Shown here: in pieces, positions 1 to 64,000 of the stretch
Position numbering within the stretch: position 1 is the stretch's first letter
Layout: every line of letters starts with the position of its first letter
NCBI RefSeq assembly: GCF_001540865.1
Contig: NC_033633.1
Coordinates: forward strand, 5,578,046-5,642,045
Length of the DNA stretch: 64,000 bases
From: Ananas comosus
Lineage: Eukaryota; Streptophyta; Magnoliopsida; Poales; Bromeliaceae
Reading direction: 5' to 3'
Position numbers and translations under genes: made by a program
The notes under the pieces: model-generated
Databases searched by the model: none
Told to the model about the DNA's origin: nothing
Seen by the model: the letters and a program-made list of their open reading frames with translations, nothing else

Positions 1-2780
1 AAACTAGAAAACAAAGGTTGTGGAAATAAAAGTCTCCACCTGGAAAGTGAGGGTGAGAGGAACTACACCATCGCTAGTAACCAGATGCGGAAGTGTCGCA
101 ATGAGAAAGCTATCGGATATTGGGTCTACCGCATTTACTAAAACTCCGGATAGAACTAGACTTTCAAATGGACTAAATATGGTTTAAGTAGGCGGCCAAA
201 CGTCTGGTCAGAAGATGAGACCCATGTTCCTTCCTTGTGTGTCGAAAGGAGGAAATGACCAATACAGTGTTGGAGAAGACATGTGCAAGGGTCTTCTAGT
301 TAGTTCTAAAGCAAAGCTAGCGGCAACGGAATTGGTTGCCGCTCTTTAATCGTAATCCATGGATAAAGGAGAGAAAACAAATATCTCTCTAAAAACTTAG
401 GTAGTTTGGTAATGGTAACCCACTACACCAATAATCAAAACCCACGTCACAGAACGCCAAAGATGTTTACACAAACGTATAGATAAAAGGAATAAACACG
501 GCTTGAGGAAATCTAAACCTAAGCTGAGGGTTAAAACTGTGAATACCAAACCGAGAGCCGACAGGGCTCGGAAACTGGCTTCCAGTTGGTGAGTTAAAAA
601 GGTGATAAAATCCCACAAATTACGTTCCTTGGTGGCAGAGGTATAATTGACCAGAGGTAAACCTCTTGCGCAGTGATCAAGCAGAACCGAAGAGTGAGCT
701 AAGCTTCGGTAAGTTCTAGTCGATCGGAGGAGAGCGCGGTCACTTATACGGTAGCACACCAAGAGATAAAACCGACGATCTCTAAACGTACAGTCGAACT
801 TCTTAGCAAGGTTTAATTGCGGTACATATCTCCACATAAAGGGAGTGATACATCGTGCGGTTAAACCTAAACATGTCCGGGAAGGTCGGGGTCGGTTTAA
901 GAAATGCCGGTTTTGACGAACACCGGTAGGAGGATGTTTCTCACGTCGACTTCGGCTAGTATAAAATCGAAACCCTTTAGCAGAAGCTGCCAAAAATTTG
1001 AACACTCGAAAGCCGATTTGGTGCATCCCCACAACCTGAAAGCGAAGGATCTCGGACCCTTCGGAAAACAGTTGTTATAAAAGAAAGGGAATACTGGGAA
1101 CAAAAATCGTTTTAGAAAGTATGTCTTCCATACGACAGAAAGTTTATTATGCTAAAATAGGAGTAGAGGAAGAAGGAAATAAAGTAAGGTGGAATTAAAC
1201 CAAGAAGTCCATTCCTAGGAAAAGATTAAGGGGATCTTCTACACAATCCTCCTTTAAGTCTGCTTCCGGGACTCTTAAACAGAGTAGGTGGTTGCCATTT
1301 AGAATAGAAGACCACATCAAAGAAAAAGACTACCTAAAGAAGCCGATTTTACAGAAAAAAAACGGTCGGGGACGAGGACGGAGTAACCGGGGTGCAAGGT
1401 TGTTCGCTGGCTATCTCAGACTAGTTAGCGGAGCCGGTAGCGTTGTCTTCGCCTCATTCTGGTAACCATAATTCTAGGCAGGATAAGTAATAAAACACGG
1501 TTGACTTCTCAAAGGCTACCTTTAAGGTAGCCGGCTATGAGGTTTACTCCACCACTTGGGACAAGTTAGCTGGTGACAGCTGGGTGAAAGACGGCGACAT
1601 TGGGTAGCAGATAAAGTTAACTTAGAAGAAGAAGAGTGAGAAGTCAGCCTAGTAGTGGCAACAGGAGAAGCTAGTTTGTCGGAGGCAGTTCTTTTTGAAG
1701 AGTATGAGCCAAGCGAAGTAGGAACCTCACTCAGTACAAACTATAGTCCGCCGTTCGAGCGATTCTTCGGGCGAATCTATTCTTCGTTCTTCGTTTCTCT
1801 TTTACCCGCCTCCGTTTCTTTTCTTAGCTTCTCCTTGTTTTTTTTTCAACTTCTCTTCTTTTTCTCCTCATCGGTTCGTCTCTCTCCTCCTTTTTCTAGA
1901 GTCCTTCTTCCTCCTTTACTTCCCTCCTTCTTTTTCTTTCCTTCCTTCCTTTCTTTTTTTTTTTGTTTTCCAACTTCTTCTCTTTCTTCTCGTTCTTTCC
2001 CTATCTCCTCCTCTCCGCTTGTATCTGATAGGACGACTATAAGTTCGACTCCGAAAACGTAGTCGAAGAAACGGCCATAGACTTGGTCATCTAGGTAACC
2101 GGTAAAGAGAAGTTCTAAACCGGCGAAGCTCGGGTTTTAGGTTACTGTTTCTTCTGGAGAGATGATAGTAAAGCTGACTCTGGATCGTCTTTAACCTACT
2201 TACAAATTCTGACATATCGTTACCAGAAAGATTAAACCGAGCTTTATATCTTGTTAAACTAGCCGAACCCCGTGAGGAACTAGATTAGCTAGTCGGTCTA
2301 GAAAGAGGACATCCATTTACAAAGCTACTCTGAAATAGAAGAGTAGAGGGAAGAAAGAACTGAGCCGTTGTTTGATAAAAACGGCTCATGAACCGAAACC
2401 TAATAGTAAAGTGGGTCCAGTCAGTAAAGTTTTACTTTCAGGGGCTTTACCGTTGAGGGTAATGACTGGACTTGGCCTTTTTGGGAAAAGATCTCTTGGT
2501 TTTTAACCGAGAAGCCGTCCGCGTAGTAGTTAGATTTTCTTCTTGAACGATGTCGGCTTAGTCGAGACCGGGTCTGTAGATTCGCCGTATAGAAACATGT
2601 TTGGGTTGATTTCCGATTCTTTCTAATTACCCACTTCAATGTCCTGGTTGAGAGAGTTGAAGTTTTTTAAGTGGGATACTACTTCGCTTCTTTCGCTCGT
2701 CGGTTGGACCGGGTTAGTTTAAAACTTTGGCTCACCTTAGTTGAATTTCTGAACAATAGAGCTAGAGAAGAGACAAAAGA
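1..2780. CDS. Plant-mobile-domain (PMD) antisense ORF of the Tat element (partial)
   Basis: Read this by complementing the printed bases left to right. The frame opens before the window. Near position 36 it shows GPFTPTLLDVV, followed by a FLLYWLCHNLFC-type segment near 250-290 and a LALGTYFLSFVYREIF-like stretch, all typical of the plant mobile domain (aminotransferase-like PMD) family. After about 1,350 comes a Pro/Ser-rich linker, then a Lys/Glu-rich region (about 1,800-2,000) and a coiled-coil tail to about 2,780. At least one stop (near 2,206) and one frame shift (about 1,620) break it. It lies tail to tail with the pol stop at 2,851. Some Tat-lineage elements are known to carry extra ORFs of this kind downstream of pol; its role is unknown. 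The right end is approximate. Confidence 0.72.
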
Positions 2781-2850
2781 TAAAGAATTGAGCCGACATT
2801 ATATAAAGTTCGAAAGTAAACATAAACTGAGATTGAAAAATAAGGAAAAG

Positions 2851-3308
2851 GATGTACCTACCCATTAGAAAAGAGTTTATGAAAAGTAACTAACTAAACA
2901 GCAAAAGATTGGGTGGATTACAAAATTCTTCATACGTAATGGAGAACGTTGAGACATTTAAACCTTACCAGGAAGGGTTAAAAACCTGATAAAGGATATG
3001 TGAGCTAGAAAAGCTGGCTAACCTTCATAATTCGAATTTTGGTTTCGAGGTTGTCTCTTTCTAAACCGGAACTGAAAAAATAACATACGTAACGAATGAA
3101 CCGAGACTATACGAACATCTACTAGGTCACGATAGTTGGCTCGAAGTAGGTAAAAAAGATTAGAGAGTAAGTAATTCCAAAACATAAACAAAAGGTAATC
3201 AAGGAAGACAGAAAGCTGAGCGTTTCTTCCTTGGTAATAGAGTCGTCCTTGATGCCGGAGTACCGGCATATGATTAACTTTGCTACAGTGGGGACAACGA
3301 CAAAAATG
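2851..3308. CDS. Tat-lineage Ty3/gypsy integrase C-terminus
   Basis: Read right to left. From 3,300 downwards the bases give ATGVTSFQLVYGHEAVVPA, the conserved segment after the integrase core of Tat-type elements. Near 2,960-2,990 comes KNWEGPFQIYRV, the usual small C-terminal fold. The frame ends with a TAG at 2,853-2,851 just after the motif YPSM. The segment is separated from the rest of integrase by the solo LTR at 3,309-5,834, and its 3,304-3,308 end is one copy of the target duplication. An in-frame stop near 2,990 shows that it is decayed. Confidence 0.85.
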
Positions 3309-5834
3309 ACATTTTATATCTTTAGAGCCATTCGCTTATAGCTTGAAATCAGTTTTACTGGTTTCACGCTCCAACCATACGAAGCCTTTCCGGCTTCCGA
3401 AGTTTTTCTCGTTTTCACGTAACACCTTCCAGAGCTTCTCGTTGAACCTCGTTTAGACGTGGTAACGTCTAAAACACGAGAGCCCCTGGCCAGGGACTTC
3501 CTCTCTGGCCAAGGGCATGCACGTCGGTCACTCTTCTCTCTTTTAACCGATTCAGGACTCTCAAAAAGAGAGCCCCTGGCTAGGGACGCCCTTCTCTAGC
3601 CAGGGGCACTCTGGCCAGGGAGTCCCACTCTGACCTGGGGCCGACGCATTTGACGTCTCTCACGAGAGCCCCTGGCCAGGGATGATCTCTCTGGCCAGGG
3701 GCACGGGCTTTTCACGGGTCAGACCCGTCACACTCTTCGTTGTTCAACTCCCCGGATTTACGTAAATACGTAGTATACCCAATATAACTCCCCGTTTACT
3801 CTACAAAGAGAGTAAAGAGAGGAAGAATAAAGTCTTTGTTCTCAAGAGAGAGAGAGAGAGAGAGATCCTTTAGAGAGAGAGGGAGTTCTCCATCTCGTTC
3901 ATCCTCTCCAACCTCCTCTTCTTCCGATTCCTCTCCTAATAGTAGAAGAAGAAGGAGTAACCACGTTCTTTTTCCTTTCAAAACTCCATTCGAAACGGGG
4001 GAGAGTACCATCTTGGGATTCCATCCAAACTAATCTGGATCTTTATCAAAATCATCCTAGAGAACCACTTAAATTCGAAAGAAAACGAAAACCTTCTCTA
4101 GTTTTGTTCCCAAAATATATATACAATATCGATCCCGTGGGTTTAAACCCCGAAAACGTAGCCAACCAAGATTTCCGTTTAACTGGAATATCTTTGGATT
4201 AATCCCCACAAAGGCTGCGCAACCACACGAGCTAAATTGCAATGCTTTTCAGATACGCTTCAATACTCGCTTTTTCGGATTAAACCGAAGCAAAACGGCG
4301 TCCGTTCCTTTATCCGCCGATTCTTAGCACTTTAAGCTTGGGCTCGTGGAATCGTTCGGATGCTCCACCCACCACGAAAGGTTTGAGAAACTTTAAGGAA
4401 GATATAGATTCACAGTGAATAACTCGTACATACAAATATCGAATAGCACGTATTATCCCACTTTATTCTCACATACAACGTACGAATATCAATTCTACGT
4501 AAGCAGCACCAACTCTTGGTTATTCTTAACATATTGGGATATACACGTACATACCACTGTTCTTGAATCGTTTCAATTTCTTGTTCACCGTAATACTGTG
4601 TCTCCTGCTACCCTGTAACACTATAACTCATGATCTCAATATGTGGATCATTTCATCACGCCGTTTCTTGTTATTTACGATCTCAATCGTAGTTCACACT
4701 GTTTCTTGTTATTTACGATCTCAATCGTAGTTCACACCGTTTCTTGTTATTTACGATCTCAATCGTAGTTCACACCGCATTTCTTGTGATCTCAATCACA
4801 TTACTGTACTAGCTTTTGTTTCTTCCGTTTCTTGTACTCTAACTCTGTATTACTGTATATTGGAATATCAATTCCCAGTAAACACGTACCAAAGGAATAT
4901 CAATTCCTTACCTAACTTGAACTGTAGGAAACTCAATTCCTAACCTAGTATGAGCGGTATCAGGAACGAGCCACCCACCATCGAGGGGGTGCTCGCTACA
5001 CGAGGCCTCAAGCTGTAGTGACCCAACATCATCAAGGAGGGGTCTCCTGCTAGGGCAGCTCAGCATCCTCAAAGAAGGACTGTAAACCCTAAAGCTCACC
5101 ACTCAACGAAACTCCGCTTTGGGGGCCCAATCGGTACTCTAACTCTAACACTTAACTTGTTCTTGGTACAAAAGTAGTACTCATAATAACTACTCGTAAA
5201 AATAACTACCGTAAACAAATCCGTATAATCAACGTATAATATCAACCAATGAATAGATAGACGAAGAAAGATAATACGGACTCAATCTGGATCACCCTTT
5301 CAGCCACTCTAACCCCGTTTTGGGTGATCCTTGAAGCAACATCAAGAGTGGGGTGATAAAGGTGTCTCGGCCCTGGCTCGCTCGGCCGCTCACTGGCGCC
5401 ATTTCAATAGCGCGACATCTGTCACTGGCGGTTCAACCTAAAATATAAAACGAACATCGTATGGGCAAGTAGTAGAAAACATAAACTACTAATCTCTATA
5501 ATTTCTTTACTTACATTCGATAGATATAACTTCTTTACACTACATTTCTTTCTTTACTATTTTTCGTTACATTTCCGTTTACACTAACACTATCAACTTA
5601 CGAACATTTACCAATTTTCAATTAGTAAGATGAACACTCAACATATCAAATCATAAGAAAGTGAGACCGATAACGAATGGGAGCACATTCGGTAATACAT
5701 ACAAAGGCGAACACGTTTGAGAAACGAACTTAACATGTACACAACTCGGATCCCGTCTGTCCCCTCCGAGACAGGCAAGCCGCAGACAAGCTGCACGGAC
5801 CTGGCCGGTTTCCCTAGCCAGTGTCCCGCACTGT
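3309..5834. mobile_element. Solo LTR 1 (family F), inserted in Tat integrase
   Basis: The printed 5-bp repeat AAATG lies at 3,304-3,308 and again at 5,835-5,839, directly outside the element. Complemented left to right, the LTR starts TGTAAAATATAG and ends GGGCGTGACA. It contains palindromic ACCGGT blocks (about 3,480-3,720), a CT-dinucleotide tract (about 3,845-3,865), the box ending TTCTCACCCC (about 5,320-5,350) and the CTGTCCGTTCGGCG box near the end. No internal retroelement domain is attached, so it is a solo LTR. Omitting the LTR plus one target repeat leaves the integrase frame continuous, which fixes both boundaries. Confidence 0.9.
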
Positions 5835-5839
5835 AAATG

Positions 5840-8800
5840 GCAGTAGGCCGTACGGGTGTTGTGAAGGCTTTCGAAAAGTAAGGTAAAGGAGCCCACAAAA
5901 GGTTATACAGCAAAGTACTTCCAAATACTATTGAAATAAGTGGCGAAGTCGAACAGGTAACCGAACTCGCATTATCCCACTACTTACTTGGTTGAATATA
6001 AAAGAACTGAGATATTTGGCTCTCTTAACAAGAGGGCACTTGTAACAGGGAACTAGCCAACATTAGCAGAATCCTTAGAGTTTTGCTACTTAATATCTTG
6101 GAAGATGTTTTAGATACTATGGGAAAACCCACTGGTCAGATCATCCAAAACGGAGATGGATGAACCATTTTATCAGATGCCGGTGATAATTCTTGAATAC
6201 GGTCGTCTCCTCAAACCGACTTAAAGAGGTTAATTCAGGTATCGGGTAGGAGCTTTTCCAATTCTAAATTACTAACGTACGTAAAGCCTTCGCCCTGGGA
6301 AACGTGGCTCGATACTTTAACTGTGAAAACTGTAGTAGACCATATGAAATGCGTTAGAAGAACGTATCAACTGGTCATTATGAGATACGACTTGGCAGGT
6401 AGAATTAGAGAAAGGCCGATTTACACGAGGTGTGTTCGGAAGCACCCGAAGCGGGTATTGATCGTTTCGAAGGAGCCCAGGATTTTGTGAAGTTATCATG
6501 AAGGAGCCGATAGGAGAATATCTCAACGGGTAAATTGTTCGTTAACGGCTCACGAAAAAAGGCTTATACTATAAGCTGGGCAATAATCCCAGCAGATTCT
6601 TGAGTTAATTTCCAAAAGAGATCAGAAGGACACAAAACTAGCCTTGTTAGTAGTAACCAAACGCATATACTTAGCTACCATTGTTGAAGAAAGATAAAGA
6701 TGAACTAAGGGAAAACCGAGAGACATAGGACGTCGGCTGATCGGTTTAATAACCGAAAGAGTAAAAGAAGGGAACTATCTACGTGCTTGAGACGAAGTGG
6801 CTTTGATGTTTCATTGAGATAATAAAAGAAGTTTATTAAGATGTCTAAAGTCAAAAGTATAGCCACAAGGGGTAAATGGACAAACTAGTGGTTAACACTT
6901 AGTGGCTACTGAAATTCAGTAGCACGAAGATTAAGAGCATTCTAAAGTTCCGGTTAATAATTCCGGCTAATAAGTCGTACTAACAATCTTATCAGCTTTA
7001 GGTTAAACTTTCGTTTGACCATTCACATCGGAAGTCCTCTGGTATATTAATAAGATCGAGAACGACTAAGCCGACAAAAACTAGATAGCTTTATCATAGG
7101 TTCCAACTGTTGGTTGGTTCGAGTCATGATCAAGGAGTTGGAGCCGTATACCTATTAATCAGTTCTTTAGCTGTGTACCTACTAGTCAGTTCTTTAGTCG
7201 ATAACGAACGGGAAACTGACGAAAACGGTCCTATTTTAATCCTCTTTTAAATCTGTTGCAATTGTAGGTAGTAGGCTAGGCAGGAGAATTATGTCCAAAC
7301 CTATTGTATATGAAGTGATCCGGTCAGAATGTCTGTTAACTATGAAGATGACCATCTTACATTATAGAGTCGAATCCTGTACGTATTATATTGTGGTCTG
7401 TGTAGAAAAGATAACGGCTTATTATAAAAAGTCGTAGTTCGTTCACGGCCGATTATATTATTTATCGAACAAGAAGAGAGAGTGATAAAAAGACTCGATT
7501 ATCTGTAGGATTTAAGAGACGACGTCGGCTATATATATTGAAGTAGCCAACTGGAACCGCTCCTCCGTACTTCTGACCTCCGAAACAATTTATGGAAAAA
7601 TACAAAAGTTTACGAAGAACAACAAGTAGACAGGTTGACTTGGGGAGAGCTAAGAAGACGGCATCGTTACCTCACTTATAAGGATAAGATGGCCGATCCA
7701 AACTATAGTTTACGGTGTCTATTAATTAAAAAAGGTAATCTGAAACATTGAGAAAAAATAAAGAACCATCGCCATCAAGGTATTATCGAAAACGAAACAA
7801 AAATAGATAGAGTTAAGGAAAAAACACATGATCCTTAGGCTCTTTTAAAAGAAAAATTTAATATAAAAGAATAAGTCAATTTCCGTTCAAAATTTATACA
7901 GGTTACTAGTCGATCGCTAAACTTAAAATGTTGTTACAGTAGTTACATTTGAAGGTTGTAAAACGGCTAGTTTAATACTTTTTATTTTAAGTAACGGGAA
8001 ACTTTTCATCGAGGCCGTAAGAAATTTGTTTTACCGTAATGATAGGTAAGAATCCAGGGTTATCTGGGGTTCGTAGACTTTCGACAAATATACAGAAGGA
8101 ACCGTTACTTTTTAACCAATATTGGACGTACAGGTAGGTATTTCCTCGGCCCGGCTCAAATGATCGTACAGTCGATACCCAAAGCCTATAAGTAGAAATC
8201 CGTACTGATTTAAATTTAAAGATTTCAATTACGTTTGAGATTCAAACGGTAAGGAAAAAGCGTGACCTTGATACAATTTTTGGGTTAGTTGTATTGCCCG
8301 GTGAGATTATTTTAGCCGTAAGTTTTCTAAAAGATAAAATAAGAATTAAACTTCATGTTATGAGCCGAATTTAGATGATCGGCCGACAAATATTCCGGAT
8401 ATGGAAAAAATTATCTTTCGGTTATAAGATGTTAAAGAGCCGAGTTAGGATTGTAAAGGAGTAGTAAAGTTCGCTTCGTTAGAAACATAAAGTAGTTGTT
8501 GAAGCAATCGAAGAGGACGACGACTCAGTTTTCGGAACACGATTATATGCAACCAGCAAACAAAAATAGGCTGGGATGTAAATGAAGATAATTCCCTAGA
8601 ACTCCGAGGTTGAAAAAGAGCGGTTGAAACTAGCCGCTAAGAAGATACCTAAGGATACATTAAAATACCTAAAATCACGATAAAAATGGTCTAAGCCAAC
8701 ATGAAAAGTAAAAGACTCGGCATGGTAAAAATAAACTCGGCCGAAATCATAAACTGTAAAGTAGTTCGCAGAAAAGTAGTTGGGTATACCGGCTAAATGA

Positions 8801-9363
8801 TCCACTAGAAAGGAGCCGGTGGAATCGGTTAAACTATGTGCTATAAAATAGCCGGTTTAGCCAGCTAAACTACTTTATCGGCTGGGGAAACCAACCGAGT
8901 AAAACGGCTTCGAGAAGATCTCGAAGCCAATGACTGAAAACTATAAGGTAAAGTTGGTTGAGCCACCGAGAAGGCGGCGGTGGTTACGAAGAAGCAGAAA
9001 GTACTCATGGTTAATCTGAGGAAGAAACCACTAGACATGCTTGCTTTAGACTAGACCCAGTTACAGTCGGGTTAACTATACCGGTTAAAGAAGGTTCAAA
9101 TACAGATGGAAGACTCCGGCAGGGAGCCGGGACTAAAGGAGGTGCGCTAGAGGCTGGGTGACTTTTTCGAAGGATACATTTTACCTACCGTGTGTGAGTA
9201 ACCGCACTTATTTTAGTACGGGCTCATCGTCCAACATCACCGATAGATGTAGGTGGTGCTTCTTCCAGCAAACATCTCAAAACCTAGGCTGGTATTCAAG
9301 CTGGCACTCACGCCGAGAGCGGATAACTGATAAAAATCACTTTAGCCAGTACTAACACAGTGA
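5840..9363. CDS. Tat-lineage pol: protease end, reverse transcriptase, RNase H, integrase
   Basis: Read right to left. 9,363-9,060 gives the protease tail with HYNLLLGHDFIHANECVPS. 8,440-7,900 gives reverse transcriptase: the entry segment GLSREIVEYWL, NIVPVRKRNGKLRVC, MPFCLKNAGATFQRAMN, and the catalytic YIDD at 7,948-7,937. RNase H is expected in about 7,800-6,900 but I did not verify its residues. 6,780-5,840 gives integrase with GPASEMHAII, WAMDLIGEI, DYFTK and TTDQGTMF, which are parts of the HHCC and DDE core. At least one frame shift (about 8,130) and several stops show that it is inactive. The solo LTR at 9,369 interrupts it upstream and that at 5,834 downstream. Confidence 0.87.
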
Positions 9364-9368
9364 TCCAA

Positions 9369-11699
9369 ACAGTGCGGTCGTATATTCCGCAGATGTTGTT
9401 TCGCCATTTATTTTGTTATTATTTACTCGTAGATCCTCATAGTCTCATATCTTGTTGATCCAAGATCTTATTCCTCCATTTATTTCCTTGATTAGATGAT
9501 TGTTTTTGGTATTTCATCATGTTATACCTTAGGTTTATGTTCATGATTAGTATAGGTTTACCACTAGAGATATGTACCTATGTTTTTATCTCTCTCTTGG
9601 TGGATCTTCGTTGTTCTTGAGAGGAGCGAGAGATCGATCGTCGCTGAAGAAATGGTGCTAGGGCTCGGAGAGGGCCACACCTACCGAGACTTTCTTTTGG
9701 TGTTTTGTCCCCGCACTCTTGATAATTTGTTATCAAGGGTCACCCGTTAATGACTGGAGTTACTTTACATGTTGATCCGATTTTTCCCGTTTTCATCATA
9801 TAAGTTGATAATTTCCCTTTCTTGTTGTACGTATACTTTGAACTTTATTTGAATGATTGATGATACGGAGATGAAATCGTATCTAAAGGTGCTATATTTA
9901 CGATAAGATCGTACTTATACGTATTCATATTGGTTGTACTACAGGTGTTACATTGATCATTTTACAGTAACAAATGATTAAACAGATTTCGGGTTAAACA
10001 TAAAACAAGTTACTATGAGGTTAGTACATCCTAGATGGGTACCCATCAGGCCGAATACGGCACGGATTACCGGGGCACCATCAGTTGTAGGGATAGGATC
10101 CTTACTCGGAGGGGGTGCCGTAGAGTAAAGCCGCGGGTTAGGGGGTGCCCGCTCGAATACAGCATTACCGATAGAGGCCTCACGTCGAACACCCCTCGCT
10201 GGGAGTGTTTGTACACGCTTACTCTTGTTACCGTTCTTTCGCATTTATAAGCAGAGTTCAAGGTTACAGTAGTACAGATTTTGTAACGTACTTCGATCAC
10301 TGGGTTTTCGGGTAGAGATACAGTAGTATATCTTCAAATTGGTAAGTAATCCAACCTACGGGGAAATACCGTAAAAACAGATGATACAGTTCACACTCTA
10401 GATTTAGGTTCTCGTATAATATATTCAGTAAAAGAAACGTTCTTTGTATTAAAGTTTGGTATATTATCTTACGATAAGAGTACGTACGATTGTTACGTAT
10501 ATAGAGAGAGGTGATATATCTCCATTAAAAGTATTTTATATCGTGTACATAAAGTTCGTAAGGTTTGTAGAGCATACGAGATAGATCGTACTTATACGTA
10601 CATAAAGATAAAATGCTGTAAATTTTTCACTGTATCCACTTCAAAAAGAGTAAAGCTTCTTCAGTTTGGGTGGCTCTGAGGAGCATTGGGAAGCAAACGC
10701 GGCTGCTTCCACAGGTGATGAGAGGATCGAGGGATTTCTATTATAATTCTCTCAATTTGCGTTGCTTGCTTGTTGGGATTCGAGTTTGTAATTAGTTGGG
10801 TTCTTTTCCGGTTTTAGAGTTGAATATTCCACTTTTGGAGAGAGTTAGAGGTTTACTCTCAATCTCAGGAAGATTAGGTTGGATTTGTTTCCAAGATTGA
10901 GTTAGTTATCTCAAGGTTTTCGGAGATTAGTTTTTAAGGGTAAAATTTGGGATTAAAAGTGTAAGATCCTAAAATAGAGTTCTTTAGGTAGTTTTGTACC
11001 TAGTTTTCCCTTTTTGTACGATGATTGGAGAAATCTTCGAAGTTTATTCCGAATTTTACTCGATCCCGACTCTTAGAAGGGAGGTTGTTCAAAGTTGGGC
11101 TCGAGGGTTCGAAGAGGGTACCACCTTTATCGTGATTCTTCGTTTTTCTCCGGTTTTCTCTCCTAATTTGGAGTTTTTAGGGTTGTTTTATCATTTTCTA
11201 GTTTCTCTTCTTCACCTCCCGAGGAATGGAAAGAGAGGAATCAAAGGTTCGAGTCTCTTTGTAGGTTCCCGTACCCCCCATGAACATCATAACGATGTTA
11301 TTGTTTTTGTGGGGAATTTTTGACGGTCTGACGTCAGACGTGACTCATGGCCATGGTAGCTTTTTCTCATGGCCATGGTCAATGACATGTGTGTTTGGGC
11401 TTGGAGCCCTACCGTCTTTTGTCGGGAACTATGGTCATGTTTGGGCTACAACATGGCAATGGTGGAGGATAAGGCCATGTTCGAGTTACGACATGGCCAT
11501 GAGACGAGACATCTCAGTTTGGGTTCTCGTCGGGTTAAAGAAAGTGAAATCTCCAAACCACGATTCAAAATTCGGAACTAAGAGCTCTACACTCGGTATT
11601 CAGCCTTGTGACAGTTGCTGGGAGGTCTTATAGACCTTTTTAAGCTTTGTGTCTAGTTTGTGAGCTTGGAGTGTTAAACGTTTCCAGGTCACACAATGT
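9369..11699. mobile_element. Solo LTR 5 (family C/D), inserted in Tat protease
   Basis: The direct repeat TCCAA is printed at 9,364-9,368 and 11,700-11,704, directly outside. Read right to left the LTR starts TGTAACACACTGG and ends GGCGTGACA. It has the GTACCGGTAC palindromes (about 11,340-11,500) and the CCAAGAGCAG-type segment shared with the LTRs at 54,686-56,556 and 60,258-62,618. Unlike LTR 1, its sense direction is the same as that of the Tat host gene. No internal coding domain is present. Confidence 0.83.
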
Positions 11700-11845
11700 T
11701 CCAAACTCAAGTAGGAGTGAGAATGGGTTAAAGAACTTTTTATTATATCCGTACTGTAACTGGTAGCGGGGTGATAGGTGGTAGTGAACCGGATGTTCAG
11801 CAGTAAGATAGTTTAGGGATTGCTTATTTCCGGACTGTTTGGGGT
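11700..11845. CDS. Tat-lineage aspartic protease core
   Basis: A short coding island read right to left between two solo LTRs. It gives VMVDSGAMVNVMP with the active-site DSG at 11,777-11,769, followed by FFKKLGKSEDELKPS up to the target site at 11,704. This is the hallmark of the retropepsin of Tat/Athila-type elements. Upstream sequence resumes beyond the LTR at 11,846-18,642, and downstream sequence resumes at 9,363. An in-frame TGA about 35 bases before the DSG motif is a sign of decay. Confidence 0.85.
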
Positions 11846-14800
11846 ACACTTCCGACTCAAAAAAAGATATATTTAAACTGTAACAAAATTTACAATAACA
11901 CACGAAAGATTACAATTTGAACGAGCAGTTAAAAATCACTGTTTCCTAAATTTTATTTTAAAAATGCGCTAATAATGAAAAGTGAATTTCACTTATCATT
12001 GAGCCCAAAAGCCCTCTCCGGTAACACGCTCTACCGAAGACCGCACATAGCCTGAGGCAAGTGTCACTAGGTTATCGAGCAAAAGTTGACAGACTTATAA
12101 GGTCTGGGAAACCGCGACTGCCTAGCACCAAAACTGCGTACTAAAAACTCTTGTATTCTAAAATAACGTTTCACCCAAAAACAAGAAATAGCAAAGACGA
12201 AAAATTTCAAATGGCAACGAGACAAAACGCACACCTGGGAGCCCGTCCCTGGTAAAACACTCTCTTACGAACGTAGCTCCCTGAAACCGGCGTTAAACCG
12301 ATTCAATCCCCTAAACTTCCGCTAATAATCAAATAAATATTTTCAACGAAAACTCCACAACCTTCTCCCAAACAAAACAGCACTTAGCCGCTGGCAAGAT
12401 TACTTTGTTTTAGTATCCAAACTACCAGACCGTCAAAACCTTCGCAACCGCGCTAGGGAGGCATTTAAGTTGCTTAGCTAGCAGGCTTTAACACGCAAAT
12501 AGCTCCTACCCTACAAAAACGTTTTGCCCATAAAAACATTTTGTAGGTTATAAAATACATGACAAAGTGCTCCTTAACGTACACCTCTACGTAATCGCGC
12601 AAAATGTGTACGGGACTCCCTGAGTTCAAGTTTAAATCTCAAAAGCCCCCCAAAAGCCGTTAATATATAAAACATATATACATATCAAATCCCAAGGAAA
12701 GAGAACTTGGGATTGGGATTGGAGGGGGAGAGGAGAGGGCTCGAGACCGGTGGCAGAGTGGTAAGAGACCGTGGCGGCGCACGGAGGGGCTGACGGCCGC
12801 TGGGAGGGGTCCGGCCGGTTTGGATGACGGTGGAAAGAGAGAGAGAAAGAGTTCGAGAGGGAGAAGTAGAGAGGGAGAGATCTGGGCTGCGCTGGTCCCC
12901 TCGGCACGGACACACCTAGGAGAAAGGGGGTAGAGGACCTGGAGGCCGCTGGTGGAGGCCGGTAGGGACACGGCGGTCTTCGGCGGCGTCGGCGGCGAAA
13001 AGGGCAAACCACGTCAAAAACCGTGACCGTCGACTCCGATGAACTACGCGGCGACGGTGACGGCGTCGGGAGTCGGCAGTGGCGGTGGGAGTCGGCGGCG
13101 GCAGCGGAGGGAGCCCGGAGTCCCCTGGACGATGACAGCAGGGGTTGGATAGGGCCGGCAGTGGCAGCAACCCTCCTCGGCGGCTCGGACTCAGGATCTG
13201 TGCCCAACCGGCATGAACGAAGGTCGCGGCGGCGGCGACGAAGGGCGGCGGCCAGTTCCACTCGTGCCACAAGGAGTGGAAGGGGCGTAGGTGGGGAGCG
13301 GGCACGCACGTAACGGTACGTCGGCCGTCAGCTGGCCTCGTTCGAACGAGGCCGGTTTGAGCTTTATCCCGTAAAGAACCCAACGAGTGACAAGGCTCTT
13401 TGGACTCCGGAGGATTAGAAGCTCCTTCCCTGCTGCTACTAACATTGAGAAGCGGCTAGTAGCACGAGTGGAGTCAAAGATTGCCCTTCCGAAGTAAAGC
13501 GACAAAGTCGTTACAGCGAGGAAACCCGGAACATAAGAACGTGATAAGAACCCGAGCCACACGAGGCGTCGATAAAAGCTACGGAACCTGTCACTCGTAC
13601 CCGAAGCGTCGCTACTCTGGATCGACAACCACGGGAGCAACCAGAACTTTAGCACGTTATCGCCACTCCAACGGAAAAATCACACAATTAAGTAATCAAA
13701 TACGATAAATACATAACAAACTCCCGAAGGTACGTTAACACTGTCACACCCTACGGAGTCCGTCGTACACTGGTGGAGCATACTGGGAGACCTGACTAAC
13801 AGGTTCAGGAGCTATGAAAGCGCTCTAGCTTGGCACAAAGCTTTACAAAAAAGCTGCTTTAACAGTCACTTTGCACAAATACTACATCCTGAGTGAAACA
13901 CCTCAACACCTAAGGGATCAAAGTAGCAACTCGGAACAACCGACCAAAGGGAATGACAGGGCTTCAAAGCCTCTGTTGGCTACTCGCTGCCTCCCAAAGC
14001 CACACCTTTGCCGTAAAAACCCTTGGGCCCAACAGTAAAGCCCACGCAAATACAAATGTACGTGGGACATGAACACCAACGATAGGTTGATGGATTTAAC
14101 CACACAAATGGATGTCGACCACTGAACCCAACGAATAACCATGGAGGGTTCCATAAAGGAATCCAATCCTTAGCAAGCCCACCTGAAAGGCTTTTAAACC
14201 GCTAAAGCCCTAACACTCAAATAATAAAAGCTCAGCTGAACTGCCTAGAACTGAACCAGAAAGCATCCAGGTTAGCTGCAAGGACGCTCGGAACCCTCAA
14301 TCCGAGAAGAGGTCAAGTCCACCCATGAAGCAAGAACATTCCTGGACTTTTGAGCTCCACGTCTAGGCTTTGAAACTAGATTTAACTAGCTTCCACTCAA
14401 ACCCTGCGAAGCCTTTCCGCCTTCCGTAGCTCTTCCGTATTTCACGTAACTCCTTCCGGAGGCTCTCTTTCAACCTCTTAAGGACGTTCACGTCCTTAAT
14501 ACGAGAGCCCCCGGCCCAGGGAGTCGGCTTCCTGACCAGGTGCATACACACCCTTTACCGTCCTTCCTCGGATGGATGTACAAAACGAGAGCCCCTGGCC
14601 AGGGAGTCACTCTCCTGGCCAGGGGCATTCGCACTTTTACCCATCTGTTTGAGAAGGGCGTCCTAAACGAGAGCCCCTGGCCAGGGAGACATCCCTCTGG
14701 CCAGGGGCATCGGGCTTTGACGGACCCAACTCGTCAGGTATCCTGTTTTTCAACTCCCCGGATAAACGTTATAACGTAATCTCCCTAATATACTCTCCCC

Positions 14801-17800
14801 AATAAGAGTAAAGAGAGGGAGAGAGGGAGTGTTGATTTGGGATTTGAGAGAGAGAGAGATCCTATCGAGAGAGAGAGAGAGTGTAGTTTCTAACTCGTTC
14901 CTCCTCTCTTCCTACCTCTTCTTCCGTTCCTCCTATTCTCGGTAGAAGTAGAAGAAGAAGAACACGAACCTCGTTCGAATCTCTCCGTTCGAAGAACCTC
15001 GAGAAATTACCACCTAAAGATCCCAAATAGAAAATATGAGATCTTAGCCAAATCTACCTTGAGATCGTACGAATTATCTCCTAATTACGTACTTAGATCC
15101 CTAAATAAACCTCATAAACGTTATCAACGTTTGGATCCCGTAGGTTTTTCCCTCAAAAACACTTATCAACCCAAACTAGAGTTAACTGGGAGACAATTGG
15201 ATTAACGATCCAAAAGGCTACGCAACCGCTCCAGCCAAGCTGCAAAGCTGCTTGGATGCTCTTCTATAGCGGCTTTTTCCGTAAAAGCCGCTACAAAGGC
15301 GGACCTCCCGGTTGCGCCGCAGGTATTTAGTGCCCTCACCTAAGGCTCGTAGCGCCGTTGATTGGCTTCTGGATATTAAAGGTCCCGGTGCTTAGCTGCG
15401 TGCCAATCCCACGTCAACGTACTTACGTACTAATCGTAACACACCTATACGTACACTTGACCTAGCTACTGAGATCTCATTCATCTCTTGAGCTATAACC
15501 TGTTAATCCTACAGCTTATCTAGCTCACCGTAGCTTGGATCACAACAACTTGGATCCCACTTAGTACTCACCGTAGATTGGATCACAATTTCTTGTATCC
15601 AACACTTACTTGGATCTCAATTTATCTAGATCCACTCACCGTAGGTTGGATCACAGCACTTGTATCCAACTTGTACTTACTGTAACTTGGATCACAATTA
15701 TTTGTATCCAGCCTATACTTACCATGTCTTGGATCTCACAACCTTGGATCCAATACTGTACATCATTTGGATCTCACCTTAACTTGGATCCAACAACTCG
15801 TATTACCATCGCCGGTGTTCCTACAAGACCCAGCTTGGATCTATCCAGCTGTCGTATCCCAACCTATACCTGGGAACTATACACGTTCACCTAAGGCCTT
15901 AGGGTCCTGAACTCTACTGGAGCCATAGTTCCGATCCCGCACACGCTATTAAAGCAGCGGCTCTAACTATGGTTCCACCTAACCCACACACATGTCACAA
16001 GCGGTGGGCCTCCGAACTTGGTACCGACCCACACACGCTGCTAAAGCGGCGGTCTACCAATTCGGCTAACACTTAGTCCGGCGGTCCACTGAACTCAGGC
16101 AAGTCGCACACGCTACTAAAGCGGCGATACCCCGATTCAGTGCCTCCCGCCAACCGACTCCACGTCGGTCGTGCACCATCAGGCGTCTACTAATTGAACT
16201 CCGGCTCAGCTCACCTATCGAACCTATCCCATCACCTTTGGAATATTCGATCACTATTTCCGTTCTCTATTCCACTATCACTGGAATACTCGTTCACCTT
16301 GAACTTAACACTTGATTCCATCATCTTGGAATCTCCGATCTACTGAACTCGATTTCTATCGTTTCAACTCTCATCTTAGTTATCTAGATGATCAACAACC
16401 AATTACAAGTATGACGTACAACGCGCCGTATTATAGACAATCAACGTAATATTGTTCTACTATATATATAGATATCTACAAAAACCTGATTGTACTAACG
16501 TCACGGAGGAACCTGGATAACCAGCTCGAGAAAGGAACCCACCCTTGGTACCTCAACCAAGAGTGGGGTGCAACAAAACCTCACAATGTCCAAACGTGCA
16601 CTCGCCGCGCCGCCACACTCCGTTCCCGTATCGAGGCATCTATCGCGGGATGTGTCTCTGGTCTCTATGGCCATGGGGCTCATCCGTATCGGATCCCCAT
16701 CTCCCTTTACTTTTCTTGTACTACATGATTTTGAACATTTATTTATTAACATTATTAGCCTAACATAAAACCTTCAAGTTACATTTGTTTAACATAATAC
16801 ACCTGAAACTCTTACTTACGGACATTATCGTTTATCAAAATACAAAAACTATGAAGAAATACGTTAGGAACTAACTTTACACAAGGACCAACCTTGAAGT
16901 ATGTAACATAACTAACGCTGCGGACCTTGCATGTCCCCTCTGAGACATGTGCCATGTCCTTTTGGGACAGGCAAGCCGCGACAGCCGCATGGGCTTGAGC
17001 TGGTTTTTCCGCCCAGCGCCCCGCACTGTCAAGGCCTCAGCCATGTTATTTGATCGAGCCACTATAGAGAGAAAAAGGAAAGAGGAACGTACAATACCTA
17101 TTCACACAAAGGTGATCTGAAGGTCAATAATAAGAGATGAAGTAGGAACGTATACTATCTCCATCTCACCACACCACATAGGACGTACTAGAATTCCACT
17201 CTGGACTAACCAGTCACAACTAACCGAGTCACTAGGCTCGCTAGAGAACCTGAACACAATCAGCAACGATAAGAGCCGAACAACAGCAGGACACCTAACT
17301 CGTAAAACGTAGTTAGCAGTGTTGAGTAAATCGTGAAGTGCTTGTGGCCGCCAAACCGGTTACACCCCCCACAAAAAAAAGCTTTTTCATCAGCAGATGA
17401 TGTGGGCACTCGGAGAACGGTCCATGAACGTCTCCAACACACGAACACCCACTCGTATGACACTGTATCGGACGCTAGGCGACTAAATATCCCGTATCAC
17501 TAACCCAAAGATCAAATAGATATCAACTACGTATACGAATAATAAACATCATCGTCATCAACAAGTATGGACACGTATGGAATAAACGTAATAAGCAACG
17601 ATATGAACTATATATATCCCGCTCGTATGACACTGCATCGAACACTAGACGCCTAGATATACCGTATCACTAACCCAAAAATCAAATAGATGTCAACTAC
17701 GTATACAAGTAATGAGTCATCGTCATCAACAAGTATGTACAAATATGAACAAAAGGTAATAAGCAATGACAGAACTATATATGTATAGATAGACAACGAG

Positions 17801-18642
17801 GAGGAAACGGCCACTCATGCGGAGCGGAAGCAGCCGAACGTCATGGGTGATCCTCCCATCTGTACAAATGTACAAGAGTGGGGATGGTTAAAAGTCCACT
17901 AGAGCCACCACCCTCAGCCCTGCCACACACTCCACGCTATCGATCACTCGATATCTCCAAGGCTGGTGAGTAGCAAGCCAATACCAACAATACAGAACTG
18001 GAAAGAAACATATAACCAATTATTTTATCTCAATACACCAAATCAATGAGTTAATAGATAACAAACTAACGGCCTGAACCACCAAAAACTTATAACACTT
18101 ACTAACAAATAAGGGTTATTAAGTCCTACTATTTACACCAAAATAGCGAGCACCAAAAGATAGGGAGCGCCATCGACCGAAAGGTTTTCTTTCAAAGGCA
18201 CACCCTTTGTCAAAGATTTCCTAAAAGCTTATATAGCTATAGATCACAAAAATTTATCTCAAAGGCCCATCTTTTGTGAAAAGTTTCTTATTTTAACTAG
18301 CAACATACACGTAATCGTAGTAGGAAACGGATTCCTCACAAATCTCGTACGTAGTAGCATTCCTACCAATCGACTTACCAACAGACTGTAAGCGTAACAT
18401 ATACGACAAACACGCTTACCTACTCACACAACAACATAAACGATATACTCATGCGGCACGTCTATGTCCTTTCTGAGACAGTCACACTTGTCTCTCTAAA
18501 GACATAGATACCGCCCAGACAATGCAGAACCCCTGTTCAACATTAAAGTTTTTTTTATATATACCCGTAAAAGCGACTGAAACAAAGTTTGATCGGGGAT
18601 ACTAAGCTTTTCCGAAATATTTTTCCTGGGACCCCGTACTGT
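11846..18642. mobile_element. Solo LTR 4 (chromovirus family A/B), itself interrupted by LTR 2
   Basis: Complemented left to right it starts TGTGAAGGCTGAG and ends CTGGGGCATGACA. It matches the LTR at 34,308-39,063 along its length: the segment ACTTAAAGTGAATAGTAACT, the GC-rich middle (12.7-13.3 kb), the GAGCCTTGTTGGCTGGT box and the tail with GGAAAGACTCTGTC. The flanks read GGGGT (11,841-11,845) and GGGAT (18,643-18,647), a target duplication with one mismatch. Without LTR 2 it is about 4.05 kb. It separates the gag/linker of the Tat element from its protease. Confidence 0.83.
14284..17029. mobile_element. Solo LTR 2 (family F), nested inside LTR 4
   Basis: The printed direct repeat CAAGG flanks it at 14,279-14,283 and 17,030-17,034. 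Complemented left to right it ends GCGGGGCGTGACA, has ACCGGT palindromes at about 14,505-14,710 and the box ATGGAGTTGGTTCTCACCCC at about 16,545-16,575. Its region 15,400-15,800, complemented, matches the repeated AGTGGCATCTAACCTAGTG unit at 25,990-26,160. It is the second layer of nesting in this block and the longest F copy (2,746 bp), because of extra copies of that short unit. Confidence 0.88.
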
Positions 18643-20201
18643 GGGATGGACGTATCGACTACCAAAAAGTTTTTGATGGCGTAGTCGGTGGAATCGTAAA
18701 AGATTGACCTCGACTCGGTAACATTCGAGGAGAGGTAGTATTTAACTGAGAAGGTTAAGATAACCAAGACGGAATTTGCTTATACCATCTCGTATATGGT
18801 ACGAATGTAGTCGGCTCGAAAGAAGCCGGCTAAAAAAAACATGAAAGACAAAAAAGAGGAGACTGAGAGAGTGACGGAGTCGGCTTCTTAGGGAGAGGCC
18901 AGTTTAGAGGGAGAGGAACCCTCCGATGGATAGAGTGAATTACTAACAGAAACCGCTCCGCTAGAAGAGAAGATTAAGGAAAACTCATTTAAAGAAACAA
19001 CCGAGTGAACCTCGGCTTACAAGTTAAAACCTGAAATTGGTACCCTGTCCGAACCTTGGCGAATGAAGTATCAGTAAGAAGTATCCGGTTTTTCTGCCGC
19101 CACTAAGTACGACTAAGATTTGTAAGCCGGAGTATGAAAAACGGAGAAGGGTTACTATAGAACGAAGCCAAACGTAGGAAACGACGGCTGCGAAAACTCA
19201 GAACCAATCGTAGCCGGGTACGGTAAACTGGCCACGAAAGGGTTACACGGTAACTAGTTGACCGTATAACCATCCATGGAAATATCAAGACTCTACAAGG
19301 GAGTATTAGAGAAAAGAAAGGATGCTAGAGCCGGTTCCAACTTACGGCTCGAGCAATTGGTCACAAGCCGGCTCCTTAAGTTACACTGGGAGCCAGTAGG
19401 GGAGTTTAAGTCCAAGCCCAGCGCCGCTAGACCAGACTACTACGGTCAATCCGACCATGGAGCCTATGGAAACAACACACGGCTTCCCAAAGAGCACTAT
19501 TAAGGAAACCGACTAAGAAAGAAGCCAAAATACTAATATCATTAGTAGATACTGGAAAACCTAATAGTTCAGAAAAAATAGGCAAAAACTGAGCTGAAGG
19601 AGAAGTCTCGGTAAACTTAGTGAAAGACTTGTCAGTAGGACTAGTAAGAAGCGAAGTCCTTCTAGAAAAGTAAGAAGGCTCTTACGGTACTTGAGGAAGG
19701 TAAGGGGCATATTGAAAAAAGGGGTTTACTAGCGGAGGGTCAGTGCAGCGTAGTAAAGCCGGGAGGTGGTATACGTATCGGCTTCACGAGAAGACATAAC
19801 CGCTATAGAACCAGGTAGAAGAGAACTTGATTACGGAAAAGAACATGTAGGTGGTATAATTGGACGCTCCCTTTACCTAAGACTAGTTGAAGGTACAAGA
19901 ATAAAAGAACTAGCCGTTTATACTTGGCTGGAAGTGAATAGAGAAAAACTTAAAAAGGAGAACTTCAACATCGGTATCATGTTAGTAAACAGGACACCGA
20001 GGAACTTACTACGGTGAATGTTATAGAAAAAGAAAAATTAAGAAGAGAGCTCCCATAGTAAACAGGGAGTACCTCAACCTAAGGTGGTAGAAAATTATTG
20101 GCTAGTCTTTAATTTAGTTAAAAACAATGTAGCTTTCTCATACATATACTACGATGAACACGAAATCGAATTGATCGGAACCGACCAAATTCGTGTCACG
20201 T
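18643..20201. CDS. Tat-lineage gag C-terminus and gag-protease linker
   Basis: Read right to left. 20,150-20,050 gives SYTYSFDVTKIDLISDRLLKD. 20,024-19,979 gives the Tat-type Cys/His box YCKWHHSRSHRTNDC. After that comes a stretch with GRFIFADQ and MEVDQNPFP, a conserved gag-end signature of this lineage, open to a TGA at about 19,751. The frame resumes near 18,720 with MAQLQLENAKVADAVVF and runs into LTR 4. The first bases adjoin LTR 3 at its target site CACGT (20,197-20,201). An in-frame TAA near 20,172 marks decay. Confidence 0.84.
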
Positions 20202-22741
20202 ACATTGTATGGCTTTGGAGTCATTAATTTAAGCTTGGAACCAGTTTAACTGGTTTCACGCTCCAACCATGTGACGCTTCTCCGGCTTCCGCAGTACATT
20301 ACGTTTTTACGTAATGATCCCTGGAAGCTCTCGAAACTTTTAGTTTTAGACGTTTGACGTCCAAAACACGAGAGCCCCTGGCCAGGGACCACCCTCTCTG
20401 GCCAGAGGTTTGCGCATCCGTCGCTCTACCGATTCTTTAGCCGATTCAGGACCTTTTAGTCGAGAGCCCTTGGCCAGGGATGCTCATCTCTGGCCAGGGG
20501 CCTCTGGCCAAGATAGTTCCCTCTGGCCAACGTAGTGCGCATCGGACGCGTCAGGCGCCCTCCTCGAGAGCCCCTGGCCAGGGTCCAGCCCCTCTGGCCA
20601 GGGAGTGACGGTTTTTACGGGTCAGGCCCGTCACGTGTCTCTTTCTCAACCGCCCGAATCAACGTTTACAACGTTGTACAATATACAGGGTAGAGGAGAG
20701 GGGAAAAGTGTCGTGTGTGTGTGTGGAGAGAGGGAGAGTAAAGGAGAGGAGAGAGAGAGATCTTTAGTGGATCCCGAACTTCCTCTTCTTCTTGTTCTTC
20801 GAGCTCCTCCCTAAAAACCACCTGAACCACCCAGATCCTCGAGAAGTTGTTCTTCCTCGAACGATCTTGAACCCGGTTCCATTTAAAAATCGTTCATCTC
20901 GGGATCCCAAACCTCAAATTGGAATCTAAAACCTCAAAACCAGAGAAATCTCCAAAATCTTCTCATCATGTCGAAACTTATGGTACTTTGGGATCAAAAG
21001 AAGTACCACGAGATTACCCCCTAAAGATCCCAAACGTAAAATTTGGGATCTCTACCAATCCTACCAAGATTACTCGAAGATCTCGAATCTGTTCGAGAGA
21101 AAACGAACAAAATCTCTAGTTTTGGATCCCAAATTGTTACCCAAACCAATCCCGTGGCTTAAATCCCAAAACGGGTTCCTAAAAAACCCCCGCTTAACTG
21201 GAGCATCTTTGGGTTAACCCCCACAGGAGCTGTGCAACCTGTTGAGGCAAACTGCAATGTTTTTACAAATTCATACCAAGTACATGTTTTCCGGATTTCA
21301 CCGTGATAAAACCAACATCCAGCGCCATAGCCGAAAGCATTTCAAACCCTCAGTAGTATAAGATGCGGGTGTGCTGGTGAACTCCACCCACCACGTAAAG
21401 TTCCTGGAGTTTTTAAGGAAATACAGAATTCACAGTACAAACTTGTATATACATATATAACTCCTAGAACGTATCATCCCAATTAACGCTCGAAACAACG
21501 TACTAACACTTTAATTAAAGCATACTTTATGAACACTCTTACACTCTTAATATTGGGATACATACGTACTGTTCATTGTTCTTGGATCTTCCCAATCACT
21601 TGTTTTCACTGTGTACCTGTAACTAGATCACTCACTGTAACTACCCAGATCTTGTGAATCTTTTGTTCACACCGTAAACCGTACTCTTGTTCTTGTATCG
21701 TGGATCTTTTATTCACACCGTACTCATGTTCTTGAATCATCACATATACTGTGATCACTATCATTTCTTACGTTTCTTTTCTTACTAACTCTGTATACTG
21801 TAAAGTTGGAATCTCAAGTTCCAGTAAACTTGTACCAGAAGGAATTTCAATTCCTTACCTAACTTAAACCTTAGGAGTTACATCCTAACTAGCATGAGTG
21901 GAAAATCAGGAACGAGCTCCCTTCATCGAGGGGGAGCCCGCTACACGAGGCCTCAGCTGTAGTGACCCAGTATCGCCCATAGAGGGGTTTCCTGCCAGGA
22001 TAGCCCAACATCGCCCATAGAGAGGCCAATTTATCCTAAAACCCAACCACTCAAACAATTCCCGCTTTGGATGTCCAATCGGTTCTCTAACCCATTTCTT
22101 TAACACTAGAACGTAAGTAGTACTCGTAATATAGCTCGTAGCATAAAATATAACAAGTCCGTATAATCAACGTAAACAATCAACCAATGAAAGGAAGAAG
22201 ATAAGATAATACGGACTAATCTGGATCACCCTATCAGCCGCACCAACCAACGGCTTGGATGACCTTTGAAACAACATCAAGAGTGTGGGGATAAAGGTGT
22301 CTCGGCCCTGGTTCACTCGGCCGTCTGCTGGCGCCATTCCCGTAGCGCAGGATCCATCTCTGGCGGGCTCTACAAAATAAAGTATCAACGTATGGGGAAA
22401 ACTATGTAGTAGAAAATATAAAGCTTCTAATATCAACAATTTACTTTCCTGTACTTACTACATTTTCTTAAATAAATTATAGTTACATTATAAAACCTCC
22501 TTACCCTACATTCTTTCCTTTACTACTTTTTAACATTATTTAAGGATTCACATCAATAAAAGATAGTGACAACCGATAACGAACGGGAACGCGTTCGGCA
22601 ACACATACGAAGGCGAATACGTTTGAAATATGAGATAACTACGATCAACAATTCGGAACCCGCCTGTCCCCTCCGAGACAGGCAAGCCGCAGACAAGCTG
22701 CGAGAGCTTAGCCGGTTTTCCTAGCCTGAGCCCCGCACTGT
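20202..22741. mobile_element. Solo LTR 3 (family F), inserted in Tat gag
   Basis: The direct repeat CACGT flanks it at 20,197-20,201 and 22,742-22,746. Complemented left to right it starts TGTAACATACCG and ends CTCGGGGCGTGACA. It shows four ACCGGT-type palindrome blocks (20,370-20,610), a GT-rich and GA-rich tract (20,710-20,760) and the CTGTCCGTTCGGCG box (about 22,665-22,690). The gag frame runs up to each side of the insertion and is coherent across one copy of the target repeat. Confidence 0.9.
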
Positions 22742-22746
22742 CACGT

Positions 22747-24145
22747 AAATGTGCCAACTGCCAAGAAATGGTAGAGGCGATGTATTTAAAACTGAAGTGA
22801 TCGGCTTAGGAGACAAAGCATTTTTAATGAGCCGAGCAGAACTCAGTTCCTAAGGAGTTATTTTCTCTGTAAAAAGAGGAAAGGAAATGGGGTTAGAAAC
22901 AAAGTCGAGGTAAATCCAGCTAGGAGTAATAACGGAAAGGACTTAACGAGTATAACTCGTTGAGCCTGTGGGTTCAATTTGTCTAAACCTTTTATAAATA
23001 GAAGTTTTATTAAAAATAGAATTTTACGTCTGGTAACTTACAGTAAAACCGTTTAAGACTAAGACCAAGATTGCTTTGTTGCCGAAGAGTGATAAAATTT
23101 GGCCAAGTTCATAAGAAGTTGGCTAAGAGGACCGAAAACGATCTTAACTCCATCTAGTTGCTGACTATCAAGATCAAGACTAGATATCTTGATGAGTACT
23201 TTGTAAGAGAGGTTAAGCAGGATTAGTGTCTGTATTAACCGACCATTTGAACACATGGTTCATTTGCGGCAGAATTAATTACTGTACAATTTATTAGATT
23301 CAAAGTCCTTGCTTAGACACCGCCGGAGGGATGTAACCCCGCATTTGCGGCGGTGTACGAGTTGTCACAAAAACTAAAGTAGTGGCTTTTTAAACAGTTT
23401 AAAATCGTAAAAAGTCAAACGATCTATTCCTACAAGATGTAGATATAAACGTCCTATCCCTCTAGATTTATACCCGGTGTAACGGCCGGATCGAGGATGA
23501 GGTTTCCATAATGCTTACCGAAGGAGATAAACTCGCATATTAAGTAATAACAAGGAATTTCGTCCTTGCCCTCGAACTCCAAATCGGTTTAAGCCAGGAA
23601 CTCCTTAAGGTTTTAAAACGTGACCATGTTGTCCCAAGTAAGGAACCTGTTGTAACCCCCGAACGGGGGATTGGGATTAGGGATATAAAACCCCAACTAT
23701 CCGGCAGTGACCACCGCCCTCTCCATTAGGGGTACGATGAAGATCAACAACTCGTCTTAAATATCAGCGGTCAGATATTCGTTGAACTATTTCTCGATGG
23801 ACTCCGAAACGTAAATGATCGCAGTGATCTAAAACGTTGCGGCCACGTGGGTATCCAGGAACACTTGGATAATACCCTACAAATAAGGTTCAATTATTAA
23901 CGGGCTAAACCCGTTACAAGAGTAACCTTCGACATTATCGCCGGTTTTATCGTAGTTCTGCTCATCATGAGGCTACTGATGAAACCAGATCTTGAACATT
24001 CTAGGTTCAGTAGACAGGTTCACGGGTTCGGTTTGAACCAAGAACAACCAGACTAACTAGCGAACAAAGTGGATGGTGGCCATTCCGATGTACTGCGAGC
24101 AAGCGTAAGAGCCACAATGATCGAACCAGCAAGGGCTTTAAAGTC
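22747..24145. CDS. Tat-lineage Ty3/gypsy gag N-terminal part
   Basis: Read right to left the frame is open from about 24,144 for roughly 240 codons. It contains VETS-like leader sequence, NSAQQLEVAWGLPLPPP, then SPYPANIDVEHPYL (about 23,460). A TGA follows near 23,405, then KFDKFFGDEIKNTVEHVAAF and TDSFLKLRLF, then TAFTWYTSLP (about 23,260-23,240). These are the defining segments of the retrotransposon gag domain of Tat-type elements. Two more stops follow before LTR 3. No intact start codon was identified: the frame is preceded by a TGA near 24,145. Confidence 0.88.
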
Positions 24146-25392
24146 CCTTGCTGGTCCAACATCTCCAAGTATCGCAATAGTAGTCGTAGCGAGCATTATT
24201 TATTTTACGTCTAAATGGAATTATACAGGGTGACCCGCACGGTTTTTAACGACGCCAGGCTTAGGAAGTTGACGACTGGGCCAGTTTCTAGGAGGAAGTA
24301 TCTCGCACGTTCCTCTACCTTGCCGATGCTTATTACTGGGAGCTTCAAACGCGGGAAGCATTCTAGTTTGCTAAGTCAAGTACTCCCTAGCCTGGTTGGT
24401 CCAAACAGAGTTATGTTATTTAGACCAAGCCGATTTCTCGGTTTACATGCCTGACGTGTTCCTAAAAACCAAGCCGACTTTTCGGATCACTCCGAATATA
24501 ACGACTATAAACCTTTTTGCAAATGTTCCGACCTGTTTTCTTTTTAGATGAGATGGTTGATGAGGATCTTTTATGACATCTACGCCCTCTTACTTTTCTA
24601 TTAATCATGTGATGAGGATCTTTCCTTCTTTTACGCACCTTAACTTGCCAGTGAAGGGATGAAAACACCCGGTGATGTCCAGCTAGGGTTGGCGTACTTT
24701 GGCAAACGCCAAACGACACTAAACAGGAAACAAGGGCCACGTGGTCTATGGGTTGTAGGAACCGAAAACGTCGAGGACCAACACAACACGTGGCCAAGTG
24801 GTGCACCGCGCTAAAAGAATCGCAGTTATCATTATTTGGTTTTCATGATACTACTATTAAAACAATTAAAAAACTAGAGTAGAGAGACTACCAAAGTTTC
24901 GTCGTCGTTTACTTTTACTAATCTCGGAACACGTTCCACTTTTACCTAATTTGACTTTTTTCCCAAATTGGTCTCCTATTTTACTTAATCTACATGTCAC
25001 AAGAGAAGAGGCAGCAGCGGAAAGTTTCAAACCTTGAATACTCGTGTTCAAAACAACACGAGGATTATCGTGTTACCCAAATGATATAGAAAAATAAATA
25101 CAAAGATAGAGAGCTCGAGCGCTCAAGTATCGAAGGCAGATCGATATGATAGATATCATGAAACACGAACCATGATAACTCAAAAGATGGCAATCTAGAT
25201 GCGGAAACCAGTAAAAGAGGGCAATCTAATATGATAAGTTGGTTAGTAGGTGAGTTGGGATCCCCCGGGTGATAGTAAAATTAGCCTCTAGAGATAGTAG
25301 GATTCCCGATGTACAAAAGTACGTGTTGACTGAACCATGAAATATCATCGTATCCTCGAACCAAGATAAATATCTATATATATAGTATATAT

Positions 25393-25395
<3 letters not shown>
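24146..25395. other. Non-coding leader of the Tat element and flanking repeat
   Basis: No coding frame was found here in either polarity. Complemented left to right, 25,150-25,350 contains CCGTTAGATC and TCTCCCGTTAGATTATACT followed by CCACTCAACCCTAG, which looks like a dispersed plant miniature-element end. The block between it and gag is AT-rich, with no recognised LTR boundary, so the 5' LTR of the Tat element is either missing or not recognisable. Confidence 0.4.
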
Positions 25396-25429
<34 letters not shown>

Positions 25430-25877
25430 CTCGAAAAGCTCGAAAAGCTCGGATTAAGCTTGCTCGGCTCATTATGAGTTCGAGCCGAACTTTACTTAAA
25501 GCTCGGAAAATAAAACAAGTTCGAGCCGAGTAAATTAAAGCTCAGCTCGGGCTCGCTCGGCTTATAGCTCGGCTTGTGCTCAGCTTGCGCTCAGCCGAGC
25601 GAGCAAACGGTCGGGATTGGTGTAGATCGTAAAAGAATACTACGAGTAGTATACGTAGATGAGTCGTAAATGTAATTGATAATTGTACGTNTAATGTCGA
25701 GAATTTCAATCGGCTCGTTTAGAGCTCGAGCTCGGCTCGACTCGAAATTAGGCTCGCTCGAGCTCGGCTAGAATTAATTTCAAGCCGAGCTTGAGCCTAG
25801 ATTTAGGCTCGAAATTAATTTCAAGCCGAATTTGAGCTGACATAAGCTCGCTCGAGCTCGGCTCGTTTCCACCCCTA
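25396..25877. mobile_element. hAT-type MITE, left end lost in an (AT)n run
   Basis: The right terminus GCTCGTTTCCACCCCTA (ending 25,877) matches that of the intact MITE at 48,488-49,044. The interior is a fold-back of repeated AGCTCGGCT and GCCGAGC words. On the left it runs into about 30 bp of (AT)n at 25,396-25,427, where the intact copy has an AT-rich stretch and then its left terminus. The left terminus is absent here because the polarity-reversed block joins within the AT run. A single N lies at 25,691, in the loop of the hairpin. Confidence 0.7.
25691..25691. other. Single undetermined base in MITE hairpin
   Basis: One N sits between ATTGTACGT and TAATGTCGAG inside the fold-back element. 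The window's other two Ns (48,756 and 49,226) lie in the second such hairpin and at the vector junction, so single Ns seem to mark manual joins or unreadable hairpins. Confidence 0.6.
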
Positions 25878-27574
25878 GATGTGGTATGAATGCATGCTTA
25901 GCATAGTGAATGCATGCTAGATGTAATGAATAAATGCATGTAAGGGGATCGATAACTCTAGATTGAGTAGAATACTCGATTGGACATAAACATACAAGTA
26001 GATCGAGTGGCATCTAACCTAGTGTTCAAGAACATAAGTTGTAGTAAACCTAGAGTCAATGGACCTAGGCGAGTAGCATCCAACCTAGTGTTAGAAAACA
26101 TAGGTTGAAATGGACCTAGAGTGAAAGTAACCTAGGTATATGATAAAAAGTGTGGCCCTAGAGTCAAAAGGACCTAGGATAATGTGGCCCTAGAGTCAAG
26201 GGGACCTAGGATGAAAAGGATATGGACCTGAGTGGGTCGACTCGTGGGGGTTAAAGCCAACCCTGCAAGCTATGTGGAACGGATTCCGGAATCCTGAAAA
26301 TTGGACACCGAAAAGGGTGTCGAGCGTGTCCGACGATTTCGCAGTCCAGGGCTATACCACTGTCGTGGTGTGCGTGCGACGATTTCGCCGCCGGGTGGGT
26401 GAGCCGAGCTGAGTTTTATACCGGTTGAGCCGGGTTGTGGATCAGACCGCCAGGAGTGACTGAAACCATTGCTGGGCAAGTACGATACGTGCGCCGCCAG
26501 GTGGCTGAGACATGACTCGAACCATTGTTGGGTGAGGTGCGATTGGTTCGCCGCTAAATAGTTAGGTCATGATTCTAGTCCTCGGTGGGTAAGTACGCCG
26601 TGTTCGCCACCAGAATGGCTATGTCATGTGACTCGAGCCGTGTTCAGCGTGTGCGACGATTTCGCCGCTATGAGGCTGAGTCACAGGGAGCGGCAGGCTG
26701 TCAAAAGCTGAGGTGTTTGTGAGACGTCCATCACCTCGAGCCAGACGGTGCGCGGATTATCCGCAGATCGATTGACTCAAGACCGAGTCGGGTGGCATAG
26801 TGAGCTGAGGCCAGGTGACCTTAGATGTGAATGCTAAATAGCATAAAGTGCCCAAGAGTTAAGAAATAGAGTAGCTAACTTAATGTATAGCTAAAGGTAA
26901 GATGAAATGGCTAATGTAAAGAATAGCAGTGATGAAAAGAAAAGCTAAGAACTATTCAGTAGTTGCATATTGCATATTGTGAGGCATACTTTCCGGTTAG
27001 TTGCATAGTACATCATTATATATTTGCATATGTGGATGTTTTTGGACTAACATGTTTGCAGTGCCTCCTCGGACCTATTGGTCGAGCTTTTTCCTTGGGT
27101 GGCCGTACCCACTGGGAACCATGGAGTTGGTTCTCACTCCACGTTGTTTTGGGGTGTTTCAGGTACACACGTGAGCGGCGCGGCAGCGCGAGGCAAGGGC
27201 GTAGCTTCGTAGATAGCGCCCTACCCCAGAGACTGAGATAACAGTACCCCGAGTCGGCATAGCCTAGGGGTAGAGGAAAGTAAGAAAAGAACAAGATATA
27301 TTAAACTTGTAAATGAAATTGTAATAATTTGATTGTAGTAGGAAGTTGAATATAAATGTAAAAACCTAAACTGAGATGAATGTTGTAATAGCAAGTAGCT
27401 GTATTTATGTTTTTGATACTTCCTTATGCAATCTTGTTTGTGTTATGTTCCTGGTTGGAACCCCTTGTAATTGTATTGATTGCGACGCCTTGGACGTATA
27501 GGGGAAACTCTGTCCGTTCGGCGGTCTGTCGGCGTGCCCGAAACCGACCAAGTAGACGGGCTCGGGGCATGACA
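25878..27574 (+). mobile_element. 3' part of a family F LTR (LTR 6), correct polarity
   Basis: Repeated AGTGGCATCTAACCTAGTG-like units (25,990-26,160), GATTTCGCCGC repeats (26,290-26,670), the box ACCATGGAGTTGGTTCTCAC (27,120-27,140) and the end CTCGGGGCATGACA at 27,574 match LTR 8 at 49,700-52,246 directly. They match LTRs 1-3 only after complementing those without reversal. The first 0.8-1 kb of the LTR is missing because of the join in the MITE, so no left boundary or target duplication can be given. The right flank begins GTTTG. Confidence 0.82.
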
Positions 27575-27579
27575 GTTTG

Positions 27580-28060
27580 GGTTTGGTTCCTGAGATTGGG
27601 TATTGGTTCAGGTTTGGATGTGGACTTGATTTGGTTTGGATTCGTATGTGAACTTGATTTTCTTTTCAATTCTATTTCGGATTCGAGACAATCCTCTTTT
27701 GATTTTGCAACTTGATTCGGATCCGAAGAAATCCCTTTTTGATTTTGGTTTGATTTGGGGCGCGAAGAAATCCGATTTTGATCTTAATTTGGATTTGGGG
27801 TCTGAAGAAATCCCCGTTTTGATTTTCAATTTGATTTGGGGTCCGAAGAAATCCCCGTTTAATTTCGATTTGGATTTGATTTTCCAATTTGATTTGGGGT
27901 CCGAAGAAATCCCCGTTTGATTCTCCAATTGGATTCGATTTGGGGTCCGAAGAAATCCCCGTTTGATTCTCCAATTTGGATTTGATTTTCCAATTTGATT
28001 TGGAGTCGGAAGAAATCTCCGTTTGATTCTCCAATTGGATTTGATTTGGGGTCCGAAGAA
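27580..28060. repeat. Minisatellite of about 40-60 bp units
   Basis: The words GATTTGGGGTCCGAAGAAAT and CCCCGTTTGATT recur with variable AT/T-rich spacers. The array reads open on the minus strand in two frames (27,608-28,118), giving only low-complexity Asn/Lys/Ser/Ile-rich translations, so I do not call a gene. Its last unit (28,051-28,080) shares the word GTCCGAAGAAACGGGGAATC with the larger array that follows. Confidence 0.75.
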
Positions 28061-28671
28061 ACGGGGAATCAAAGATTCCCCTCCCTTCTTCTTGCGATGC
28101 TGCAGATGACGTCGACAAAGTTGATGACAGTGGCGTGGACCTGTTCGGCCATCGGATTTAATTTGACATTTTCGAAAAAATGTTGAAGGGTTCGAAGAAA
28201 CGGGGAATCAAAGATTCCCCTCCCCTCTTCTTTCGAAAGTATCAAACCGTCGGTGTTGTAGATGATGTCGATAAAGTTGATGACGGTAGTGCGGATTTGT
28301 TTGACCGTCGGATTTGATTTAACATTTTCGAAGAAATGTTGAAGGGTCCGAAGAAACGGGGAATCAAAGATTCCCCTCCCCTCTTCTTTCGAAAGTATCC
28401 AACCGGCGATGTTGTAGATGTCGTCGGTAAAGTTGATGACGGTGGCGTGGATCTGTTCGGCCATCGAATTTGATTTGACATTTTCGAAGAAATGTTGAAG
28501 GGTCCGAAGAAACGGGGAATCAAAGATTCCCCTCCCCTCTTCTTTCGAAACTATCAAGCCATCAATGTTGGGGGTGGTCGCGGCAAAGTAAATCACCCAT
28601 TCCATCATCAACGACTTCGAATGGGGTATTGAGAGGTCCGAAGAAACAGGAAGCCATTGGCTCCCCTCCAC
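28061..28671 (-). repeat. Four-unit tandem repeat of 139-156 bp, open as a 200-codon frame
   Basis: ACGGGGAATCAAAGATTCCC recurs at 28,061, 28,200, 28,356 and 28,512, with a degenerate fifth start near 28,646. Two intervals are exactly 156 bp, or 52 codons. On the minus strand the frame 28,671-28,069 stays open through all units, each translating to KEEGRGIFDSPFLRT, then LQHFFENVK, then a hydrophobic HATVINF segment. The first, divergent unit carries GSQWLPVSSDLS. No known family is recognised and no promoter is visible, so this may be a coding repeat or simply a repeat whose period is a multiple of three. Confidence 0.6.
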
Positions 28672-29105
28672 TCTCCCATCGAAGTCGTCTAGACGATATA
28701 GATGACTACGGTAGCAGGACCTAAAAAAAAAAAGGAAGAGGGGAAGAAAAGAGATCTTTTTCTTTTCTTTTTTTCTTTTTTTTTATGTTTTCTTTTTTTT
28801 TCTTCATTTTTCTTCTTCTTCTTTTTTTTTTACCTGTTGATCAGATGACGGATCGGATGAAGCGGCTCGGCGATCTCTCCTCCTTTCGGCAGCTCGGCGA
28901 TCTCTCCTTCTTTCCGCGGCTCGGCGATCTCTCCTCCTTTGAATTTTTTTGTACGTCGGAACGTGGGTAGCAGAGGTGGGAATACTATTATCTCTCCCTT
29001 TTTTTATCGTAGTCTCTCTATCGTCTCTTTCTATATCTTTTTTTTTTCTCTCCTCCGTCTATCGTCGGACGTTTGATTTCGATTCTCCTATTTATAATGG
29101 GAGGG
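28672..29105. other. No gene; pyrimidine-rich tract and short repeats
   Basis: 28,730-28,830 is nearly pure T/C on the plus strand. It is followed by three copies of GGCTCGGCGATCTCTCC-like units (28,860-28,940) and another T/C-rich tract to 29,060. No coding signal was recognised. Confidence 0.5.
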
Positions 29106-29800
29106 GTGGCGAGAGTTATTTTGAGAAATTCGAAATTCGAAATTCGAAATTGAATTTTGAATAGGTTGTTGTGGTTGGTTGAAAGATATTTGGGATTGGT
29201 TGGAAATTCAAAATTCGAAATCGAATTTTGAATGAGTTTTTAGATGGTTGGAGGGTATTTTGGGCATTGGTTGGAAATTCGAAATCGAATTTTGAATGGA
29301 TTGTTGGAGGATATTTTGGAAATTGGTTGGAAATTCGAAATTCGAAATTGAATTTTGAGTGTGTTGTTGGATGATATTTTGGGAATTGGTTGGAGATTTG
29401 AAATTCGAAATTCGAAATCGAATTTTGAATGGGTTGTTGAATGGTTGAAGGATATTTTGGTGAATCGGTTAGGGATTCGAAATTCGAAATCGAATTTTGA
29501 ATGGGTTGTTGGATGGTTGAAGGATATTTTGGGGAGTCGGTTAGGGATTCAAAATTCGAAATTTGGTTGGGGATTCGAATTTTGAATCGGTTGTTGGGTG
29601 CACGGATGTTGGTTGGGGATTCGAAATTCAAAAGTTGTGGAATGAATAGGTATTCAAAATTCGAATGAATGTTGGTTGAGAGATATTTTGGGAGTTGGTT
29701 CGAAGTTCGAAATCGAATTTCGAATATGGTTATTAGGATAACAGATATTTTCTGGGGGTTTAAAAATTTAAAATCGAATTTGAATATGATATTCGAAATT
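29106..29800. repeat. Minisatellite built on AATTCGAAATTCGAA
   Basis: About ten imperfect units of roughly 55-75 bp contain GAAATTCGAAATCGAATTTTGAATG followed by GTTGTTGGATGGTTG and ATATTTTGGG-like spacers. The TTCGAA palindromes make each unit able to fold back. The minus frame 29,889-29,116 is open for 257 codons but is only a repeated Asn/Ser/Phe/Ile translation with no known domain, so I treat it as a by-product of the repeat. Confidence 0.72.
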
Positions 29801-30440
29801 GAATTTTCAAACGTGGGTGAAAATGTGAGCCGTGATCCCATGAATTGGGCTGAAGTTGGGCCCACCTTGATGAAACTTGTTGGACACAATTATTTATTGG
29901 GCTGAGATGAGGCCCGAATTATTGTATAGGCCTAAAATTTTAAAGGGCTTTCATGAGGCCCTTTAATTCACATTTATGAATAGCCCTATTGTGGATTTTA
30001 AATTGTAATTATTGGCCCCAAAATTTTCTGGTCAACATGAGACCTATCAAAATTGTTCGAGTCTGAATCTAATCGGTTTCGATTATGATTAGGATTTTTT
30101 TTTTTTTCACTTCAAACAGTAGCTTGGTAATATTTAATATCTGTGTGATGTATAATGGATTAGTGCCTTTACTAAAATATGGATATGTTCCCAATAAATT
30201 GAAAATTAATAGAATTTGGAATTTAAGCCTGTAAAGGAAGATGATTATAAGCTTAGCAAAATTTTGATCATACTATGTGGGCTAAAATATTTCAATTCAG
30301 TTAATTTTTATTCGATATGCCTGATATCTTGTCGTGTCGATTTTATGTAGTGAAATGGTTTCAAAAAATGTGATTGCCGATTAAATAAAAGTGAAAAATT
30401 GGATAGCAAAAACTATAAAATATAGCGCAAGAAAATAAAA
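29801..30440. other. No gene; AT-rich spacer
   Basis: The stretch is AT-rich, with four repeated GGGCTGAGATGAGGCCC-like words at 29,850-30,040. No coding frame, RNA gene or element boundary was recognised. Confidence 0.4.
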
Positions 30441-31297
30441 TTTTTGCTCAATGAACAGGATATTTTGGAACAACTTACTGTCAAATAGATATCACCTCTG
30501 GAAGGCAACAGTGCACAGCACAGTCGTGATAGAAAGGTCTATGAGAAGTGGTTCAATAAGGATAGAACCATTCGGTACACTATGTTGAGTGCCGTGCAGG
30601 ATGACCTTATCGGGGAGTTTGATATCTACAAAACTGCCAAAAGTATGTCGGACAAGCTCAAAGTGACTTTTGGGCAAACTTCAACTACAAGGCTGCGGCC
30701 TTAAATTTGAATTTCCAACAATACATGGGAGTTAAAGCCACCATGGCTGAATACCTTCGTATGATGAGAGCTATGATTCAAGACCTTAAAGTTGCTAAAA
30801 ATGAGCTCAAAGATGAGCAACAAGTTCTCGCAGTGATTCATTTACTGCCAGATTCTGACTGGTCCCAAATGAAGCTCTTGATGACCTACGGCGAGAACAT
30901 TAAAACGTTCAGTGATATTTCGTGTTATCTCGAGCTTGTAGCGAAATGCATGGAGGCGAGTAGCTCGGTGGCTCTTGTTGCTCGCTCTCACAAGCACCGG
31001 AGATTCAAACCCAAGCGCGAAAAGTATGGCGACAATGTAGAACAGAAGAATAAGAATCAAACTCCTCAAGACGAAATATGGAAACGCCGTAAAGACAAAT
31101 GCGTCAGTAGTCGAGATGTATCAAAGCTCAAGTGCTATAACTACAAGAATAAGGGTTATTTCGCTCAGGATTGTCCTAAGCAAAGACAGGTAACCCTTCC
31201 ACTCTTTTCAACCTATTTTGTTTGCTCATATGCTTTAGTAGCCCATTCCTTTCCTAATTGGATTGTGAATACAGGAGAACAAACACATAATATGTGA
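30440..31297 (+). pseudogene. Ty1/copia gag fragment
   Basis: Translation gives VYEKWFNKDRTIRYTMLSA (30,519-30,575) and LKVTFGQTSTTRLR, then after a frame shift near 30,695 QQYMGVKATMAEYLRMMRAM and VLAVIHLLPDSDWSQMKLL, the conserved gag core of Ty1/copia elements. The zinc knuckle near 31,130 reads CYNYKNKGYFAQDC: one Cys and the His of the CCHC box are replaced. It ends in a protease-like NWIVNTGEQTHNM and a stop at 31,297. No LTRs or target repeats were seen. It lies just 3' of CHLD exon 5 on the opposite strand, so either in intron 5 or at a breakpoint of the gene. Confidence 0.8.
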
Positions 31298-31536
31298 AGG
31301 AGGGAGCTTCGTAGATTATCACACTAGTCCGATCGAAGATACAGAAGGCCGTAAAATGAGTGCAACGATCCAATAAGCTCTTCCGCTGGAACTACTGTAA
31401 GTATGATATTTTTATGATGGTTATTTTTCCTACATGAACTAAAAAAACAAACTCTAGACTGTATTATATTATCATATCAATACTGAGTAATCTACAATCA
31501 TCTAGTGGACAAACAACTAAACAAAAGGCATAATAC

Positions 31537-31660
31537 CTGGGTCTTTGCAAACTCAATCTCTTCCTCTACCATTTTGAAAACCTCCTTGCGAGACTCCTGA
31601 AATTGTGTTGCAATACCAACAGCTGCAATCCGATCATCAAAACTCATTGGTAGATCTGCA
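31537..31660 (-). CDS. CHLD: CHLD exon 5, last exon seen
   Basis: 124 bp, acceptor TTCTGCAG, donor GTATTATG. It encodes [20 protein letters not shown] and [20 protein letters not shown]. The next family segment (IILAREYLKDV-type) is not found in the 200 bp before the copia gag, nor further left. Confidence 0.93.
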
Positions 31661-34600
31661 CTGCAGAAAAAGGTAAAATAAAATCATTATGCTATGTGAC
31701 AGTTGTGAATAGAGAAATAGTATCTAATAGAGTACACTACTTCTAGATACGAAATGACATTCAAATGTATTGCTAAGGATCTTAAGTACCTTAAATTTAT
31801 TGCAATACGATCAAGCAAGTGCTCACGTACAGACCCTTCCTCTGGGTTGTAGGTAGCAATAAGGAGTGGCTTGCATGGATGGCGAAAGCTGATCCCCTCT
31901 CTTTCCACAGAATTAACTCCATCAGTCAATACGTTTAAAAGCAGATTGCTAATGCCCTCATCCAAAAGGTTTATCTCATCAATGTACAAAACACCTCTAT
32001 GGGCTTCTGCAAGTAGACCTGGTTGAAAAACCGTTGTCCCTGATTTAACAGATTCCTCAACATCAACAGATCCTAAAAGCCTATCTTCTGTGACACCAAG
32101 TGGAATCTGTGATACAATTACTACTGGTGTCATAGATAGATTAGTGATAATAGAACAGAAATGCACAATTGATGTTTTAGTCAGTTGAATAAATGATACC
32201 TGCACAAAAGGCGTTCTGACAACCTCAGTCTTTATATTGCCAACAGCATCATAGTGAAGACAATCAACTAATCCATCTTCCCATCTAAAGATGTCAATGA
32301 AATAACTAATAACTAATAAGCAGACAAAATATAAATTTAAGCAGTTAAAAGGAATGATAATTTGCAAATGTTTCAAGCATGTGTAAGATATTTGGCCTGC
32401 TGAGAGATTGATGGAGAGGAGGGTTGAATAAAAGAATTCCAAAAACCCTAGCAAGAAGACCTCTTTGGACTTCTATGTTACTATTCTACTCTACATATTC
32501 CTCTACCCAAGAGAATGTAATAACCACTGAATGACAAATATAGATAAATCATAGGCCCAAGTATAAATCTAGTAGTACGGATAGTTGATGACATAACTTT
32601 GGGAGATGATATTTCCAGAGCAATTAGAATCCTAGAGAAACAATGTTAGTAAACAGATATACAGAAGATCACAAGAATTCCAGCACTTGCTCATAGTGCG
32701 TTTTCTTGGAAAGAACAGTACAATCTTTCGGCATGTTTTTTAATTAAATTAAAATTTTTTATCTCCATCAAACCAAATATTACGGGAAAATAATATTTCT
32801 AGGCAGAAGAAATCGTTCATCTTCTGATGTATGAATTATGAAGTCTATTAGCAGCGTTTAGAACGCGGAAAATGCAGCATGTTGTTCCCACAGTAACCCA
32901 TTTATAACGTAACAGGTGCCTTACCAATATCTTTTTTCCAATTCACAATAATAAAAAAGAGTATAAAATAGTGGCACTTCCGCTGAGTTTATTCTAATAA
33001 ACTTTGACATTATCCAAATACTGTTTTAGATAAATGGCAAAATGAACTAACAATTCTACTTAAACATTTTAATCATAGTGGTTTTGTGAAATATGCCACT
33101 TCTTCAATGTAGAAGCAACCAGAATACCCGTCGGGAGTTTAAATTGTGCAGTTCTATATTGAAAATTCAGATATAAAATAGTAAGACTATTGATGCAAGT
33201 CCGGTCAAGCATGTGATGACGTTACTCTTCTGGACAATTGGGATCTGCATTGGCAATTGAACCTGCAACTACTTCAATTGGAGGAAGCAACGCATGCAAT
33301 CCACGAGCCATTACAGTCTTTCCCGTTCCGCGCTTCCCTGAAATGGCAATTCCGCCAATCTCACGATCAATGGCCCCAAGAAGTAAAGCTGTTTTAATTG
33401 CATCCTGGGCCAAAAGCAATTGACATGATGATTTAGAAATTGCTATAACACAACGAAGTAGAACACAAACTAGGAACAAAAAGCTGCGACCAATATAAGC
33501 AGATGAAAAATGCAGTGGAGTAATGTTGACACAGAGGTCGCTGAAATTCGTTTTGCGGGAAGTAACCGTTACCATCAATTGCTGGAATATGCCCTTCAAA
33601 ATAATTGCGTGTGATACATACCAACAAAAAGCAATAAGCATGAAAGAATCGACTAATTGGTCTATCTGGAGAGATTCAGTAGTTCTTATTCTCTCCTAGA
33701 ACATATAATACTGTTAAATTTGGTTTAGATTTGTAGTTATCTAAATTGAAGTTAAATCCTAAACTAATTGGGATTAGATATAATTTAGATTTAATTTGAC
33801 ATATATGGATTATAAGGAGTGTAATTCTAATTGAATTAGGATTAGACTCTAGTTAGGAGACAAGTATTATATATACATGTTACGGCCAAGTTAATGATGC
33901 CGCGACCAAAATTAAGAGCCATGCTAATTAATTAAGTGAGCATCAAGGAAGAGTGGTCATTACAGGTGAGAGGAGCCAAGCCGCTTATTTGGAGTCACTT
34001 GTACGGATGCGGATTTCGGCGTTTCCGATCTAATTAAGTTTTGGTTTTTTGAGGGATTTTCTTTGTACTCCGCCTTTCGACATTAATAAATTATTTGCTC
34101 CGTCTTCGCCCGTGGACGTAGGCCGGTGGCCGAACCACATAAATATCGGTGTGCTCTTTCCTTATCTTTTCTTTTCCCGCATTAAGTTATTTTCTGGATC
34201 TATTTTTCGTCGTTCCGATTTTAACAAACCGGTATCAGAGCCTTTCTATTCTCTTTGAGGATTAAGATGACGACGAAGTTCGAGATTCAGAAATTTGACA
34301 GGACCAATGTAAGGACTGAAATTTTGACAGTGCAATTAGACTCTCTGTTGACGATGTTCCTGTGTGTAATTTAATTACATAAGCACTCGTCAAGTTTCAG
34401 GAGAAAATGAGCTAAAATGGAGAAGATACGCGATTATTAGTTTTCACTTAAAGTGAATAGTAACTCGGTTTTTCGGTGAAGCCACGGAGTAGAGTTGGCT
34501 TTCGGCGCGTATCAGACTCCGTTCATAGCGATCCAATAGCTCGTTTTGATCGGTTCAGCTATTCTGGAACCAATGGCACTGACGGATTTCAGATCTGACG

Positions 34601-37600
34601 CACGGTTTTCGAGAAAAAGGGATTTTATCGAAAAGGGGTTTTTGCACTTTGTTATTCGTGCATTCTAAAGCTCCTCGTGCTCCGTGCTTGTGACCTAGAG
34701 TAGGCTAAAGGATGTTTCGGGTCCCTACTAGTGGTAGGGAAGTCAAATTCAAGTGCGAATTTAAGGTTTAGTGGGATTACATATTTGTACATGTGTTTGG
34801 TGTGGAATAATTAGAGAGAGGATGGTTCGGTCGCAAATCGGCGACGAAATCGGATGAAACGAAATGGTGGTTTCGATGCCTTCGTCGTGCTGAACGCGAT
34901 GGTGCAATCCGTTCAGAAATCCGATGAACGGATTGCCGGATATCGCATGATGTCCGGAAAGGGGTAGATTATGGCAATCGGGAACTTCGCAATAGTCCCA
35001 ATATTTTATGCACCGTTTTGCACGAATTTGAATGTAGAGGGACTTATGCACATAATACACGTGCTGGTAGGGGACCTAACTGAAAATATGTGGCTTTGAG
35101 GGGGTTTCTTGCGAAATGGCATCTAGTATATAGGTGGCAACTAGGGTTTCTAAGGTCCTTTTGCTGCCCATGTCTACTCATCTAACCCTAGCCGCCCCAC
35201 CTGCAATCCTGCCCTCCCCGTGCGCATGCTCCGGCCGCCGGCGAGCACCTCCGGCCGCCGGAATTCCCTGCATCACCTCTCTTTCTCCCTCTCGGCCAAC
35301 CTCTTCACCGCATTGTGGTTGCGGACCCTAGAAGCCACCCTAGCTTGAGCACCATTGTCCCCTGGCCGAGACATATCTCCCCCGTCTCCTTCGCCGGCCC
35401 CGGCCATACCCGTACGCCGCGGGAGCCACCTCGCTCCCTGCGGCCAACCCGCAGTCACCCGGGCCGAGCCCGGGTGATTCCCGCCTCCGCGCGCCGCCAC
35501 TGATCCTCGCTGGCCGCGCCGCCCTCCTGGTACCTCCGGTGACCTCCCGGTCGCCGCCCTGTCGTCTCCGCACGCCGCCGGCCGCTGCTCCGACTCTCTG
35601 CGGCCGCCCAGGGCTTGTGCGGGCCGAGATCTGGTCATCTCGACCACTGCGCGTCGCCACCGCCCGCAGCATGGTGCGCCACCCTTCCTCGGCCTCCGGC
35701 GACGTGACGCCGTCGCCCCGACCCTCCTCCGGTCGCCGCAGTGGCCGCCGCCGACGCTCCCTCTCCCTGCGGCAGCGCAAGGTCTGTGCAGGCCGAGCCG
35801 CACCCAGCACCGCCGCCGCCGCCGCCTTCCGCCGCCGGCCGGCGTGAGCATAGGCTCCGCCTGGCCGGCTGCACTCGTCCGCCGCCGGCCTACCTGTCGC
35901 CGGAGCTCCCTGTTGGCCAGATCTGGGCCGTCCTCTCCTCGGGTTAGGTGGCTAGGGCATCATCGCCCGTCACCGACGCCGTCTTCTGTCGCCGGCCAAC
36001 GCGCGCCCCGGCCTCCCTCCATCGCCAGAAACCTTCCCCTGTCGGCGCGCCCGCCGTCCAGCCGCCGCCGGCCGCCCGTGCCCTACCTTGCTCCGGTAAG
36101 TCTAGTGAAGGTCTCCAGCATACTGTTGGGAGCTTCCGGTCACCTTTCTGGTGGTCCGAGGACACTCCGATAATCCGGGAAGTGAGCACGATGATCCTTA
36201 CTTCGTGCTGAACATCGTGCTCACCTCCGTTGGGGTCAACGATGCCCTGGTTTGCGAGTTTGACGCAATGTAAGCGCTGTGCGCGCTATTTCGCTGAGGT
36301 TCGCGTCGTGTGTGCGCTTGCCACAAGGGTTGGCAGTGCTCTGAAAGGTGAGCACGGCCTCCGGCACGTCGAAACCTATAAGTGGGTATCTTGGCTCGGC
36401 TGATTGACCTCTGGTTTGCGTAGACGGACCATAAAAGCCCGAAAAACACATGAAATAATGTGATTTCTTGGAATCGGGAGGGCTTTTATGCAATTTGATT
36501 TGTCGTGGCTGCTGTTGGCAGCATGGGTGAGCTGTGGGTGACCTCTGGACTGAATGTCCAAGGCCCCAGACCTTTGCGAAGATTGGAAATGCATTTCCGG
36601 TGCGTTTGTCGGCAAAATCCGTCGACGGAACGCGGTTTTAGTTCGGAATTCTTCCGACGGTGCCTCGTGAACATTTGTTGAGTCGCTGAGCCTTGTTGGC
36701 TGGTCACTCGCGTCATTTCGAGGGTTCAGAAATGACGGGTGAGCGACGGTGGGTTCCGGTGTCGAAATCGATACTTCCGGGAACCCGGATCGGAACGATT
36801 ATCCGACGATAATCGTTTCGGAGTGAGTTAAGGTCTTTGCTGCCAAGTCACACGTAAATTTGTATTTAGTGGCAGCGAGTGACTCGTGGCATGAGTCGGT
36901 GCATTTCGGGACAGTTCGTGGGTCCCGACGGAGTCCCGGTGCGATTTCGGGACTTTCGGCGAGTTATGGTCGTCGGTTTTAGGAAACCGATCTCAGTGGG
37001 ATTGTTTGTGGGGTTGTACATTTAGTGTTTTATATTCGTGGGTTAGAAACTAACCTGGTGGACCTTCCGTAGGTCCGGTTGATGTTCTTTCGCAGTTAGG
37101 AGACAGGCGCGACCTTCGTACAGGTGGGTACTTCGATCCGACGTCGGTACAGTGGTGCACGCTCGGTGATATTCTTCTATCCTTATTCTCTTGTTATTAC
37201 TATTGCGTAGTGTAGCTTATTGAGCCTTGCACCCCTATTGTTTACATCTTACTTTACTCGCTGTTTGCATGATTAGTATCCTGAGTAGGAGTAGAGTAGT
37301 TATACCATGTTTCCTTGTTGCTCTACTTAGCTATTCTGCATACCCTGTTTCATGTTTATAGTAGAGTGATTCCGTGATTATCTGTGAGATCAGCGATCTA
37401 GTCGATCGATTCTAGTATTCCGTATTTATGACCTATTCGGTGAGTTCCTCGACCTTTGTTGTCCGATGACCGTTGAGGTCGGTACCCTGAGGGGTCGGAT
37501 TGTCGGCTAGTGGCCGACGGTAGTTCTAGATTATATACTCAGATGACTTCTTGATCGATTCTTGCATATATACAGTAGTTGACTTATTGATCAGTATCTA

Positions 37601-40600
37601 CATACTTTTGTTAGGATGTTGAGTTGTTCCATCCCAGTTGACTTGATTAGTCAGTACTTGCATACAGTTGAGAGGATGTCGATGTTGTCCCATCCTAGTT
37701 GACCTGAGTGGTTGGTTCTTGTGCTTCCTTACAGTTGATGACCTATACGGTCGATGAGCCCTGTAGGCAGGATTGTCGGCTGGTTGCCGACGTTTGGCCT
37801 TTGAGCATATCAGCATTGACCGCCCGATACTCGTCGCATTTCACGAACACTGGCGGTCTGATCCACCGCAAGGAGTGTTCTTTTCAGGAAAAGTGTTTGC
37901 AGGTGTCAACCCGTGAGCCCCCGAGGGGTTATATGCATGGTAGAGTGGCAGTGGTACTGTCAGGAGGTCTCCGGTGTGAACCTCCAGGGCACATGCTTGA
38001 GGTTCAGGTGCGGACCAACAGAACAGCAGATTCCAGATTGGGTATATTTGGTCTTTACATCCAGTTGACGCATATGTCTATAGTAGCAGTCGTTGCATGC
38101 ATACTTACAGTTCTTACTTTATAGTTGTCTTGCTATTATAGTAGATATTCATGTATGCTTTCTGTTCTAGTTACAGTAGCGGTAGCCATTTATTCAGTAT
38201 AGTTCCTACTTCCTTTCAGTTTATTGCTACTGTATTCATTATATCTGCTCATTACCTTATATATCTCTTTCGTGTATTATTGTTGCTACTATATTTCCAC
38301 TGACCCGTATTGTTTTATAGCTCTTCCTGATCCGGTGAGTACTCCTCGCCTTCTTCGGCTTGTGGTACCCACTGGGAGGGGAGACATGTTTACATGTTCT
38401 CACCTCCCCCACTATTTTTCAGGTATCGTGGGCGGTGAGGGTTGTGACGTGACGTGAGACACGTACGTAGCGGTCGATAGATCTTCCGACCCAGGTTATT
38501 CGGTTTAGTTCCTACCCTTACTATTCTGTTGATATAGCTTAGATAGTTTATATGGTTCAGTATTTTTATTACATTTGAATATGTGGATTTTTATGAAAGT
38601 AATAAAAGGATTTCTGGGTTTTGTAAAATAAAAGATTCTCTACCCCTCGTGGTAGCGTTTTAAAAAGATAAAAGTTCCTGTGTAGGGAACAGTTTTCAAA
38701 AAGTTTTCTGTGGATTTTGTATCTTAGTATTTCAAAACCTGTTTCTGTGGTTGAAAATATTTTAACTGATAGATGTGGATTTATGTTTAAATATCGAATG
38801 TATAAATATGAATCTGTGGTGAATGGTGTATGAATATATAACTATTGGTTATATGTATGTTCATTTGGTTGTGGTTGTACCTGGGTGACTTCTTGTACTC
38901 GTGCGACGCCGTGCAAATACAGGGGAGACTCTGTCCGTGTGAACAGTAGATTTCCTGTATTTGTGGCGGATCTGGCATACTCTGAGGTCAGGTTTTCAAA
39001 AAAAAAAATTTCAGACGCTTTTCCGCTTTGTTTTAAACTGAAATGGGACCCCGGGGCGTGACAACCAACATTTTCGCATTTTGGCAAGTCAAGATGCGTG
39101 TTATATTGACGCAGTAAGGATTGCAGAAGGCACTGTTGGGAAAAGAAAAGATGTCCGATTCGTTGACGGCGGAGCAGAAGGAGGAGATTGATAATAAAGC
39201 TCTTACGGCAATACAATTATATTTATCCGATGAGCTATTGTGCGAGGTCTTGGATGAAACGACTGCTGTAGGGCTTTGGCTTAAATTGGAGTCTCTCTAC
39301 ATGACGAAGCCTCTCACCAACAAGTTATATTTGAAGCAACGTCTCTTCATGTTGCACATGACGGAAGGTACCTCTATTAAATCACATTTAGATGAATTTA
39401 ATTCTGTTATTATGGGTCTCCACTCGATAGATGTCAAAATCGAGGAGGAAGATAAATACATTTTATTATTATGTTCTCTACCGCCCTCTTACAAGAATTT
39501 TCGTGAGACCTTCTTGTTTGGACGAGATACTCAATGTCTCGATGATATTAAATCCTCTTTACTTTCAAAAGAGAGAATTGACATGCAGATAAGCAATGAG
39601 ACAGGTACAGCTTCAGGACAAGGTTTGGTCGCTAGAGGGAGGTCTCGGGAGAAGGGTTCCGGTAATAGAGGTACATCTAGATCAAAGTCAAAACATAGGA
39701 ATTTGATTTGTGGTTATTGTAAGAAGGGTCACATAAAAGCTTATTGTTTCAAGCTGAAAAATAAAGAGCAGCGGAAGAATAACGGTGATAAGACTCAAGG
39801 TCAAAAAAAACACCAATACTGAAGCTGAAGCAAGTGTTGCAGCAGAAGAATCAGATAAAAATGATATCGTCTTCATAGTTAGGGATAAGACACGCAGACA
39901 AGATGAGTGGCTTATGGACTCTGCGTGCTCCTTCCATATCTGCACGCATAGAGAATGGTTCTCGACGTACAAGCCTATTGAAGGCGGAGATGTATTGATG
40001 GAAAATCACTCTACGTGTACAATTATTGGAATTGGCACTGTTCGAGTACGGCTGTTCGATGGAGTAGTGAGAACTATATCTGAGGTTCGGCATATTCCGG
40101 ATATGAGAAAAAATATGATCTTATTGGATACACTTGATGCTAAAGGCTTTAAGTATTCTCCAGCTGATGAATTAATGAAAGTCGCTAAAGGGAATCTTAT
40201 AGTGATGAAGGCCAAGTTGTCCGACATGTTATATGTTCTACAGGATTTTACTATGACAGGTTCAGCAGCAGTGACTTCTTCCTCTATGTCCGATTCGGAT
40301 AACACCAGACTATGGCATATGCGACTAGGCCATATGAGTGAATATGGTATGATGAAGTTGAATGAGAGAGGTCTGCTTGGTAGTCAGAATTTAGAAAAGT
40401 TAGATTTCTGCGAGCATTGTGTTCTTGGCAAACAAAAGAGAGTCAACTTTAAGACCACAGTTCACCGGACAAAAGGTACTCTGGATTATATTCATTCTGA
40501 TCTTTAGGGACCTTCTCGTACTCCTATTCATAGTGGTACTAAATATATGTTGACTTTTATTGACGACTATTCTCGTAAAGTGTGGGCGTTCTTTCTGAAA

Positions 40601-43600
40601 AGTAAGGATGAGATGTTCAATTATTTCAAGCTGTGGAAGACATGATTGAGAAGCAAATTGAAAAGCAGATCAAGAGATTAAAGACCGACAACGGTTTGAA
40701 ATTTTGTTCGTCAGAGTTTAAAGAATTTTGCAAGAATAAAGGAATCGTCTGACATAAAACCGTTAGGCATACTCCACAACAGAACGGGGTGGCCGAACGG
40801 ATGAACAAAACTCTTTTGGAGAGAGCTCGTTGTATGCTCTCTAATGCTTACTTAGCTAAGAGTTTCTGGGTAGAGGCGATCTCTACGACATGCTATTTGG
40901 TAAATCGATCTCCCATTCAGCACTTGATTGCAAAACTCTTGAGGAGGTATGGTCTGGCAGCCCTTCTGATTATTCTAATTTACGAATATTTGGTTGTCTT
41001 GCTTATGTTCATATAAATGAAGGCAAGTTAGAACCTAGGGCTAAGCATTTTTATTGGCTATGCATCGGGGATTAAAGGATATAGATTGTGGTGTCCTGAA
41101 TCGTCTAAATTAATTATTAGTAGGGATGTCACATTTGATGAGTCTGTTATGTTATATTCTAACCGTAATTCTTCTGATGAGATCCTGAGTACTAGCAAGC
41201 AGGTAGAGGTAGAGACCAATAATATAATCCAGTCTCAAGATTCTTCTCAGTCAGAACAAGTTCAGTCGGCAGGCACCTCAGTAACTGAAACCCCACAAGT
41301 TGAGAGGCAGAGCATTGCTACAGGCAGAGCGAGGAGATAGATCAAACCACCGCAGAAATACGGTTATGAAGATATGGTTGCTTATGCTCTTTCAGTGGCA
41401 CAAGATACAGAAGAAGAAGGCGAACCTTCCACGTATAATCAAGCTATTCTAGTGCCAATTCTGCAGAGTGGTTGGTGGCGATGAATGAGGAGATAGAATC
41501 GCTTTATAAGAATCGCACATGAGAGTTGGTAAAACCGCCTACAGGCAAGAAAATTATTGGCTGCAAGTGAGTCTCCGAGAAAAAGGATGGAATCCCCGGC
41601 GTGGAAGATACAAGATACAAAGCTCGTTTAGTTACTAAGGGCTACAGTCAGATAGAATGTGTTGATTTTAATGATATTTTCTCATCCGTTGTGAAGCATA
41701 TTTCTATTCGTGTTCTTTTATCAGTAATAGCCATGAATGACCTGTATCTTGAGCAACTTGATGTTAAGACAACTTTTCTACATGGAGAACTTTAGGAGCA
41801 AATTTATATGAAACAGCCGGAGGGATTCATTGTTGAAGGGAAGGAGGACCATGTTTGCCTATTAAAGAAATCGCTTTATGGCTTAAAGCAGTCTCCTGGA
41901 CAATAGTACAAGCGATACAACTCCTTCATGACAAGTCACGAATATTCTAGAAGTAAGCATGATAGTTGTGTGTACTTCAGAAAACTTGATAAGGGATTTT
42001 TCATATATTTGTTGCTCTATGTCGATGATATGTTAATTGCTTCGAGCGACATAGTTGAGATAAATAAATTGAAGACTTTACTTAAGAGTGAGTTTTTGAG
42101 ATGAAAGATCTAGGTGCTGCTAAGAAAATTCTTGGTATGGAAATTAAGAGGGACAACAAGTCAGGACTACTGCATTTGACACAGGAGAAATATACAAAGA
42201 AGATTTTAAAGTGTTTCGGGATGACAAATGCAAAACTGGTGAGCACTCCTTTTGCGACGCATTTCAGACTTTCCGCTGAATTATCACCACAGTCCGATGA
42301 TGAGCGGGAGTACATGTCACATGTTCCCTATTCTAGTGCTGTCGGGAGCATCATGTACGCCATGGTTTGCACATGGCCGGACATCTCCTACGCAGTGAGC
42401 ATGGTTAGTAGATATATGACCAATCCTGATAAGGCTCATTGGCAGGCTGTTAAGTGGATTCTGAGATACTTGCGAGGTACCACTAGCACTTGTTTGGAGT
42501 TTGGAAGGTGTAAGGATGGTGTAGTTGGAAATGCTGATTCGGATTTTGCAGGTGATTTGGACAGGAGGAGATCACTTTCAGGTTATGTATTCTCTATTGG
42601 CGGATGTGCAGTTAGTTGGAAAGCTTCACTACAACCTATTGTCGCTTTGTCTACGACAGAAGCGGAATATATTACTATGACAGAGGGTGTGAAGGAAGCT
42701 ATGTGGCTAAGAGGCTTATTTGGAGAACTTACTTCTTATTAGAATCCGACGATTATTTATTCAAACAGTCAAAGTGTTATTCATTTATCGAAAGATCAGA
42801 TGTTTCACGAGAAGACAAAGCACATCGATGTAAAGTTTCACTTTGTTCGGGATGTGATTGGGAAACGTACAGTGACTGTTAAGAAAATTGGTACTGAGGA
42901 CAATCCGGCGGATATGCTTACTAAGTCTCTTACTATTGCCAAGTTCAAGTATTGTTTGGACTTTGTGGCAGTTGGCAGCACTTGAGGCCTTATGGGGCAT
43001 TTGGAGAAGACGGAGCATAGAGCATTAAGCAGCGTTGAGGAGAATTTAAATCAAGGTGGAGTTTTGTGGCAAACTCGACATAGCGGCTACACTACAAATT
43101 AAATCAATGTGGAAATTGTTAAATTTGGTTTAGATTTGTAGTTATCTAAATTGAAATTAAATCCTAATCTAATTGGGATTAGATATAATTTAGATTTAAT
43201 TTGACATATATGGATTATAAGTAGGAGTATAATTCTAATTGAATTAGGATTAGACTCTAGTTAGGAGACAAGTACTATATATACATGCTACGGCCAAGTT
43301 AATGATGCCGCGACCAAAATTAAGAGCCGTGCTAATTAATTGAGTGAGCATCAAGGAAGAGTGGTCCGTACGGGTGAGACGAGCCAAGCCGCTTATTTGG
43401 AGTCGCTCGTACGGATGCGGATTTCGGCGTTTCCGATCTAATTAAGTTTTGGTTCTTTGAGAGATTTTCTTTGTGCTCCGCCTTTCGACATTAATAAATT
43501 ATTTGCTTCGTCTTTGCCCGTGGACGTAGGCCAGTGGCCGAACCACGTAAATATCGGTGTGCTCTATCTTTATCTTTTCTTTTCCTGCATTAAGTTATTT

Positions 43601-46227
43601 TCTGGATCTATTTTTCGCCGTTCCGATTTTAACAAATACAACAAGAACCAAGATTATTTAGGTGTTTATGTTTCAATCCCTACTTACACACGCAGTTGCG
43701 GATCTAATTACGTGTCATTTATGGGTAAGCATTGCTTCATAGATTACAGCAGTAATACCATCAGCATATCAACATCACATTATTACCACCTCCTGTAATT
43801 TGACTACAAATCAAAGATTTTGGCCTGGTCATTCCAAAAGCTCAAATGAACATGACATTTGAAGCCTTTTTTTGACTTGAAACTGACCTTGGATACGAAT
43901 TATCAACTAGACCACCTGTAACAGTAATGGAATGGAGAAGAACCCACATTTAAAAAAAATAAAATAAAATCCAATTATCCTAAACTAACCTAAGCTTGAA
44001 CTTCGAAAGATAAGTGTCAAGCTAATCTAATTCAACTAATATAACCAGTTGAGTTCTTTTGTACATGAGGAATTTATAGGACTATTAATAAATGCTACAG
44101 GATATCCTTCACTGAAGCCCATGGTTATAGAACTACAGTGAACTATGGAATCTATTTCTTCTTTTAGACAAAATACTCATTGTGTGAATGATGAAGAGCT
44201 TTCTTTTTCTTCTTTTTTTTAAACAGAATAAGAAGCATTCCTATCTAGGGCCTATATTTCACCTTTTCGAACCTACTAGATGTGGTTCCACTTTTCTCGA
44301 GATTGTGTTGCAACAATATAAAGAGAATTTCTTTTGGAATGTCCTTCATTCGATGGAGAGATCAATAAATAATTATTTGGTTCTCGTCAAGGATTTAAGT
44401 TCCCATCAACACAGGCCATGCTCATTATGTCGTACCGTGCTTACAAGATATAGGCATGATATAGTCCCCGTGCCAATAGCATGATTCAAAACCCTCTTTT
44501 ATTTATCGATATTCCACTTTTTTAAAAAACTCTATTTTTATGATCAATTTTTTTGCGTGTAACTTTCATAATAATTCAATTTTGATTCTTAAGTTATGAA
44601 TTAATTTATCATAAAAATTAAAAATCAAAAAATTAACTGCAAAACTGAACTAAACCGAACAAAAGCAAATTAATTCGGTTTGGTTTGGATCGGTCCAAGG
44701 ATAAATTGGTTTGATTCAGTTGAGAATTTGTTCAAACAGAAAATTTTGGTTCGGAATGAGAATTGACTAGAACAGAACCAGTTACACCATAAAGAAAATA
44801 GTATAATAAGAAGAATAAAGAGTTTGTCAACCTTTAGCGGGAGAGAGGAGATCTAGAGAGGGAAAGAGAGATCAAGGTAACTTTGGGAAACTCCCAAATA
44901 CTCGCGTTTTTCTTTCTTTAGAAAAATATGCGTACAAATCTAAGCCTAAAAGGCTTATTTAAAGACTATTAACCTAAATAAACTCCTAACATTTAGATTT
45001 TATTTTCAAATTCAAATTTGAAATTTGAGTTGCATCAGCATGACAGCTGCTTCTTGGACTAGATAAGTTATTTCAAAAGTTAGGTCAGATAGCCACGAAA
45101 GCCAAGTTCAGGAATGTAGCCTAAAGAAACAACTTTGATGTTTACAGCTCCAAAATATCCAAAACCGCATTGACGCCCAAAGACATCAGGCGAGGTCCTT
45201 CAAAACTATAATGCTCAAGAGACCATGAAATTTTAATTTTCTAGCACTTGGAGGATAAGAGGACCTTGTCTTAGTTTCATCACCAAAATTACCCTGCTTT
45301 CCTAAATTACTCTTGTTATTTTCAAATTTCTTACAAGGGTGCTTTTTCTCATCATCTGGTTGACAAACTTATTACACACTAGATATTACATTAAAGGACA
45401 TGGAAATGGTCACTGCAGAACCAATCGCCATTCATGAGTCACTTACAGTTCCTTCAACTTAAATGTGGCTTCGTATTTAATTGCATAAAGCTAAATCCTA
45501 TAAAAAAGTTGGCATTCCTAGTGTTCGTTAGTTCTTTTTCTTCGATGACTTATTACTCTTGCCAGCATAACCGAGGACACAAGTTAGAAGATTCAATGCC
45601 GGTGTAAGCCTTTCTTTCCTGCATTAGGATACTAGCACAATAAAGCAAAGAACAGAAGAAGATGATTCTCTTTTCTTTTGTTTTTTTTTTTTTTTACGAG
45701 TAAACTAGTGACATTGCTGTAAAGTGGCCTATAGAGAAAAGAAAAAGGAAAAAAAAAATGAAGAACAGCAATGCCACTACTGAACCAAAAGAACATAAAC
45801 CCCAACTATACCGTACAAACCGAGACCCAACAAAAATGCCACAAACCCACAAAGAACAATAACTCTAGCTAACAACCTACCACCATAAATTTCAACAAAG
45901 AATGCAAAACCAGTTAAGAATTGAATTGAGAGCCGTCCTGACCTGTCCGACGACGGCGGCCAACGGGAAGTACTGCCTGCCGTATTCTGCGTCCTCGAAA
46001 GACTTCTTGCCGCTCGTGGAGACGGCGCCATTGGTGGACTCCACAGTGGCGGAGGCGGCGGCGGCGGCGGCGGCGGAAGAGGCGTTGATGGCGCGGGGAA
46101 GAGGGCGCCGTCGCACGGCTCTACTATTTGTAAGGTAAATGGGTTTTGAAAGGGGAAGGGAAAATGGGTGCTGTTTGGAAGAAGAGAGGAGGATGGATTG
46201 GAATGGGGTGAGAGAGGACGCAGCCAT
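31537..46227 (-). CDS. CHLD: Magnesium chelatase subunit D, first five exons (partial)
   Basis: CHLD works with CHLI and CHLH in plastids to insert Mg2+ into protoporphyrin IX, the first step committed to chlorophyll. Five exons (46,227-45,943; 33,404-33,226; 32,284-32,200; 32,106-31,790; 31,660-31,537) join in frame for 330 codons with GT-AG introns and no stop. Residues 1-80 form a Ser/Ala/Arg-rich plastid transit peptide; then follow [14 protein letters not shown], the Walker [24 protein letters not shown] (Walker B), ATYNPEE (sensor) and [15 protein letters not shown]. The N-terminal AAA+ module is complete. The acidic/Pro linker and the integrin-like C-terminal domain (over half of the usual roughly 750 residues) are not in the window. 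Intron 1 is 12.5 kb because of a nested copia element. CHLI is excluded by the transit peptide end, the AAA+ sequence and exon 5. Whether this is a functional gene with giant introns or a truncated copy cannot be settled here. Confidence 0.93.
31790..32106 (-). CDS. CHLD: CHLD exon 4 (Walker B, sensor, arginine finger region)
   Basis: 317 bp, acceptor GTATCACAG, donor GTACTT. It encodes [20 protein letters not shown], the Walker B region [33 protein letters not shown] and [12 protein letters not shown]. It ends with two bases of a split Ser codon. Confidence 0.95.
32200..32284 (-). CDS. CHLD: CHLD exon 3
   Basis: 85 bp, acceptor ATCTTTAG, donor GTATCA. The first base completes the split Glu codon, followed by [20 protein letters not shown] and VVRTPFVQ. 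Confidence 0.93.
33226..33404 (-). CDS. CHLD: CHLD exon 2 (Walker A)
   Basis: 179 bp, acceptor TTGGCCCAG, donor GTAACG. It encodes [18 protein letters not shown], then [20 protein letters not shown], to DPNCPE plus two bases of a split Glu codon. The Walker A here has the canonical Gly before Lys. Confidence 0.95.
33712..34226 (+). repeat. 5' LTR of the intronic copia element
   Basis: 515 bp, from TGTTAAATTT to TTTTAACA. It contains TATATATACATGTTACG (about 33,870), a likely TATA region. It differs from the 3' LTR mainly by substitutions and a 3-bp indel near 33,815. Confidence 0.94.
34229..34242 (+). promoter_or_regulatory. Primer-binding site (tRNA-iMet type)
   Basis: CCGGTATCAGAGCC lies 3 bases after the LTR end. 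Plant copia elements normally have TGGTATCAGAGC here; the T to C change at the first position is the only difference in the core. Confidence 0.8.
34267..42985 (+). CDS. Copia gag-pol polyprotein, decayed and interrupted
   Basis: The gag start [14 protein letters not shown] at 34,267 is cut by the solo LTR at 34,308 and resumes at 39,069. The zinc knuckle [13 protein letters not shown] lies at 39,709-39,747. A frame change occurs in a run of eight A at about 39,803. The protease DSA is at 39,917-39,925, the pre-integrase [13 protein letters not shown] at about 40,312 and the integrase [10 protein letters not shown] at about 40,555. RT YVDD is at 42,018-42,029 and RNase [15 protein letters not shown] at about 42,533, ending [18 protein letters not shown]. 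Stops at 40,505, 41,338 and 41,793, among others, make it non-functional. Confidence 0.9.
34308..39063 (+). mobile_element. 4,756-bp solo LTR (LTR 7, chromovirus family A/B) in copia gag
   Basis: It starts TGTAAGGACTGA, ends CCCCGGGGCGTGACA, and ACCAA is repeated at 34,303-34,307 and 39,064-39,068. It contains a GC-rich segment at 35,190-36,110 that yields long but meaningless frames on both strands, the box GAGCCTTGTTGGCTGGTCAC (36,689) and the box GTACCCACTGGGAGG with TTCTCACC and TTTTTCAG (38,364-38,422). It matches the LTR at 52,384-57,602, which sits behind a chromodomain, so it derives from that chromovirus family. No internal domain remains. Confidence 0.92.
43117..43634 (+). repeat. 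3' LTR of the intronic copia element
   Basis: 518 bp, from TGTTAAATTT to TTTTAACA, preceded by the short purine tract ATGTGGAAAT and followed by the target repeat AATAC. Confidence 0.94.
43640..45942. other. 5' part of CHLD intron 1, no gene
   Basis: AT-rich intron sequence with homopolymer runs (45,681-45,696 T-rich) and a segment rich in AATTCGGTTTGGTTTGG (44,668-44,700) that resembles a decayed miniature element. The plus frame at 44,188-44,484 has no recognisable domain. Confidence 0.6.
45943..46227 (-). CDS. CHLD: CHLD exon 1 (start codon, transit peptide)
   Basis: It encodes 95 residues from ATG at 46,227-46,225 to CAG at 45,945-45,943, followed by donor GTCAGG. An in-frame ATG lies upstream (46,386) but would put the start at the TATA box, so the ATG before AASSLTPFQ is chosen. 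An alanine run (about residues 52-58) comes from a CGG/CGC repeat. Confidence 0.92.
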
Positions 46228-46374
46228 GAAGGAGCTCCAGGAAGGAAGAGCTGGGGAAGGTGAGATGACTAGTAACGCTATCTCCTTATCCTTGAGTGGT
46301 TTTTGTCTCCTGCTTCCACATAAGGCATCCTGTTTACAAGAAAGTTTATTATTATTTAGCAACCACATCACATC

Positions 46375-46381
46375 ATTTATA
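46375..46381 (-). promoter_or_regulatory. Candidate TATA box of CHLD
   Basis: On the minus strand the sequence reads GTGAATATAAATGATG, with TATAAAT about 150 bp upstream of the chosen start codon. The surroundings further upstream are AT-rich and reach truncated retroelement sequence within about 770 bp of the ATG. Confidence 0.45.
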
Positions 46382-46600
46382 TTCACTCAATTATATTTTT
46401 TAATTTAAATAAAATATTTTTTAAAAAAATTATGATGGAATAGATAAACCCAAAAAAAAAAATTTAAATAATTAGAGATACCACATCAGTCATGTGAGCG
46501 CTACATTTTTTTTCTTGTTTATTTTATATATATACATATATGTATAGAACCTCGATCTACAGCTGTCCTAGAGTGGTAATCCTACTGCCTCAGATCTGTC

Positions 46601-46845
46601 GGTTGTAGGCCAATGTTGAAAATAAAAATTTTAAAATATTTTTTACATTATATATTGGCCAATTTTTATAAAAAATATATTGGTTTTGAGATTTTGCAAA
46701 AGTGGGCCAAGCTGCAAATTCGACGGTTGTAGGCCTATGTAGAAAATAAAAATTTTAAAATATTTTTTAGATTATATATTGGCCAATTTACATAAAAAAT
46801 TCACTAGTTTTGAGATTTTGCAAAAGTTGGCCACATTTTTCTTTT
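46601..46845. repeat. Tandem duplication, two units of 124 bp
   Basis: GGTTGTAGGCC starts at 46,601 and again at 46,725. Each unit continues with AAAATAAAAATTTTAAAATA, ATATATTGGCCAATTT and TTTTGAGATTTTGCAAAAGT. It lies between the CHLD promoter region and the truncated chromovirus. Confidence 0.85.
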
Positions 46846-47014
46846 TTATAGATTCGGTCTGAATTTTTTGCCACCGGACGAAAATGCCCTCGGTCCGCTC
46901 CACCCGTACTCCCTCACATATGTATAAAATACGGTACGGCCTACTACAGCGGGTTACGTCAACTAATTTTTCAAAATTCAAACCAAATCGCGCCACACTA
47001 TTCGCCAACCTTGT

Positions 47015-47473
47015 GAAGACTTCGTGGTCTATTGCGACGCCTCACGGGTAGGATTGGGGTGTGTACTCTTACAACAAGACCGGATCATTACTTAAGCTTT
47101 GCGCCAGTTGAAGGGCTATGAAAGGAATTACCTAACTCATGATTTCGATCTCATGGCAATAGTGTTTGCCCTTAAGCTGTGCAGGCACTATCTCTATGAA
47201 CCATACTGCGAGGTTTTCACAGATCATCAGAGTCTGAAGTATCTCTTCACCCAGAACGAACTAAACCTCAGGCAGAGGCGATGGCTAGAGCTCCTAAAGG
47301 ATTATGACCTCTCTATCCAGTATCATTCGGGAAAGGCGAATGTCGTGACTGACGCCTTGAGCTGGAAGCAATCTTCAGCCGAGTTGTCCTTTATGATTAC
47401 GAAGCAGGATCGTCTTGTGGAGGAGTTCAACTGTCTGGAGTTAGAGGTTGTTTCCACTGGGGCCACGGCCTAA
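47015..47473 (+). pseudogene. Chromovirus RNase H region
   Basis: Frame with a TAA at 47,094, then [60 protein letters not shown] and [13 protein letters not shown], the standard RNase H end of plant chromoviruses. It stops at 47,471 after a shortened linker. Confidence 0.9.
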
Positions 47474-47639
47474 TTGATGACCCTAGTCAGCCCACGTTGA
47501 TAGAGCGGATTGTGCTCGGATAGCAGAGTGACCCGTACTTGCAGAAGGTGTGTGCGGATGTCGAGTAGGGCAAGGAAGGGGACTTCTGTATCCATTCTAA
47601 CAGATCTCTTCGTTTTAGAGGTAGGTGGTGTGTGCTTGA

Positions 47640-48487
47640 TAATTCGAGGTTGAGGAATGATATCATATCCGAGGCGCATCGATCCCCGTATACCGTACAT
47701 CCCTGCGGAACCAAAATGTATCGCGACCTAAAGCAGAACTTCTGGTGGCCAGGGATGAAGTTAGACGTGGCATAGCACGTGGCTCAGTGCTTTGTTTGTC
47801 AGCAGGTGAAGGCCACGCACCAGCGACCAGTGGGAAAGCTGCAACCACTTCCGGTGCTTGTATGGAAGTGGGAACAAATCTCGATGGATTTCGTCATGGG
47901 ATTACCTCGATTGCAACGAAGTCACGATGCGATCTGGGTCATAGTGGACCGGTTGACGAAATCGGCTCATTTCCTACCGGTGGATACTACTTGGTCCTGA
48001 GATCGGCTGGCGCAATTGTATATTGACGAGATTGTTCGGCTTCACGGAGTACCGGTGTCGATCGTATCGGATCGGGACACTCGCTTTGTACCCCAGTTTT
48101 GGTAGAGCTTGCAGCAAACCATAGGTACGAAGTTGAATTTCAGTGCAACCTTCCATCCCTAGAGTGACGGTCAGTTGAAGTGAGTCATCCAGACTCTCGA
48201 GGACATGCTTCGTGTGTGCGTCTTGGATTAGGGCGAAGGGTGTTTCAAATACTTGCCACTAGTGGAGTTCACCTATAATAATAATTATCAGGTGAGCATC
48301 GGGATGGCACTATACGAGGCTTTGTATGGGCGTCAATGTCAGTCTCCTATTTGCTAGAACGATGTCGGGGAACACCGGGTGATCGGGGCAGACTTCGTAG
48401 AAGACGCAGACACAAAAATTCGCATTGCGAGAAAGCAGCTTTTGACTGCACAGAGTCGACAGAGGAGCTACGCGAACCAGCGACGAC
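47640..48487 (+). pseudogene. Chromovirus integrase
   Basis: The zinc-binding part [18 protein letters not shown] lies at 47,773. The core follows: [11 protein letters not shown] (about 47,886), [17 protein letters not shown] and [14 protein letters not shown] (about 48,060) carry the two Asp of the DDE triad, and TLEDMLRVCVLD (about 48,190) the Glu. At least six stops interrupt it (47,774; 48,000; 48,104; 48,163; 48,181; 48,229). The frame is cut by the MITE at 48,488 just before the GPY-type C-terminal part. Confidence 0.9.
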
Positions 48488-49044
48488 TAGGAGTGGCAAT
48501 CCAGCTTTATTTTTATATATAATATATATTCATAAATAAATATATATATTTATATTTAATTTATTTAATATATTTATATTTTATATACATAAGCTCGACA
48601 ATAGCTCGGCTTGTGTTCGCTCAACTGGGGTCGAGCACAAGCCGAGCAAATTATTTGCTCGGCTTTTTAAGCCGAGCACAAGCCGAGCAAATGATTTGCT
48701 CGCTCAGCTAGAGCACGAGTAAAGCTCGGCTTGTGCTCGGCCGAGCGCTTGTCGCNATAAAAAAAATTATTTATATGTAAAGTTTCAATTATTAGATCAA
48801 AGTCTAATGAATAAGATTTTATAAATTTATTTTTTATATATATTCAATCTAATCTTTTTAATTTATTGTTCGTTGGCCAACTCGTGAGCCAGCTCGTGTT
48901 CGACTCGTTTATTAACGAGCCGAACATGAGCTGAATTTTTTGGCTCGATACTTTAGCGAGCCAGCTCGTGTTCGGCTCATTTATTAAATGAGCCGAACAC
49001 GAGCCGACCCCAGCTCGCTCGTGCTCGGCTCGTTTACACCCCTA
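48488..49044. mobile_element. hAT-type MITE in chromovirus integrase
   Basis: The termini are TAGGAGTGG on the left and ACACCCCTA on the right, imperfect inverted repeats. The flanking 8 bp are GCGACGAC (48,480-48,487) and GCGACGGC (49,045-49,052), a hAT-length target duplication with one mismatch. The interior has an AT-rich left part, then AGCTCGGCTTGTGCTCG words and their reverse complements, a strong fold-back with an N at 48,756 in its loop. A relative lies at 25,396-25,877. Confidence 0.82.
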
Positions 49045-49134
49045 GCGACGGCGTGATATGGAGTTCCAAGTCGGTGAGCACGTGTTGCTCAAGGTATCGC
49101 CATCCAGGGGATCAAGCGGTTCAGTTTGTGGAAC

Positions 49135-49226
49135 AAGCTTGCATGCCTGCAGGTCGACTCTAGAGGATCCCCGGGTACCGAGCTCGAATTCGCCCTATAG
49201 TGAGTCGTATTACAATTCACTGGCCN
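49135..49226. other. Cloning-vector sequence (BAC polylinker and T7 promoter)
   Basis: AAGCTT at 49,135 continues as GCATGCCTGCAGGTCGACTC and TAGAGGATCCCCGGGTACCG, the ordered HindIII-SphI-PstI-SalI-XbaI-BamHI-SmaI-KpnI-SacI-EcoRI polylinker. Then follow CCCTATAGTGAGTCGTATTA (T7 promoter, reversed) and ACAATTCACTGGCC of lacZ alpha. This order is that of HindIII-cloned BAC vectors such as the pBeloBAC11/pIndigoBAC series. A single N at 49,226 closes it. Confidence 0.98.
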
Positions 49227-49435
49227 TGAATTTTTTGGCTCGATACTTTAGCGAGCCAGCTCGTGTTCGGCTCATTTATTAAATGAGCCGAACACGAGCC
49301 GACCCCAGCTCGCTCGTGCTCGGCTCGTTTACACCCCTAGCGACGGCGTGATATGGAGTTCCAAGTCGGTGAGCACGTGTTGCTCAAGGTATCGCCATCC
49401 AGGGGATCAAGCGGTTCAGTTTGTGGAACAAGCTT
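49227..49435. repeat. 209-bp artefactual duplication of 48,932-49,140
   Basis: The sequence from TGAATTTTTTGGCTCGATAC to GGAACAAGCTT is the same in both copies. The first ends at the vector HindIII site and the second continues into genomic sequence. This is an uncollapsed overlap between one BAC insert end and the neighbouring clone. The real sequence should lack 49,141-49,435 (or the equivalent). Confidence 0.95.
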
Positions 49436-49699
49436 AGTCCGCGGTTCGTTGGACCATTTGAGATCCTGGAGCAGGTTGGTCAAGTGGCATATAGATTGGC
49501 TTTTTCTCCGAGTCTTGCGCGGTGCACAATGTATTTCACTTGTCCATGCTTCGGAAGTACATTCCAGATCCGTCCTATGTTATCAGTCCGATGACTATCC
49601 AGCTGAGGGAGGATCTGAGTTACGATAAGGCTCCGATACGGATATTAGCGCCTGAGGTGAAGCAGTTACGAAACAGGAGTATCCCGTATGTGAAAGTTC
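49436..49699 (+). pseudogene. Chromovirus integrase C-terminus and start of chromodomain
   Basis: After LLKVSPSRGSSG and FGPFEILEQVGQVAYRLA-like coding with one frame shift (about 49,500), the frame gives NVFHLSMLRKYIPDPSYVIS and QLREDLSYDKAPIRILAPEV, ending RNRSIPYVKV. This is the conserved run into the chromodomain of Tekay/Del elements. The solo LTR interrupts it after GTT at 49,698. Confidence 0.86.
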
Positions 49700-52246
49700 T
49701 GTGAGGAAGTGAATTCTCGAAATCCGAGAGTTTGACTTCGTCCAGGATCGACTAATAGTCGAGAGAATACCCTTTGGGGGAGCTAAAGTTATCCAAAATA
49801 CAAAAAGTGCATTGGAGTTGAGTCCGCGAGAGCATATAGTGCAAAACCTGCACTGGGCTGAAGTTGCTCTTAGGGACCGGTCTCTGGCAAGGAGAGACCG
49901 GTCCCCGAGGCTGGTGGTTGCTGGGGATCTTTGATGCAACCGGTCCCTGGCTGAGGGATCGGTTCCCGTGTGCGACGCCAGCGAGAGAAGGCCAAAATCG
50001 GCTAAGTCCTGAAAATCGAGCTCTCGGGGACTGGTCTCCGGAGGACCGGTCTCCCAGAGAGAGACCGGTTCCCGTACGCGAAGGGGCCTTCTGGCCGCGG
50101 GGACTGCTCTCGGGGACCGGTCTCCCCGACGAGGGACCGGTCCCTCTGGGCAAAAAGTGCCTAGTAAGGGCAGTGCAAGGATGGAAAAGTGGAAGGGTTT
50201 AAGTGCAAAATGGCCATCATATGAGGGGTGTATATAGGAAATTACCCTCTCTCTCCCTTATTCTCATCCCCCTCACTCTCTCTCACACTCTCCCTCTCTC
50301 TCTCTAGAAAGAGAAGAAGAACAAGAGGAACAAGAATGAGAGGAAGAAAAAGGAGGAGAAGAACAAGGTGGAGAAGAAGAAGGAGATCAAGGAAAAGGCC
50401 TTGGACACCTTCACCTCTCTTTTCTCTCACCATTGGAGTAGCTCAAGAGGTAAGCTACTAAACCCTAGCTTCTAGAACTTAGGGTTTTTGGGTTTGAGCT
50501 TTAGAAATGGGGTCAAATGGACCCCTAGCACCATTCCTGGTGGATCAAAGCTAGTGGCTAGGGTTCATGGTGCAAATGGCAAGATGGAGCCCTAGGGCTC
50601 CAAAATGGGGTTTTTAGTAAAGTATGAGATTGATCTCATTTGAGGCCTTGTAAACCTAATTGGCGAAGTCGATTTCACGATTCGACTAGTGGATTGGGAG
50701 CTATCGGCGAAATATGGCCGATTTAGCATTGTCTTGGACCAAGGAACCTTTTCGTAAAGTTCGTCGAGGAATATTTCTAAAGCCTCTACATCGATAAAAG
50801 GTGGGGGATGCGATACGAAACTTTCGAACTCCTTTCTATGTCTTAGATTGCATTTAATCTCATCTCTTACATGTTGCATTGTAGGATTGCATAGTAGTAC
50901 CATTTCTTATTCTTTCTAATTGATAACCTGTGTACTTGGAACGCTTAGTAACTTAGATAGGTGAGGATTGGGTCGGAACATGAATCCTATGATGCGAAAG
51001 AAGAGAGAGAACCCGATGGGGGTGTTGATGACATAGAAAGTGGTATTTAATGTTAAAGAACAAACGAGTGGCATCCAAATATTAAAGAATAACGAGTGGC
51101 ATTAATGTAGTGTAAATGACACTAGAGGTTTGAGAACCTAGGGATAGGTGGATCCCTTAGAAAATGCCTTGTGGATAAAGAACTTAGTAAACCTAAGTAC
51201 CCTCACATGGAGAGGTTGTCGATGAGTTATTGAGATATTGACCCTAGTTGTAGGGTATCCTCACTTGGAGATGATAGATCTAGCTCACAGTCTGCTTTTG
51301 GGGTGGTATAGCCATCCATATCCCCACATGAAGAGGATTGTCGTCGAGTACTCCGGAGTGTCGGGCGATTAGGACCACTTGGAGGTCCGGACCACATGGA
51401 GGTCCGCAGACGGTCCCGGGCTTGGGAGCACTTGGAGCTCCCTCCCCACTTTGGGATTGAAAAGTGAGTTATTGGCGAACCCAAGGGCTTCGCTACAGAT
51501 TGGGTAAAAGAACAGTGAACAATGTCATTGAACATTATTATTCGAACATGAATCAAATTCGTTAGCATGATAGTAAACCTTTACTATATGATGCATGCAT
51601 TCATTACACATGATTATGGGTATAGTAGCATAGTTTTCCTACTATCGCATTTACAGCTTTCAAATATCTATCTATCTATCTATATGTTGTTGCTTATGCC
51701 CACTTGGACCTAGTGGGGAGATCGGCAGAGTCGGCGGCCGAGCCCACTGAAAACTATGAAAGATAGTTCTCACCCCACTCTATTTCCAGTGGTAGGTACA
51801 GGGCTGCCGAAAGAGGACTGCGGCAAGGGCATCGCGCCTGACCAGTGAGACCGTGGTAGTATAGTAGCTTACCTTTTTGCATTAGTACACCTATGTATTG
51901 AGAGAGATTCATTGTAGGTGAGGATTTGGAGAGCTATGTATTTTGGATGAAAGATGTATTCATTTAAAGAAAATGATGTAAATGAAAAGGATGAACTATT
52001 GTAATAGTTAGCAAAGTACTCTCTTTATTTCACATGTTATTCCTGTGGATTACTTGCTCTTGTAGTTGCTGGTACTATTTGTGCCCCGTTGAATGTGTAT
52101 GTTTAGAATTTAAATTCCTGGAAAATTCTTGTACACATTCTTGTTGTGAGCCTTGGGCGAACAGGGAAGGTGCTGTCCGTTCGGCGGTCTGCTCGCCGCG
52201 CCCGAATCGTGCCAAATTAGTAGTGGTTTCGGGGCGGGGCGTGACA
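49700..52246 (+). mobile_element. Solo LTR 8 (family F) in the chromodomain, the reference copy
   Basis: It starts TGTGAGGAAGTGAATTC and ends CGGGGCGTGACA, with AGTTC at 49,695-49,699 and 52,247-52,251. Order of parts: seven ACCGGT palindromes (49,876-50,145), TATA-like TGTATATAGG (50,229), CT-rich leader (50,245-50,305), a GA-rich tract (50,306-50,400), the GGAGGTCCGGACC unit (51,380), an ATCT microsatellite (51,667), the TTCTCACCCC box (51,777) and CTGTCCGTTCGGCGG (52,174). No coding domain. Confidence 0.93.
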
Positions 52247-52251
52247 AGTTC

Positions 52252-52346
52252 AGTGGGAGAAACATGAGGAACGCGAGGCTACATGGGAGCTTGAGACGGC
52301 TATGTGGGAGCGGTATCCTCAGTTGTTTAGGGGAGGTGTATGATTA
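52252..52346 (+). pseudogene. Chromodomain end of the chromovirus
   Basis: The frame gives WEKHEEREATWELETAMWER-like sequence (one residue altered) and YPQLFRGG with TGA at 52,342. This is the aromatic-rich chromodomain tail that normally ends the integrase of chromoviruses. It continues the frame broken at 49,699. Confidence 0.85.
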
Positions 52347-52370
52347 AGTTTCGAGGACAAAACTTCTTGT

Positions 52371-52383
52371 AAAGGGAGGATAA
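52371..52383 (+). promoter_or_regulatory. Polypurine tract
   Basis: AAAGGGAGGATAA lies directly before the TGTAATATC start of the 3' LTR, the expected position of the plus-strand primer. Confidence 0.8.
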
Positions 52384-55300
52384 TGTAATATCTAAGACAG
52401 TTAAATTAGGGGAATTCAAAATTCAAATTTGAATTTGATTTAAATTTAATTTTTATATATATAATATGTGTATATATGGGTGTTGTGTTTGGAACCGGAG
52501 AGAGGATGGGTTCCGTCACAAATATGCAACCAATTTGGGCATAACCAAATCGAGATCTTGATGGTTCGGCAGTGCCGGAAGTGTTGGCGCAGTCCGTTCG
52601 CAAATCCAACGGACGGATCTCTTGATATCACGCGATCTTCGAGAAGGGATCGAAATTGGCAAAACAGAGTTTTTGCAAAAACCCCTATATTTTATGTACC
52701 AAATTACGTGAAATCACTCTTGGAGGTGCATGCGCGCGATTTACACGCGCTATGAGGGACTCAACACAAAATAGCAAGAATTAGAGGACTTATACGCAAA
52801 TATGCACATTGTATGTATAGAAAATTTAGGGTTTTGATGACCCTGACCCTAACCCTTACCCTAACCCTAGCCTTGCCCCCCCTTAACTGAGCCCTTAGCC
52901 GCCTCCCTTCCCTCACCCTCGTGCACCGCGGGCTCCCTGACCACCGGCGACCGCGCTCCGGCTGGCCAACCACCACCACAGCCACCATCTCTCCCTCTCC
53001 CTCTCATATTGCCACCCTTCCCTCCCTTCATCCCTGCCCGGGAGTCACCAGGGGGCTCCTCCCCCTCGGGCCCCTCACCGACGACTTCCCGTGACTCCGG
53101 CGACCTTCTCCCGCCGGCTGCCCGACTGCTGCTTGCTCGCGGCCAACTTTTGGCTAGCATGGCCGAACCTGGTCACACCGCCTTCCTCGTCGCCGACAGC
53201 CACCCCCTCACCTCCCCCTCAGTACCAGAAGAGGCCCGCGCCCCTTCTTCAGGCGACCCCGGCCATCGTCTTTGCCGGAGAAGGAACCGCAAGCCCGAAC
53301 TGCATTCGTGTGGGCTCGGGTTGCCCCCGCGCTGCCACCACCGCCTCCCGCCGCCAGCCAGCATAAGCGCGGGCCTCCCCCGGTTGGCTGCACCCCCCTG
53401 CCGCACGCCGCCAAGCCGCCGCCGGCTGTGAGAGCCCCTGCCTACGGCTAGCCATTAAGGCTATTTTTTTTAGGCCTTTCTCACTATTCCGGTGACCTGG
53501 GTAGATTCCGACACCTCCAGAGATGAGCATAGTGATCCCTAGTCAATGTTGATCATAGTGCTCACCTCATTTGGGGTCGGCAAGCCCGGATCTGAGAGTT
53601 CGGCCAGGTTTGCTCCTCGTGCGCATCGTTCATTGAAGTTTGGCTCGCTCCCGTGCATCCCACAGCAACCTGCGGTGCTTCGGACAGTGAGCACAGCCTT
53701 CGCCTCGCCAAGACCTACCAACTCGTGTCTCGGCTGACCTCGAAAATCATCGATTAGGGCAACAATCCATGAAACCTCTCTAGTTACATAAAATATTGAG
53801 GATTCTTGTAATGGTAGGGTTTTTATGCAAAATATAGCCCGGCGGCTACTGCAAGCAGCATGTATACATGGTGGACGACCTTTGGACTGATCGTCCAAGG
53901 TCCGAAGCCCTTCGAGGAGGTCGAATGTCCATTTTGGTATTTTTTTGGTGAAATCCGCCGGCGAAACGCGATTTCTGGTTGGATTTCATCCGACAATGTT
54001 GGAACACCCTACGTTTTGTCATCGAGCCTTGTTGGTTGGTCACTTACGTCATTTCAGGAGTTTGGAGATGACGGGTAAGCGGCGGAGGGTTCCAGTGTCG
54101 AAATTGACAATTCCAGGAACTCGGGTTGGAACGACTATCTGACGATAATCATTTCGACATGAGTTTTGTTGTTGGCAACCTAGATACCCAAATTGATGTG
54201 TTTTAAGGCAGCGGGTGACTCGTGGCACGAGTTGGTGAGTTCCGAGATACTTAATAGGTCTCGACGGCATCCCGGTGTGATTTTGGGATTTCTGGCAAGT
54301 TACGGTAATCGGTTTTGGGAAACCGATTCCATGGAAAATGTGTAGGGTTTGTGAGTTGTGTATTGTGGATTAGTGGGTTGGACACTGACATGGTGTACCC
54401 TCCGTAGGTCCGGTTGTTGATCTTGTACAGTTCGGAGACAGGCGCGACACTGATATAGGTGAGTACTTCGATTCGAAGTCGGTCTAGTGGTGCACGCTCG
54501 GTGGCCTTCCCTCAACCCTCTCTCTTTATTTTTCTCGCATTACCAATGTTTGTCGAGCCTAGCACCATATAACTTCATTACATATTGCTCTACTTAATTA
54601 TTTTCATATCGATTACTATGATCTAGAAGTAAAGCGATTGCTTGTTTATCATACCTGAGGATTTTGACATCAGTGTGACCTAGTTTTAGTATCCCTGGTT
54701 TTTGGGTTGCCAGTGAGATTTCAACATCTGAGGCTTGTCGACACATCTGGAGAGTGTCGAGACAAGTCCGAGTCGTTTTGACGCGAAATAGATGCAAAAC
54801 AGACTCAGTGTCACGCGAGAGCAGGATTTTAACACTGAAATTTGCAAATTGCAGATTGTCAGTATTGAGTACTGGTACCACACAGGGGAGTACTGGTACC
54901 CCAGTATAATTTTTCCCAATTGCTGCTCTTGGGTTGTCATTACTGATGCTGGGTACCGGTACGGCATTGGCCTGGTACCGGTACTCTAGAGTAGGTGAGG
55001 GGCCTTTTGGTCTTTTGATGCCTCGTGGACTTCACCCTTATCCCCCACCACTTATATAGGATAGAGAGGTAGTGAGGGAGCTTCTATGTACTATTTCCTC
55101 TCTCTCTGTAGACGTTGATCGTGGCTTGGTGGAAGTTGCGGATCGAGCTTAGATCGTCGTCGACGTTGCGCCGAGGAGCCGTTCGAGCGTACGTGCGTCG
55201 TGGTAGTGCCGTTGGAGGTCGAGCGTGCGCGTGGGTTCCGCTTCTTTCGACTTCTCGCCGTTGTTGGACTCGCTTTTGAGGTGGGTTGAAGTTACCGGAA

Positions 55301-57602
55301 TTTTCGGATTTTCTCCTAAGCCTCAATTGACAGCGTGTATTTTTGGGTTTTGTATATCATATTTAATAGCTTGAATTCGTGGATTTGTATGTTCTTCGAA
55401 ATCTGAATTTTGAGCATAGTTATTGGTTTAAATATATTATACATGTTGGACTTGGAATTGACTTAGGAGAAAACTATAACTTCTACACTGTCAGTTTCTG
55501 AAAACTACCATATTTAGCTTTAAGAGCTGTAGTTTGTTTGTATCGTCGCAGTTTGTATGCGGTGGATACTCAGATTAGTATAGGATGAATTTACGTTCGT
55601 GCTGGATGCCGAGCTTATTTTACAGTAGTGTGTAGACTGTTTCGGACTGTCGGGTGTCGTCGGGGTTGACGGTGAACCTAGTTTGCTGTTTTTGCATCGG
55701 ATTGTGCCAAGGGCACATGAGTTTTGGTTGTAGGACCAGTTAGACCCTTTTACTTTGATTATAGCCTGTGAAAGCTTGATTGAGCTCGGCAGAGACATAC
55801 TTGCATACTCGGTTGGGTAGCGCCCACGAGTGCCACTCCGGAGTTGGGCTTTGTGCGTTTGCGTTGTTGTCATTGTGTCTTGGTTGGACTCGCTCTCCAC
55901 TGACGACCCAGCGTAGCGGTGGTTAGTGTAGCTTCGACAGGCGGGACGGGTGCATTCACAGTCTCTAGTGAGATTGGGTCAGAGTTTGTATTATGTTTAC
56001 ATCTACAGATATCTAGTATTGGTTAGCGATAGTATAGTGACATATAGCTGTAGGGTTTGTATCAGCTTCCTTTATTCTCTTCCTGTACACTTTCTGTAGA
56101 CTTAATGGGTGAGCCATTGAGGTCGGTAGCGATACCCACTGAGGACTACTTTTTGTAGTAGTTCTCACACCCAGTTGTTGACCCCTTTTTGCAGAGCCAT
56201 CTTCTGCGGCTGCTGCTGTTCCTGATACTGATCGTGCAAAGAGAGTTGTGAGCTAGATCCCTTCCAGACGAGTTGCAGGGCTAGAGGAGTACCTTCCACA
56301 GGTAGGTTTGGGGTATTTTGTACATATGGTTGTTATCTGGGTACTCGCTGGAGCGAGTGTTGTAGTAGACATTTTTGTATGTACTTGAACCGCTCGAGGT
56401 TTTATATATATGTTTTCAGTTTAGCAGCTCATTACCTTGTGGTTGTAGCTTGATTTAGTTACAGGTACAGCTATCGCTTCGTATAAAGGGAAAATTCCTA
56501 TATATACGGCGGGTCTGTTGTTGTGCCCAGGGAAACGTGTAATCCGGGGCGTGACATAGTTGGTCGGTTTGAAATTCTGATTGATGACCTATTCGATCGG
56601 CACACCCTGAGGGGTTGATTGTTGGCTACTTGCTGACGGCACACCCTGAGGATTTTGACATGTATGTCTGCTGACTATAGTTGTTCTTTACCTTGCCACA
56701 TTATCTTACAGTAGCAGTATCTTTGTGATTATTGATCGATGTTATTTCATCATCGTTATACCTGATTTACTTATTTCTACCCTTGATTTTCCCTTCCATC
56801 TACCGGTGTGTACAGCTCGCCTTCGTCGGCTTGCGGTACCCACTGGGAGGAGGAGACTTGTTTACATGTTCTCACCCCCCACTATTTTTCAGGTAGCTCG
56901 GGCGATGAGGGTCGGGACGGTGCGCAAGGATGATACTAGATAGTGTGAGATAGAGATCCCAATCTTACGGTATCAGTTCTAGTTTGACTCTTATTGTGTA
57001 CATGAGATAGTATAGTTTACCCCCTATACCTGTTAGTAGTTGTTCTTATGTGGTTCAATTGATGGTTTTTATTCGCGGGTTTTTGGATGACGTATTTATG
57101 AGTTTTTGGTTACTCATGGTTTTTGGGATATTCGTGGTTTGTGGACATTCATGGCTTTGGATTCGAATTTCAGAAAGTGATTTTCTACCCTTCGTGGTAG
57201 TGCTTTCAAAACAAAGATTTCCATATGGAAAACGATTTTCAAGGTGGCTTTTCTGCTTGTCATGGATTTTCGAAAAACTAGAATTTCAAAATAAAGCCTT
57301 CGGGTGGGAGGCGCTTTTAACTAATAGGAATGGATGTGAAACTTGAAATGATAATTCTTGTGACTCGTGACTATTGTTTGCGTGAGTGGAGGTTATAATT
57401 GTCACTTGTACTATCTGCTACGCCATGCAAATATCGGGGAGATTCTGTCCGTCTGGAACGGAGAATTTCCTATATTTGTGGCGCGCCTATTACATCCTTG
57501 GGTTAAGGTTAAAAAAAAAATGGGTGCTTTTCCGCGAACTCTGATTTACAAAAGATAGCCCAATTTCAAAATAGCTTACAAAAGGGACCCCAGGGCATGA
57601 CA
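52384..57602 (+). mobile_element. 3' LTR of the chromovirus (LTR 9), interrupted by LTR 10
   Basis: It starts TGTAATATCTAAGACAG and ends CCCAGGGCATGACA. It matches the solo LTR at 34,308-39,063: the CATATTTGTACATGTG-like start, the GC-rich block (52,870-53,430), GAGCCTTGTTGGTTGGTCAC (54,018) and GTACCCACTGGGAGGAGGAG (56,836). A CCCTAA-like telomere-similar run lies at 52,840-52,868. Without LTR 10 it is about 3.35 kb. Because it directly follows a chromodomain and polypurine tract, it identifies the parent of the A/B family. Confidence 0.88.
54686..56556 (+). mobile_element. Solo LTR 10 (family C/D) nested in the chromovirus LTR
   Basis: TAGTT occurs at 54,681-54,685 and 56,557-56,561. The end is CCGGGGCGTGACA. 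The start reads TTAGTATCCCTGG where the related LTR at 60,258 reads TGTAGTGTCCCTGG, so the first TG is damaged. It has ACCGGT/ACTGGT palindromes at 54,876-54,985, TATA-like CTTATATAGG at about 55,051 and the box GATACCCACTGAGGAC (56,131). Confidence 0.8.
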
Positions 57603-57780
57603 CAACCCCATTTTGCTAGTAGGCATATAGGCAAGAAAGCTAAAGTAAGGTCCCTTAACTTGCAAGAATTTGTCTAAATTCAAAAGATATATATTCACTA
57701 CCAAAGTGTGAACGAAAATTTTAATTTTTGTTCCAAATTGATTTTGAATCATAATCGTAAAATTTTTATATATTTGCAAT
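57603..57780. other. No gene; AT-rich junction
   Basis: Short AT-rich sequence between the chromovirus LTR end and the copia fragment. No boundary repeat was recognised. Confidence 0.3.
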
Positions 57781-59585
57781 AGTTCAGACCGGTTGCTGAT
57801 GAAATATATCTAAGTAAAACAAGAATAATCATCCACAAAGATCACATAGTATCAATTGCCAATTCGTGTAGGAATAGGAGCAGGACCCCAAACATCAGAA
57901 TGAATTAATTCAAAAGCAGCATGAGAAATAGAATTACTTATAGGAAAGGTTTAGTAGTATATTTAGCAAGTTTGCAATCCATACAACTAAACTTACTGGA
58001 AATAGAAAATTTGTCTAATACGCCACGAAGAACTAGGACATTAAGATGTTTAGAAGAAAGATGACCTAAGTAATGATGCCATAAAGTAGTACTAGAGGTG
58101 ATGGAAGTGGTGGTGGCATTAACAGAGGTATGGTTGGATGGTAGATGCAGATGATCCATATAGCACAAGCCATCTCACCTGGCTCTGTCCAATCAAATTC
58201 CATGTTCAACGATCCTGTACATGACAAGAAGAGGAATCAAATGCAACTGTGCAATCATGATCAGTAATTTAGCTAACAGACAAAAGATTTAAAGAAAGTT
58301 TTGGTATGTGTAAAATAAAAGGTACAAAAAAATTTGACAGAATTGCTAATGGTAGGTGATAGAGTACTATAGTGAGTAATAGGAAGTGGGGTGTACCATC
58401 AGCAGTAAAAATATTAAGTGGAGAAGACAATAGGAAAGGTGAAGAAAGTAATGAACTATAGGGAGTCATATGAAAAGAAGCACCTGAGTCTAGAATCTAG
58501 GAATTCTTAGAAGTCCCTCCAAAGCTAGGCATTGAAAGGGAAGGGAACAAAAACCTGGTAGTACTGATGATGTCTAAGGATTTGGATCCTAGCTCTTTTG
58601 GAGTCGAGTTATTCAAATTGCTCTGTTGGAGTAGCTGCATTAGCTGAGGCCAACTGAGTTGAGTAGAAGTACTGCTATGTCCCACTTCGTTAGGAGAAGT
58701 ATGGAAAGGATGCTCGAACTACAAAGTAGAAGTGGCAGTAATATAACTATGTGGAGAGTGTCGATGTTGATCAGCCCACTTCCTTTTCTTGAAATCTTGA
58801 ATAAATTGCCCTAGAGTTGGCAATATTTGCATTGGATATTGTGTTTGTTCTTTCGAGGGCCAACGAGTTAGTAAAACACAAAGGCTCGGATAATGGAACA
58901 ACTAGAGCAGGAGGAACTTGCTTGGGAGCAGCAAGTATAGTCGGTGTTGAAGGACTAGAGGCATGCAATACTCGAAGACGAGTTTCCTCTGCAATTAGCT
59001 TTGCAAGTGCAGCATCAATGATAGGTAGCAGAGATCGGTGAAGAAGTTGGCCTTGTAAGGCCTCGAAACTCCGGCCGTAGACACATAATAAATTGGAAAA
59101 AGCGCTGTTGATCACGAACTTGCGTTTGTTTGGTAGCACAAGTGCAAGCCAAACAAGTCTGGCACAATGACTCTTCCATGAAGGATAGTTGGTGCTACCG
59201 TGCTTGCATAAAGCTATAGAACTCCTGAATAGAGCGTTCACCTTGATGGGCCAATGTCAGCTCTTGAAATTCAACATATGATTGAGCGTGGCTAGACTAC
59301 TCATACAGTCTTTTAAGATGAGCCCACATTTGTTGAACCGTAGAGAAACTCGCCAACTGTATTCTGATGTCAATTTTCACGAACGTGGATATAATTCCAC
59401 GAGTACATCTGTCAGCAATACTCTACTCTTTGAGTTTCTTCTCATCAGCAAGAGGGTTAGTCCATTAATATGATCTGTTAAATCTAGGGCATCAAATAAA
59501 AGTTATCGAGACACCAACCACCCCTATAATTAGAATTAGATAATTTGACATCTAGTTGTGAAAATTGATTGGTAGAACCTGTCAT
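57781..59585 (-). pseudogene. Ty1/copia gag to integrase fragment
   Basis: On the minus strand it starts MTGSTNQFSQLDVKLSNSNY at 59,585 and runs through gag (ERSIQEFYSFMQARWHQLSF near 59,235), a protease-side segment ending LHIPKLSLNLLSVS (58,269) and the pre-integrase LWHHYLGHLSSKHLNVL (58,080). The integrase start HAAFELIHSDVWGPAPIPTR lies near 57,925, followed by FVDDYS. RT and RNase H are missing and many stops are present. No LTR was found on either side. The gag type suggests a different copia lineage from the element in CHLD. Confidence 0.85.
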
Positions 59586-59646
59586 AACTAAACAAATAAA
59601 GAAAATAAGTAGAATAAACAAATCTGAAGAAGTGGCTCGCTAGAGA

Positions 59647-60050
59647 TAGGGGTGGAACTGGGGCCGGATTTGGGTCGGGTCATGCTATACCCAAGTCCGG
59701 CCCGAAAAAAAAAAATCGGGCTTTGGGTCGGGCTTTTACCCAATTTTTTTAAAAAATTAAGGCCCGGCCCAAGCCCAAGCCCAATGCCCAATACCCATCG
59801 GGCTTTGTGGAGGCCCACTTTATGTATTTGTCATATAGTGCAAATATATTTGTATTGTATTAAATTAAAATAAAATAAAATATTCTCATATTAACAAATA
59901 ATATATATATTATATAATGTTAAGTATATGTATATAACTATGTAAAATAATATGCACTATATATTTTTACTTATAGTATATAATTGTATATATAATATTA
60001 TTTATAATATATCCTCATATGAAACTAAATATTTAGTTATATTTACAACG
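59647..60050. mobile_element. hAT-like element fragment
   Basis: The left end TAGGGGTGGAACTGGGGCCGG begins at 59,647. It is followed by GGGTCGGGCTTT and its inverse AAGCCCAAGCCC, typical of short non-autonomous hAT elements. An AT-rich stretch follows and no matching right end was found. Confidence 0.5.
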
Positions 60051-60257
60051 TATTGTCACCAAGGTTTAAAGTACCGCCTCGTGCCGTACGGTACGGGGCG
60101 GTACGTACTGTGCCACCAAGATAGACCGGCATGACGCAGTGTGCCGCGGCACAGTGCCGTACTGGCACTCTACTAATTTTTTTTTGCTTTTTTGCTTTAT
60201 TTTTTGCTTTTTGCTTTTTTTCTTTTTGTTTTGTTCTTTGGGTATTCAAAGTATTCT
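60051..60257. repeat. GTACGG palindrome cluster and T-rich tract
   Basis: CCGTACGGTACGGGGCGGTAC (60,084-60,104) lies in a cluster of overlapping GTAC and CGGTAC words, followed by a run of TTTTTTGCTTTT repeats. It resembles a miniature-element terminus, but no partner end was found. Confidence 0.4.
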
Positions 60258-62618
60258 TGTAGTGTCCCTGGTGTTCAGTGGCCTGTGAGATCTTAGCATC
60301 TGAAGCTTGTCGACACATCAGGAGAGTGTCAGAACAAGTCGGAGTCATTTTGGCACTAAATTGACGCAAAACGGACTCAACGCGACGTAAGAGTGGAGTT
60401 CTGACACTGAAATTTGCAAAGTGCAGGATTTCAGTGTTGAGTACCTGTACTAGAGAGGAGTGCCGGTACCCTAATGGAATTACAGAACAAGATGCTCTTG
60501 GGTTTGTGTGAGGTGATGCTGAGTACCGGTACCGACCTGTCGAGTACCGGTATCGAGCTCGGGTACCGGTACTACATCGGGCTGGTACCGTTATCCAGCA
60601 TGCGCAGCTACGAGCTGAAGGCTCGAGTACCGGTATTCAAGTGGAGTATCGGTATTCCAGCTGAATTTTAGAGTTGGTAAGGGGCCTTTTGGTTATTTGA
60701 CTGTGACGTTAATCCCTATCTTACCTAGCCTCTTTATATACATGTAGGGAGCTTAGAGATGAGGTTTTTGTTGCTGCTCCCCCTCTTTCTCTAGTTTTGG
60801 ACGTCGTTCGTGGTGGAGGTCACGGCTCAAGTTCGGGTGGATTTCGACATTGCTCCGGAGGGCCGTTCGAGGGCGTGGGCGTCGTGGTTGCGCCGCTGGA
60901 GGCCGAGCGAACGCGTGGATTCCTTCTTTTCGACTTCTCGCCGTGGTTGGACGAGCTTTTCGACGTGGGTTAATGTTTACCGGAATCATCGGATTTCCTC
61001 CTAAGTCCTAGCATCGTCAACGTGTTTCATTGGTTTTGTTTCTTTTACTAGTACTCGAATTCATGGAATTTGTATGTTAGAGCATAAATCTGAATTTGGA
61101 GTTAAGCTAGTAATTGTACACATGTTGGACTTGAAAATTGACTTAGGAGAAAATCATTAAACCCTACACTGTCATTTTCTGAAAAATTACCAGATTTAGC
61201 TTTAGGAGCTGTGGTTCTTTTGTATTGCCGCGGTTAGTATGCGGTGGATACCCAGATTAGTGTAGGTTGAGGTTACGCTCAAGCTGGGAGGCCGAGCTCG
61301 TTTTACAGTAGTGTGTAGACTGTTTCGTATTATCGTGTGCCATTGCGATTGACGGTGGACCCAGATTTCTGTATCTTCGCTGTTAGTGCAAGATGGATAC
61401 TCAGATATGTGTAGATTGAGTTTACACTCGTGCTGAGGAGGCGAGTGTGTTGTTACAGTAAGGTTAGACTATGTTGGATCGTCAGTTGCCGTCGCGGTTG
61501 ACGGTGGACCCAGATTTCTGCAGTTTATATCGGATTGTACCAAAGGCACGTGAGTTTTTGTGGTTAGATCAGTTTGACCCATTGGCATTGACTACAGTTC
61601 GTGAGCGCCTGATTGAGCTCGGCAGAGACAAACATGCATACTCGATTAGGTCGCACCCGCGAGTGCCGCTCCGGAGTGAGGCTTTACGCCCATTGTTGTC
61701 ACAGCAGTCCTGTTTGGACAGTGTCTTGGGCCGGCTACCCCCGTGGGTGATGTGCGGTGTAGCTTGGATGCAGGCAGGTGGGTCCGTTTCGGCAGCTGTG
61801 TGAAGTTGGGTCAGTGGTAGTTAGTGACACTTTCCTCTACCCTTAGTGAGGCTGTGACATGTATTGAGTCATAGCAATCCTGTTGGACCTTTCTACTTGG
61901 ACGGCCATTTCCGTGGGTGGTGTATGGTGTAGCTTAGGCAGACAGGACGGGTGTAGCACAGTCCCTAGGGAGATCTCGCCACCGGCAACTCTCAGGGTGG
62001 TGTGCGGTGTAGCTTTGGCAGACGGGACAGGTGTAGCACAGTCCCTAGTGAGATCTCGCCACCGACAGCCCTCGGAGTGGTGGACGGGGTAGCTTCGACA
62101 GGCGGGACGGGTGTATCGCAGTCCCTAGTGAGATTGGGTTAGAGTGAGGCAGGTTCATTTCTACCGATAGCTTGTGTTGGTTAGTGATAGTATGGTGGCA
62201 TGTAGCTGTAGAATTCTTTCCAGCTTTCCTTACTATCCTTTACGCATATTTTTTTTGTAAACTTAGTGGGTGGGCCGTTGAGGTCGGTGACGGTACCCAC
62301 TGAGAACTACTCTGTTTTGCAATAGTTCTCACACCCAGTTGTTGACACCTTTTTACAGAGCCTTCGTTTGCGGCTGCTGCTGTTGCCGATTCCGACTGCA
62401 AGAAGAGAGTCGCGAGCTAGATCGCTACCAGTTGTGTCGTTGTACTAGAGGAGTACCCTTCACAAGTAGTTTTGAGATGTTGGTTCATGTACATACCTTA
62501 TGTCCGGTTTACTCACTGGAGCGAGGTTTTTGTAGCGGTTGGAGCTTTTGTATGTACTAGGAACCATATGTTTTATATATATATATGTTTCAGTTTAGCA
62601 GCTCTTACCTTCTGGTTG
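60258..62618 (+). mobile_element. LTR 11 (family C/D), 3' end cut by LTR 12
   Basis: It starts TGTAGTGTCCCTGG and follows LTR 10: TTGTCGACACATCAGGAGAG (60,308), ACCGGT palindromes (60,520-60,660), TATA-like TTTATATACATG (60,733), a leader with GTTCGAGGGCG, then GGTACCCACTGAGAACTAC (62,292) and TTTTTACAG (62,349). At 62,618, where LTR 10 continues for about 125 bp more, the sequence switches to TGTCACGCCCC. It contains an 80-bp expansion (61,916-62,135). The frame at 61,471-61,803 is LTR sequence, not a gene. Confidence 0.82.
61916..62135 (+). repeat. 80-bp unit repeated three times within LTR 11
   Basis: GGTGGTGTATGGTGTAGCTT (61,916), GGTGGTGTGCGGTGTAGCTT (61,996) and AGTGGTGGACGGGGTAGCTT (62,076) each continue with GACGGGTGTAGCACAGTCCC-like sequence. 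LTR 10 has a single copy near 55,917-55,975. Confidence 0.85.
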
Positions 62619-64000
62619 TGTCACGCCCCAAACCCGAGGCATAACAGACGCCGCATATCTACTAAATTAGTAAATATGCAAGGCTACAGAATCAGATAGA
62701 TAACATGCAAAAGATAATCACAAAATTTCGATTAAATCTAAATAGTCAAAAGATGAAACTAACAGTTCAGTTCCAACTAGTGTCAAATGAAATATCATAT
62801 AAGCAGAACTAAAGTTTAATATGCCAAGCAAACAGAATTTGGTCTAAAGATACTGTAAATAACAAATGTGGGTGCGAAGAAATAACAAGTGAACGTAGAT
62901 AAACAAATCATTATTTACGAAGTTCGAAACTCATATCTAAATGCAATAGAAATAAGACGAAAGGGCTAGAATCAGATCTAGCTACATCTAACGTTCACTC
63001 GCTCCTAGCCCCGCCCTGCGAATTGGTCTCAGTACCTGGGTAAGCAACCATACACCACATTAGTCGGATTAAGCATACAAATAATTAAATATACAAATTA
63101 ATTTAAGTGACTGGTTTTTAATTTGCAAGGTTTCGAAAGTAAGAATTATCAAAATTTAAAAATTCAGATCAAATTGAAACTATAAATTTACAAAGCATTT
63201 CTCTTTCAACATATAAACGAAGTAAACATTAAGTCCCCGGCACTTAACTATATCATATGATCCGTTGGCGAGATCCAAAGACACCCAAAGGCGTAAACAA
63301 AACAGAGGCACCCGAAGGTGCAACAAAACAAAGGCGCGGATAGGCGCAGGCACCCGAAGGCGCAAACAAAACAGAGGCGCGGATAGGCGCAGGCACCCGA
63401 AGGCGCAATACAAAGACGAAGCTTGCTTCTATAACAAAATACATGTCGACATGGCCAACATAGCATAGCAGAATACCAGGAGACATTATAATTCAAAAAA
63501 ATTATCCAGTCACTAATTTACAAAACAGATTATCAAATTTCAAAAGTTTATTTTGCTAAAAGGACCTGTCAATCACAGTTGAAGCTCAATTCACAAAAAT
63601 ATTTAACAATGTGCTTAACCCTTAATTTTAAAATCTACAAAATAAGATTTGATACAATCTGAATATTTTCCTAAATTATCTTACGAAAAACTAACGGGTG
63701 TCCGGTCGCTTACCTTAACGCAGCTTCAAAGAGAGAAATTATCCAATCAAAACTGTGCAGAAAATCAATTGTCGGAACCTAAAATAGAGACATGCGATTC
63801 TACATAAGCTAACTAAAATGAACATGCAAAGAGGATATAATGGTATGCAAATAGGTCGGGACGGAGCACAAAGGGATTTAGAATAATCAATTCGACGAAC
63901 CTCAAATAGCGATCTAAGGGATGAAGGAGTTTTTGGAGGATTTAATTTATTCCAAGAAGATAACATGAACGAAAATTTAAATAATAAATGAGGATTTTAA
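62619..64000 (-). mobile_element. LTR 12, minus strand, runs off the window
   Basis: On the plus strand it starts TGTCACGCCCCAAACCCGAG, the reverse complement of an LTR end CTCGGGTTTGGGGCGTGACA. It interrupts LTR 11, so it is the younger of the two. It matches none of families F, A/B or C/D by eye. The other boundary and target repeat lie outside the window. Confidence 0.7.
63278..63412. repeat. Minisatellite with CACCCGAAGGCGCAA units
   Basis: CACCCGAAGGCGCAAACAAA and GGCGCGGATAGGCGCAGG alternate about three times, with a period near 42 bp, within LTR 12. All minus-strand frames here are repeats of the same short peptide and are not genes. Confidence 0.75.

Follow-up and report, generated by a model that had tools for sequence, protein, structure and literature searches.

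Can tens of kilobases of a genome record be written 3′ to 5′ within a stretch that otherwise reads 5′ to 3′, and if so, is the cause biology or data handling? The window analysed here, a stretch of 64,000 nucleotides from Ananas comosus, raises this question because the initial annotation described its first 25 kb as a complement that was never reversed. We find that positions 1–25,427 (the block) have 3′-to-5′ polarity relative to the rest of the window (25,428–64,000). The annotation had started the block at base 1; the flip does extend through 1 to about 25,400, but base 1 is only the edge of the window and the block begins at or before it.

1–25,427, no strand assigned: block in wrong polarity; begins at or upstream of the window edge; seen in alignments, composition and proteins

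Polarity of the first 25 kb

Four readings of the block (as printed, reverse complement, reverse-only and complement-only) were aligned, one strand each, with the rest of the window (blastn, E ≤ 1e-3). The complement-only reading gave 25 HSPs with 3,928 aligned columns (best E 3.7e-138), and the reverse-only reading gave 6 HSPs with 305 columns (best E 8.8e-07). These last two readings represent opposite strands of a single molecule. The block as printed and its reverse complement each gave 0 HSPs against 25,428–64,000, which bears out both the reported silence of the printed strands and the expectation that only the complemented and reversed versions would match. With more sensitive scoring (E ≤ 1e-6 and at least 60 columns), the complement of the block produced 14 alignments with the rest of the window (13 on the plus strand and 1 on the minus strand), and the printed block produced none on either strand. 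Two specific pairings had been described earlier, and both were recovered. The complement of 3,309–5,834, said to resemble the long terminal repeat (LTR) at 49,700–52,246, aligns as 3,306–3,516 with 49,697–49,907 (62.5% identity) and as 3,487–5,835 with 49,939–52,242 (56.9% identity); the complement of 15,400–15,850, said to resemble 25,950–26,200, lies within a longer alignment of 15,421–17,142 with 25,907–27,678 (64.7% identity).

Inner controls behave differently from the comparison across the join. When the first half of the unflipped part was compared with its second half, the printed, reverse-complement, reversed-only and complemented-only readings gave 7, 1, 0 and 0 HSPs, respectively; the two halves of the block compared with each other gave 12, 2, 0 and 0. 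Each part therefore matches itself in ordinary readings only, such that both are ordinary DNA of opposite polarity to each other.

Protein homologues identify the block as the flipped part, because they match the block only from right to left and the rest of the window only in ordinary readings. A reverse transcriptase (RT) piece of the block has 80 homologous proteins (best E 6.9e-69), the named ones from Malus, Prunus and Lycium. All 80 of these RT–RNase H homologues match the right-to-left (reverse-only) reading of the block, and its three remaining readings match none of them. In the rest of the window, the printed strand has weak matches to 10 of the 80, the best three at around 47.0–47.4 kb, and the other three readings have none. 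For the gag piece at 24,141–23,416, 8 homologous proteins were found (best E 7.5e-79; 5 named, all from Ananas comosus). All 8 match the right-to-left reading of the block, with 0 of 8 in each of its other readings and 0 of 8 in any reading of the rest. In the rest of the window, relatives of magnesium chelatase (the best 120 of 2,869) all match the ordinary reverse complement, best at 32,283–31,531, and none of these 120 matches any of the other seven readings. Ten open reading frames (ORFs) of the rest were also scanned for domains, and in two, both on the printed strand, gag and gag-pre-integrase domains of copia type exceeded the curated cut-offs.

An ordinary biological inversion would yield a reverse complement, and in that reading the block neither aligns with the rest of the window (0 HSPs) nor matches any of the 80 RT–RNase H or 8 gag homologues; chance likeness cannot yield an E value of 3.7e-138. 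The alignments, inner controls and protein homologues thus lead us to reject inversion and chance, the probability of which we consider negligible.

The flip is also visible without alignment. Reversal of a text swaps every dinucleotide XY with YX. The observed-to-expected ratios of CG and GC are 0.98 and 0.77 in the block as printed, 0.77 and 0.98 in the block reversed, and 0.91 and 0.99 in the rest; those of AT and TA are 0.80 and 0.95 as printed, 0.95 and 0.80 reversed, and 0.98 and 0.84 in the rest. Similarly, TG/CA and GT/AC stand at 0.83 and 1.01 as printed, 1.01 and 0.83 reversed, and 1.00 and 0.88 in the rest. G+C content is 0.430 and 0.431 on the two sides of the join. We also scored 1-kb bins by how their 4-mers fit order against reversed order. 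The score was trained on the rest of the window, whose own bins were scored with a guard of 3 kb to either side. It is negative (reversed) in 25 of 25 bins of 1–25,000, which leaves no normal-polarity island within the block at this resolution, and positive (normal) in 35 of 38 bins from 26,001 onwards; the mixed bin at 25,001–26,000 scores +2.0. The three exceptions (bins starting at 55,001, 60,001 and 62,001) score between −0.3 and 0. We claim no second flip in 26,001–64,000: the low bins overlap one repeat family (54,684–56,446 and 60,257–62,619), and nearby LTR starts (56,548 and 62,619) have normal polarity.

Some measures are silent on polarity. Counts of ORFs of at least 150 codons in the block (0 as printed, 4 in the reverse complement, 5 reverse-only and 6 complement-only) do not discriminate between the readings. 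A Y[IVLM]DD motif (YLDD) is also present once in the block as printed and once in its reverse complement; judged by eye, neither surrounding sequence resembles an RT. Searches of the whole window against Rfam found nothing and a tRNA scan gave 0; a plasmid search with one 1-kb query and a phage search with one 5.6-kb query also found nothing.

Transposon content of the block

Read from right to left, the block contains what is, to judge from its domains, an old Ty3/gypsy-type element, nested and degenerate; we assume the Ty3/gypsy label from the domain order. Its features are as follows.

23,194–24,186, right to left only (reverse-only reading): gag; 8 relatives, 5 named, all Ananas comosus
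20,202–22,741, right to left: solo LTR; starts TGTCACGCC; flanks TGCAC/TGCAC; inserted in gag
about 20,168–18,619, right to left: further gag-like sequence, labelled by motif
14,336–17,029, right to left: LTR of the same broad family; flanks GGAAC/AGAAC (4 of 5)
8,920–9,279, no strand assigned: protease region, labelled by motif
7,150–8,408, right to left: reverse transcriptase and RNase H; YIDD at 7,948; Pfam RT_RNaseH_2 (E 5.3e-24)
2,991–6,158, right to left: integrase pieces flanking a solo LTR
3,309–5,834, right to left: solo LTR; flanks GTAAA/GTAAA; inserted in the integrase region

From right to left, the order is gag (24,186–23,194), gag-like sequence (about 20,168), protease region (about 9,279), YIDD (7,948), the RT tail with RNase H (7,848–7,150) and integrase pieces (6,158 and 3,350). 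The order of gag, protease and RT given in the initial annotation agrees with this, with YIDD at 7,948; its integrase, placed last, is less secure. We scanned 9 of the 33 right-to-left pieces and one of the four ordinary reverse-complement ORFs of the block against Pfam. Two of the nine pieces gave matches: 7,854–7,273 (RT_RNaseH_2, E 5.3e-24; RT_RNaseH, E 1.1e-15) and 6,158–5,880, which follows 7,848–7,150 from right to left and matches the integrase core (rve) weakly (E 6.1e-05, below the Pfam curated cut-off). Nothing was found in the remaining seven pieces or in the ordinary ORF; 3,350–2,991 has no Pfam match. The protease region and the pieces at 20,168–18,619 and 3,350 presumably deserve their names, which we take from motif and order. 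One Ananas protein (P0204) matches gag at 24,186–23,785 and the protease region at 9,279–8,920 in one order.

The LTRs date the flip relative to the insertions. The LTR start TGTCACGCC occurs three times in the reverse-only reading of the block (22,741, 17,029 and 5,834), once in the complement-only reading and never as printed or in the reverse complement; the rest of the window has four copies over both strands. The three LTRs that we examined in the block have inserted there, two of them within the coding region. Coherence across target-site duplications, as earlier reported, is seen in perfect 5-bp duplications at two of the three (TGCAC and GTAAA) and 4 of 5 bases at the third. Given their perfect duplications, at least those two look like solo LTRs; the normal-polarity LTR at 52,246–49,700 is likewise flanked by GAACT/GAACT. 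As the insertions, old solo LTRs among them, share the flipped polarity of their surroundings, the flip came later than the insertions and affected the whole block at once.

The join near position 25,427

Polarity most simply changes at an (AT)n array, and three features describe the join.

25,366–25,427, no strand assigned: (AT)n array; the evidence bounds the change of polarity to between 24,186 and about 25,430
25,425–25,877, plus strand: hAT-like MITE of normal polarity, right-hand part (AAGCTCGA ... CACCCCTA); related to the copy at 48,488–49,044
25,907–27,577, minus strand: LTR of normal polarity, its last 1.1 kb or so (3′ end) missing at the join; alignable with the complemented 15,421–17,142

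The last reverse-polarity feature found is gag (24,186) and the first normal-polarity feature is the right part of the MITE (from about 25,425). The switch cannot be pinned to one base, because 24,100–25,365 gives no alignment in any reading; composition alone has a broad minimum at 25,667, beyond the array. The array itself could belong to either side.

What lies left of the join bears on how the error, if it is one, was made. No element was found that is continuous across 25,427, and the left end of the MITE was not found at the join. The missing LTR end of about 1.1 kb is absent from 24,300–25,365 and from 1–1,100 in the four readings searched: at 24,300–25,365 its scores are 125–211, when shuffles reach up to 219 and real copies score 930–1,783 against each other. 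As this end was not found left of the join, 25,428 is probably not the natural continuation of the complemented block. This would favour either a piece that was complemented only, with the other end of the block as the true neighbour of the join, or a misjoin, over a piece that was reversed only. If the LTR at 25,907 is just a truncated copy, which it may be, reversal alone would be as good an account as complementation alone.

Reversal without complementing, followed by a join in the correct position (25,428 would then continue the complement of the block), is a variant of data error that we regard as rather unlikely. Its letters would differ from those of complementation alone only in which strand is written, and it agrees with (AT)n at the join. 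Immediately left of the array, the complement reads TAGGAG, which resembles the missing MITE end (9 of 16), but the printed strand matches that end equally well (10 of 16). Against it also stand the missing 1.1-kb LTR end, found in no reading of 24,300–25,365, and the expected MITE duplication GATGTGGT, absent from the same interval in four readings; in the whole block GATGTGGT occurs at 63 and 423 (complement-only) and at 1,318 (reverse complement).

A misjoin of separate, non-neighbouring contigs, one of which carried a polarity error, also falls within data error and is a possible if minority explanation. A join within a simple repeat and the lack of any element found across 25,427 both suit it. 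However, the same LTR family and the similar G+C on both sides fit one genome, although they do not show adjacency.

Data error, biology and known systems

The polarity of the block is almost certainly the product of a data-handling error. Bookkeeping is by far the likeliest cause, and we infer it strongly from one rule that holds over at least 25 kb containing several separate insertions, with 0 of 25 bins of normal polarity. As biology, the block is very probably an artefact rather than a real feature; we know of no accepted biological process that makes such a transformation of polarity. The polarity flip behind the original proposal (a contig complemented but never reversed) is borne out by alignments, proteins and composition. 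Its complement step is a weaker matter, for which the evidence is the missing LTR end; a complement-only error at a true join seems to us probable, if well short of secure, and the preference for it over reversal alone is inferred less firmly than the error itself. A piece in need of reverse-complementing would have received the complement step only, at finishing or scaffolding. The join might then have been accepted because both ends had an (AT)n run, giving an apparent overlap; (AT)n looks the same reversed or complemented, so a wrongly turned contig could appear to overlap. The true left neighbour of 25,428 would in that case be the other end of the block, upstream of the window.

The biological alternative, which we hold to be very improbable, is that the block is physically real: a polymerase would have copied at least 25 kb like for like, exchanging A↔T and C↔G (the ‘swinger’ replication of Seligmann). 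If true, this would be the largest polarity-flipped DNA known. We know of no enzyme shown to copy like for like. This transformation is exactly the only rule that Seligmann reports for DNA, and the switches that he describes are sharp (PMC4942731). The block obeys that rule, A↔T + C↔G, and switches sharply. On the other side, it contains no later stretch of normal polarity (25 of 25 bins are reversed) and no TG/CA excess as printed (0.83), and so bears no trace of time spent in a genome in its printed form.

The consequences extend beyond this locus. At least 25 kb of the record would be hidden from homology search and annotation. The dinucleotide-swap scan is alignment-free, makes the flip plain to see and could be run across whole databases to look for other cases of this error; such a screen would also make the swinger-DNA claim testable against raw reads.

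Compared with plant Ty3/gypsy LTR retrotransposons, the block shares gag, a protease region, RT, RNase H, integrase pieces and LTRs with 5-bp duplications, and its named relatives are in Malus, Prunus, Lycium and Ananas. It is degenerate and nested, and apart from its polarity we saw nothing unusual in it.

In swinger DNA and RNA, Seligmann proposes, a polymerase has swapped bases according to a rule; DNA that follows A↔T + C↔G has been published as biology, with sharp switches between regular and transformed sequence and with the 16S rDNA of Kamimuria wangi cited as a case (PMC4942731). The rule is complementation without reversal, so the block has the same form as published swinger DNA and shares with it the letter rule and the sharp switch. 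The published phenomenon is presented as a polymerase state with DNA cases in genes and rDNA (PMC4942731), whereas the block consists of nested transposons over tens of kilobases and bears the stamp of a data error. A later paper argues that random sequencing artefacts cannot produce systematic exchanges (PMC7027195). A skipped reversal in data handling would make precisely this systematic exchange, and the block looks like a large example.

Our limited search of open papers found no literature on complement-without-reverse errors in records. Clerical errors of orientation, in which reverse, complement and reverse complement are confused, do occur in sequence records. The block resembles these in having one rule throughout, a sharp edge and otherwise ordinary content, and differs from them in spanning at least 25 kb inside a longer, otherwise normal stretch.

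Genes and retroelements in normal polarity

Three features with coding matches or terminal repeats lie between 31 and 48 kb:
31531-32283 (-), one or more exons from a plant gene for magnesium chelatase (ChlD or ChlI type), with normal polarity
33708-43636, probably a younger element of copia type, with other insertions nested inside it
47021-47374 (+), a retroelement remnant

Of 2,869 magnesium-chelatase relatives, the 120 that were listed match the first of these without exception. The second is bounded by direct repeats (33,708-34,228 and 43,113-43,636; 94.5% identity), probably its LTRs, with a copia-type gag between them at 39,118. On the printed strand, the third has a weak RT–RNase H protein match (best E value of 1.6e-11), and 10 of the 80 RT–RNase H homologues of the right-to-left RT piece match this half of the window; it is what remains of a further retroelement, and its polarity is normal.

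MITE copies and single-base Ns

One MITE is listed here:
48488-49044, MITE, which we take to be hAT-like, with ends TAGGAGTG and CACCCCTA and a TA-rich interior

Its likely 8-bp duplication is GCGACGAC/GCGACGGC (7 of 8 positions identical), and it is related to the element cut at the join, where the polarity most probably switches. The window contains three Ns, all single bases (25691, 48756 and 49226), two of which fall within the two MITE copies and the third slightly beyond, in an inverted repeat. Perhaps, although this is a guess, they mark clone-type finished sequence in which hairpins were left unresolved.

Repeat regions of unusual composition

Minisatellite arrays with units of around 40-156 bp are densely packed at 27690-29804, and long open frames occur on the minus strand. 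Dinucleotide composition within this region is odd, with 101 CG versus 37 GC at 28,001-30,000. A repeat family occupies 54684-56446 and 60257-62619; the polarity score, which compares 4-mers with their reversed order, is near zero there because CA+TG is slightly lower than AC+GT in two 2-kb bins (54,001 and 60,001). Despite this score, the nearby LTR starts read normally.
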